Below are positions 1 through 64,000 of a stretch of DNA of 64,000 nt, piece by piece. The notes beneath the pieces are model-generated. The model saw only the letters and a program-made list of their open reading frames with translations. It made no database searches and was not told the origin of the DNA. Positions within the stretch are counted from its first letter, which is position 1. Every line of letters begins with the position of its first letter. Position numbers and translations under genes: made by a program. The stretch spans positions 15,582,001 through 15,646,000 of the forward strand of contig NC_092573.1 in the NCBI RefSeq assembly GCF_037975245.1, in the 5' to 3' direction. This DNA is from Apostichopus japonicus. Taxonomy: Eukaryota; Echinodermata; Holothuroidea; Aspidochirotida; Stichopodidae.

Positions 1-333
1 GGGCCGGTCTAGGTGAAAAATGCCCGGGCCGGTTTTAGACCCAGTCTGCCCACGGTCTTGTCTGCAGTAAATATCAATAAGGGAGTTACTTTATCAGGGC
101 AGTCTAGTCTACACTGCAGTACATTCGGTACATATTTTACGTAAGTAATTGAACTATATATAGCCATATATGGATTATGAACCAATTTCAATTGTATTAT
201 GACAGAGAGAAGCTGAAGCCCCCCCCCCCACCCCTTTAACCCCCCTCAAGCCAAAGTTAGGGAACAATTTATAGTTTAGTCATATATGCATCTATAGCAT
301 GGCGGCATTTAATTTTGTACAGCTATATGATAT
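1..333. other. LINE 5' flank, no gene seen
   Basis: AT-rich sequence with a C-homopolymer run near 219-229. It probably includes the 5' untranslated part of the LINE that follows, but I could not find a clear element start or a target-site duplication to match the 3' end. Confidence 0.4.
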
Positions 334-624
334 ATGATGGCGCTGATCAAGAGCGACACGGTCACTAGAGCTCTCCTGTTTTTAATGTTATTTCATGTCG
401 TCATTTCATCTGTATCGTCCACTTTCCTGCAATATTCCAGAGAGGATTTATTACGATTACGCCAGGATCCTTTCTCGCAATCCGACGGTTTCGGACTCAA
501 TGAAAGTCAATTTTCTGTGGACTGGCCAACCGATGCCCCTTGGAATGAGCCTAAGCCTAACGTTAGGCCTACACGTAAGCGGGGCAGGAGAGGTGGCAAA
601 CTAGTAAAACTTCGTCTGAAATGA
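334..624 (+). CDS. LINE 5' ORF, short basic protein
   Basis: A 96-residue frame begins with tandem ATGs. It has a hydrophobic N-terminus (ALLFLMLFHVVIS), a YSREDLL motif and a basic tail (TRKRGRRGGK). Similar YSRE and RRGRRGG segments precede the endonuclease in L2-like LINEs as I recall them, so I read this as the N-terminal piece of the LINE protein. It is separated from the endonuclease frame by about 260 bases that hold a stop and are in another phase. The hydrophobic start resembles a signal peptide, but a host secreted gene is less likely given the position. A spliced or recombined 5' region cannot be excluded. Confidence 0.45.
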   Translation: MMALIKSDTVTRALLFLMLFHVVISSVSSTFLQYSREDLLRLRQDPFSQSDGFGLNESQFSVDWPTDAPWNEPKPNVRPTRKRGRRGGKLVKLRLK

Positions 625-884
625 GGCAAGTCATTGTCCTAAGACGAAGTTGTGTTGCGCTTACCGGTACTCACACTCACTGCTCCACTTTTCACGGGGC
701 GTGAAGACGCGGTTGGGGTGACAATGTGGTCTATAGCCAGGGGACGGGCCGAGGGTCCCCCAGCATTTACTAAAATTATTACACCAATATAGTATACGTG
801 TGCATCTAACAGATCGACAAGTATGCATTGAAAAATGGGCAGATGCACGTTTCGGAGCCTTGGTAAATATTGGGGGGGCTTATC

Positions 885-3560
885 ATGCATTTGTCCCCTC
901 AACCCCGGTTCCGCCGCCACTGTCGCAGACATCAGAACACTCCAGTACCTAGTATTATCTTAGTGAACGTGCAGAGACTTTTCAACAAGACGGGTGAGTT
1001 ATTTTCGAGAATCGCAAACTTCCGTGATTATGCCGACTGCAATGTGTTTTGTTTAACTGAAACCTGTCTCACCACAGATCACCCTGACTGTATATTGCAA
1101 CCACCGGGGTTCACAATCTATCGACATGATCGGGATCGACAGATTACGGGGAAGTCTCAGGGCGGTGGAGTTTGCTTCCTCATCAACAATAATTGGTGTA
1201 AGGACGTAAGGATAATTTCCCAAGGAACCACCCCGGATATGGAACATATTATGATCAAGTGTAGGCCGTTCTACATCCCCCGTGAGTTTTCATCAGTGAC
1301 TCTGAGAGCGGTTTACATACATCCTCGTGCCGATGCAACCATAACAACAGAAAGCCTGAGAGGGATGATTTCCAATTGTGAGAACTCCGACCCAAACACG
1401 TTGTCTATTGTTGTGGGGGATTTTAATCACGCTAATCTGAGGAACTCAATGCCCGAATTGAAGCAGCATGTGACATGTGCCACTCGCGGCAACAACATCC
1501 TAGATCACTGTTACTGTAAAGTAAAGAATGCATAAAAGTCAGTCCCGCGAGCTGGTATCGGTAACTCTGATCACAACACAGTGCTACTTATCCCTATTTA
1601 CAAACAAGAGTTGAAGATAAGGAAGCCAGTGAAAAGAACGGTCAAAGTATGGACTCGGGAAGCGATCGATAAACTACAGGATTGTTTTGATGACACGAAT
1701 TGGGATTTGTTCCAAGAGGATAATGATTTGCATTCATTCACAAATACGGTGACTGCGTACATCAAGTTCTGCCAGGACATTTGTATACCAACTAAGACTG
1801 TCATAAAATACCCAAACAACAAACCGTGGTGTGACAAAGCTGTCAAAGCAAAAATAAAGGCCAAGGATGAAGCTTATCGGACTAAGACCACTGATCCAGA
1901 TAGATACCACCTCGCCAAGTCTGACCTCAGGAGAGCCATTAGGAACGCGAAAAGAGCATAAAAGGAACTGATTGAGCAAAAGTTTGATACTGTAAACCCG
2001 AGAGAAGCATGGGCGAACATCGGGGAGATTACCAACTACAAAGGGGTGAAGAGGTCAGCGGATAGTGATGACACAGAGCTGCCAGACAAGCTGAACGAAT
2101 TTTATACGCGGTTTGACAAAGATAATAACAGCCAACCATCTCCAGCCAACAACACAGATGTCACCGCGCCATTTGTCATCGATGTGACCTCGGTGAGGAA
2201 CAATTTCAAACGACTCAACGAACGGAAAGCACCACGACCCGATGGCATCACTCCAAAACTGCTCAAAATATGAGCCGCACAACTTGCTGGCGTCTGCACT
2301 GACATATTCAATTGGTCGCTGAGCTCGTCAGAAGTACCCCGGTCATTCAAAGATGCCACCATAATACCCATCCCAAAGAAGGGCAAAGTATCTGGCTTGA
2401 ACGACTATCGACCGGTCGCGCTCACATCTGTACCGATGAAAACATTTGAACGTTTTATCCTTTCTTTTATCAAATCACTTTTACCCGAAGGTTTTGATCG
2501 CTCGCAATTCGGCTATCGCACGAACAGATCGGTTGAAGACGCTATTTCTATATGGTTACATGGGACCCTGGCTCAACTGGAGAGGAAGTGATCCTACGCC
2601 CGCGTACTTTTTATCGATTATAGCTCAGCTTTTAACACTATTATTCCTTCACATTTTAAATTATTGGAACATTTGAAATTCCCTCCTTCAATTTGTAATT
2701 GGATCCTGGATTTCCTTCTGGAACGCAAAGAGACTGTGAGGGTCGGTAACAATTATTCAGCGGCTGTCGTTCTCAACACGGGCACCCCACAGGGGTGTGT
2801 ACTTTCGCCACTGCTGTACTCCCTGTTCACACATGATTGTGCAGCCGTCCACCCAAACTCGCTGATCATCAAATTTGCAGACGACACCACAGTGACTGGC
2901 CTATTTACAGATGACGATGAAAGCCACTACCGTGATGAGGTAAACCTTCTGGTGAACTGGTGCCACGATAACAACTTAACTCTTAATGTGAACAAAACCA
3001 AGGAACTGATTGTGGACTTTAGGCGTAACAAAAATACAAAGGACCCTCTGATCATAAATGGTTCTGCTGTAGAGCAGGTGCACACTTTTAAATTATTAGG
3101 CACATTCGTTATGGAAAATTTGTCTTGGAATGAAAATTCACATGAAATATTGAAGAAGGGACGTCAGAGACTATTCTTTTTACGGACTCTTAAATCTTAT
3201 GGTGTTAGTGATTTTATTTTAGTGAATTTCTATCGTGCAATTATAGAGAGTATTTTAACTACAAACATTTTAGTCTGGTTTAGTCGTGTGAGTCAGAGGG
3301 ATCTAGGCAAACTTCAGTCAGTTATCAGGAGTGCTGAGCGTATATTTGGCACTAGTCTACCGTCCCTCCATTCACTATATCAGGAGCGAGCACTGAGGCG
3401 TGTAGACTGTATTATGAAAGACCATTCCCACCCAGCATTTGTGCATTTCAATGTCCTTCCCTCAGGAAATAGATTACTAGCTTTTAGAGGTTCGAAGCGT
3501 TTTACCAACAGTTTTTATCCATCTGCCGTGAAGATTTTCAATGCGCATCATAGTCGCTAA
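885..3560 (+). pseudogene. LINE endonuclease-reverse transcriptase with four in-frame stops
   Basis: One reading frame runs from the ATG at 885 to the stop at 3558-3560. It is interrupted only by TAA 1533-1535, TAA 1959-1961, TGA 2271-2273 and TGA 2589-2591. The APE endonuclease shows LTET, GDFNHAN and, just after the first stop, SDHN. The RT shows [43 protein letters not shown] and the catalytic FADD, followed by a thumb region with LNVNKTKELIVDFRR. The host would use the product for target-primed insertion. All four breaks are stops and none is a frameshift, so the copy is dead but young in indel terms. The open stretch from 885 could start slightly upstream at a non-ATG codon. Confidence 0.85.
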
Positions 3561-5450
3561 CTTATTTATCACTCCCTGTATCTTATGTCTTATTTGTTCT
3601 GAATTCTGTTTTATTGACTTAGCGCTCTGTTTATCGTACAAGTATACATTTTATGGTTCTTGCCGTACATATTTCTTATCATTCGTACTTTTTTTACATC
3701 GTCACTTTTATCGCAATGTTTTATACCATTGTCGATAGCCTACCGGCATTTATTACTCATGCAATATCACTTTTTATATGTGTTTCATCGTTTTGCGTTT
3801 TAATTTCATGTCTGTTTTAGAGCTCTTGTGTTTTGAACAATTTCCATTGTATTTTTATGCATGTGGCTGAATAAACCATCTATCTATCTATCTAGACTAG
3901 CCTAAAATGAGTGACCGCTGAGTGTATTTACTTCTAAGAGGGAGTTACATCCTATTTTAGTTTCATACAAAATGACAAATAACACTCAGCCTTGCTTCTG
4001 GGATGGAGATGCTGTTTAGCCTAGGCCTATACAGACTTACAGAGATCATACATAAAAATGTTTAAAAATATTGATCTTCTTGTTCTGGCATGCAGATTCA
4101 GCCTCAATGGGGATCAATGTTTTATTTTGATTAACTACGACGTTATGTAGAACTGTTAATATATGTCCACTCATGGAGGGTCAGTCGCAGTAGTTATAAA
4201 GCCTATGTTGATAATTTAACTAACGTTAGCACAAGCCTGAGCCAAGTCCACAGTCTACAAATCTACAGAGACAAGATACCGGCTCAAAAACTTGACTTGA
4301 CTTTCATTTAATAAAATATTATACTAATTTTTGCTTCCAAACGACGTCTATAGTGTGTTCATCTGTCTTCGTTAGCAGTGCTCACCTCTCTGTCGCAATG
4401 AAGGGTCTGTTATGTGTTATATTTGAGATTATCATAGGCTTATGTACTGAAGGAAGAACTATGGTTGAACTCAAGCGGTTGTTATCCTTACCGTAGCTAT
4501 TCTTCTTTTAGTATTTTTGTTTAAGCTCCTGATATCTTTAACATCTTGAGGATTCTCACATTATTATTCCCCTGCATTCTGTCTCTCACCTGATGATATC
4601 TCTAAGACTGAACTCGAATCGATGTCTGCTCTTCCCGTGGTCTTCATCTCCATCTGATTTGGTTGATGTTTTTCTAGTAGAGTCCCTGGGTCCAGAGATG
4701 ACTTCTCCAGAAGAATGACTTTTGGCCAGAAGATTGTGGTTCTCTCTTCTTTACAAGTTCCTGTTTCCTCGTCTTATTATACAGATGTTGAACTCCTTCT
4801 CTTCTTTCCTTTATCAGATCTTCAATTTTTCCTCGAGCAAACAGGGTTCTGTTCCTCAGGTAGTTTTGTGACAAGTAGAGGGAGCTGTTCACCATCTACA
4901 GTTGTTTTGGCTTCCTGGACTTTCCTTCCCTCCCTTCCTGTTGAATAAAACACAATTGTCACAACGATCTATTAAGCTTCTTTGTCTTTTCTTTTTAATC
5001 TTACACACGCTTATTCAGCAAATATGGAGGCTATCACAATATCTCCGACCCAACTTCTATATTATGCACGAGTCTATATCGGCAGTTGTACGACATCCCG
5101 CATGAAGCATAGTGATACGTTATGAGATGGTATTAAGAACTCTTTTTTTTCATTCCAAGATAGACACTCGATCTACTTACTACATAAGATATTCCTTCCT
5201 CACCTATTGCTTCTTTCTTCTGGCAAGATGTCTCAATCCCTTTTTATTAATAGCGTCCTCTCTTTGATCGCCAAACTGCCTTTCCTTGCTTTGATTGGCT
5301 GCTATTGTGATGTCTATGTTCTCTTTCTTGCTTTGATTTTCTGATATAAATTGGTGTCTGTGTATTCGAAGAGTCCATTAATGTTTCTAGCTAATGCTTA
5401 CATTAATTTATGATCAGACTTATGGTCCCGGCCCATCTGCTCCAGTCCCT

Positions 5451-5490
5451 ATATACACACACGCGCACACGCACACGCACACACACACAC
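5451..5490. repeat. CA-type microsatellite
   Basis: About 40 bases of alternating AC with scattered CG steps. A simple repeat without coding meaning. Confidence 0.9.
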
Positions 5491-6575
5491 ATCTGTCTGG
5501 CCTACCAAAGTATATCAATGTCCGTGGTAGTTTTGGCTTTTTCCTAAAAACTTTTTATAAAAGGTCGAAAAATTGAGGAAAACACCAAAATCATTCAACA
5601 GTTTATTTGCACATTTCGTATACCCTCATACACTCTCCTACTTTATTGAGTACCACTTAATTATATCATTATCCCGGGTTTGCTAGAAAAGTTGATATTT
5701 TGAGATTAAAATAGTCTGTTGAAATTTTAAAACGTTACAATTTCAAGGAATAAATCGAAATATTTGTTGTCATGAGTGTGTCATTTTGTCAGGTCATGAC
5801 GACAAAGTTTTGCCAGGAAGTGAAAAACATGGCTCTTCCCTTAGCTATTCTTCTCTCTCATTTTTCCTTTTTTTTTCAATTTTCTCCATTTTCAAGCTGA
5901 ATTTACACACTTGACACTGAAACATTGTAAGCATAACTGATTAGGTACACTTGCTCAGAAATTCAACATGTTCGATCCACCGTTATTTTAGGAAGCCCAA
6001 CTTGATAACGGAAAATAGGTACTGCAATAAATAATAAGTATATAGAAATCAATGCAAACGAGAATCGGTCTGTAATATTTTGATTTGTTCAAGCCATCAC
6101 CTTTGTCTGTAAAGGAACTTTTAATTTGACAGGTGATGATGGTTGGGTGTGCTTCTGAAACCTTAAATAAGATTCTTCTAAGAATGGTATGTAAACTTAA
6201 AATTATATTGTATACAAGTATTAACAGATGCCTGTAGTAGTGGCGAATAAGGTATAGGAGGCTGAAATTTTATGGAAACAGCCAGATGCGAAGGATCTTG
6301 TGAAGGAGGGGCATCCCGCCCTCCCTCCTTGCGCACGCCATTGGATTTTAGTGCTGTTGCCAGATAATGCTACCACTTGGAACAACATCGTGACCGGGTT
6401 TGCGTTACTTTTACCAAACAAACGTAATACAAAACATAACTGGATCTATCCACTAACAAGTAACCAACTGTCAACGAATTTCATTTTCAGTCTTCTTTTT
6501 TCTTATGTGGGACCCATGAAAGGGGTTTTCTTATACAATCGTCCCTGGTCCTACCGAGGGGATACCATTACACCG

Positions 6576-6600
6576 AGCACCGTGTAAATTACACGGTGCT
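6576..6600. repeat. 25-bp perfect palindrome
   Basis: Two 12-base arms (AGCACCGTGTAA and its complement) surround a single A. A weaker outer pair, GTCCCTG near 6541 and CAGGGAC near 6605, brackets it. It may be the core of a small fold-back element. Confidence 0.7.
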
Positions 6601-7999
6601 TTTTCAGGGACGTTAAGTTTCCTCGAAGAGGTCGAGTTTGATTTCCCAGATTTCGAATAAAAAATGGATGCGAATAGGACTGATACCTCAAGTAAGAGGA
6701 AATTAATGTCCATGTGCTTGATGTCTTTTCGTCGTTATATAGTCATCAATTGAATGCTTGATACGTGTTACCGGAAGCCGATTAAAACGATAAACGTTCA
6801 CTGTGAATTCTGGACTGCTCAAATTGCGTAAACATTTGTCGTACAGGTTTTAGTAATATGAAAGCAAATGCACCACTTGAATGGCATCAATCTCTCTCTC
6901 TATTGTTAAAAACTAGTTTCGAATAAAGAAGATGTGGTTCGTCAACTAGTATCGATAAAGTCCATTACTGTGTTACGTGTTGGACATAACGGGGACCACT
7001 TGGTATTCCAGTAATGGCAGTTTTCTTCATCTGTTCATTGTTCATCCGAATTGTAGTCCATTGACTTGTAAAACAAAGAGAATAAAGAACAAGGAATCAG
7101 ATAACATTCTTCCGAGATCAAACTAGTTTTATTTTGAGACGTGTACAACGAACAGATGGACCGAAGAGTTGAGGACATCCCCGGTATTCAATCATGGGAG
7201 AATGATCGACAGATAGATTTTGCTGTAACTTGATAACTCACTTAAATAATTAAATAATGAATAAGGCAGAATTTTAGTCTTGATATGTTTTGATATGTTT
7301 TAATACATAGAAAACAGATAACTTTGAGTCCAATAATGTTTCTGTAGCTATTCCAGTATTTTTCAAAATATGTATGGATAAATATACTTAATTTCTGGAC
7401 TTATTCGTTTAGGCTAACTTGATGGTGACGTCGGCTCCTCATTACAGTTCTTATAGTTAATATTAATCCGTTTTTTTTAGGTCAACCAGAATATTCGTTA
7501 AACTTCATATGAGCAACAGAGCCCCGTTTTATGGCATTCAACGCCATTTGTCCTTTGTTTGTAAAAATAAAAGTAAACGTGCTATAGGAATACAACCCAA
7601 GCTAGACTGAGAGCAGTGGTTTTTAACGGTCACAGCATATCAAAATAAATTTTGTTCCTGAAGTTATCAAAACACAATACGTGGTATTTCTTGTGAATCT
7701 CAAAAAAAAAATCTCAAAAAAGATTCTTGAGAATCACTCAGTTTCCGAAACTGCCTACTATTATCCGGTATGAGAATTTTCTACAACAGTGTGGCTTAGA
7801 ATGGGACTATATTGACACTGCTATACTTTGGTTTTCTTGCAAAAGTGATATAGATTGAATTCTCTGTAGTAAAATTTTATGTAATGGTCTTGTTGGCTTG
7901 TATGTCTCTGGCATTGCAACGAATATAATGCTTTTTTGGTGTAGGTTGTTGTCACAACTTCCGTGGGATAATACAAAATGGCACCCTCTAGCGCCCCTC

Positions 8000-8920
8000 T
8001 GTTACGACCCCGGGTTTTCCTTGGCCTTCAAAGCCGATAAAATACAATTTTAGATATTCAGGGAAGTAAACTCAAAGGACCAAAAGACTACTGAGAGGTT
8101 TCTGAAAGTTAACAAAACGATATATTTACAATGATACGATCTCTACTGATTTGTACAGGGATTATTGGTACTAGAAATTAGGAATATTACAGACAGATTT
8201 AAAATATTATACGGCCGTTAAATTTTTAAAAGATTACTTAACTTATCTTATACGCGGCGCGTGCCGGCTCTCGGTTCCTTTCGTAACTGTGCTGACCTCC
8301 TTGCGTCACCAACAACGATGTCGGGAGTATCCCTCGTAGGCTGGTATCCCGTGACTTGGTCAGGAGCAAAACCGTTCCCCGCTGGTCTAATTCGACTCAA
8401 CGTTTGTATCCCAAGGATGGCTTCCTCCTGGGTGAACTCCGAAAAACTCTGCCGAAGTCACGCCTGTCCCGGTTAAACGACGCACCAATCTAATAAACAA
8501 ACAGTCCACCGGTTCCTCCGTCCGTCCCCTCGATAATTAATCTTTTATGTCAGATGAATTTCTTCTCACAATAGATCGGAAAACTCCTCATCACCGGAAA
8601 TATCTCTTCTTATATATAGCCGGGTTTAATCTCCCGAAAGTTCTTTTCCAGGAATCCTGACGGAAAAACATCGAGAATCATCCATGTCTCGAAGATACGA
8701 CTGATAGTTTATCGTTCAATGGTCGACGATATCCGGTCGCCTGCTAAAATTTACTTCCCGTATGTTCTGGAAATTTGTAATCGCTGATAACGAATAGCGC
8801 CATCATTTCTCGTCGCTTCCAGAAAAAGCGCACAAGTTGTCAGTCACGACGAGTGACCTACTTATCACCCTGACCAGCATATACTGAATACACGTACAAT
8901 GAATACAGTCGTTCGTGACA
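8000..8920 (-). mobile_element. probable solo LTR of an LTR retrotransposon
   Basis: Read on the minus strand, the segment starts TGTCACG and ends CGTAACA, the TG...CA ends with short inverted repeats expected of an LTR. A good TATA box (TATATAAG, about 8611-8620 in plus coordinates) lies roughly 310 bases in, where a U3 promoter would sit. No primer-binding site, polypurine tract or gag-pol frame follows on either side, so if real it is a solo LTR. The five flanking bases on each side do not match, so a target-site duplication is absent or decayed. Confidence 0.45.
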
Positions 8921-9590
8921 GTTGTGTTAATCTTTGCCAACATATTTATGTCAAGCAATGAGTTTAATTAAGTTCCTGCAACCCTTGTAAACCACACCTT
9001 CAGAGTGACAAGAAAAAAACCCGGCTAATTCGATGGCGCTAGTGTGAAACAGGATGTTTTTAATACAAAATAATTATATGGCTTTTAAAGGCATTCGTAG
9101 GTTCACTTTTAGGAGAACAGCGCCTCATCAGGCCACCAAGAACGCTTCTGGTCGATTTGACCGACCTTCTGCGCATCCTCCCGGGTTCTTTTCCGACATG
9201 GGAGACATGGTACAGGATCCTAGGCCACAAAAAGCATCATGCCACAGCCAGAGGTATTATCGCCTCAGGCCTATCTTGAACCCTAGCCACGATTTACACG
9301 ACCGACGAGGAATGAGTCTTTCGTCACCCTCTATAGCATCGGCCATCACATCAGCTAGTAAATTATATGGTTGAATTAATTTCTTTCGGTTTATTCAAAG
9401 TTTCACTTAACAAACCTACTAGAAATACAGGATTAAACAAGAAAGGAAGACAAGAATTACTTATATTTACATCGCTAAGAATAAACGAATAAGTTAATCT
9501 AAGCTCTAACACTATGGTGTCCGATTGAAGCGGGAGTTGGTTTCCTCTACATAGCACACAGAGCTCTATCTTAATCAAAATATTGACAAA
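8921..9590. other. intergenic, no supported gene
   Basis: A 106-codon open stretch at 9054-9374 has no recognisable motif and low-complexity composition. I do not support it as a gene. Confidence 0.4.
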
Positions 9591-9593
9591 TAT

Positions 9594-10140
9594 TGACCTT
9601 TTGACCTCATAGTAGGGTGTAGTTTGACACACTGATTCAAAAAAGCAACATGACAAGTCTGTAAGACAAACCTAACCACATGTAAGTTTATTAAAACCAA
9701 CCAAACCTTGACCTTTGATAACTTCGCACAGGAACGTCGCACAGGGGTCAACCCATGGACAATATTAATCAGAAGGTACCTTTGAGATTTGAATATGGCT
9801 GAGAAAATTCAAATAACCAAAGAAACTAATACAGGTCACTGGGGGTCAACCTGAGGTCACAGGTCACCCAGATGCGGGTCGACTATTGGATTACAATAGC
9901 GAAACTCCCAACCTTGATGGACAATTTTGGTTCTCAAGTTATTGCAAAAATACAAGTTTTTGACCCCTAATTGACCTTTGTTGACCTTGGATCATATAAC
10001 CGTTCTATTTGGAAACGATCCCTTACCCCATTCACAACTAGTCCCAAAATATCAACCATGTCGGACCGTGTCAGTAGTAGTTTCACAAGTTATTGAGAAA
10101 AAACACATTTTGACCCATAAATGACCTTTGGTGACCTTGG
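9594..10140. repeat. degenerate 150-bp repeat rich in TGACCT half-sites
   Basis: Two diverged units are 150 bases apart (TGACCCCTAA at 9961 and TGACCCATAA at 10111), each followed by paired TGACCT hexamers. Spaced pairs occur at 9594-9607 (spacer 2), 9854-9866 (AGGTCA, spacer 1), 9972-9987 (spacer 4) and 10122-10137 (spacer 4). AGGTCA is the nuclear receptor half-site. Repeats rich in TGACCT are also common junk in animal genomes, so function is only a possibility. Confidence 0.6.
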
Positions 10141-10199
10141 ATTACATCACGGTTATTTTGGAAAATGTGCCCCAACTTCTTTTACAGCTTGTCCAAACA

Positions 10200-10290
10200 A
10201 ACCAGCATAATATGGTTTAATTAATATATCAAGGTTTAATTATATGGTTTTATATGGTTTTATATGGTTTAATTAATATATCAAGACTTC
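10200..10290. repeat. AT-rich direct repeats
   Basis: TATGGTTTAATTAATATATCAAG occurs twice with small variants, separated by repeats of TTTTATATGG. Simple-sequence expansion. Confidence 0.6.
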
Positions 10291-10337
10291 AGCGTGAACT
10301 GCTGAAAGAGAAAAAAGAATTTGTAAACGTTTGTAAT

Positions 10338-10402
10338 CATTGATGGAGTCGAACTCAGTTCATCAGGTTACCAGTCCCCTGCTCTACCCTCTGACCCAAT
10401 TG
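10338..10402 (-). repeat. tRNA-like SINE head or tRNA pseudogene
   Basis: On the minus strand there is an A-box-like GGGTCAGAGGGTAGAGC, an anticodon-like loop CTGGTAA (GGT, threonine-like) and a B-box AGTTCGACTCC, in tRNA order and spacing. The acceptor stem does not pair, so a working tRNA is unlikely. A tRNA-derived SINE promoter is the better reading. Confidence 0.5.
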
Positions 10403-11289
10403 ACGAGTTAACTTTCTACGAGCTTAAATTGGAATTGTTGGTTGGATTACAATCTATTGGTAACAGTGAACGACACTGCCTTCAACGAAATCTCTATTCA
10501 TCCTGTTTTACTCTCATTAGAACAACGGATCTGAATATCTTTATTTACAAGAAGCTCACATTTGTCTTTGTTGACATTACAGCAAGCTTAGCAGTAAGAA
10601 TGTCGTTTCCTTCCAAGACGTAAATGTACAATAGGCTTATGCCCCGATACTATCGATGACTTCGCAAGCGGTAAAAGAAAAACCGATTCCGTGAAATCTT
10701 CTGATTCACAAAAGGTTGCTTAAGATTATGATCGCAAGAGAGGTCTTGCTGTAAGTAAAGATTTGGGAAACACGGGGATCGGGAATTCGTCAAAGGAATT
10801 GTCTGGTGGAAGATTTTGATACATTGTCTTTGTAGTTATTATTTTTCTCTTTCTAACCATGTAAAAATTGTCCCCATTCGACGTTTTCTTCTTGTAGAAA
10901 TCTGGTTTTCAAATTCACCAGTTTCTCACCAAAAGTACCGTTTGTTCGAACGCTTCAATATGGTTTGTTCGAACGCTTCAACGCTTCAATTGACGTAGTG
11001 GCTGCAGATAGGCAAAACAGGCGACTTGAAGTTAGCACTCCCAATTCCGCAGCAAATAAACTCACGTGTAAGCACATTGGATTGCCTCATATATATAACG
11101 TACATACTCGGGAACGTATATACTACGATGCTCAGTTGGTGTACTTGTATAGCGTTACACATAGTACACTCACACTCAAACCACAGTTCATTAACTGTTC
11201 TTCGAAATCGCTGAAATAAAATTCACGGATCAAATTAACAGTAAAAGGAAACTTGTAAAGTATTCGTTAAACCGAAAGATGAAACTTGG
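10403..11289. other. intergenic, no supported gene
   Basis: Short chance frames only. A small duplication of GTTCGAACGCTTCAA lies at about 10945-10990. Confidence 0.4.
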
Positions 11290-11815
11290 CGGAATCGATG
11301 TCATCGCAGAACTGTCCGATTGTAAACGTTACAGTAGCCTATACACGCGAACATTCTTCGCGCTGGAGCTGGATACCGCGATGTGTAAACAACGAAGAGC
11401 CTGCTGTTAAAACTTATCTTGTGTTTCACAAAGACCACGAAACCACCGATCTACTACATATATGGCGGCTTAAGGAGTTTTTTTAAATCATATCTAATTT
11501 ATAAGAAATTTCACCGGAAATTATTGAAGAAATTGATCGAATCGTTGTCAGAGCAGAATGTAGCAATGAGAAGCTTAGGCTTCGCAGAACTGTCCGATTG
11601 TCAACGTTTGAGTATAGCCTACATGCGAACATTTTTCGCGTTGGAGCTGGATAGCGCGATGTATAGCCTGAACAACTCAGAGTCTGCTGTTAAAATTTAC
11701 CTTGTGTTACACAAAGACCACGGAACCACCGATCAAGTACATGGCGGCTTAAGGAGTTTTTGAAAACATATCTAATTTTAAAGAAATTTCACCGGAAATT
11801 AAGGAAGAAATTTAT
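11290..11815. repeat. tandem duplication, period 278 bp
   Basis: Two diverged copies lie head to tail. GCAGAACTGTCCGATTGT begins near 11306 and again near 11584, and both copies run through TGGCGGCTTAAGGAGTTTTT to TTTCACCGGAAATTA. The second copy has an open stretch inside the 114-codon frame at 11419-11763, but the first copy's equivalent is broken by stops. I call a repeat, not a gene. Confidence 0.75.
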
Positions 11816-12767
11816 CTGTATACAAACGCTGTTTTTGTTGTGATTACCGTATAGGTACTGTGCGGAGGGTGGGTTATGACGCAATCTGCTATGGCAGAGC
11901 TGACGTCACGTATTGTACTGTTCAAATCATATTTGAAATGTCTATCGACAACGATTAAAAAATCGTTTCTCTGTCAAACGCAACATTAGCGTTCTCATAC
12001 TTTGACAACATGTTTGGAAAATTATTTACTATTTTTTAAGCTAACTTCTTTGGGCCACCAGACAATCCTTTCAACTACAAGACTTTGTTTAGTCCGCAGT
12101 GACTTGTTGTGTTTATTGATCCGCTGAAACTGCGGCATTTGCGTGTAACGCCCCCCCCCCCCCCCCGATGACTGTGTTCCACAGGCATACAGAAGTGTTT
12201 ATTTAGTTTTATACAGCAGTGTTTATTTAGTTTAATGCAGCAGTGTTTATTTAGTTTAATACAGCATATTAGAATCATCTTCATAAATATAAAATTTTGA
12301 TTTATATTATCAGCCAACTTGATCACGTTGTTTACGATTGTTGCATTATGAAAGACTGAATGGTTATGAGGAAGGGACGGTGACGAGGACGGGGTTTGGA
12401 TGTTTTTATTGCTTTAATATGTGCAATATATGTTGTCAAGACTCTGACATGATCGACTCTATCAGCAGCTAGAACCTGTATAAGTTATAGGAAGTAATAG
12501 CTCCCTTTCAAGGTCATATCTACTCCCCCTTCACCGCCGCCACTCTTTCTCATTTTATGTGCCGATACGTTACTGAACCATGAAAATTGTATCTTAGATC
12601 TCTTTAACAAAAGATTAAACGATCCGAATAAAAATTAAGTTTCCTCCGCCTATTAATTTGAAAAGAGGTGGTTGCGTCACCTCAGATAGAGTGTTGGGTT
12701 TGAAATATTTGAACATAGAACAACAAATATTTGTCTTTCATCCAGAACTCTGTTTTACTCTGTTTAA
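11816..12767. other. intergenic with simple repeats
   Basis: Contains a C16 run at 12151-12166 and a 24-bp minisatellite of three units at about 12194-12266 (core AGTGTTTATTTAGTTTAA). No gene is supported. Confidence 0.6.
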
Positions 12768-12949
12768 AGTGGCCATGACACGAAAATTTCAAAGTCCTAT
12801 ATTTTTGGGATCCATCAAAGAATGTTCTCTAGAACATGTATCAACCAATCTGCCAGTTTAAAACTTGATTTTTCAAGTCGAAAATTGAGAATGAATTTAC
12901 CCTTTTCGGCGTTTGAAACTTTGTTTACTCGAAAATTTTCCGATTCGCA

Positions 12950-12967
12950 TGACGTCATGTGACGTCA
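12950..12967. promoter_or_regulatory. pair of CRE-type TGACGTCA sites
   Basis: Two perfect TGACGTCA octamers lie at 12950-12957 and 12960-12967, about 140 bases upstream of the ATG at 13109. TGACGTCA is the full cAMP-response (CREB/ATF) element. Placement suggests a promoter for the P2RX7-C-like gene inside the TTAA element, which is inference. Confidence 0.5.
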
Positions 12968-13108
12968 CGTTTTGAACACATTTGTTGTCGCTGCTTACGA
13001 AAGTTACGATACCGTTCACGTACACAGTAGACAAGTACACATACCTCTAGTAGTTACTAAACAAAACACCGATCACAAGTGCGATATCAAATCAAAATTT
13101 CCTGTGAA

Positions 13109-13985
13109 ATGGCGGATCCAGAACCAATTGCGGCAACCGAAGTTCAAAGTGACAATGCTTCTTCACTAGGCAGTGAAATTGGGCTATAATTAGAGTGCCC
13201 TTTCTCATATTCGAAGCAGAGAGTGAAGGCGATGATCATTCCAATATTGAACCGAACGTTGAGGGTGGAGCGGAGGTGTTAGAACCGTATCAGTTCGAGC
13301 CTGTTAAACGAGCCGAAATTGAAGCTCCACAACATATCGAAGAAGAAATCCGTTCGAAACCATTGCAAGGAACATACAACGTGGTAAGAATTTATTAACG
13401 AAGCATTTAAAAACAAAATCCAGTCCATTTTGTGCATGTGTTGTTGGAATTCGCGGAACACCCTAAACCGTATTGTGCGTTGTGTTACGGTAACTTACAA
13501 CCCATATGTAGAGTGTGTAGTACTAGTAGGGTTGGTTGCATACTGAAAGTTTGGCTCGGGGATGTAAGTTGCATTATGCAGCCATGCTAGGTAGGCATAT
13601 GTGTTATTTCATACTCATTATTACTTGGCTAGTACTTTGGCCTGGAGTTTTGCAAATCAATTTTCTGAAACAAAAGAATGTTTCATGATACACGGAAGGT
13701 GTAAAATCACAACAAATGTAATCATAACTGTACATTGTATGCCTGCTTGTTATTGTGGACATCATGGCCAACATTAATACATTTTGAACTTTCATAAAGT
13801 TTTTCCCAGGCAGTACAGATACATAGCCTACGGTCAACAGGTTCAATGATACTTGGGGTTCCTAGCAAGACACGTCAGGGTTGTGCTACCATCATGTGCA
13901 GTCCAAAGGATCAGAAGTGATTTTCCAGCCAATGGTCATTACACTGGATTCAAGTTGCCAGGAGAAAACTCATTGTATAGGAAGC
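13109..13985 (+). pseudogene. broken P2RX7-C-like gene inside the TTAA element
   Basis: An ATG at 13109 opens MADPEPIAATEVQ and stops after about 26 codons. A second frame carries an acidic stretch and the motif EPYQFEPV, then a donor GTGGTAAGA near 13384. After an acceptor ending CCCAGGCAG at 13813, an exon reads YRYIAY, a TGA stop at 13847-13849, then RHVRVVLPSCAVQRIRSDFP and NGHYTGFK. The PY.FEP start and the RYxAYRQ...RVVxPSCxVxxIRxxFP...YxGF end match what I recall of the P2X7 C-terminal (cytoplasmic ballast) family common in marine invertebrates. The middle with its WC.CG.C and CC residues is not visible. The stop and missing middle argue for a dead copy. Confidence 0.5.
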
Positions 13986-14071
13986 CTTGGTTGAGAAATT
14001 CCTCCAGAAACACCTTTTCTAAACTACGATTGTGTTGGATTATCAATCCGTCAGGGTTCCCTCAGTGTTGA

Positions 14072-15970
14072 TATATTGAAATTCAAGACTTTTAATTCAG
14101 GATGAAAAGGTTATTTTCCAGACCCAACATCAACAATGAAAGAAAAGGCATGTTTTGAAGCATTTGGACACAAGTATTGGCGTGACCGTGATGTCATATA
14201 ATATGTGCATAAGGGAACGGGCATTGACCTTTTTAGGGGCATTTACCTCCCAGACGTTTGATTTGTACCTTTAATCTGGAAGCCAAAATATCCATATCAC
14301 CAATGATATTTGACAGAAAAGTCATAATAAAGGAGGCAGCAGAAGTCTTGAATGTTTAGACTTTGTTTCTTCAGCAGCAGTTGGTTTGTTTTGTAGTCTT
14401 TCTTCAAAAACTCAGCTGTACACCCTGTTAATGGTCTTCGATTGTTTTAATGCGTGTGATGCTGTGTTTCACATTGCCCATCAGTGTTGTACGTGTCGTC
14501 GTGCTTGTGTAACATTTTTGCATGTGAGTTACTTCGTGCAGTGTTTCTTGGTTTAAATAACCCTTTATTGTATTTGCTTCTGGATTATTCTAAGTTAATT
14601 TGTCATAACATCGATTGATAGCGATGGACATGCAACTGCTTTGTAGGCTTAAAGCCAAACAATTCATGTAAGTTGTTTTCTTTTAACCTCCTTTGATGTC
14701 ACAAATTACATTAGTGTAATTTAAGAATGATAATGTTTATGGAAAGTACAGTTTTACTTTTATGTCATATAATACAATGATTGTTGTTAATGTTAGTTCA
14801 GATTGTCCAGAATGACTGTCTAGAACTGATATTGAATAAATTTTGTTCAATGATTTAACACTTGAACTATGTGGTGTGAAATTTTGGCTCTGTGACTTTA
14901 AAATAAATCGCTTTGAGATTTAATTAAACACCCTTTGGAATAAAATCTTTTTACCTACCTATTTTGACCCATCCCCATTACCCCCACTCCCTCCACAACA
15001 TAAAAAAATGGTTTTCCTGGAATAGGAATAAGAAATTATTGCTATAACTAACTGATCCAGCATATTCCAGAAATAAATTGGGGCACTGAGATTTGTTCAC
15101 AAGAAGATGTAACCCATCGCTTCTGAAGCTAACCTAATAGCTTATTAGTATACAATAGAGCAATGAAGGGGGGTGTTAATTTAGATGATACAGTAAAATC
15201 TCTTCGTCTATTGCGACTTCAGTGTAGTAACGCTAATACTATAGTACTACTAGTGCTCGGCGCGCTACCTCCTAAGGATCGCCACTTGCCCCATTGGAGG
15301 TTTCCTGTTCCCCGATCTGGTTCCTCAGAGTAGTTTTTTGTGGATTACTTGACAGAAGAATGACTCTTTTATGTCGAACCGTTAAAGTCCATTTGTTTTA
15401 TTTCATAACAAAAAGGAGGGATCGTAGTATGCTTCCGTGAAGTGTTGGCTTCATTCGGAGCTGCATACTGGCTAGGCCCAGTGAAATCGGCGCTGGTGTT
15501 GTGCACTAACTTGGTCATAATCGCCGTGTTTTTTCGTCTTTCAGCCATGGATGAAGGCTAATTGCATGGGTTATGATATTTATGCAGCCCCCAACAACAC
15601 AACGGACCGGCATTTCTCTCGGATAGTTTACAACAGTTGTAAAACAAACTTGAAATTTCTAACGATATAGCGTAATACAGTGGTTGTTCTCTCAGTGTAA
15701 ATGTGCGTGTACTATATATGGAACGGTATGATCGTCGCGCATCCGATACATGCCTGGGCTTTGCACGTGTGTTCCTAACATGACGTCATCATTGTCTTGT
15801 TGTGAAATCGCATTCTCAGATATCTATTTTCGGATGCGAATATTAAAACGTTAATTACTAATTAGTCCTTGAGGTTTTCAAGGTGTTGAGGATAGTTTTG
15901 AACATAGATTTTCTCATAGATTCAGAGGAAGTTACTCTCGATGAGTTGGATTTTTCGTGTCATGGCCTCT
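14072..15970. other. right half of the TTAA element, no gene seen
   Basis: AT-rich sequence without long frames on either strand. It ends in the right inverted repeat and holds a reversed ATGACGTCAT near 15780. Confidence 0.5.
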
Positions 15971-16420
15971 TTAACAAAAGATGTTGTGTCATTGATATAT
16001 GCGTGGCATCCAACAAGTCATATTGCTAACTTACCTTTTTCTATGAAATATTGATCAAAATTAAAATCAGTTAAACTTTTTTTTTCTTCTTCTTCTTCAG
16101 TATTTTCAAATGACATTTAACAAGTCAATGTAATGAAGTTTATTGTTGTGATGTAAGTATCACATATCTGCCGAAAATCAAATTCAACACCGTAAAAATC
16201 TGTTCAACAGTTTTAACGAAGGGGAAGAAATTTTACCCATGAACGTAAACAATTTAACGATACGGTATTCTCCCTTTCTTTGGTTTTGATGCCTTTTAAT
16301 ATTAGCCGAGAACTTCTTGGGACTCCCCCTCCCCCACACATACACTCCCTCTTCTCTCTCCCAAGCCCGCACTAGATTCTTGCAGACAATGATCGTTAAC
16401 GTTGGTTCTCATCGACAGTA
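15971..16420. other. intergenic, no supported gene
   Basis: T-rich and CTT-rich stretches with no coding signal. This is the gap between the TTAA element and the CACTG-ended element. Confidence 0.4.
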
Positions 16421-19400
16421 CACTGAAAACTTAAATTGGTTCACCGACTAACATAACGTTAGTCCATCTGGTGCCTCTCCCGACTAACATAGCCTTAGTC
16501 AATTGCTATACCGACTAATTTATTCCTTAGTCAGTTGGATTTCTTAGTCGGTCATCTTAGTCCGTCAGCTTAGTCGATCAACAATTTCTTAGTCGGTAAA
16601 TGTATATTAGGCAGTTACATTGGTTGGTGACATTAGTCGGTCTTCACCGACTAATTTATATGAGCCACCGACTAGTTTATAGCAGGTTTTACATTAGTCA
16701 GGATGGTGCCTCTCCCGACTAACCTTTCTTAGTCGGTATCGACTGACTAGTTGCACTGACTAGAATCACTGAAAGAATTAAACTCGACTAGTTTCACTGA
16801 CTAGCATCACTGAAAGAAAAGAGAGCAGAAGAAACACAAATAATGTGTACGTTGGCAGTATTTATTTCTGATAAAACTTCTGATGTCTACAAAGGCTGAC
16901 TTTCGACAGATAGAGAAGACATCACTGTAAACAAATATCTGAAAATATGATTTTATTCCAACAAAGTTAAGACAAGTTAATGGATCAAACATGAATCGCA
17001 AAAGTATAGCACTGCACAATAATGCAAAGTTGAATCTTGGGCAAGGGTTCCTCATGACTTTCGTTTTAAAGTGGTACCCCAAATCGACACCAGTTAAGTC
17101 TTCACGAACAAAGAGTGTTTCTCTTAACTACAAATGGCCTCCCACTTGTCTTCAGGAAGCCAAAATCTGCACCATTATTGACCTGTGAACAGAAAATATG
17201 ATATACGTGTAAGCACAGATACAGATATAGCACATGATAACTCACATTATCATAAACATACATTTACATTAAAATTTTATAACATATTGGGAGGTATACA
17301 TTTAAATCTAGGTCCCTCAAATTATAAGCCAGGAATAGCAGCTTTACCAAATAATTATTACCTTTGCACAGCATAACACCAAGTTATTTTTCAAAGCTTA
17401 ATAATTATGTTAATCATGTTAATAATGATCCCAATAGACCGGGAGCCCAGAGGGTTTGGTTAGCTGGGAAGGTAACCAATTGCCTTGTACATCACAATGT
17501 TCACAGTGCATTCCTGTATATGAAACCAGACGACTGGCAAACCGACTGTGGTGGGTTTGGCTGGGAGAGCAATTTTAAAGTCACCTAATAGCTAACCTAG
17601 ATCAGCTTTCATGGTAACCACATCAAAGTAAGAACAATGTGTCAGGTATGGCCCCAAGAGCAACAAAAGGCCATCGCCAGTAATTATTGGTGGTGGGGTA
17701 CCCCTGCCAGTGATGAACAATTGACCCCTCAAGGCTGACCTAGGTCAGCTCATGAGGTAACCACTTGAAACCTACTGGAAAATGTTGGTTAGGACTTCAG
17801 ATACAACTGATGGGCATTGCCAGTAATTTTTATTGGTGGGGTACCCCTGCCAGTAGACCCCCAAAATGCCCATTCCCTCATTGACCTAGGTCAGCTCATG
17901 AGATAACCAGTTGAAAAACTACTGGAAAATGATAGGTATCACTTCATATGTAAGGGATGGGCATTTCCAATAATTTATATTGGGGGGGGGTACCCCTGCC
18001 AGTAGACCCCCAAAATGCCCATTCCCTCATTGACCTAGGTCAGCTCATGAGATAACCAGTTGAAAAATTACTGGAAAATGATTGACAGGATTCTATATGT
18101 AAGGCATGGGCAGACTCTGGCAGTGGTGGCCCACCAATATAAAATACTGGAAATGCCCATCCTTACATATGAAGTGATACCTATCATTTTCCTGTAGGTT
18201 TCAACTGGTCAAATCATGAGCTCACCTAGGTCAATGAGGGGATGGGCATATTGGGGGTCTGCTGGCAGGGGTACCCCACCAATAAAAATTACTGGCAATG
18301 CCCATCAGTTGTATCTGAAGTCCTAACCTTATGAAGCTTGCACGTAAATGATATACTAGACTGTTCTTTTTTAAAACAGGTTATGAAAAGTATCTTTAAT
18401 ATCATTAAACAGTTGGGTACAATAGTTAAACTCACGCTTCCATCTTTTTTTCTCTATGGTACTTGTTCCTTTGCTTTTTGGGCTCTTGGATAAACTCTTT
18501 TGTTCTGTGAAGGGTACCAATATATCATCTTAAAACATGTCTTTAAGCCATATATAACACAGTTCTCCTCTTCTGTTGTTGCCTCCACACTGGTGTCGTA
18601 CATCACAGGAAACCTCACCCTTGACTTAGATATTTGGCTTTTCAAACCCTGCTGGAAAAAAGAAACAGCAAAGTATTCATCATTTGAAAAAAAAATTAAA
18701 TAAAGTTGTCACCACAATGTTATGTGAGATTTGCTTCCACTATAGTCTCAAAAACAATCCCAAAGTTTGAAGCAGACTGTATAAAGCTGAAAATTTGAAC
18801 GAGAGTGTCATCACCATTGCAACCAGAATCAAATGCCCAGAATACAGAGATAATAAAACATGGGCTAAATCTTTGTTTGTTTTTATGATCTTTAAAAATA
18901 TAAAATTTTAGAAACAGAAATGCACTGAGCCAACTTATTTATAGGCCTAATCGTTTTTAGTTGTTATTTTGCTTGCTCACATAACAAGCCTGTTTAGACC
19001 TAGGCTAGAGGAGAATCAGTACTTTGTTACACTAAGTTTGTCTTTCGGTCGTTTGATTTAGTCTTACTAGTAGTACTAAAGTATATAATGGACCGGCGAA
19101 GACTAGAGAATACCCAGAGTTTTAGCAACTGCGTTAAACTGTATCATCTGATCTATTATTTACGTCAATGAGTTTCATTCAATCTAGGATCAAACAGAAA
19201 AAAACTAATTAATCTTAACCTTTAAACTATGCTACTAAACAGATATGCTTGAATTACCAATAAATGTCAAAAAACATCATAATCTACGAATCGATGCATA
19301 TACATATACATAAACAGAATAATTTGAATTCGCGCAAGTGAACCCTGCACTACATTGGACAGAAAAAAACGTGCACTTAGACCAAACTAAACATACTAAA

Positions 19401-20531
19401 TTTTCCGTTACTTCTGCATAAAATATCAATACAAATACAACAACTTACTCTTTGGCAGTATACTAAAAGCACATGTTTATAATAACTTCAGACTATCAAG
19501 CTTTCCTGAGAAAAAACGGTTAATACTTCTTACAGTAAACAAGTCGACCGTGAAGGAATGTCGCAATTGTTTCCTGGCGTGACCGGAAATAAAATACTAA
19601 AAAATGATAAATGAAAAGGTTAAATAGAACTGAAGCGTGCATCCTGACTGCTCGCAACATATAATACCGTTGACTAGCCAACATAATTTGTTCAGCCTAC
19701 TGTGACTGTACGTTTGAAGGTCTAGCCTTGCTTATTCAATATCACAAAGCCTACCCATTTAGATTCACATGGGAAATTACAGGAAATCTTTACCAAATGA
19801 GTGTAGACTTCAAATAAACTATTGAGACTTATAGTTCCAGCATTTGTTTGGGAATAAATTAGAAGATTATGTGCCACTGTTCAATCTAGCCCAATACACA
19901 CATAACACATTGTTAATTGGTGTTTAGAATGCACACTTTAGTGTTGAGAATGCACTGCAGTACCCAGTAGAAGCCTATAGGCTACTCACTGTCATTGCAC
20001 TTGTGTATTGCGAAACGCCAGCGTGACAACGGTAGCGTTACACCATAATACAATACTAGTGCCAGTGGCCTAACAATTAACTTTAATTTTACCTTCAAGT
20101 TAAAGGAATAACAGGTAGGCCGATGATGGCAGTTAATACCTCCATTCTTCTAAGACCTTCTTGGGTGATTTACGGTTGAAAGTTGCTTAGAGTGATCGTA
20201 TGAAACTATGCCAAGTCCAGCAAGCTGCCGTTGCCTCTCGGTTTCCAAATTGAAGTGAATCGAATTGGGTTAAAATACATTAGTCCGTCGACACCGACTA
20301 AGCTACGATTATGGCGTAAATCGGGTGTCCGTATCGTTCTTAGTCCATGGGTTAAAATACCTTAGTCCGTCGCCACCGACCAAGCTGCGATTATATTTTC
20401 CTTAGTCAGTGTAAACTGACAAAGAAGCAGCGATGAAACGAAGATTTTTGCTAGTCCGTGTGCATTAACTAACGTTACAGACTAATTTAACGTTAGTCCG
20501 TGGCAATATTGACTAGTTTATTTTTTCAGTG
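16421..20531. mobile_element. CACTG-ended DNA transposon with subterminal repeats, non-autonomous
   Basis: The left end reads TA then CACTGAAAA at 16421; the right end reads TTTTCAGTG then TA at 20531. Between 16440 and 16830, and again between 20270 and 20520, GACTAA/TTAGTC and ACTAGT motifs are packed in both orientations. Terminal CACTR plus subterminal short repeats is the layout of CACTA/EnSpm-type transposons; a TA duplication would also fit other families. No transposase frame is visible, so it would depend on a partner elsewhere. It is possible that the two ends belong to two separate smaller elements. Confidence 0.55.
17590..18330. repeat. 147-bp tandem array followed by an inverted copy
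   Basis: Four diverged direct units start near 17593, 17736, 17882 and 18031 (spacings about 143, 146 and 149). They share TGACCTAGGTCAGCTCATGAG and GGGGTACCCCTGCCAG. From about 18135 to 18330 the same sequence runs in reverse complement, so the whole block can fold back on itself. It sits inside the CACTG-ended element. Confidence 0.8.
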
Positions 20532-21387
20532 TATTCCTTTAATCGTCATTTGGTAATTTATAATTGAAATCAAAATACCCTTTAAAGAGGAAGTCTTAGA
20601 TTGAAAATGGTAAAAAGAAAAGAGAAACGAGAACTATTCTCATTTATGTAAATGTTTGGAAAATCTCCAGACGCCACTAAGACGCTTTATTATTTGTAAG
20701 CCAGCAATCACGCCTTTGCGATATTTAAACTGTATTTGATCCCCTGAAATGTTTTCATCACAATGGCCTCTGATTAATCATTGGCAACAATTGACTGTGA
20801 TTGACTGTAGAGGTATTGACTGTAAGTCACGTGTAATCCCCCCAAAAATACACCGCTTTCACATTTTAGGATCTGTAGATAAACCTGCATGCTTAACAAT
20901 ACAGTTAACTTTTGGGTTCGGTTTAGTCAGAATTACGCGTGACGGCGTGTGTGTGTGTGTGCACGCAATCAGCCTTATGTTACAGATTAACTCTGACTCG
21001 ACACATTCAACTCACATCTCTAAATATTTTTGTCTGCAAAATCACTTGGAATTTGTCTTTTGCTTTGTTTCTGTCTTTCTCCCGTCCGCTATTTCTTTTA
21101 TTTGAAATTATTCTCTACCTCTGACGTTATCAAGTTAAACAAACATTTGTCTTCTTGCAGAAAGCTCAATCGCAATCTTTCACATTTCTGTTGACTTTTC
21201 CTGTTCATTCTCATTTCCGTTTAAACTGTCATTCGCGAACTGTCTTCCTTATTTCTGTTTGTACATTTGAACAGTTTTGTAAAATTTTGCAATATAAAAT
21301 GATGAATTTTCACGAACACATTCATAGACCCCCAATTCAGCCGAACCGAATTGTACAGTTGCTTATAATAGCGTTTTCGACTTGAAT
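20532..21387. other. intergenic, no supported gene
   Basis: Holds a short GT microsatellite near 20946-20960. The 118-codon open stretch at 20749-21105 has no protein-like character and no recognised motif. Confidence 0.4.
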
Positions 21388-21770
21388 ATATTGCGCATTT
21401 ATATGCATCTGTGTTATAACATGATAACACGTGTTATGCTAGAGGCACATTTTATTGCTGCCTGTGTTAAAAAAAAATAATAATCATGTAAACAAGATGC
21501 ATGTGATGATAACGACTGTCCATTGGAGTCTACACAGGCCTAGTTTCAATGGTTACCTTCGTACACAGTACAGCGTTTACCGATAGAAACGAGCTTGAAA
21601 ACAAAATCTTGTCGCTAGCTCATTTATAACTAGCCAGTCGTCCAACCATTACTAATCTATAATACCACGATTTACTGTATTGTATATTTAACATATCTAG
21701 CTCTCGCATGCTCCCAAAACATAACACGTGTTAGTGTGTTATAACACCCTGGCATATAAATGCATAATAT
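21388..21770. mobile_element. 383-bp MITE with long imperfect inverted ends
   Basis: The left arm (21388 to about 21438) and right arm (about 21720 to 21770) are reverse complements over most of 50 bases. They share GCATTTATATGC, GTTATAACA and the palindrome TAACACGTGTTA (21425-21436 and 21722-21733). There is no coding potential inside. The family is unknown and I see no clear target duplication. Confidence 0.7.
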
Positions 21771-22620
21771 GCTACACGTTAAGAACAAATATAAGCTCAC
21801 ACCTTTTCGGCTTGGGTGCCCAATTCAATCATTTCGTTGTCACAATCACTGTTGTTTAAGAAACTAATGTTGCGTAACGATATTATGTACGTTGCACCTA
21901 TTTGGTTGTTTGGTTGTTGAGTGCTACTAATGTTTCTATCAATATCTCTGTTTTAAACGGCCATATTTCTGCACATCTGACATGCTCATACGGTTGAATT
22001 GATGTGGCGTCGTAACATCACTTCAGTCTTCTGTTAACGCAAGTCCATCATTGTTTTAGGAATTCAATAACTCATTCCCATAAAAAACGGACCCCCCCCC
22101 CCTCTAAGCATGATATCCGACTTCATTTGCCCTTGGAAAATTGTTATTCGTTACTCTTATACTGAATTTTGCATGCATGCCAGAATAACATGGGATGACA
22201 GTTATGATGTCCTGGGCTTATACCTAACAATTTAATACTGTGAAAATAGCTACTACGGACTTAGAAACATAAATCTGAGAACTGCATGCAAAGACTTATA
22301 TTGAAGTATTACACAAAAGTAGGTGTGTGTGGAGAGGGAGTGGGAGGAGGGAGGGTTGTTTTTTTCACGGCATTTTCCAGGGACAACTATGACACTATTT
22401 GAGTGAAGCACTAAAATAATACAAGCAAGAAACGTGTTTTCATTGTGATGCCAGAAACGACACTTTCCAGAAATTAAAAGTTGCACAAAACACTCCACTT
22501 ACTCGAGTCATTAGAGGCGAAAAAAGGGTTTTCAAAGTTCGTTCTTAAGTCAGGAGTATAGTACTTACCACTCTGGTCGCATTGACATGTTTCTGTTGTG
22601 CACTGCTTAAACACATAGCG
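21771..22620. other. intergenic, no supported gene
   Basis: Includes a C run near 22092-22102 and purine-rich AGGGAGTGGGAGGAGG-type sequence near 22330. No gene or element is recognised. Confidence 0.4.
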
Positions 22621-22631
22621 AAACACTGTGT

Positions 22632-23215
22632 CCATCCGTCCATCCGTTCATTCGTTCATTCGGGGCCGTTCGGCCGTTCGGCCGTTCGGCCATTCGGCCA
22701 TTCGGCCATCCATTCATCCAGCCATCCATTCATACATTCATCAATTCATACATTCATCCATTCGTCCACCGTTCCTTTATTTAATTCATTAATTCGTCCA
22801 TTCATCTATTCATCCATTCATCCATCCATCAATCCATTCATCCATTCGGCCATTCGGCCATTCGGCCATTCGGTCATTCAGCCATTCAGCCATCCATTAA
22901 TCCATCCTTTCATCTATCCATCCGTTCATTCCTTCATCCATTCAGCCATCCATTCAGCTATCCATTCAGCCATCCATTCAGCCATCCATTCAGCCATCCA
23001 TTCAGCCATTCATCCATTCATTCATCCATTCATTCATCCACCCACCCATCCATTAATTAATTCATTAATTCGCCCTTTCATCCATCCATTCATCCATCCA
23101 TTCATCCATCCATCCTTCATTCAACCATTCGTCCACCCATCCATTGATCCATTCATTCATCTATTCATTCTTTCATTAATTTATCCGCCCATCAATTGTT
23201 CGTACGTTCCTTCCT
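22632..23215. repeat. CATC/CATT/GGC tetranucleotide array
   Basis: Nearly 600 bases of degenerate CATC, CATT and TTCGGCCA units. A 224-codon frame crosses it only because the array lacks stops in that phase; the peptide is a monotonous His-Pro-Phe-Ile string and is not supported as a protein. Confidence 0.9.
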
Positions 23216-25413
23216 TCCTTCAGTCATTTATGCATAACCATATTTTCTGTTTTTAATATTATTTTGTTATGTAGTCAATAATCACATAATCTGTGTATTT
23301 GTGTATGCTAAATGTTTGCCCTTTTGCAGAAAACATGTGTAATCATACAGTCTATGATATGTAGCTTACATCATATGACAGTCATCATCATTTTGAAATC
23401 ATTCTCAGGCCTAGGAATGGCTTCAGTATTTGTAATATCCTTGTCGTTGAAGCCGACCCCCATGAAGAGTGATCTGGGAGTCCTCCCTCAGGAAAAGAGA
23501 ATACGATTTTACATGTGAATTGGTTCATTGGATATAGACTATATTTTGAGGTGAAATTATTTTGCAAGATTCTGCTAATGACTAGTTTTAATTGCTTTTT
23601 TTTGGGGGGGGGGGTTGACAGAATGAGGGAGGGGAGAGGTTCTACTAATCCACTCCTCGCGATACGCGCAATAGATCCTTCGTCGATGAAGTGTATTGAA
23701 TGTGTAACTTGTTGTCAATCATGCAAGAAATCAAGATTACACAATGAAGTACATATTCTTGTTTCGCGGCACCTCTAGAAACTGTTTAAAGACGTATGAT
23801 GATTTGACCCGTTGCCTTAGACTGTATAGTAATATAATGAAATGTAGCAAACCCCTTTCAGATAATACAGTACCCTTATCAAATAGGAAAAGAAATATCA
23901 TAACCGGAAACCTTCACGATGGTGGTAACAAACCACACGAGTAGAAAGATTCAAATTTCGGTAAGGTGATGCAATTTATGATCATTGATCTCATGGAGCT
24001 GAAAGGTATGCCGAATATGAAGGTATGATATCCTATATAGGTGTAGAAGGCGACGTAGAGATTGTTATATGAAATTCATGGTTAGCGACTTCAAACAATC
24101 ATACTAAATGAATTAGGTCGTTGCAAAGTAGAGGAGGTGGTTAGATACAAAACGGTGCTTCATTTTGAAACTTTTGATACAATGTTGAAGAATGTTCAAT
24201 TATTTAAGTTTATACCTAATACAACCGTTATAAATTTACGTACTGAAACTAGGATTTATCTTTGTAATATTCTGACTTTTCGTGAGCAGCCCCCCCCCCC
24301 CCCCCAAGCGCGTAGCCAACGTTCGTAAAGTGAGAGGGCAAAGCCAATTGTTTTATTCCGAGAATTAAGGTCTAATTAACGTCTATATTGGTGACGACAT
24401 TGGCTCTACCCCAGGGGCTAACCACCATCTTTGAAGTGACGAGGATAAGAAGTTACGCTGTTGTAGGAGAGGGATCTAAGGGGAGGGGTATCACCTCCCG
24501 TTTCAGATATTTTGTTAACATACATGTACTTATATGCAAAATAGTGCTATATTATGCCACTTCTGAATCAATGTTGAAGAATTTTCGACTGTACACGTTG
24601 CACTGCATATACATGTTATATGTTTATATGTCGTTTTCGTCACTCCCAAACCCCCACCCTACCCACACCCCCGTCCACACACCCCCACACTGCATTAATG
24701 AGAAGAAAACACTTCCTATATCATTCTCTCCGGTAATTGTGACAAAATGATGATACGCAGATATAGTTAATCATGTTTAATTCAAACATTTGAAGGAATG
24801 AAAATCACAAGTAATATGGAAAGGAAAAGTAGAAAACGCAACTTCAATGGTTTCACTAACATTTGTGTAAAATGTCCACTTTCTGTAAAATATCATCATT
24901 CTCGCCGTATACTCTAGAAGGTGTGTGCTTAGTTTCATGAGGTAACTTACTTGCCACGTACTTTTTATGTTAGACATGACATTTGAATGCTTTACTATTC
25001 ATTTCAGAACAGATTTCATTTCACAGTGGGCATGGATGAACGCTAGGTGAAAGGTCAACGCAACTATTGACGGGGGAGTTACCTACAGTTTCTTTGCAAA
25101 TTAAGTTAAAGGTAGTGAATAAGCAGTAAAAACATTAACATTGTCTGAACTGTTCTACCTTTACAGGATAATGGACAAAATAATGGAAAGGTGATGATGC
25201 TATAAATATGAAAAACTTGTTACTACACATATATGTGCCGATAATAAACAACCAAATAAAAGCATCCAAGATTTGCTACTTAAAAGTACCAGAAAAAGCG
25301 TAGTAATGTATCCGTCTGTATTCGACGAAACCTATCGCGTTTCGTCGAAATAATATTAATGACCGAAGATCCACGAATCGGAAAATTAACTTACTAACCA
25401 AGACTAAATCGAC
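23216..25413. other. intergenic with MITE-like fragments
   Basis: Includes a G run at about 23604-23614 and a C run at about 24290-24305 that abuts a GCGCGTAGCC tip. A repeated sentence, GTTGAAGAATTTTCGACTGT, near 24575 recurs near 56616. These look like decayed MITEs related to the GC-tipped family. No gene is seen. Confidence 0.45.
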
Positions 25414-25487
25414 TTATACCGAACGGGCAACTCGCTGTATGTAAATTGCGATTTTGGCAAAAATGTTGTAGGTGCCAGAAAGTTCAT
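25414..25487 (-). CDS. gene A last coding exon, 74 bp
   Basis: The acceptor is TTCTTCCCTTTACAG. The exon completes a split codon and then codes 23 residues, including LSGTYNIFAK and QRVARS, ending in TAA at 25414-25416. The same exon with the same length, phase and nearly the same peptide lies downstream of gene B. Conservation of reading frame but not of silent sites shows that it is translated. Without it the long frame would run into the intron and end in NFKVNITPY. Confidence 0.8.
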
Positions 25488-25601
25488 CTGTAAAGGGAAG
25501 AAGGGAAGACGATATGTTACATTATTTGTACTCTATAGATGTCGCACTAACATTTGTAGAGGTTTTTTATCTTTAGGTATATTATATATATATATAGGCC
25601 T

Positions 25602-25679
<78 letters not shown>

Positions 25680-27897
25680 GAAAACACAAGTATACTCTCC
25701 AACAAAAGATCGAGAGTAATAAGATTTGACTCATAATTGACTAATAAGGAGTTATGTTAACTTTAAAATTACCATTTGCTGGGGTTGATTCCGTCATCTC
25801 GGTATTGAATGCGTCAGCGATAGTCTGACAGAAATCCTCGGAGGATTGGTAACCCGACAACTGATAGATGGTTAGATCCTCCACAAGATCAATATGTGAA
25901 ATTAGATTTACGATTTTGTCAACAGCCTCGGAGCATTGCTCAACATCTGTAAAGATATCTAAGATGTTGGATCTCAGATTCCCCGCAATTGTCCTGTCAG
26001 AACGACCAGAAAGTGGGTCGATGTTCTCGGCAACAACCTCACAAAGCTCCTCTCGGTTATCTATCCCAAAGATGGTCAATACAAGTGACAGAACAATTGA
26101 GAACTTTTCCTCAAATTCAGCGTTCGCTGCTGCTACCTCTTCGGGTGAAGGTATGTAAGGGCGATAGTAAAATGGAGAAAAGGTGGTAGCTTCCACCTTA
26201 GGTGGCCTTTCTCTGCGCTCTGGCAAAGGACAGTAAGGATTCCACTTACATTTAGCTTCTTCCCAGTTTTCACAAATACCATTTATAGATGGAGTTGCTT
26301 CTGCCAGAAAGATATCAATGGACGTCTCGATCACATGCCTCAGTGAAAGTTGGTTGAAGGAGTAATCTAATGCCGGGCATAGCTCGCTTTTACTTACGTC
26401 AGCAAAACCGAATAGTTCCCTGGCTATGTAAATAAACACAGGAATGAAATCAAACGGTCGCAATCCAGTTAGGACCCTGTCAGGATAGGAGAAGGAGAGG
26501 CAAATATCTTCGATACCAGCAGTGTCTCGACTCTTGAATGAATGGCAAAGTCTCTTCACATCCAACTTCTCTTTTTCTACAACTGCGGAAAGAAATTCTT
26601 CGAACACTCTGCAGTATATCGCCAGTCCGTCAATTATTTTCTCGGCATGATTAGAGGCGCCTTCAATTTCTAATAAGTCTATAAATGTGAGACCAGGGAG
26701 GAATACGCCTGGAGTTTCGAATGGTCTCAAGTCATCTAACTCTACTCCCTCCGGGAGTTTGTACGGTATCGGTAAATACCCCGAGTTTGGTGAATAAGCC
26801 TGAGAGGCTTTCGCACAAAACATGGCTCTCTCTGACGCAATCGTTAGATTGAAACCAGTTATGTTTACATGTAAACCTTCCTTATCGAGAGGGGCAATAA
26901 TAGTCAAAACATCATTACAGGTTTCTTCATCTACCAACGTATGGAATGCATTTCTGACAATGGTTTCACCGAGTTCCAGATAAGCTTCTCTTGTTTGTGG
27001 TTTTGCTATGAAGTCACAAAACTCAATCCCTTTTAAGCCAGAATACTCTACTAAGATCTCCTTTGCAGCACGGATAGCAATGATCCTATCAAAGTCAATT
27101 TGGCTTATGGCACAAATATCGAATGTCTGAAATGACTCCAAAATGTCCGCTACCGGATAACTCAAGATTGAAGAGAATTGTACAAAGTATTCGGCTGTAT
27201 CCAAACTCAATAGATATCGCAATATGTCGCATGCACTGTTGGGATCAATTTCTCCTCTATTAACACTGACGTAAGCATCTGGACCGAGCCAATCCATCAA
27301 TGCAAATACAAAAGAATTAGCTTTCTTGATCCCTGTCTCTGAGCACGGGTCGTACAGATCATAACTCTCGACCTTACGTAACAATTCTTTTTCAATTTCT
27401 GACCCGTTATACTTGTAATTATAGATTTCGTTATCCTCATCTCGTTCTCGACAATATAGTCTATGGATAACGCTGATCGATCCTGCGTCTCCATTTGTCG
27501 CAAGATCCCAAACTCGACCACAAGCTTCGTCTACATTACCTTTCTCAAAGGATTCGCATACTGTTCCCACGATTCCTGGCTGTCCAAGTTGGTTGAGAAC
27601 ATCTTCTAAGACAGCTCCAAGTCTGCTACAAGCTATGTTTGCACTTTGAAGCAAATTCCTGGCATTCCATCCATCACCGAATGTCTGTACGATTTCCTCC
27701 ATGGTTACTCCTTCCACAACTTCACCAGGGTTACTGAAGAGAGCCGGGCCAAATTGGGGACCGTACCTCGGGTAGCTGTTGTAGTCTCCATAGTCGTATT
27801 CCACAGTGTCCTCTTCAGTAGTAAGTTCATGGATCACGGACTGGAACAAGGACTCAGTTGCCAGTGTTAGAGTGAGAAAGACATGCAGCCAATACAT
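25414..27897 (-). CDS. gene A: secreted two-module cysteine-bearing protein, family unrecognised
   Basis: Two coding exons: 27897 down to 25773, then 25487 down to 25414, joined across a phase-1 GT-AG intron (25488-25772), giving 732 residues. The ATG at 27897 aligns with gene B's start; the longer frame begins at a TTG. Residues 1-20 form a signal peptide, followed by an acidic Tyr-rich linker. Module 1 (about 54-380) has FSNPGEVVEG, MDWLGP and SYPVADILESF. Module 2 (about 393-700) has FETPGVFLPGLTF, CPALDYS and DPLSGRSDRT. Cysteines recur at matching places, and NGS, NIT and NLT are possible glycosylation sites. Function is unknown; secretion and a mostly helical fold are inferred. It is a tandem paralogue of gene B and more distantly of gene C. 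Confidence 0.8.
25488..25772 (-). other. gene A last intron with TA microsatellite
   Basis: A 285-bp phase-1 intron with donor GTAATT and acceptor TTTACAG. It is mostly a broken TA repeat (about 25586-25676). Gene B's equivalent intron is 742 bp and has no such repeat. Confidence 0.75.
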
Positions 27898-27913
27898 GTT
27901 TACTTCCAAAAAC

Positions 27914-29213
27914 CTATTAGATAAAACGTTATTAAACAGCTTCTAGAACAATTCATCTGACAAATATTAATGCACTTTCTGAACATTTCCGCAACTGGAC
28001 CGGTTGAAATTGTCGGAGTTTTTTTTCTTTAGTAATGTATCCGATATAGTTTATATAATGTATTTCGCCTACGCATGAAGAACGATGTTCATGTGGAAGT
28101 TTTCATAACATGTACATGAGATCAATAGCCAGAACCTCCATGTCGAGGAAGTTTGGCAATGGCGTAGCCAGAGAAGGGGACAGGGGCAGGGGAGCAGAGT
28201 GCTCTCTCCTACAGAAATTGTCAGGGACGAAAATTTTGAGGCAAAACTAAAATTTCACGTACGTCAAATCGTATATAAATAGATTGGCAATATTTAGAGT
28301 TGGTATACACAAATGTTGTTAAATGATGAAAATAACGATGCAATGTGCATTTATGCTCCTTACCAAAGCAAACACTTCCCAAAGGAGATGGGAAATACCC
28401 ACCCCGTGAACCAGTTAGACTGATCGACAGATTAATTGGTAAAATGAAAGCATAGGTCTTGGAAACTGGTAGATAAGAGACGTTCAGATGAATTAAAGCC
28501 AGGAGAATTTATTCCTGTTTATACCTGCAATGATGGGAACTGGCTTATCAAGAAGCTCTTGGAAATTCTGCCTCCGAAGCTAGTTTTGAAACATTTGTCA
28601 ACACTGTGATCAAACATGATATTTTCAATGTTATTAAATCTGGATAAAATATCACGTGAGTACATATATAGGTGCATGGCGTTACTAGGCCGGTGCGAAA
28701 TCCTGAGGCCCGGTGTCAAGGATCAAACATATGTAAAAAATATCATCCAAGCCCAAACCATGCTTGGGATTAGGTGAAATATAGCCTTTTCTTTGGGGAC
28801 CAATTCCTATTGCTGCACCGGGCCAGGTTGCTCCTTGCTATACGCAACTATACACAATTTGCCATTGCATAATGTAATAATAAAGGATTAACGATGACTT
28901 TCATCATAGTTTAATGCATTGCCAAGTTCTTAAAGTTATATTTATCTGCACGTTTTGACAAATTCTTAAATTTGAAACTATATCACGTATCCCTTGGTAC
29001 AGATCAGCAGTAACAATAACATTTCTGGAAAGATGTAAATTAGCAATTGTTTATTCTTTTGCGACATTTCTTATTAATTAAGCAACTTCGCTTACCTATC
29101 GATTCTATGTTGTAAAATAATTTGTATTCTCATGACCAATTGTAATTTCTTGTAACTAATAAACTTATTATAATACTACTATTATAACTTATTATTAAAG
29201 TTATCATACTCAC
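27914..29213 (-). other. probable first intron of gene A
   Basis: The acceptor ATCTAATAG lies 16 bases upstream of the ATG. A strong donor, GTGAGTAT, lies at 29213 (minus strand), giving an intron of about 1.3 kb. The intron holds repeat debris: a GGCGTAGCCAG tip near 28160 and a CCGGTGC-containing fragment near 28690. Gene B shows the same arrangement, which supports it. Confidence 0.5.
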
Positions 29214-29385
29214 GGTTACTCAACGCCAACAATATCTGCAAAAAACGTAGTGAAGAAGCGTAATGCAAAACGTACCCCTACAAGCACATAAATGAAGGAT
29301 CATTGAGAGCTTGTGATCACGTATGCATGAATTTGATACCGTAACAGATAACTTCATGGGCGTGGCCTATATATATATATTAATA
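29214..29385 (-). promoter_or_regulatory. putative gene A promoter and untranslated first exon
   Basis: Reading on the minus strand: TATA-rich sequence (29369-29382), then GCCACGCCCATG (29355-29366), then about 140 bases to the donor at 29213. The same 12-mer lies 135 bases upstream of the matching donor in gene B. CCACGCCC is a KLF/SP-type GC box. The transcription start itself is not determined. Confidence 0.45.
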
Positions 29386-31582
29386 ACGAACTGTGCAAAA
29401 AAACATTAGTTACCTTTTGACCGTAAGGTATACTACTTGTAAGATAAGCTTTATATATGTAATTTTGTAACAAAACACCCCTCGTCAACTTTAATCGTTT
29501 CCTTTGAAAGTACTAAAAACTTGATCGTTTATTAAAATTTCAATTATTTTCATCTCAAAATGTCGATCTTTCACTCGTAGAATTTTGTTGAAATGATAAA
29601 TTTTTATCTCAAATTGTTACAGGTTCATCGAAATTGCGAAGTGTCATCTCAAACATTACATGTTTCAGCTCTTTACTTCAATGATTTTTCTAGGAAATTT
29701 AACGGTTTCATCGCAAAATTCGAAACCTGAAAAATATATCGTTAAGTTTGAAGTACCTCTAGAAATTTGGCGTTCCACCTCGAAGGTAGTATGAAGTTTG
29801 ATCCCAATTTTTTCGCATTTTGTCTCAGTTTTCGTCAATGACATTTGAGGATGTTGTCGTGTACAAGGTGTGTCGTTCATTGGCATTCTTTATTGGAACA
29901 AACATAGATTTTTAGGTCAAACATGCCAGCAGCCGGTTGTCATCGTCCAACCTAAATGATGCTCTAGACTTTGGTTGATTGCTACATTCATCGAGCTGTA
30001 ATATAATTGAGTTTGGTTATTTGCCGTGTAAACTTTTCATTCCTCACCAAGCCGTTTAAAAGCCAGGATATTGATAAATAGATCCCGGTTATTAATAATC
30101 AACTTAAATATATTTTTTTCTTTTTCATGATACGTGACTGTTTGTTTGGTTCAGTTTATGATGTTCAGTTACGTAGATGGACTGAAATTCGATTAGAACA
30201 AACAAACCACAGGAAATAACATCCTATTTATTCCACATGGAATCTATAGTCTCAGGGAAATTTAAGTGTCACGAATCTTTTCGATATTATCAAAAATGAT
30301 TTAGTATCTGTAGATACGATGTCAAGGTGCAAACAGGAAGTACATATAATTGGAAAATTTAGCTATTTGATGTTATTTTAATTTAGACAACTTTGGGCCA
30401 ATAACAATAGCGTAGGTCACTTTTTCACTGGTGAGTAGAGAGGCTTTGTTGACGTCATTGACCTTGAGACGTTGTTTGCGTTCGAATTCGTTGGAGTTAT
30501 TCACTGCCGTCATAGGGGAGGGGCATAAATTGGCTTTGAGATAATTTTGTATTGGTTAGACTGCTTTATTGCGAAATGGTGCGAACTTACGAAAAACATT
30601 TTTATGTTAGAAATTTCAAGACCTATAAAGCATTATCTTAATTTGATTTCAAAAGAACACGTTCTTAGGGATCAAGTTTTACAAATCTCATTATGTACAC
30701 AACAAATACATATTGTCATCTACATCATGTTAGGGTTGCAACCTAGTTTTAAAATATTGTCCGATGGCGGTTGTAGTATTATTGATGGTCGTTATACTTA
30801 AGTGTTTAGTGCGATGCACCCTCGATCAGCCGATGCCAATGTCATGAAAGGAGCTATCCACTATAGTACGAAAATGTACCAACCATGGAGAGCCATGTGA
30901 CGTGCTCCCAGGTGCTACTAACGTATTATTTAACCCTCTGTCGGTTCGAAATGATAAGCATTCCGTAGACAAACAACTCCATTATAACGGATAATTACGG
31001 AAAATTTGAGAATAATGACTTACGTTGGATGAAAGCGTTGGTTAGATTTACTTTCCGTCTCATAAAAATAAGCTTGATCTGTACTGACCCTGGTTTCCTA
31101 TTAGAATATCTACTCCCAGTCTTATAGATTGCGTACGGCGGTCATATCATATCATACGCGCTTGTTTACTTGCAAAAACGGCTAGGAGTCAAAGGAAAAA
31201 CGAATCGTGTCGTCTGTTTCTCATGTCTATGTACATTTGTGTACAGTCCTGACAAAGGGAAAATGTACCTCTTGGCTAGATTTCACTGTTCGCGTAGCTT
31301 CACAAGGAATGTGGTAGCAATGAGTTACTTCACTAGTACTTTATTAATCATTTTATTAAAGCTGTAGTTTTGCTTTAATGGAGGTAGTGTAGTATATCGG
31401 TGCTCGTTATATTTAAGTGTTTATTGTGATGCACCCTGGATCAGCTGATGCCGAGTTGTAGATCAGAATAAGAACACGATATGACAAGTAGTCACGTGGT
31501 AGATCAAGGGTACATCATTCCCGCAACGGTTCTTTTAGTTTTTGTTTTGATTTATTGATGTTTTTTATGCTAGTCCGTGTAG
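29386..31582. other. intergenic, includes a short direct repeat
   Basis: A roughly 70-bp sequence ending in AAGTGTTTA.TG.GATGCACCCT..ATCAGC.GATGCC occurs near 30767-30840 and again near 31389-31455. The open stretch at 30547-30801 starts at TTG and has no recognisable features. No gene is supported. Confidence 0.5.
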
Positions 31583-32191
31583 CATAGGCGTACGGGACCA
31601 TAACAGTTTGGGGGGCAAAAACTTTTGTGCCCGAATGATCCTGTGACACTATCTAAGCGGAGCGCCACCATGAGTTGGCGCGTAGCGTACCAGAAATTCT
31701 TTTGCAAAAATGCCTCTCAGATTGCCGGAAATGGCACTTCTGAGGCCTTACAAGTTGCATCTAAACATTCTTTTTTATAATCTCACGTTTTAGAAATTTA
31801 CACTTCCCCAATAATTTGGTAAATTAGAAGAAGAATGTCATGTCACCACGATTGTGAGCAGCATTCCTTGTTAATAATTTTGGGCGATAGTGCAAAAAGG
31901 GTGGTAGCCCAAATGAGCTGCGCTTACGGTGGTGTTACACAGAAATATTCGGGCATCATGATGCTAAATAAAGAAAATCATTAGGCCTATATTAATATTA
32001 ATGTCACAAAACAAATAACACAAAACGCTCTCCACAGAATTGTTGGGCAAAAATTTGAAAAAGATTCGGGCAAGCTACTGCATATTTATATATATATATT
32101 TTTGTCTCCTCTTTTGCCCGAATTTCTTGTCCTCTGGAAAATTTAGGGGGCAGTCTGCCCCTCCCCCTGCCCCCCGCCTCGTACGCCTATG
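31583..32191 (-). mobile_element. hAT-type MITE, copy 1 (609 bp)
   Basis: The ends are CATAGGCGTACG and its reverse complement. The flanking octamers CCGTGTAG (31575-31582) and CCGGGGAG (32192-32199) agree at six of eight positions, a decayed 8-bp target duplication. The core shared with the other copies (AGTGCCATTTCC, then GCGCCAACTCATGGTGGCGC) lies at about 31650-31745 in reverse orientation. No coding frame. Confidence 0.65.
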
Positions 32192-35100
32192 CCGGGGAGG
32201 GTTGTAAGGGTCACGTTAAAGGTACAAATGTTGAGGCGGAAGTTAAATACGTTGCTAATGAATTCCCATATCAGCTTTAATGCTAATAATAATATGAAGA
32301 CACAATATATTATCAACGTTGAGAAAATTTGTGATCTTCCAAAATAAACAGCTATACAGAGACTTTAAACGACGTTTAATAACGGCAGTGGGGTACACTG
32401 GATTTCAAACGTGTGTGTTGGAGATGCTAATCTAGCCCCCCCCCCCTCCCTGTCCCCATTGATTTAGGTAGTGGCTGGGCTTTTATGGAAGGGACAAAGG
32501 CGAATGAAGAATTTCACAAAGGGAGGGTGTGGCCATTCGGTATTTGAAGGAGACTCCCATGTATGGAGTTAAAGACAAATAAACATTTAGACGCCAAATG
32601 GTGCAATCAGAGGCATATTTCAAGTTAGGTCTGTAGTGAGCTGGCAACGCATAGTTGTGTTACTAAATAATTTTGTATGAGCTTGTACAACCGGAGATGT
32701 ACACCAGTAGCAGTGGTCTAATTCGTCCTCGGCATAATGTTATAATTTTTTTGACTGAACTATCCCCCCCCCCCTCCCCACCCAGTTGACGATGGAAGGT
32801 AGGTACCATGACCCCGGCCCGAGCGCATGCCACTGACTCTATGGGTTACCTCGTCTGCATGTAACTACGAATCGAATGAAATGCTGGGCTTTATGGTGAC
32901 TTACGTTAGTCATCGGAACTTAGAATGTGTGGAATGACATAATATGAACTTTATATATAAACCAGCTAAATTGACGTTATCATACATTGAAGTGGGGCAC
33001 GGTATTACTGCCCACTCAACGAGATAACTCACTTTGTATAACGTAAAATAAAATACATGTAGTTCTATGGTATCATATTAAGAAATCTCTCGCAATGGAA
33101 TAGATGTTTAAGGCTTAGTTGTTTGATGAGCTTGTTCCGTTATCTCTAACTCATATACCAATAATGGTGGTAAGTTTTGTGTCTCCTTGACGGCTCGATA
33201 CGGCTTCGACGAATGATTACAAAGCTCGGACTAATCGAATGTTGTTTAAATGAAAATAGTAAAATCGCAACTGGAAGAATATCGGATTAGGGTAAGCATT
33301 ACGGTGATTTGCCTCTTTATTATACGTAAACAGATTTAGAAACGAAAAGATCGATCGGGTTTAATGAAATTATTGGTTGAAACCTTTACAGAAAATTCCT
33401 ACAATTTTACTTAAACGAAGTAGAAGTAATATCTTCACACCAGCTAATTCCACATGTTTGTGATTTGTAACCCTTAACATGGCTAACTACAGAATAAAAT
33501 TAGTCACACGAATATTTAATTTGTTTGAAATGGCTTGTCAGTCCCTTCAGAATCTTTAATGTAGGACGCTTTGACTTTTCTATTCATTTTACTTGCTTTC
33601 GTCTTTCAAAGTATTCCACGTGTGTATACCACATTTAATAAATCACAAAATATCAAAGATAGGCAACCCAAAATGAATAATATGTTAACATGGCCACAAG
33701 GCTTAATGAATTCAAAAACACTTTGAGGTTTTCTCTTAGATATGATATTGAAATAGCTATATCCATAATATTCACTTTGTGTTCTAAATATGAGTTCTTA
33801 GCGTTCTTAATGTTGAGAACGTTGTCTTATAGTAATCAAACTTGAGCATGGAAATGTTTAATGACTCTCGGTAAACATCAAGTGATCATACTTGTCGCTT
33901 TGATGTATAGGCATACTTCTATGGGCGGCCATAACTGCAAAAAACAATTACAAAATATAAAAGTACATTATTAAACATGTTCCCAACCAAACATAACAGT
34001 TATCAAACTTGAAATAAAAATTAAACACAAAGTGTACAATTAAAAAGTGGGTTTTCGAAAAGCATTACCCAAAGAACTTGAGGCAACCACACAATATTAA
34101 TCCACTTTGCATGCAGAGGATACTACACAAATTAAATGTTAGCAATTTCCAATGGAAGATTGCATTCATAACAATGTAAATCAATATACGGTTGTAATGA
34201 ACAGTTTAATATGTCCAAGAATAGTATACCATTACCAATCGAAAAACAAACATGAGAGTGCTGGGGTTGACCCTGCTGAATGTGTACATGCGTCATTGAT
34301 GCAGCGTGGTAATTTCATGATAACATATTGAATAGCATATCTATGTAATTTCCCCCATTGATTTACACATTACTAAATTGCCAAAACTTTGAATGCATCT
34401 TGTCTCTAAGTCCTTGTAGAAGATGCCACGAGGTAAATGCTACCATTTACTGTACTCCAGCAGAAATATGGCCATTCAATTTCCCGTTAGACATGACCAT
34501 ATTGATTGTTAGCAATGCGACAACCGTAAGTTTTCGTCACTTGTAATACTAATATCATCTTCATATTAATTTAAGTACTGCCTACTGTTTAATTAAGTCA
34601 ACTGTTTATTTTGGATATTTTGAAATTTAATGACTCCGATTTTGATTTCGAACTAGATTTTGTTTAATTTATATTTTGGTTGATTTAGAAATGTTTATTA
34701 TTCTAGGAAATATACTTTCATTTAGCATTTTGTAATTTATCTTTCATTTTGCGGTAATAGCCACCCAAAAAGTCGCAGCATAACGGCTGACTTTAATTTA
34801 TTAGAGAAAGATAAATAAAAACCACCAAAACCAACCGCAATGTATACCTAGGTACTTAACATCTACAACATGATGTTTCTCTAAAGGGGCTTTTATTTTT
34901 AACTGATCAAAAACTCGTGAAGGATGATTAAACAAAGAAAAATTGAGAAATCAAACAAAACAGACTGTAAAAAAGTTGTTCCGAATCAAACATAAGTTAG
35001 TAGTAGGTCCGTCGCCGATCTAAGCACCATGAACCTATTTAGGAAGGAAAAGTAAATAGAAGACATTATTCTTAAATCATGTATGCATACCAATGTCAAT

Positions 35101-35576
35101 AAATTAGTGGTGTAGTCCAGTCGAAAACTTCTGAATCCCAACCGACCGTCACAATTCGACTTGATTCACCGAGTCCATTAAGTTAAAACAATAGACATAG
35201 TTATCTAGTAAACGAACTGTTATTCTTCATTCAGTACTCGAACTCGGATGTTAAAATACTCGTATTCGATTCTAAGTACTGTTGCTCACGAAATTATTTC
35301 GTACTCGGATAAAAGTACTTTGCAATGGTGAATCAGTATTTAAGGAACAATATTTCATAAGCAACGCTAAACAATACAGAAGAATTTGACGCTCTGAACA
35401 GTTACGTGTCGTGCAGTATATGTGTGGTCAATTGAGTCGTCAGACTGGAAGCCGATAAATGGAACAAAGAACTGTTTCTTTATCAGTGCCGGATGACAAC
35501 TACATTCCTTCATTTGGCCAACTTCACATTTAATATGACTGACTAACTATACACGGAGACTAGCCAATAACCATGT

Positions 35577-35577
<1 letters not shown>
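32192..35577. other. intergenic, no supported gene
   Basis: A long AT-rich stretch with homopolymer C runs near 32437 and 32765. There are repeated ACTCG and GTACT words at about 35220-35330. No coding signal on either strand. Confidence 0.45.
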
Positions 35578-35649
<72 letters not shown>

Positions 35650-35655
35650 TGTTAT

Positions 35656-35702
<47 letters not shown>

Positions 35703-35715
35703 TGTTATAAGGTCA
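35578..35715. repeat. compound TA microsatellite, duplicated unit
   Basis: Two TA tracts, each followed by the same spacer GCTGTTATAAGGT, so the tract plus spacer has been duplicated as a unit. Confidence 0.85.
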
Positions 35716-37043
35716 TATGGCCCATAAATAATACATCATAGTTTTTGTATACATTGTTATATGAGAAAAGGTTCTTACAAGATAATGATTGCGTTCGCGG
35801 GCTGTAGGCCTCGATTCTGTCTCCCGAGATCAAGACCGAGTCATTACCGAGCAAGACCAAGACCGGCAATCAAGGGGTTCCCAAAGGGAGGGGGCAGAGG
35901 GGGACCATGGTCCCACCTCCATCACCAGTCGGAGGAAAATGGTTCAGTCGGATCATATTTAACATTCAGTCGGGCAGAGTTGTGTGAACACTCTCGTTTC
36001 AACCTCACAACAAAATATCGGGTGATATCAAGAGCATTTGTTAGCACGCATTGCGCTTAGACCTAATTATAGACCTAATTTATAGTCTAAATATAGCTCA
36101 GAGTGCACACATTTACCTCTAACCTTTCGTACACTACATAGAAGTCGATTTCAGTGGTCCCAGGTCCACTACCGAAATCAACAAGTGGAATGAAGATAAT
36201 TGAACCCCACCTTTGAAATCCTGTCTACGGGTTTCTCAAACATTCTTCCAAACTGGTTCACCTATTATTAAACACACTCGCAGTCTTATACACTGGCAAC
36301 ATTGAAGCTTGTACTACACAAATAAAGTATAAAGATAGCACCTATTGCACCTAATCTCCCTTACCCAACCCAACATTTCTCGAAGGGAAGGGATACCCCC
36401 CCCCCCTATACCTCCCTTAGACCATTAACGTTATGACCCTCCCAAGGACGAACATCAGTCAACAATTATTGTCAAAAAATGAACAAATATCAAGTAGATA
36501 CAGTTCATTCTAGAATAAACACGAAAATGTTCTAAGTACTATGTAGGTTATGTATGTTTGTTATGGGAACTTTGAGTGCTCTCTCTTCTATCCGTTATAT
36601 TAAGAAGTACTGACAAAGCAAAATCGCCTAACTTGTCATGACTTCACGTTGTGATATGATACAACCTACTATACTCTGTTGAGACATAATCACAAACAGA
36701 TTCATAAACCAATAAAGCCAGTCGCGGTTCCAGAAGGGTTGGGTCTACACCACCCGATACACGCATGCACCCACACCCTCTTCAACCACTAATTTAAAAT
36801 GATCTATTAGCACATCGTCGCGTGTAGACCCAAATACAGACCAAATTTATAGGCTTACTTTATGCTTCAGAATGCTTCATATCAAGTCTAAACGTTCATG
36901 CTAATATTTTCTGGCTGTGGGAAGAGAAAGACGGCTTAAACGAACCCAGGGCAACACCCCCTTCTTTTAAAATCCTAAATCCACCCTTGTACGGGGGAAC
37001 CAAGATACGGAGGGAAATATTTACCAAATCATAGGCGGTCGGT
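35716..37043. other. intergenic, no supported gene
   Basis: Contains a GC-rich patch near 35870-35935 (GGGAGGGGGCAGAGGGGGACC) and a C run near 36398, both typical of the MITE tips in this window. The 99-codon open stretch at 35761-36060 spans such a patch and is not supported. Confidence 0.4.
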
Positions 37044-37117
37044 CTACAGAGAACGGGCAACACGTTGTACGTAAACTGCGACTTTGGCAAAAATGTTGTA
37101 AGTGCCGGATAGTTTCG
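37044..37117 (-). CDS. gene B last coding exon, 74 bp
   Basis: The acceptor TTTCTGATTTTTTTCAG precedes an exon that completes a phase-1 codon and codes 23 residues, including LSGTYNIFAK and QRVARS, ending TAG at 37044-37046. Length, phase and peptide match gene A's last exon. Differences between the two are mostly conservative (I/V swaps, E/K at the first residue). Confidence 0.8.
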
Positions 37118-40100
37118 CTGAAAAAAATCAGAAAGTATTTTATTAAAATTCAAATATTACTTTAACGGCCTACTAGATGTCATAGTCTTTTGTTAACAGG
37201 ATGTACTATGTATTGTAACGTTTCTTTTCTAAACAAGCTCATCACTATCTTGTACATTAGTATATAACATGTATGTAATAGGCTTACACAAAAACGTCAA
37301 CATGGCATGTTGTGCATCCAAGCTGTGAAGTTAGTATCTTTTAAAGCCTCACATATAGCATTTTCGGGCGATAGCAATTATTTCCATTTTGTTAATAAAT
37401 CAATTATTTTACAAAATCAAAATGGACATTTTTGACAGGGTAGGGAGGAATGTCATAGTAGGTAAGACGTGGATATTATGATTGTTACTGTATTATTTCT
37501 ATCAAAAGGGACCTGACAACATTTTATTAAAGGATGCCTTTAGGCACATTCTAAAATTCATATGACATAGGAGGCAAAAAAGAAAGAAGAACATGACAGT
37601 TAGTAATGTTTCTGTTGATAACTTTGAAATATATTAAATATCTGGAATGCTCCTTTAAGACTTAGTTGCTGAAAACCTAAGTTGGCTCCTCAATACTGGC
37701 CGATACGTTAATGTCAATCAATTATTTTATGAAGTCTAATAACTCAACCATATCATCTTCAATCGTTACTATGGCGTTACTAGACATTACAATATCTCTT
37801 CCTCGCTGTAGGAACGTCAAATATTTACTGTGAGTTTACAATTCGAAAACTGAAATTACCATTTGCTTGGGTTGATACGGCAAGCCCTCCTTCCAATGCA
37901 TCAGCGACAGCCTGGCAGAAATCCTCTGAAGTTTGGTAACCCGTCAGCTGATAAACAGGATTGGTATTGCCGTCACTTAGAATATCTTGCAGATCCCTCT
38001 CTGAGAGCAGGCTCAAAGCTATGTCAACAGCATTGGAGCATCGCTCAATATCTGTAAAGATATCTAAGATGTTGGATCTCAGATTCCCCGCAGTTGTCCT
38101 GTCAGAACGACCAGATAGTGGGTCGATGTTCTCGGCAACAACCTCACAAAGCTCCTCTCGGTTATCAAAGCCAACGACGGTCAATACAAGTGACAGAAGG
38201 ATTGAGAACTTTTCCTCAAATTCAGCATTTGCTGTTGCTACCTCTTCGGGTGATGGTATGTAAGGGCGATAGTAAAATGGAGAAAAGGTGGTAGCTTCCA
38301 CCTTAGTTGGCCTTTCTCTGCGCTCTGGCAAAGGACAGTAAGGCTTCCACTTACATTTTGCTTCTTCCCAGTTTTCACAAATACCATTTATAGATGGAGT
38401 TGCTTCTGCCAGAAAGATATCAATGGACGTCTCGATCACATGCCTCAGTGAAAGTTGGTTGAAGGAGTAATCTAATGCTGGACATATCTCGCCTTGACTT
38501 ATGTCTGCGATACCCAATAGATCTCTTGCTATGTAGATACCAATGGGAACTGGATTAAGTGGTCGCAATCCTATTGGGTGATCATCACTGTACGAGTTAG
38601 GAACGAGAGCTGTCAGGCAAATATCTTCAATAAAGGCAGTGTTTTGGCTCCTTAGTGCATCGCAAAGTCCCTTCACGTCAAACGTATCGTCTTCTATAAC
38701 CTCGGAAAGAAATTCTTCGAACACTATGCAGTATATCGCCATTCCGTCAATTACTTTGTCGGCGTGATATGAGGCGCCTTCAATTTCTAACAAGTCTATA
38801 AATGTGAGACCTGGTAGGAATACGCCTGGAATTTCGAATGGTCTCCAGTCATCTAACTCTACTCCCTCCGGGAGTTTGTACGGTATCGGTACATACCCCG
38901 AGTTTGGTGAATAAGCCTGAGAGGCTTTCGCACAAAACATGGCTCTCTCTGACGCAATCGTTAGATTGAAACCAGTGATGTCTACATGTATACCTTCCTT
39001 ATCGAGAGGGGCGATAATAGTCAAAACATCATTACAGGTTTCTTCAACTACCAACGTATGGAATGCATTTACGACAATGGTTGCACCGAGTTCCAGGTAA
39101 GCTTCTCTTGTTTGTGGTTTTGCAATGAAGTCACAAAACTCAGACTCTTTCAATTCAGAGTACTCCACCAAGAGCTCCTTTGCAACGCGGATAGCAATGG
39201 TTCCTTCAAAGTCAATTTGGCTTATCGCACAAATATCGACTGTCTGAAATGACTCCAGAATGTCCGCTGCCGGATAACTCGAGATTGTAACGACTAGTGT
39301 CACGTAATCAATGACGTCGATACTCAACAAATAACGAAGAATACCACATACACTATAAGGATCAACTTCACGTTGATAAATATTGGAGTAAACTGATGGA
39401 CCGAGCCAGTCCATCAGTGCAAAGACAATATTGTTGACTTTCTTGTTGCCAGTCTCGGAGCATGGATCGTACGGATTAAAATCACCGATCATTGCTAATA
39501 CCTCTTCTTCCGCTTCAACAAAAGTTGTGTAATCTGTCACGTTAAAGTCTTCAGCTTCACCAAAAGTTGTGTAGACGTAATCTGTCAGGTTAAAGTGGTA
39601 ACCGTAGCCATAATTGTAGTAATCATCAGACCTTTCTCGACATCGCATTCCAGGAACAAGACTAAAAGAGCCTTCCTTTCCATTTGTTACCAGATCCCAT
39701 AAACCATTGCAACCTTCTTCTACACTACTTGTCTCAAAAGTTTTGCATACGTCTCCCACGATACCTGGTTGGCCAGTTCTTTCGATGAGGGCACTTAAGT
39801 CAGATCCAAGTGTATCACAAGCTATGCTCGCACTCTTAAGCAAATTGTCGGCATTCCATCCATAACCGAAGGCCAGCACGACTTCCTCAACGGTTAATCC
39901 TTCCACAATTTCACCAGGGTTGCTGAAGGGAGGACTAATTCTGGGACCGTAATTCGGGTAGTTGTAGTAATTATATTCGTGTTCCACGGTCGCCTCTTTA
40001 GTTGGTCTTGGACCGTAAATCGGGTAGCTTAAGTAATTATATTCGTATCCCACGGTCGCCTCTTCAGTGGTTGTTGGAATTAGGCTAAAAGATTGGACCA

Positions 40101-40149
40101 AGGAATTGGTTGCCAGTGTCAGGGTGAGAATAACATACAGCCAATCCAT
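37044..40149 (-). CDS. gene B: secreted two-module cysteine-bearing protein, family unrecognised
   Basis: Coding exons run 40149 down to 37860 and 37117 down to 37044, joined by a phase-1 intron, giving 787 residues. The signal peptide is at about 1-20. A Tyr-rich segment is duplicated: EATVGYEYNYLSYPIYGP at 31-48 is followed by a similar copy at 52-69. Module 1 (about 75-415) has FSNPGEIVEGLT, MDWLGP and SYPAADILESF, plus a further duplicated FNLTDY/FNVTDY patch at about 186-207. Module 2 (about 438-750) has PGVFLPGLTF, CPALDYSFNQ and DPLSGRSDRT. It is very close to gene A in some blocks and clearly diverged in others. Secretion is supported; function is unknown. Confidence 0.8.
37118..37859 (-). 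other. gene B last intron
   Basis: A 742-bp phase-1 intron with donor GTAATTTCAG and a strong polypyrimidine acceptor. No gene inside. Confidence 0.75.
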
Positions 40150-42089
40150 GGTTTAGGATTCCTTTATTGATGTAGGATTGATCTAAGATATAATAGCTCC
40201 CTGTAGAAACGAATGAATAATGAAACAGCGTGAGCCAATTTGAAGAGAACAACATTACATAAGTTTCAAAACATATACAGATCGAATAATTTGACACCGA
40301 GAATAAGAAGTTTCAACCATTGGTTTGATGCTTATTGCAAAACTAAAGCAAAACATAAAAGGCAAAACATAACGAATAGAGGAAATTAAAGTACATCCAA
40401 CAACAACGAAACACACAGAAATATAATAAAACCGGTTTAAGATTCCACTGAGTATGAAGAGCAGCGGTGAAAATATAGATACTAGTTTTTAGAAAAATTA
40501 TAAGATTTTGCAGCATATATTAAATTCCTTTTTGCTTTGGACACATTAACACTAGTTCCGATAGAAGGGGAAGATCGTTACGATATTCCAACTTTGTCCA
40601 AGTTTCTTTACTTTGGTATAACATACATACCAACATGATAAAACATACAAAGAGACAACAACGAGTTTTTAATTACTTTTACAGTATGAAGTATTTTCCA
40701 CGTCCATACGCGAGGTTTTAAGATATATTCATAGAACGTTCCGAATTACGGACTCGTAACTGCTTCTAAATTGCGAAATATAATTAAATAAACACTAATG
40801 CGATTTACCTTGTTGGGCTGACGACTTTCTACACTACACATATTTCCACCTTGTTCGAATCATTAGGCCCTCTAGTTCCTCTTAATGGAGGGGACGAGCT
40901 ACGGTGAGAGTGTGTATGTGTGTGTGGGTTCGGGGGGGGGGGGTTGGCGGGGGGGCATTTCCAATATATTTAAACTGTGTCAGGTTACAAAAAAAGATGA
41001 AATAATTTACTGTGATATTAAGTTGTATAACATGATTAAAAAGTTTCAGGTAATGCACCCAAAATTAGACGAACGCAGCCTACAGAGTAACCGATTTCGA
41101 GGAGGATTGCCGTCCTGGGGAGGGGTCTAAGGGGAGGGGAAGTTTCTACTTATCTCAGGGGGCTTAGATGGTAAATGATGCACAATTAGGCTATTGTAGG
41201 CCTAATCCATCAAACTGATAGAGACTGGGTGGTAATTATAGTGCTTTATTGGTTTAATGTGATACGATTTCTTTCGAGGGTGTGTCCCCCACTCCCCCGT
41301 AGCAACATACATGCACATAATCATGGTATCTGTTTACCTTATGTACTAAGTTAAGCCATACATAAAAAAAACCTTGTTTAAGATTAGTTCTCCCGGCCTT
41401 TATGAAAGTTTCCATATAGGTTATAAAGAATAAAGAAAAAAAAATATTCAAACTAATCTGCATTATATGATAATTATACATACATATCGAACGAGACATT
41501 TTTAGAATCTGTTACCCAAATATCACATACTCTTAAAATATTTCACTATTTACATAAATATTAATATTAACTTTGATCCTTGAAAAAAAACATTACAGAC
41601 ACATCGAAAGCGTACTTTGGTCAAAAAAGTCGGATATTAAGCTGCTGTTTATTTTTCATTTATTTTTTCATTTTTATTTCTTATTTTTAGGTGGGCCGTT
41701 CATCACCAATTATTTTCACCTTTAACTGTTAAGCTAAAGAAAAAATACAGTCTCTCTAAAGACCATTGTATTATTCACTGTACTGAAGTCAATTGGTTGG
41801 ATTGAGGCCAAGATTGTGTTGAACTGCTACAAGTTGGTTTAATTATAAAGTGCTAATTAAAATATTAGGAAATATCGAGCGTATTAAAATATATTTAGAA
41901 CTTAGTTTTCATTGTAGAAGCAAATAAATAAATGAATGCATTTAATTTATCAATAAGACTTTGTATTCATTCAGTCAAGTTCAGAGAAAAAAACAATTTA
42001 TTGCAATTAAACGATTGATTTCTTTTGTTAAGTAGGTGCAAAATATCATAACCGATCCAATAACTCAAAAGAATATTAATTATACTCAC
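40150..42089 (-). other. gene B 5' UTR segment and probable first intron
   Basis: A strong acceptor, CATTCGTTTCTACAG, lies at 40201-40203, leaving about 51 untranslated bases before the ATG. A donor, GTGAGTAT, lies at 42089. The intron of about 1.9 kb contains a G-rich patch at 40932-40955 with potential to form a G-quadruplex. Confidence 0.5.
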
Positions 42090-42245
42090 GTATAAATTTG
42101 ACAGACAACAACCAAGAAAGGACACGATATGTAACGGCGCCCGTACACAAATGGACTAGCGACTAGTTGAACTCGAATTTTTAAATAACCTATATTCATT
42201 GGATAGTGTAACCTAAAACTATACATGGGCGTGGCATATTTTGTC
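42090..42245 (-). promoter_or_regulatory. putative gene B promoter and untranslated first exon
   Basis: The minus strand reads GCCACGCCCATG at 42224-42235, then 135 bases to the donor at 42089. The 12-mer and its distance match the gene A promoter, while the surrounding sequence does not, which suggests a retained functional site. No clean TATA box is visible; AAAATAT lies just upstream. Confidence 0.45.
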
Positions 42246-42619
42246 ATTAAATGGAGATGTTATAGCACTGTCTTTCAGATACCGACAGACACTATATGTG
42301 TATAGGTTACCTTGTGTTGATTTTTTTCCCGTTTATGTGATTAATTATTACTTAATTTAAGTTTTGATTTCTTTTAATTTTAGATTAACTTCTCTCGCTC
42401 GACTTGAACTCCAAAATGTGCAATTACTTTCGATTAACTAGTGTTACAAAAGAAGCTTAATGCCTATCAGCGAGAACAGTAACATGTTCAAAGAAAACAA
42501 TCAATAACTACAATCGTACCAAAACAACAGCAGAAAGCAGATATATTCATAAAAGGTATTACCAGGACGGAATCTTAAAGGTCATGCCACCATTGATAGC
42601 TAAGGATCTTTATAAGTTA

Positions 42620-43575
42620 GTTATGCTGTCACCATATACACTAGAGGGCATCTTAAAAGTCACATTGCTGTCACCATATACACCAGAGGGCATCTTGAAA
42701 GTCACATTTCTGGCACCATATACACCAGAGGGCATCTTGAAAGTCACATTGCTGTCACCATATACACCAGAGGGCATCTTGAAAGTCACATTGCTGTCAC
42801 CATATACACCAGAGGGCATCTTGAAAGTCACATTGCTGGCACCATATACACCAGAGGGCATCTTGAAAGTCACATTGCTGTCACCATATACACCAGAGGG
42901 CATCTTGAAAGTAGCATAGCTGGCACCATATACACCAGAGGGCATCTTGAAAGTCACATTGCTGTCACCATATACACCAGAGGGCATCTTGAAAGTCACC
43001 TACACTGCCACCATATACACCAGAGGGCATCTTGAAAGTCACCTTGCTGGCACCATATACACCATATGCATCATATATACACCATATACACCATACACCA
43101 TTCATCTTGAAAGTCACCCACGCTGCCACCATATAAACCAGAGGGCATCTTGAAAGTCACATTGCTGGCACCATATACACCATATGACCATATATACACC
43201 ATATACACCATACACCATTCATCTTGAAAGTCACCCACGCTGCAACCATATATACAAGAGGGCATCTTGAAAGTCACATTGCTGGCACCATGTACACCAT
43301 ATGACCATATATACACCATATACACCATTCATCTTGAAAGTCACCTACGCTGCCACCATATATACAAGAGGGCATCTTGAAAGTCACATTGCTGGCACCA
43401 TATACACCATATGACCATATATACACCATATACACCATACACCATACACCATTCATCTTGAAAGTCACCTACGCTGCCACCATATATACACCAGAGGGCA
43501 TCTTGAAAGTCACATTGCTGTCACCATATACACCAGATGTCATCTTGAAAGCAACATACGCTGCCACTATTTAGA
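42620..43575. repeat. 42-bp minisatellite with higher-order units
   Basis: The unit contains ACCATATACACCAGAGGGC and ATCTTGAAAGTCAC. About nine regular 42-bp copies run to 43040. From there to about 43490 the repeat grows into units of about 110-124 bp with extra TACACCATA words. Because 42 is a multiple of three, both strands stay open and give 14-residue repeats; these are not supported as proteins. It begins about 380 bp upstream of the gene B promoter. Confidence 0.95.
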
Positions 43576-45519
43576 CCAGAAGGTATCTTAACTATCCAGT
43601 CGACGGGTTTTCCTACTACAATATATTACTCCCAATATACTCCCAAATTCCATGGATTTTGAAAGAATTTAGTCAATAAAGGAACAATGATTGACGGTTT
43701 ATTACAGTTCCTAGGTCTATTCTACTTTATCCATTTTGCGCATGCACAGCCTCGTAACTATGAAAGGCCTTATAAAGTAACAATGTGCAAACCCGCATTA
43801 AGTTCTTTAATTCGATATTCTGCATCAAGTTACAAAAGGCAAATCGAAAATATGATAGGCGGGGTATAAAGTTTCACGTCCGACTGAGAGGTAGGTAATT
43901 GGGGTTTAAGCTAGCGATTCGCTTACTCGTATTGCTTTCATGACCTCAGCAAGAGCAATACAACCACACCCATACAAAATATCTTTATCATCTATTTGAG
44001 AGTTCGTTTTGTATCATTTCTCTTCACTTTATTCCACTCATAACATTTAGGCCTGCAGGCCCTGCCACAGTGGGATGCGTATTTACTCTTAAAAGTGCAG
44101 TGTTCTTGTGTGTTTTTTTTTTGTTTTTTTGGGGCAATAATCCATATTCCATTTAATATGGATAAACATAAATTTGGGTAGGGCAAATGGAATAAGTTAA
44201 ACCGCACATGTTTTGCAACTTTTGATTATATTTAAGTTATCTCTACCGTCACGTTATAAAGGTCCGGTAGCTGAAATTGATTGCTTAAAAGAAAACGATG
44301 CCAAACATCTGTAACTTATGGTCGAAACCACAACCTCGTAGCATGAATTTTTGCAATTTTGTGATAATTTATTAAATTGTATCTGAAAGCAACAGCAATC
44401 AAATTGAATGATGTGATCACGTCAATTCAGCTGAAAATGTGTTTGTTTTACCTTATAATAAGAACTATAATATATTTTAGTTATTCACAGAGCAAAAGAA
44501 TTTTACTACAACGCAGTTGCAGCTTGATGAAATTCTAAATACAGAGAAACTTGGCAGCTAAGCAAGCATTCCAATTGAATCAGACTTCAAAGATGAATCA
44601 ATAAGAAGATTTTAATAGGAAACGAAAGCTTTTGAAGAGAATTTGCCGTTATGACATCACATACCACCTACTGCATGTCATTCACTCCATGGAATAGTCA
44701 ATAGTTTTGTCCGTCAGCTAGGTTCTATTCAATCAACCATATCTCGAGTTAGGGGTAGATATTGTTTTCAACTAGCAGTGTGGAATATTTTTATTTATTT
44801 TTCATATAAGTGCCGCATTGTCTGACACCGGCGTATTCCTTTTATAGTTGAAGATATGGATATCATACGCGCCCAACATGGTTACAGAAAGTCTTATATA
44901 CTGAGTGAAAATTAGCATCGAGGCGATAACGAAATATTGTAGATAACTCAACGATCGGCGATTGCATAGTCATTGGAATATATACATTGATTATAGTGAA
45001 GATGGGTAATTTAATACCCAATGTGAGGGTAGTCGTATTTGATTTCTTCTTTTTTTAGTCAAAGACTTAACTGAGGAATCTTCCGTAACTTCATCTGTTA
45101 AAGCAAAGAGAATACGAAATTTGATAAAAAATAATTAAAAGTAACAGGTGGTTTAACTAACGTTCCATGGGATATCACTGTGCTTAAAGGATGTCATTGT
45201 AATGCAATATCACAGGGTAAGGACCTTGAGATGGATTGTATAGATTAAAATATTATTCAGTGTCATAAACATGATTTCAAAGGTGGAGGGGAGGTAGGGG
45301 AGGGAGGGGAAGGGGTTGGAATTGTAATTTCCCCACACTGATATCAGTCAGGGAATGGCTAATTTTTATGGCCCGTAGTCTCCCATGACGATGTATAATA
45401 ATTCATTATTGTTTGGTACCTGTGAGAAGTTGCCTTTGGGTGAATGTGTAAGACTGCCATCTCATTGCTATGAATCGAACAATGGAAACCTCGTTTCATA
45501 TATAACATGGGTTTGTGTC
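43576..45519. other. intergenic, no supported gene
   Basis: AT-rich, with a GA-rich patch near 45280-45315. The short frames at 43687-43869 and 43992-44207 have no recognisable features. Confidence 0.4.
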
Positions 45520-45819
45520 CAGGCGCGTAGCCAAGGGGGAGAAGGGGCAGCCGCCCTCCCCCCACCTTGAGCATATTTTTAGTATGTTTGTGATATCGCT
45601 AGTAATTTCAAAAGAGAAAATGCTAAGATGCAACTTACAAGGCTTGGGAAGTGCCATTTCCAGCGATCTGGGAGGCATTATCAGCCCAAATTTTCTTGTA
45701 CACTTCGCGCCAACTTATGGTGGAGCTACGCTTAGAAAGTTTGCAATGCCGTTTCTGCGGCTCTGATAGTTTGCCTACAGTTTCGCCCCTCCCTTGGCAA
45801 ATTCCTCGCTACGCGCCTG
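45520..45819 (+). mobile_element. hAT-type MITE, copy 2 (300 bp)
   Basis: The ends are CAGGCGCGTAGC and its exact reverse complement. They are flanked by perfect 8-bp duplications TTTGTGTC (45512-45519 and 45820-45827). An 8-bp duplication and CAG-type tips mark the hAT superfamily. The core AGTGCCATTTCC...GATCTGGGAGGCA...GCGCCAACTTATGGTGG is shared with the other copies. No coding frame, so mobilised in trans. Confidence 0.85.
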
Positions 45820-48609
45820 TTTGTGTCTCGCTGTGATTAAAGCGTTGTCCTTTATCAGGTACCAATAACAATGATTTATTTGTCTTCTATCCTGTGTCCG
45901 ATATAGTTGACTTTGACTCATTTTAATAAATGTTTCTATATAGTTATGCTTGATGTTTGAAATGCTAAATCGGTGATGACGTCGCCCACAATTTTAACCT
46001 ATACTGTTCTATACATTTTAATAACTCTTCTTGGACCATATATGTATATAGATCGGGGATGAACCAAATACTCAATTTAATAAATGTTAATTTGAGGCCA
46101 TAAAATTCTTACAGATTTTTCTTCTGAGCAATCTTGTGCTTCTGAGCACTAGCATAAGTATTCCGCCACTTTGATTGACGAGCAACATACGATGTAAGGG
46201 TTATTTCTCAAAACTGAAATAAATTAGTTTTTAAATCTGGACTGGTTGTAGTGCTTTCCAAAGACTCAAAGTATATCAAACTGGAGGGGGTCCTGTACAA
46301 TTTTAAAGGGATACGATCCTGTTAGAGCTCAACGGCTAGCGACCCAAGGTTGGGGTTAAGAAAATTAGGGTAAATATATAATGTGTGGAAATAGGGCAAA
46401 CATGTAATATAGGGTATAGGCATAAACAGACAGCTTAGTTTCGACAGATGGAAACAATAAGAGACTTAAAACAATGAAAAACCAGGTATAGAACAGCTTG
46501 AATTTAGCCCGGTACCTGGCACCATCCTCCCCACGCAAAAACAATGTTAATTAGGACCGACACCAGTGTTTGTGCTGTCCCCCACGGAAGCACTCTAACC
46601 ATCGGGGTTCCTAATAGTCATCCTGTAAATTCAATTCAATTGGCATTTACACTTACATAATTACTTAAAACTTTTAGTTAAAACGGCTATTATTACACAT
46701 CGGTGCTACCTACACCCTCACCCCCCCCCCCCATTGAATGTTAATCATGTAAAGCGTAATCGAAGACCGCTAACCTACCGGCCCGGGGCAACCTTATCCT
46801 AATCCCCTCATGTCCTCTTCTTTAAAGTTTGCTCAAAAGGAAATAATCAAGTATTTAAAACTTCATTTTGAGTTTAGTTCCACTTGTAAAAATAATAAGG
46901 ATGAAAAAGTGTCAATACAAACAGTGGATGGGACCTGAAAAACCTAGAAGCTTTCACAGGCTGCAAAAAAAAACCAGAGGGGAAGGTAAATGAACCTTCT
47001 TAAAATATCAAGCTTCTTTACTCCTAACTAACTTAAATACCAATGGTCAGACTTATTCACCTGCTTTTAAGGTGGCTTTCGTGAAAACAAAATATTTAAA
47101 AAAAATACATTAGGGTCATACCTAGCATAATAGTAGGCTATAGCAAACATTTCAACTTATATCTTCACAAGTTAAGAGTGGCTGGTCAAATTGATTTAGC
47201 ATACAAACCATTCTATTTCAACACATCGGAAGCAACACAGAGTATTATACGGCTTAAAGGGTATCAAAGAATATGTTTAGGGTCCACAACTAATATGCAA
47301 AAGAATTTAAAAAGTTGGAAATCCATCCTTATCGCCAGATAATGTTTTTGGTTAGGAAAGTTAGAAAACTATATGTTTCCGTTGAGTTTAAGTAACAATG
47401 GATTACATTAATAATTTAGTCTGAAATGCAAGAAGTTTACATCGCCATGAACTCCACATTAAAGAGGGATTGCCATCTTGTTTCCAATGACATTCAACTT
47501 ATTTTAAAGATAAATAGCGTTTGTTTCGACTTTTTTGGACTATCGCATATCAATAGAAAAATTACATCTGTGGCCGTATACCTTAAGAGTTCCAGTGGTC
47601 TGCCTACCATGTTACACAAGGATTTCTAAGTTAAAAAATGTATATTACATAGTTAAAGATCTCGTATGTTCATGTGGCAGTATACCACGCTCATATTTCT
47701 ACTATAATAATACTGAACTCTGACAAAATATTGTTCTTAAATCAAAGTAGTCGGTACTCATCTAATGAAGTAAATACGTAATGCCAGGCAAACTATATTG
47801 TTCTTTCTTATACAAAAATATATTTTTTCCCTTCACATACCCCTGTTGATTAACTATGTGTAGGATATATAGGATGTGTATACAGCCTAAGGAGATAATA
47901 TTCATTACAAACGGCCTCTTATAGCAAGACCAATAACATCACTTTGAACACATTGGCAAAGAACTGTCCACCCTTATGCTTTAATATCTTCTTAATATAG
48001 CCTTTTTCACATTGTTCATATTTGTTAGAGTGAACAAAAACGTCACACTATAAAAATCAATGCTTCATCTATACAAACAAAAGTGTTTCATTAAGTGCAA
48101 TCCTGTCAGCTAGAAACAGGTCACCTAGCTGGTCATCTATCTCTTCAAAACACAGTTAACGTTCCATTACGTCTTTTTATATTCGTGTTTTTACGATCGA
48201 TTATTCAATAGCAAAATTAGACGTTGCCAAGGATACATGACAACATCATCAGAGGCAGTAATAATCCTTTGATAAAAATAACTTGTTCTCTCCTTTGTTT
48301 AATCTATACAGGAGAAAACAAATTAAGTGGTATCTAGTAACAGCGATTATTTTTCGCGCACGAATCTGCAGCTAAAAGACAAGGTAAATAATTAGGGAAA
48401 TCTTCGAAGTCGCGCTAATCGAGTAGCGGTTCAGAGTAGCAGTGAGGTACTATATAGTCATAGGCCTCGCGCACACCTAGCTAATGTATAGTATATGCCT
48501 AGTACTAGAGGAGCCCCAATGTAACAGAAGCCAAGCTATCTACGTAGGTATTTTTGTAGATGATTTATGTTTAATTGTTTCGGACACTACAGTAGGTATA
48601 GCTGCTTAT
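45820..48609. other. intergenic, no supported gene
   Basis: AT-rich, with a C run near 46721-46732. No frame shows protein-like character, and I see no transposon ends. Confidence 0.45.
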
Positions 48610-49620
48610 TTATGATTCTGCGTCATGTTTTATTATAATTTTTTAATTTTTTATTATTGTCATCTTTAATGAGGGTAGTCCTGCTCAGTGCAGACAGAGG
48701 AGCCCTCAATACAAAATACATATACAATATTATGCAGTAGAAAAACGGTAAACATCCAAAAGCACAAAAAGGACGGCAAAAAGATAGACAAACAAACATC
48801 AGACATCTAAACAAAATATATAAGTTTTCATATTGCGTTTAAAAATATTAACATAGGGCAGCATTTCAATTTTGAGGGAAGACTGTTCCACGACCTGCCT
48901 CCAGAAAATTTAGAGGACCTTTTACCATTCCCAGATCTAACAGGAGCAAGTAAAACATTATTAGAGCAGCTAGATCTAGTTCTGTGCCAATGGCTATCTC
49001 TCAGTAGAATAGTATTGTCAGTAAGGTAATCTGGAGCCAGGCCGTGGACACATCTATACATTAGAACATTCCTGAAATATAATGCACGTTGACGTACATT
49101 TAGCCACTTCAATTCAGCAAAAATATCTGTAACATCATAACATCTGTAATATGTTTTTCCCATTTAAGAAACGGGTCGAACCACATTCCAAGGTATTTGA
49201 ATACATACACATTTTCAAGAACATCATTATCAAGCTTTACATTGAGGGGATTAACATTTTTATAATTTGAGAAGAGTCAAATGTCATAACCTTGGTTTTA
49301 GAAGCATTAAGTGTCAGCTTATTAGTGTTCATCCAATCAGAAACAGCTTCCAGGTCCAAATTTATGACCCTTTCAATATCTAATTCGTTTCTTGAACTAT
49401 ACATGATGGCAGTATCGTCGGCATAAAGACCTTACATTTTGAAATTACAGTAGTCAGGTCATTAATAAAAATGATAAATAAAAGTGGACCTAATATGGAT
49501 CCCTGGGGAACACCAATTGTAACAGGTCTTGCATCAGATTGAACCCCATCTATAATACTTTGTTCATCACTTACTTTTGGTGGAAAAAAGTTTAAATTTC
49601 ATACTGCACAGAAAATAATT
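48610..49620 (-). pseudogene. 5'-truncated non-LTR retrotransposon fragment (RT and C-terminal region)
   Basis: Read on the minus strand, RT motifs appear in order: [17 protein letters not shown] with INDL, then, after a single-base frame slip, [11 protein letters not shown] and LNASKTKVM. Next comes the C-terminal frame at 49163-48828 with LNVRQRALY, HGLAPDYL and WNSLPSKL. The YADD box and GVPQGS are reverse transcriptase signatures. The wording fits a CR1/Jockey-type LINE different from the one at 334-3894. The frame slip and later stops mark it as dead. Confidence 0.8.
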
Positions 49621-50318
49621 TTCCAACATAGCACAATGTATCTGCCTAAGTGCCTAACCTTTGTTCATAGAAAGTATTGATGTTGTTGATCTGTATTATG
49701 GAGACTTGAATAGCGATCATAGTGGCGAATGAATGTGTGTTTTGGCGAGTAGAGTTTTAGTCACGGTCGCCAAATAGCGAGTACTATATATTAAAACATG
49801 TTTCGAGGCCTGACAACCATTAAAACATGATTTATCAGGGTAGAAATCATGGATTCTTTCCATACATGGTATAAGGATTTGCCATATTGAATACAGGAAT
49901 CCCGTTGCTAATGAGTTAAATATCATTTGAGGTCACTTGAGGTCAAACTCTGAAAACCCTTTCACATGATATCAAACGATAGGATTCGTGGATACGTCTC
50001 ATACCTGGTGTGCAGATGCATGATATTGAGCACAAGACCTCTACTGTTTTTGGTGGAGGTGTGTATTGCCACGCACAGTAGTCAGACCTGGTTTTATCAT
50101 GCCATGGTGTAATTGTACTTCAAAATAGGGGTTCGGGCAATTTACATTGTAACAGCTATTTCTGGTTAACAAGCAGAAGTCTAGTGAAATGAAGCCATCG
50201 AAACCTCAATGCGTTTCGCATTCTGGTTTATAGAATGTTGACAAGTGTCATCACCGCACGTGATATATAAGAAAATCACCAATCAGGTCTCTCTGGTATC
50301 ATTTCACGAACCGTATTA
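49621..50318. other. intergenic, no supported gene
   Basis: Short chance frames only. It ends at the first copy of a duplicated 230-bp block. Confidence 0.4.
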
Positions 50319-50547
50319 CTTTTCTTCATTAGTCTTTCAGTTCGTGGCCATATAAATATTGTGACGTCCATACATATTGATCTATTGTCCAATAGCAGAC
50401 GCCCTTCTTGCATTGCTAAAACACTGCTAGGTTACTATGGGTACATAACAACTCACGATACTTGTTCTGCTTTAGAACAGAACTTGAAACAGGCAGTGTC
50501 GTACGTCTGGACAACGGTTAGGAAGATATAGTACATATTCAAGGAAA
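50319..50547 (+). repeat. duplicated block, copy 1
   Basis: About 230 bases from TCTTCATTAGTCTTTCAG to GATATAGTACATATTCAAGG recur at 52523-52769 with small indels. The block has no LTR-like ends or frame. Confidence 0.85.
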
Positions 50548-50737
50548 TTTTAATCACACTCAAGCTTTTTTTTTTGTATTGACCAGAATTAGGTTCAATC
50601 GGTAAGAATAGTTTTACGTTTTTAAAGATATTTTCATGTTATGTAGTTTTGTAGATATAGGCTATTGAAACTATTAATTGAATGTCGTAGACGACGGCCC
50701 ATTCTTGTTCTAACACAGCACATTTGATAGAAGTGTG

Positions 50738-51967
50738 CATGGGCGGCGATCCTGGGGGGGATGGGGGGGATATATCCCCCCCTAATGAAAATGGGTGGAG
50801 GGGATGTAATACACCATATCCCCCCACCAAATGCCAGGAATAAGAATATTTTCATGCCTTCATTTATGCATCATCGCGAATGTACGGCTCTTTTTAGCTT
50901 CATTTCTCGCCTATACCATAAACGCAGTGCGATCTTTTCAAATAAACCGTCTTTATAAAGCAAGAATAGTTGACTGTAGGCTTCATTGGCCCTATAACAA
51001 CAAAATGTATTATTGCGCTCACGTTATTGATATAGTACATATATGCACCCTCATAGTATTCATATAGGCCCTATAGTAGGCCTACACACGTACATGTTCC
51101 CTCGAACAGCTGAGAATCTCATGTTACCAGGGTAATGCTTAATTAGGGGCGTCGGAGCGGTTCGCCGGACCAATATTCACGGCGCAAAAAAAAAGGAGAA
51201 AAAAGTAGCACTAAGAAGAAAAAAAGGCAAAAAATAAAGAACCAAAATGAAAGCATACTTCAAAATGTGTTTCAGAAGATTAATCGGGTACAAAAACAGA
51301 CAAGGGAGAATGCACAGAAGGAAAGCTCGGGAAGTGCCATTTCCTGCAATCTGGGAGGCATTTTTTCAAAATTTTCTCCATTACGCTACGCGCCAACCAA
51401 TGGTGGCGCGTAGCGTAGTTTGACCTTCCAAACGTCCCCCACCCCCCCCCCGATAATTATGGTAGATGGCCACACTCTGATCTTCCGTACCAATCCCAAA
51501 TAGCTTCCGACGCCCCTGTTAATACACGTACGTTTCACCTGGATGCCCTAGAAATCGGTACCTAGGAATGTAACTATGTGTAATTGTGTATTGCATGTGT
51601 ATAGGCCTATAATAGCCTGCATGAGGCCATTTTCTTCATCGAATAATATAAAGAGCTCTCGAACATTCTAACGTAGCGCCTGAAACAAGATTGACAGGGG
51701 CAATTTTCCCAAAATAACACCCGAAATTTAAAAAAAAAGTATTTTGGATCCTGCTTATGAGATATTTCGGACACGAAATCCCTATTTTAAAGTTGGGTAT
51801 ATGCCGCTTGGAAACCTCGGCAAGTGCCGTTTCCGGCCATCTAGAGGGTTTGTAAATCCCAAAATTTTCTTGTACGCTTCGCGCCAACTCATGGTGGCGC
51901 TACGCTTAGATAGTCAAAAAGGTCATATCCCCCCCCCCCCACTCGGAAGTACGGATCGCCGCCCATG
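50738..51967 (+). mobile_element. hAT-type MITE, copy 3 (outer element of a nest, 1230 bp)
   Basis: The ends are CATGGGCGGCGATCC and its reverse complement, flanked by perfect 8-bp duplications GAAGTGTG (50730-50737 and 51968-51975). Its core (AAGTGCCGTTTCC...GCGCCAACTCATGGTGGCGC) lies at about 51812-51905. A second element is inserted inside at 51144-51518; without it this copy would be about 855 bp. Confidence 0.8.
51144..51518 (+). mobile_element. hAT-type MITE, copy 4 (nested, 375 bp)
   Basis: The ends read AGGGGCGTCGGA and the matching TCCGACGCCCCT, followed by G at 51518. The core GGGAAGTGCCATTTCC...ATCTGGGAGGCA and GCGCCAACCAATGGTGGCGC is at about 51328-51415. I could not match an 8-bp target duplication cleanly, so the left boundary may be off by a base or so or eroded. 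Confidence 0.65.
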
Positions 51968-51975
51968 GAAGTGTG

Positions 51976-52449
51976 GAGAAAATATCTCACTAACCGAGTA
52001 CGATTATAAATTAACATAGTTTGTCATGGATTAGAATATTTGAATGTTGTTTTTAAATATTCAACGAAGTATTTCTACCTTATAATATTATGCGTAATGT
52101 GTTGAGTTCTAAGTTTCCAAACATCCTGATCCAGACATATTACTTCACACGTTATTGGATAATCGACAAATTAAAAGGTCAACTGGACTACAAATTTTCG
52201 GCTGCATTTTTCCTCTTTTAAGTTTTTACTTGATTTCCATTCCATTCCGTATGCAAACTGAAAGTATACGTGTATTATTATCATTATATTACAATATACC
52301 TAATTAGATCATGACGGTTAGCATAGCTGAGAAGGTAACTAATTTATAAGTGTATCACTGTCCGGGTATGGATCCCGATAAAAGGAACTGGACGTCTGTC
52401 GGGCTTTCCCTGCTGGCTGTGGTGTCAGGGATCAAATACCCCCCCCCCC
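51976..52449. other. intergenic, no supported gene
   Basis: AT-rich spacer between the nested MITEs and the duplicated blocks. Confidence 0.4.
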
Positions 52450-52835
52450 CCTCCCTCCCATAAACCATCTGTCGACTGTAGTAGCTCACACGTCATTTTT
52501 ATATCTTTGTGTTATTATTTTTCTTCATTAGTCTTTCAGTTCGTGGCCATATAATTATTGTGACGTCGTATTCATACATTATGTACGATATTAATCTATT
52601 GTCCAATGGCAGACGCCCTTCTTGCATTGCTAAAACCCTGCTAGGTTACTATGGGTACGGTACATAACAACTCACGATACTTGTTCTGCTTTAGAAAAGA
52701 CCTTAAAACAGGCAGTGCCGTACGTCTGAGCAACGGTTAAGGAGATATAGTACATATTCAAGGACTTTACCCCCCCCCCCCCCATAAACCATCTGTCGAC
52801 TGTAGTACCTAACACGTCATTTTTCTATTTTTTGT
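52450..52835 (+). repeat. duplicated block, copy 2, bracketed by a second repeat
   Basis: The 230-bp block recurs at 52523-52769. It is bracketed by two copies of a roughly 55-bp sequence (C run, then ATAAACCATCTGTCGACTG) near 52450-52510 and 52778-52835. The order repeat-block-repeat points to a local tandem duplication rather than independent insertion. Confidence 0.75.
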
Positions 52836-53175
52836 GGTACGTATGATAATGATTAAGGTATCCCCGAACGATAGTGCAAACGGTTCTTTTCGGTTAATTG
52901 ATTTACATTGTGTTATTATTCTTGGGACAAGAAATTGCTGTTTTCTCCCTCTACCAGACCCATTAGGACCCATTGCAACAATTGTATTAGGCAAATATTG
53001 GAGGCATCATATACAAACAAGTTTCAATGAACATGTGCATATCCCACAGACTGTCGAATGTAAAAGTTTACCATGTTTTACTAATTTTCTAATGATAAAA
53101 AATATGCAAATGCAAAGGTATAATTGTAACTATCTTTTCACAGATGCGACACGTATCTCCGTCAATGTGTTCTAA

Positions 53176-53398
53176 ATATACCACGCCAAACCAATAAGCT
53201 GTCATTTTCTTCAACTGTATCGAATTAGAATTGGTCTTATTAATCTTCCGCATCAACATCTCATTATGTCTGTAGGTTACTTCATGATAAGCTCATTTCA
53301 TAAGAAGGAATCTCAGTAACATCTTAACGACAACCAACTCAAAACCTTCATTAATATAGTAAGTTATGTTTGTCTAATACTGCCTTGCTGGTGAGACT
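53176..53398 (+). promoter_or_regulatory. possible gene C promoter/first exon
   Basis: ATACCACGCC near 53177-53186 resembles part of the GCCACGCCC box of genes A and B. A good donor, CTTGCTGGTGAGA, lies about 210 bases downstream, near 53390. Pairing with the acceptor at 54217-54219 would remove an intron of about 0.8 kb. The match is partial and the spacing differs from A and B, so this is weak. Confidence 0.2.
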
Positions 53399-54223
53399 TG
53401 TTCTAAAGTTGACAGAGATATCTTAACAGTACATCTTATAACATGTGGACAATATACCAGGCTGGATTCAAGTTTTGTATGGGTCTTGTTTGTTTTGTTT
53501 TTTGTGCCATTTCGTAGTTTTGTTGTTGCTATATGCATAGTACCAACCTCATTTACAAACTCCTATAAATCCCATATATACACTGAGTGATATTTAATTA
53601 TCGATCTGTCACACTCGAAAGGATGCTACTACACTCCTTTTAAAGTAAATCTCACTATAAGAGTTGATTGTTTAATAGTATACACCCATTCAGATATCAT
53701 GGATATGTACTTCAACTTGCTCTTGAGTTAATCCAAGGCACCGACATCTAACCACGGGGTAGTAACGATGTAATATTACTTTGTCCGTGTACGAGCTTAT
53801 TGGTCCCTCTAATAAGCTTCTCGTCGCTAATGGATAATAGCAACTACTGTTATTTGTTTAATAATCCAACTAACGTCAAACCGCAGAGAACCGGTGATGT
53901 ATAATGATTATGCGTAACTGGGATAACAAAATGAAAACAAGCAACAAAGATAAAATGGGCTTTACCATGTGTGATTGATACGAACTGTTAGTTATCTCTC
54001 ATTAGGAACCAGTCAGCTTAAATTATTACACATTGTAGCTCTAACTAACAGGACAAGACCCAAGGGAGCCCTGCGTGGGCAAGATTGGATACGAAATGGA
54101 TCAAAATGGATCTCATATGACTTAAAATTGGATTGTCCTTACCTTGTCAGAATGATAAGATTTCCTTCAACCATATTTATCATTATTGTTATCTTTTACA
54201 CTCTTTTCAACATTTTCAGGAGC

Positions 54224-57200
54224 ATGAGTACCAGTTTTGGGGAGATGGATTGCCGAATCATTTCAGTAGTTGCTTTTGCATTGATGTTGCCAATCTGTGC
54301 TGCAGTTGAACCCATGGTTTGGGAAATCGATTGGAATGATTACCAAACCATTGATTTCGAAAACTTCGAACCTTTTTCATCACCAGGCGTGATCATCGGT
54401 GATTACACCTTTGAAAACACCATGGATGTCCTAGGAAGGGCATGGGTGGCAAGTTCCCCACAGGAAATCATTGGTCTCGTGTGTGTCCACTACGGACCAC
54501 AACTATATTCGCTCACAAATGAATACGGTACAATAAGAGATACGTGTAATCACATTGTAACCTCTCTAAAATGGGGAACGATTTCTGACATCGTGGCGAG
54601 ATGTGAAACTGAATGGGATAATCTTACCTTTGGCTCGGACGAAAACAGCACTTTATTTACTCTAAACGAATGCTATACCACTGTCTACGATTATCCTATT
54701 AGCCCGTCAATTCCGATCGAATTCCAGTATGCCGGGGACATAATTGCAGGGGTTTATTCTTCTTGTCCAGGTGGATACGGACTAGGAACGGACAGACTGT
54801 CTGCTCTCGCTTCCGGTGTACTTGACTGGTTTGGTCCATCGATTCTTTCCCTCGCCAACGGAGATACATATCAAACCGCTTTTGCCGGATGCTCCATTCT
54901 CCGGTATGTTCTCACTATGGACATTACAGACCTATTGAGCGAAGTGACCGAGTTACTTTCATATCCCATTGCAGACGTCCTCGAGTATCTTCAGTACCTT
55001 CAAGTTTGTAGCAAGCTTGACGAAAGTGTGGATCACAGTGAGGGATTCAATCTCATTTTTGATTTGCTTCTTTCATTCTCCGGACGAACATCTACTTCAA
55101 TGTGCTCTTTCTTCTCAGCTTCCAATACGAGAGATGATTATGAGGAAGAGGCCGCAAACATTGCAGACAACATACTTTCTGTAATCACTGATGCAGCTCT
55201 CTGCCGAGACCTTATGGCAGAACTTGCGACTTCTACCGATGCGATTGATATCCTGGAATCAATAACGGGAGATGACCTGAGCTTGGCGGCAAACCGAAAC
55301 TCTCTCTGCAACGACATAGTGGATGCTTTCACGACCGGTTCATCAGCTACCTTGGAAAGTTACTCGTTACCAAATGGTGTCGACATAAATCAGTATGATT
55401 TCTTTTCTGTACCCGGAGAACTCCTCCCAAACTTAAACTTTGCCGAGGCGCTGACCATTTTTGGAGCAATGTACACATCGAATAGCGTAGCTGATGCTGC
55501 TGTTGTTTCCTGTGATGTCTTTGAGAATTTCCTCGTTGACAACGACGTGTTTTATGGCATTGACTTAGCTGAATTATGTACTTTCGCCAGAAACGACGAC
55601 CTAGCAGACATTGAAAGTGTTTGCTTGGAACAGAGTATTCCTGTGTATAATCAGGATTATCCTCTATCCTTACGACAGTTTGACCCACTGATGACGGCAG
55701 TAGACATGGGGAGGAAGCTGCTGGGAGTAGAAATGTTTAGTCAAAGTGACTTTTGCACAGCCTTAGATTCTTTCGTGCATTCCGACCTCAACCTTCGATC
55801 TATTGTATCGTTTGGTATCAGTAGTTTTACGAAGGAGGGCCTTCCTTCGGCTAACGATATCTGCCAAGATTGGACCAATGTCATATGCTACTTGGGTCCT
55901 TATTGCAATGCTTACACACCATACCAGGAGATGGAACAAACTAACTACATGGACACAGTGACTGCGATTCAAGAGTTGATTCTCATGGCCTTGGGCTATT
56001 CGACTCGGTCCGCACTTTGTAACGAAATTTCTGCTGGAATTGACACTCTTAGTGGACGTGCAACCGACGACGTCATTAATGACATGACATCAAAGATTTT
56101 GTACGTATTTGAAAACACTGCTCGCTGCATTGAAGTGGCCGATAAAGTCATTGAAATAGTATCATCTGAAATGGGGGCAGATGGAGGTACATCGGACCCT
56201 GAGGAACTCATATACATGGTAACAGGACATAATACTACAGGAGTCTGTGATATTGTTGCCGCCACGTTTCCTTCGTTTGGTGAGTACATCAAATGAAAGA
56301 TCATGAGTAGTATCCCAAATCATGTGATAGAATGTAAAAAATGGCCACTTTTGCTCAAATATTGACAGCCTCCTTAATTCCACCCAGATACATTTATCCC
56401 CTTTATCGAGCTGTATATTGGTTATATCTCCTTATTGTGTGAGATAAAGCTGAAGGCAGCTGTGCAACCAAAATTATTGTACAGTTAGGGGTATAACATG
56501 TTATGACGCCCAAAGGAATCCTATGGGAAGGAGTGGCCCCTCATCTTTGAGACAGTTTGGTTAACAGGAGGGTGCTTAAATGCAAAGTGGTATTATTTTG
56601 TGCCACTTCTGAAACATGGTTGAAGAATTTTCGACTGTTTAGATTATACCGCACTTATATGTTATACACTTAAGAATTGTGCGATAGGATTTTTGTAACA
56701 TTCGGGGGGGGGGGGAGGGGGTAGGGCTCATCCTCCCTCATTATATTCTGTGGGGTGGGCTCAAGCTCCGCCCCCCCCCCTCCCAGAAGTATACGTGGTT
56801 GCGTCCCTCGTTAGAGGCTTACCTACTTAATTTCTGAGATAATGTTGGGGGTAGGAATGCTGTTCAGGAAAGTATTTGTATATATCAATTGGTATGATAT
56901 TGTAGGTTTGTTGTGCACAAGTATTTTGAAAATATTGTTAAATAACAATGTCACCTGCTTAGATCTTGTTTTTTTATATATTTCACCGTCGAGCCGAGCT
57001 CTTAACTAGAAAATCAAAATTGTTGGGGTTCCCACGTTGCTGTTTCATAGTAAATCATGATATAGCTATATCGTAGTGTTGTATCAGTATTTACGAAAAG
57101 GGGGGAATGTCTCGATTACACAATCCTACCAATTTGTGTCACACGTCCCTTCAAAAACTCCATGATGATATAAACTAGTCCACATTTATCTTACCTTTCT

Positions 57201-57647
57201 CTGCTGCTAATCTCTGTATGATTGAATGAAATACCGAAAAAAAGTGAAATCCTATCAGGTTACAGTGTTTGATGTAAGAGATACCTAAAGGATAGACAAT
57301 GAGGTTCAAGGTGGATGCAAGGACTGACCTCCTAACAGTAGCTGGGTCCTTCTAACATGAGCCCTCGTCGTCAGTTTGACATATTTAATTGTGGATGCAG
57401 TCAACGGTATATGTATATTAAAACTATAGTATTCAATATAAATCAAGCACGTTATAACTGCTTTGTTGAATATATTTTTACGGTCGAAACAGGTGTTCTA
57501 TAAAGGTTTCTTTGCTTTCATTTGTACTAGTATGTTGTAATAACATATTGTCATTTTTGATTCCAAATAACAGGCTTACAAACTGCACAGAGCAGCTTTT
57601 TCGTGATCATTGCAGCTATACTGGTCGTCTTCTTCTCACGGGATTAG
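54224..57647 (+). CDS. gene C: two-module cysteine-bearing protein with hydrophobic C-terminal tail, family unrecognised
   Basis: Exon 54224-56279 ends at a consensus donor, GTGAGT, in phase 1. The last exon is 57574-57647, after an acceptor AATAACAG. A strong acceptor at 54217-54219 shows that the open frame upstream is intron, so the start is ATG 54224 or, better for a signal peptide, ATG 54245 (MDCRIISVVAFALMLPICAA), giving 702 residues. Module 1 (about 45-365) has FSSPGVIIG, LDWFGP and SYPIADVLEYL. Module 2 (about 388-675) has FSVPGELLPNLNF, RKLLG and DTLSGRATDD. Candidate glycosylation sites are NLT, NST and NTT. The tail contains SFFVIIAAILVVFF, which suggests membrane or GPI anchoring. 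It is a distant paralogue of genes A and B, divergently oriented from B. Function unknown. Confidence 0.8.
56280..57573 (+). other. gene C last intron
   Basis: A 1294-bp intron holding MITE-like debris. GCCACTTCTGAAACA and GTTGAAGAATTTTCGACTGT near 56600 match a fragment near 24560, followed by G and C runs at about 56704-56780. Confidence 0.7.
57574..57647 (+). CDS. gene C last coding exon, 74 bp, hydrophobic tail
   Basis: This exon joins in phase 1 (G plus GC gives Gly) and codes 23 further residues ending SRD and a TAG stop at 57645-57647. It has exactly the length and phase of the last exons of genes A and B. The peptide is quite different: 14 uninterrupted hydrophobic or small residues near the end. 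That tail fits a GPI-attachment signal or a short transmembrane anchor. Confidence 0.7.
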
Positions 57648-58135
57648 TTCGAGTAAGTACAGAACAAGCTCTTACATTACAACTAAAATTGAATAATTGA
57701 TGGACAGTAATAATGAGAGCAACGACGACGATGGTGATAAATAAGGCATGTATTATGAGCCATGTTAAAGTCAATATATTTGTAGTTATAACCATGAGGA
57801 TCTTATTTATTAAGAAACTATTATCCCTTTACTGGTTCATTCAAAAGCCTTTCGAGTCCCCTCCCATTCTCAATGACAAAATAATGATGGTTGCTGTAGC
57901 AACTAGCATAACAGAATGACTTCTTTCGTAAAATAATATATTTGTTTTTCTTGATTCAAGGCAGTCACATCTCTGTATTTTCCCCCTTTCACTAAATTGT
58001 CCTTCAGTTTATTACATTGATTGATTGATTTGGCCGGTTTCGATCAATATTTGGCCAGCGGACACTAAAAGTAATAGTATGTTTCCTTGGCGACTTCTAC
58101 AACCAAAGCTAGCGGCGTATTGTTCGCGCTAAATC
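57648..58135. other. gene C 3' flank
   Basis: No clear AATAAA follows the stop within the first few hundred bases. No other feature seen. Confidence 0.4.
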
Positions 58136-58200
58136 TATAGAACATAAATGGTAGAGACGAATTGATGATATTATATATTATATATGGTATATATATATAT

Positions 58201-58281
<81 letters not shown>

Positions 58282-58383
58282 GTTAGGGTGTCCGCGTACA
58301 GAGCGGAAGGCCCGTGGTTCGAATCCCGGTGGAGGCTGAAAGTTTTTTCACTGTTCTGGATTTTCCAACTCATTACGTTTTTC

Positions 58384-58452
<69 letters not shown>

Positions 58453-58468
58453 TAAATATATAAATATG

Positions 58469-58505
<37 letters not shown>

Positions 58506-58572
58506 ATATATATATTAATATATATATATATGTATATATATATTTATATATATATATATATACATATTTATA

Positions 58573-58610
<38 letters not shown>

Positions 58611-58675
58611 ATATATATATATACCATATATAATATATAATATCATCAATTCGTCTCTACCATTTATGTTCTATA
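58136..58675. mobile_element. palindromic TA-flanked element containing a tRNA-like promoter
   Basis: The first 75 bases (58136-58210) and last 75 bases (58601-58675) are perfect reverse complements, starting TATAGAACATAAATGG. The match continues into TA repeats on both sides. If TA is the target duplication, this is a Tc1/mariner-like MITE. The interior is TA microsatellite plus a short unique stretch (58279-58385) that carries the tRNA-like sequence. Confidence 0.75.
58278..58331 (+). repeat. tRNA-like SINE promoter (A and B boxes)
   Basis: The A-box-like TAGTGGTTAGGGTG is followed by a small stem CCGC/GCGG and a perfect B-box GGTTCGAATCC. Spacing is that of a tRNA, but the T and acceptor stems do not pair well, so it is a tRNA-derived SINE head and not a tRNA gene. 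Confidence 0.65.
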
Positions 58676-61229
58676 ACTTATTATTATTTATAACTTATAT
58701 AACTTGTTATTATTGACCTACACGTCCTCTAATAAATCTGCAATTTCTTATGTATTGAAGCAACTTTTGCGTTCTGCTAGTTTATTATACCAAACTACCT
58801 TTTTGGAATGAAGATTGACTTTGTTCAAGGAAATGAAAGACGTACATCGCTGTGATATTTCAGTTATTCAATGAATGGCACCTGAAACTTGGCCCAGACA
58901 TGATCCATAAGAATGAACAGTTAGATTAGATCGTTAATCGTTACATATTCTCCATTCATATTGCTGCACCGCTCCTTTCTATGCAAATTCTTATATTATA
59001 AACCGGTTAATTCTTTTGACAGGTTTGATTGTACTCATCCCGCCTACAGACTGACTCCTACATGGATTTCACCTGGCCTATATAGGAAGAATAGATTGCG
59101 TTATGAAGAAACGGGAACGATAGATCATGGTATCGATATATTGACATGTAAATTAATCGTAAGATATACACAACTGTAGATTTTAAAACAACAAAACATG
59201 TAGGCGTGATACACGAGTCTCCAGTGTTTTTAGTGTGAAGGAGAATAGGAAATGAGAAAGGGGGGGGGGGGGGTGGAGGTGGGTTTGTGAGGAGATCGTA
59301 GATAAGGACACCGCATGTAACGCTAATTAAATTTGCTGATACAGTAGCGTACTGTTTCTCTCTTGTCTATAGACTATGAGCGTTTTGTCATGCCTCACAC
59401 TACACAGTATTAATTTGACACGTTCTTTTGGCTTTAATATTCGAATTTACAAAACTTGCCTAATAAAATGAAAGTAAAATATAGTAGAATTCAGTGGACA
59501 GTATATGAGCGAATGGGTTTTAACTGTCGTGAGTTTCTGGCCGGGTTTAGACAAATGTCATGTTCATGTATAACTTCTGAAATAAGTTTAATTATTGGAC
59601 GTGGCGAGTTATGTAGTTTATCTTCTTAGCCTATATCGCAGAAACAGTTATAATAATTTGGTAGTGTTATTAGCCTGGATTGAAAACTAACACTAATTAC
59701 ACTATTATATATTTATTACCGTACTTAGTTTCCAAATGTTACAACCATATGTTCAAGGTTTGTACACATTTGCAGGCAAGTTATAATTTGATTTTGATTA
59801 TTTTATTTCAATATGTGCCTTCTCATGGCCTATGTAGCTTTTTGCATATAATCGAATTTCAGGTTCATAATACCTTTCCAGCTTCATTCAGTGCCTAATG
59901 AGTATTGTGTATATAACGTGTCTGATAATATAAATACTTCCTTAAAGAGTATAGTTTCATAGGAATATGCATCCACCGATTGTTGTTTTGTCTATCACGT
60001 GGTTCACGGTAAAGAAGAGATAGACAAAATACGTTGAATGTTAGAATAGTTTGCGTAAATAACGAATCTGCAAACAGAATGTACGAATATTGTATTATAT
60101 AAAATAAATCTTATAGAGGCCTATCTAGTAATTTGGCTTTATACTCAGGCAACATTACCGCCATGTAGTTTCATTAGTTGTCAGACAAAGATTTAGTTTC
60201 ATCCAGTGGTATTCATAAAGCATGTGTATGCAGTTCATTGGCCTATACATAATAATTACGTATAGGCTTGTGTGATGCGCATCTATTCATGCATAATTCT
60301 GTATGTGACGTGACTATACTTGGTTGTGTATGATAGTTTAGTGTTAATTTCTTCCCTGTTTGTAGGTTTAAGTGATCTCCACGGCGTTTGCTAACCATTA
60401 TTCCTAGATCTGACAGCTATAGGGTTCAGGCTACATTTATTTGGACTATCATAATCACAGTGCCTTTCGGGCCTTTAAAGGAGAGAGGCCTTTGGATCTA
60501 CTTTACAGAAAACAGCTCGCTAAAATAACGACGGTCTTATTATGCTGTTACATATTGTGTAACATTATTAGCTATTCTCTAGTCTGTGTCATTTAGTACG
60601 CACAGTCTTATTTTTGATATGGTGATTATCCATAACAGCCTCAACTGTACGGTTAAGATGTACTTATAATAACCAAATCACGACATTGGGGGGTACAAGC
60701 ATATATGTATTTCTTGAATATACATGAACAACACAAGGCCAATACTTGTGGAATGATGACATCTAACCATTACGCAACTTATTACTAAGTCGGGAAAAAT
60801 TGATCTGATATTAGTAATTTTAATAAAACGTCACATGTTTTTCCCATGTTGTCAGTTATCCAACACGCAGCTTTGAGACCAGGTATAGTGAAGCCAAAGC
60901 CAAAACCCATATATAATCATTGTATTTTTGAGCGAATTTATTTTTTTGTATTTAATGTTTTTGTTAAATTAAATTATCGTGTCATGCAGTCCTTATTGTG
61001 TACATAACGCCTTTTAGATTCAAGGTTTTCATAATACTAGTGAGAAAAAAATGTCCGCTAGTTATCTTTTGACCTCATCATTTGTCTGTGATAGAGCCGT
61101 GTTTTGACCCTCAGTCTCTCACACCTTCCTTTCATTTCACATCAATCACACTATGATAAACACATTCTTTTGTCTACAACGTATATACTTTCTTCAAGCA
61201 AATTTGTTGACATAATGAGCCTTTAAACT
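58676..61229. other. intergenic, no supported gene
   Basis: AT-rich, with a G run near 59260-59271. Short frames at 58961-59179 and 59680-59898 lack recognisable features. Confidence 0.45.
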
Positions 61230-61538
61230 CAGGCGCGTAGCCAAGTGGGGGGGGGGGGAAGGAGCAGCCGCCTCCCCCCCCTTGAGCATATTTTTTTGTA
61301 TGTTTTTATGATATCGCTAGTAATTTCAAAAGAAAAAATGCTAAGATGCAACTTACAAGGCCTGGGAAGTGCCATTTCCAGCGATCTGGGAGGCATTTTC
61401 AGCCAAAATAACTTCTTGTGCGCTTCGCGCCAATTATGGTGGCGCTACGCTTAGATAGTTTGCAATCCCGTATCTACAGCTCTGATAGTTTGCCTACAGT
61501 TTCGCCCCTCCCTTGGCAAATTCTTCGCTACGCGCCTG
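61230..61538 (+). mobile_element. hAT-type MITE, copy 5 (309 bp)
   Basis: The ends CAGGCGCGTAGC are identical to copy 2. Perfect 8-bp target duplications TTTAAACT lie at 61222-61229 and 61539-61546. It is close to copy 2 over its whole length, with a longer G run near the left end and small indels, so the two are the same subfamily. Confidence 0.85.
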
Positions 61539-64000
61539 TTTAAACTAGTAATACATTTTGACATTAATAGTGACCAAGACAAACTCAAGATTTCTGATAC
61601 CATTTGCGCAGAGTACCCTCACAAAACAAAATATACAAGGTTAAGTACAATATTACCTAACCAAAGAGTAACATAAGAACTCCAAAACTTCTAAGTAAAC
61701 TTTACCTAACCACAGTAAACGTTGACATGTAATTGTGGTAGGAAATTACATTAATATTGTATAGTGATCACTACATAACTTCTGTACAAATGAAAGTTAC
61801 TCCAGAATGAAGTTTTTTTTTCCCCTCTTACGTTAATAAAGTGTAAGGGATACCTAATGCACGAGTAACAAGCATTTACACAACATATATGTAAACGATT
61901 TAATAATTATTTAGGTATTTATTGCACAGCTTCTTTCCCTTTGAAATGTCGCAAATCTGACACTTAACACACTGAGAAAAAAAAGACAATAAGAAATAAA
62001 GATATCAGAAAACGACGGTTCTTGTATTTGCTGATATCAGACATTTATTAAGAATCAGCCAAGTGAAAATATATATAGTATATCACAATGTTTTGTTCTA
62101 GTGGATAATCCCATTAACAAAATAAGCTTTAAAGTCATTGTCACAAACGTAGTTGAGGTTATGTATCAGAAACTTTGATTGTGCATCAAACATTTTATAA
62201 CAATAAAAACATGAAAGCATTATTTTAAACAATGGAAGAACATGGAAAGATAATGAACAAGCCGATCTTTACAGTCCACACTCACACATCATTTGATTAA
62301 CGAAGCTAGCATATCATTAAAACAACTATAAGTACAACATGTGATTAAGTGCAGATACCCTCGACAATGTGATAGATCATACATGCTAGGAACATTTAAG
62401 TAAAAGAATATCAATGAAAAGAACAAAATAAAACTCATTAAAGGGCACATGTTAATCATCTGATGGATGCATGATTCCTTTAAACTGTGATATCCAGTGA
62501 CATAAACTTTGAGTGGATAACTTGAACTTAACTTTTCATATAACATGCACTGTTTTCACACGAGTGACCTCACAAGCACAGAATGCTCTAAACTCCATTA
62601 TTCCTGTGCATTTTCCAGGTATATAAAATACCACACTTTTGTTAAGAATTCCCACCCACTTATGCATCGATTTTGATATTCCAGGTTAAAGGCCCCGCTT
62701 GCCTTGACACAACAATGAGGTGTAACTGAACTTGACTTAACTGAACTGAAGTCAACAAAAACTTAACCTTACATATCACACTGTTTTCACACCATTGACT
62801 TCTCGAAGCTCCTCAGTAGACTCCCTTATTCTTTTGCATTTTATATGGCCAGGCATTTCATAGGCCACACTTTGTGAGAATTCCCACTCACCAATATTTT
62901 GATAATCCAGGTAAAAGATCAATATTGCCTTGAGTGAAAGGTCAAGTGCTTTCAGGAAAGGCGCATACCGTCCTCGATAAACGTACTCGAAAAGAATGCA
63001 TCAGCTACTAGGTAACCATTCCTTGTTTCTAAGTTACAATTGGTGGCACCAAATTCAAAAGCAACACTTGTCATTTCCAGTATTACAAATTTCCTGTGTT
63101 CATTTCAATCATATTTTGATGTTGAAGCCTTTAATTATTGAAAAGCACAAATGAAGCCAGTGAATACAAAAGGAGAAAAGGGCTAGTTGAAAAGGCTGTT
63201 TTAAAGAACCATTACATTTAGCACCACCAACCCATGAGTAATATGTTTACTTAAGCAAGGAAATCAGTTGTGTCCCCAACTAAAACATCACATACTCATA
63301 CTAACTGGATTACAGCATTTACATTTACCTGCAGACAAATCATCAACACTTTTGCCTTGGATTTCTTGTTCTTTATCAAGAACACAGTTCCAAACTTTCA
63401 CTATCTTACTGCTGACTCGGACTGAAGTGTCCATTTGAGTACAGTATAGGAGTTTTCCTCGTTAGGGATAAAGCTTCAAAATCTTTCTCAACAGATACAC
63501 CAAAGAAATTACTAAACATATTAAATGACATATGAAAGGAAACTACTGGTACTTCAATGCTTCCTCTCATTTAAACAGAAAAAAAGGCACCAAAGGAACT
63601 ACACTATGCTAACGATCACCAAAAATGCTCTAGATGGGTCAGTGAGTTTGAAACATTTGTTGTATTATTTTCATTTCATTGTATACATTTCTGCCTCAGA
63701 TGAGGATATTTGTAATATCATCCCTCCCTTAGAACATAGGAACAGGGGTCCAGAAATGTAAACTGGAGATAATATCCCTTCTTGATTGACATTCTATTTC
63801 AGTTATAATTTATATCGCCGATATCTCTCAGAATGCATTACACTTCTTGGAATAGTGAAATCCAGTCAGTGGTGATAGGTATACCGTCTTCAAATGTGAC
63901 GGTTCGCTGGATAGACTGAATTGTATATAGTTAAGACAAGATTGGGGAATTGATTGCAGTCTTGAATGTAGGCTACAGGTTGATTAAAAAGTTTAATTGT
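61539..64000. other. intergenic with a 230-bp tandem duplication
   Basis: Two diverged copies about 230 bases apart (CACTGTTTTCACAC at 62548 and 62778) extend through GCATTTT..CCAGG and GAATTCCCAC to about 62945. The rest is AT-rich without supported frames. It could be a long 3' untranslated region of a gene beyond the window, but nothing here shows that. Confidence 0.45.

Follow-up and report, generated by a model that had tools for sequence, protein, structure and literature searches.

The window analyzed here, a stretch of 64,000 nucleotides from Apostichopus japonicus, contains three full-length paralogues, gene A (minus strand, 25414-27897), gene B (minus strand, 37044-40149), and gene C (plus strand, 54245-57647), whose proteins consist of a signal-like N-terminus followed by two modules that are homologous to each other and about 300 residues long. 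No sequence family fitting them was retrieved by searches of Pfam, NCBIfam, PHROGs, or the PDB. The chances are about even, in our judgment, that A, B, and C are unnamed extracellular or cell-surface binding proteins, made of stacked helical modules with four disulphides and evolving by birth and death.

Gene Plan and Two-Module Repeat

The genes follow one plan, with splice sites in A, B, and C predicted from the sequence: a single large exon for the ectodomain, within which the signal-like start lies in all three, a phase-1 intron, and a short last exon of 74 nt that encodes the tail. In gene A, the large exon (25773..27897, minus strand) encodes a signal-peptide-like hydrophobic N-terminus recognized by sequence and hydropathy (aa 1-20, 27838..27897), an acidic Tyr-rich leader, module 1 (aa 54-392, 26722..27738; invariant cysteines at aa 90, 114, 126, 223, 262, 294, 327, and 361), and module 2 (aa 393-708, 25774..26721; invariant cysteines at aa 429, 451, 466, 507, 542, 619, 655, and 690). 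It closes with the phase-1 donor AATG|GTAATT and is followed by an intron of 285 nt (25488..25772) and by the terminal exon (25414..25487), which ends with the stop codon at 25414 and encodes the amphipathic cationic tail (D)ELSGTYNIFAKIAIYIQRVARSV-stop. Gene B, on the same strand, has a large exon (37860..40149) with module 1 (aa 75-437, 38839..39927), module 2 (aa 438-763, 37861..38838), and the same donor, AATG|GTAATT, then an intron of 742 nt (37118..37859) and a 74-nt terminal exon with an amphipathic tail (37044..37117). The terminal exons of A and B are identical at 59 of 74 nt; past the stop, 27 of the 58 nt that align over 90 columns are identical. On the plus strand, gene C comprises a large exon (54245..56279; phase-1 donor TTTG|GTGAGT) with module 1 (aa 44-386, 54374..55402) and module 2 (aa 387-678, 55403..56278), an intron of 1294 nt (56280..57573), and a terminal exon (57574..57647, with its stop codon ending at 57647) for the hydrophobic, GPI- or TM-like tail (G)LQTAQSSFFVIIAAILVVFFSRD-stop, with a mean KD value of 3.49 over 12 residues. 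The three proteins are acidic (pI 4.05-4.38), and their signal-like N-termini would fit the secretion that a first-pass annotation of this DNA had put forward. Judged by sequence, their paralogy is far above chance: identity over nearly the full length is 65.8% between A and B, 26.4% between A and C (E 2.7e-73), and 27.1% between B and C (E 4e-80).

The same annotation had described a two-module repeat in each protein, which is borne out by alignment. Sixteen cysteines, eight per module in a 3+2+3 layout, are invariant in all eight members aligned (including C3b and C3c, 88% alike), and with eight members per side the whole of module 1 matches module 2 by HHalign at 96.3% (E 1.8e-9, 265 columns). 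With three sequences only, the whole modules gave 8.4% at a score of 19.3 (E 0.001). Among five of the 30 column-shuffled controls, two outscored this match, and block-wise and eight-member alignments were needed. For the same three sequences, the N blocks match at 93% (E 3.5e-7) and the C blocks weakly at 3.5% (E 0.012, score 18.6, with a highest score of 16.5 in 120 column-shuffled runs); the middle blocks gave no match by HHalign. Eight of nine module-1/module-2 pairs reached Smith-Waterman scores that no more than 11 of 500 shuffles with fixed cysteines equalled. The clearest pair is module 1 of C with module 2 of A (score 101, 0/500), and the sole non-significant one is formed by the two modules of gene C itself (score 45, equalled by 110/500), contrary to the earlier statement that gene C displays the repeat most plainly. 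The motifs and blocks quoted in that annotation lie where it had placed them, and the cysteine register of its aligned blocks agrees with the family alignment. As to the opening PG-x-x-x-x-G/N-L, which had been ascribed to both halves, PG is present in six of six modules, although the strict form PG-x4-[GN]-L is found in four, with module 1 of A and module 1 of C deviating. A reading of the window in all six frames gives three more strict matches, which are noise, and the motif alone was rejected as evidence. Helical periodicity is present in 61% of protein windows versus 26% (maximum 37%) in 100 shuffles, a pattern that would fit the helical fold suggested previously, and we infer that the modules are mainly helical, each pinned by four disulphides.

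The gene plan extends to other members of the family. A candidate phase-1 donor closes the large exon in the eight members inspected, including C3b, C3f, C17, C1, and a giant relative, and in 10 of 11 members an acceptor-like AG precedes the ATG by at most 70 nt (judged by eye, without a chance control). The tails are hydrophobic in C and amphipathic in A and B. Candidate hydrophobic last exons for C3a-f, chosen by their hydrophobicity, sit on weak acceptors with 9/15 pyrimidines and a pair of AGs at a distance of nine bases, and the candidate tails of C3a-d extend beyond the hydrophobic stretch; for C1, C17, and the giant, no tail was identified. The tail of C and the candidate tails of C3a-f may represent GPI or membrane-anchor signals, two indistinguishable options, and A and B would have exchanged a membrane anchor for secretion, with a tail that is amphipathic and may bind to surfaces.

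Distribution, Age, and Mode of Change

The earlier count of three genes holds for the window, although genome-wide the family takes up at least 16 loci plus a fragment on five large contigs, with 12 open genes, four broken copies, and one fragment in 17 places, a lower bound. Its proteins range from 628 to 2143 aa. The longest, the giant, has six modules joined by Tyr/Asp-rich linkers and containing 9, 8, 8, 9, 9, and 8 cysteines, respectively. Modules 1-5 match the joint HMM with E values from 4e-6 to 2e-24, and module 6 does so at E 2e-88 with the joint HMM, which contains it, and at E 3.7e-60 with the module-2 HMM, which lacks it; among the controls, five shuffles gave a best E of 0.2, and the giant read in reverse one of 0.051. 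In another relative, whose open frame spans 1,586 codons, one module only was read, and the fragment, C11, corresponds to one module (E 1.6e-29).

That no named domain family accommodates these proteins, as first proposed, agrees with the profile searches. The best Pfam match of A, B, and C was DUF6568 (E 0.021, 15.1 bits against a cut-off of 27.1), eight members of the family gave a best E of 0.029 and nothing above the cut-off, NCBIfam returned no family for A, B, and C, and PHROGs a best E of 0.12. Of the 30 and 61 pattern matches in the viral and prokaryotic collections, respectively, none was a relative, as expected of an animal gene, and Rfam and ARAGORN gave no matches and no tRNAs, respectively. 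Of an origin from a transposon, the Pfam scans of A, B, C, and the eight members found no sign, be it a transposase, a reverse transcriptase, or any further domain of mobile elements. No account of such a family was found in the literature searched, even if one may still be in print; the outline of one report names the Hox, Sox, THAP, and SRCR families (PMC13228809).

The age of the family raises a question: Is it young and still duplicating, as the first-pass annotation held? For A, B, and C it is not, since A-B dS is about 0.4-1.1 outside near-identical tracts and A-C dS is saturated; the young copies lie in the cluster on contig C3, where C3b-e differ by a dS of 0.04-0.07. The tree places the split between module 1 and module 2 before the gene duplications, and the family seems to have had its two-module form before it spread. 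Silent divergence between A and B is a mosaic, with a segment statistic equalled by 2 of 5000 shuffles, and the two genes have been re-homogenised in part, probably by gene conversion.

Among C3b-e, replacements are clustered: 27 of them fall within the 50 codons that start at aa 421 (equalled by 1/5000 shuffles). The ratio of replacement to silent changes is 23:3 in aa 417-466 versus 100:42 elsewhere (Fisher 0.04, binomial 0.09, for a window picked post hoc), it is 0.77 as whole-gene N/S, and the best N/S enrichment was equalled by 174 of 5000 shuffles. Strong positive selection is not shown by these values, and positive selection in the C3 genes is only suggestive. The variability profiles of A/B and C3 correlate weakly (r 0.24, equalled by 52 of 553 circular shifts), which is not significant overall for a profile common to both clades; in both, variability is high near the N-M linker of module 2.

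Possible Functions

Birth and death, homogenised tracts, and clustered replacements are often met in recognition proteins, and the pattern of change described above resembles, by analogy, that of proteins in surface recognition. In the binding proteins to which we give even chances, a stiff helical rod would display the variable linkers between the N and M blocks so as to bind a ligand outside the cell, be it glycan, microbe, a second cell, or a secreted matrix. Hydrophobic tails would anchor C, and possibly C3a-f, to the membrane, A and B would be secreted with their amphipathic tail while exchanging sequence by gene conversion, and the family would act as a changing set of recognition or adhesion proteins at the surface. 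A more specific form of this reading, which we consider rather doubtful, is that the eight-cysteine domain builds a repertoire with which the sea cucumber recognizes surfaces, in immunity or allorecognition. The modules, stacked by two or more, would owe their diversity to duplication, gene conversion, and selection acting at the same N-M linkers, and one interchangeable terminal exon would switch between anchored and secreted forms.

A structural role is possible at somewhat longer odds: helical modules might tie a gel of mucus, cuticle, or matrix to the surface of the cell and change under relaxed constraint. The helical pattern with hydrophobic or amphipathic C-terminal tails, the six-module form of 2143 aa with its Tyr/Asp-rich linkers, and a dN/dS near 1 without clear excess would all suit such linkers, but the replacements are clustered rather than spread, and the proteins match neither the Pfam nor the PDB sequences of the mesothelin group. 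Gamete or egg-coat recognition, with fast change, gene conversion, and duplication driven by sperm-egg coevolution, fits the evolutionary pattern as well as immune recognition does, and we regard it as unlikely. Secreted carrier or storage proteins, with a disulphide-locked helical pocket for lipid or metal, would share the acidic pI, abundant cysteines, and helical pattern, but they are very improbable given the membrane-type tail of C and the candidate ones of the C3 genes, unusual for soluble carriers, and the absence of albumin, saposin, and lipid-transfer families from the Pfam scans.

No counterpart of the eight-cysteine module is present in the libraries of protein families and structure sequences searched, and the module is sharply defined by 16 invariant cysteines, a common intron phase, and a separate tail exon, fit for a profile with which to search every echinoderm. 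Were it to act in barrier or immune recognition, the innate immunity of echinoderms would gain a further type of domain; otherwise, the module would still be a candidate new fold in a farmed species.

Comparison with Known Systems

P58-A/B, skeleton proteins of sea urchins, were considered as a possible relation. A p58 orthologue is present in a sea-star skeletal proteome (PMC5460417). Another report describes a PSP94-like tandem cluster in A. japonicus, whose domain is compared to PSP94, a protein of 94 residues (PMC5638244). Our family is, by that description, likewise a cysteine-defined one arranged in tandem in this species, but its proteins measure 628-2143 aa, and the Pfam scans of A, B, C, and the eight members found no PSP94 family.

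Mesothelin, otoancorin, and stereocilin are extracellular and predicted to be mostly helical, with mesothelin GPI-anchored and a lectin-like binding suggested, according to their description (PMC2628672). The family studied here, which is known from sequence, would resemble them, so described, in its extracellular location and helical pattern, and the hydrophobic tail of C and the candidate ones of C3a-f, unlike the amphipathic tails of A and B, may be GPI signals; it differs in its eight invariant cysteines per module, its one-exon ectodomain, and the lack of a sequence match. For the ARM-type helical superhelix expected of that superfamily, helical periodicity is what the sequences show. The Mesothelin profile of Pfam is absent for A, B, and C at E <=10 and for the eight members at E <=1, the PDB profile searches returned no mesothelin chains, and membership of that superfamily has no sequence support. 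The anchoring of a gel can be imagined for these three proteins, too.

GFR-alpha and GAS1 carry helical, Cys-rich GDNF domains in tandem and are GPI-anchored. A GDNF domain has about one third the length of the present module, and the GDNF-domain family is missing from the Pfam scans of A, B, C, and the eight members. In the SpTransformer (185/333) genes of sea urchins, which are clustered, fast-evolving, and partly homogenised, a single large exon encodes the mature protein; their proteins are Gly/His-rich and disordered, with the leader in an exon of its own. Set beside them by description rather than by sequence, the family of A, B, and C shares the one-large-exon plan and the partial homogenisation, whereas its proteins are Cys-rich with a helical pattern, and their signal-like start lies in the large exon, not in a separate first exon.

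Genes A, B and C and their predicted exon plan

The three paralogous genes of the window, A (25414-27897, reverse strand), B (37044-40149, reverse strand) and C (54245-57647, forward strand), are related along their entire length, with long open frames of 733, 775 and 773 codons counted from stop to stop; a tblastn search of the window revealed no fourth copy, the next best match having an E value of 0.26. A 64-bp stretch downstream of A and B, 87.5% identical between the two, reads as a predicted terminal coding exon. This predicted exon measures exactly 74 nt in each of the three genes and is joined in phase 1, its ends in A and C being the outer coordinates 25414 and 57647. A and B share 59 of its 74 bases, with seven codons showing silent differences and six showing replacements (dS 0.58, dN 0.13); the predicted introns of the two genes, of 285 and 742 nt, agree at 140 of the 272 bases aligned, and the sequences past the terminal stop at 27 of 58. 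A candidate phase-1 donor closes the large exon also in several relatives found elsewhere in the genome and named by contig (C3b, C3f, C17, C1 and the giant gene of C13). At the other end, 10 of the 11 members scored by eye, without a control, have an acceptor-like AG no more than 70 nt upstream of the ATG, which suggests a candidate intron in the 5' untranslated region.

The predicted tails take two forms. That of gene C is a hydrophobic segment, with a mean KD of 3.49 over 12 residues; those of A and B are amphipathic and basic, with hydrophobic moments of 0.70 and 0.67, exceeding 99.7% of the windows in their own proteins. In the relatives, a search that selected for hydrophobicity pointed to candidate hydrophobic last exons, lying about 390-405 nt beyond the large open frame in C3a-e and about 2.0 kb beyond it in C3f, and identified none in C1, C17 and the giant. 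Given this selection, and since C3a-e are 87-95% identical in DNA around the candidate exon, independent support comes solely from the equal length of 74 nt in A, B and C and from the conservation of the exon between A and B.

The window, located at C13:15582001-15646000 and with a GC content of 38.0% (the published A. japonicus assembly is described as 671.6 Mb in 34 scaffolds and 23 chromosomes, with 38.56% GC; PMC10344927), also contains a non-LTR retrotransposon at 867-3560, one reading frame cut by four stop codons, with a reverse transcriptase piece (E 1.1e-17) and an endonuclease-like piece below the Pfam cut-off (E 0.0011). Further elements are a tandem array of a 42-bp unit at 42540-43557, open in frames on both strands and overlapped by a second repeat spaced at 110-118 bp; a two-copy direct repeat at 50314-50545 and 52513-52764, about 2.2 kb apart and 92-96% identical in three pieces; and a TA-rich inverted repeat at 58136-58675, its 143-nt arms 97% complementary and 254 nt apart.

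Two modules, a wider family and a six-module giant

Each half of the proteins comprises an N, an M and a C block. When three sequences are compared, the homology of the two N blocks is clear (93%, E 3.5e-7), the match of the two C blocks is weak (3.5%, E 0.012), even if its score exceeds all 120 shuffled controls, and no similarity is visible between the M blocks. With eight members (A, B, C, C3b, C3c, C3f, C1 and C17, the pair C3b and C3c being 88% alike; the set leaves out C3d, C3e, the giant and C11), the two halves can be aligned over their full length (96.3%, E 1.8e-9), bearing out the proposal of the first-pass annotation that each protein carries two homologous modules. This alignment contains 16 invariant cysteines, eight per module; the hydrophobicity averaged over it has its maximum at helical periodicity in 61% of windows (shuffled mean 26%, maximum 37%), and strand periodicity gives the maximum in 10%, versus 29% after shuffling.

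The same annotation had counted three genes, which proves too few. Searching the genome (671,581,487 bases, 35 contigs) with A, C, C3c, C17, the C11 fragment and the giant as queries, we found, all counts being lower bounds, at least 12 loci with a single long open frame (A, B, C, C3b-f, C1, C17, the C13 giant and C11, the last with 1586 codons, of which 1.1 kb was read), at least four further loci, C3a and three on C13, in which stops or frame breaks interrupt the reading frame, and one 47-aa family fragment on C3. Among the broken copies, loci L037, L043, L044 and L046, the last three all lie on C13 and are mutually 92-97% identical in DNA over long stretches.

The giant (locus L036:1370-7822, equivalent to C13:8417869-8424321) consists of one uninterrupted frame of 2151 codons, or 2143 aa from the ATG, which is long for one animal exon. 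HMM hits and the number of cysteines indicate six modules; its modules 1-5 were absent from the HMM, module 6 was included but scored independently, and the borders were set by us. The module tree forms two groups, one with module 1 of all eight members and giant modules 1 and 5, the other with module 2 of all eight, giant modules 2, 3, 4 and 6 and the C11 module; support for the split is 96/98, with six long branches of unsure placement. The giant accordingly reads m1-m2-m2-m2-m1-m2, and the split makes it probable that a two-module ancestor existed before the family spread. In the whole-protein tree, A, B and C do not form a group alone, since the last two modules of the giant join A and B, possibly by long-branch attraction.

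Old and young duplicates

In evolutionary terms, the family had been considered young, and this holds for one part of it. C3b-e, with dS of 0.04-0.07 and dN/dS of 0.72-1.11, are young copies by this measure, whereas A and B show dS of about 0.4-1.1 outside two near-identical tracts, indicating an old duplication. The closeness of A and B (66% identity) is largely due to these tracts (about aa 250-430 and 502-660), near-identical even at silent sites: codons for identical residues differ silently in 25 of 301 cases inside and 65 of 211 outside. The tracts were drawn post hoc; a segment scan correcting for this choice was reached by 2 of 5000 shuffles, and the longest silent-identical run by 88 of 20,000. 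Gene conversion would be the natural reading, the alternative being strong local constraint on silent sites.

Replacements among C3b-e cluster in module 2, where the N block ends and in the N-M linker: 27 fall within 50 codons from aa 421, a concentration that 1 shuffle in 5000 reached. An excess over silent change is no more than suggestive there. At the matching place 13-15 of 30 residues differ between A and B, one among several divergent stretches, and the two variability profiles as wholes show no significant correlation.

Relation to known families

Searches of Pfam, NCBIfam, PHROGs and PDB sequences gave no significant match, in agreement with the first-pass annotation, which could place the fold in no named domain family, and viral and prokaryotic sequence collections yielded no relatives. 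We hold with high confidence, for both anatomy and family status, that this is a real family unlabelled in those four libraries. By analogy, its architecture and pattern of change point, with moderate confidence, to binding at the surface or outside the cell, and more tentatively, with low to moderate confidence, to a role in recognition.
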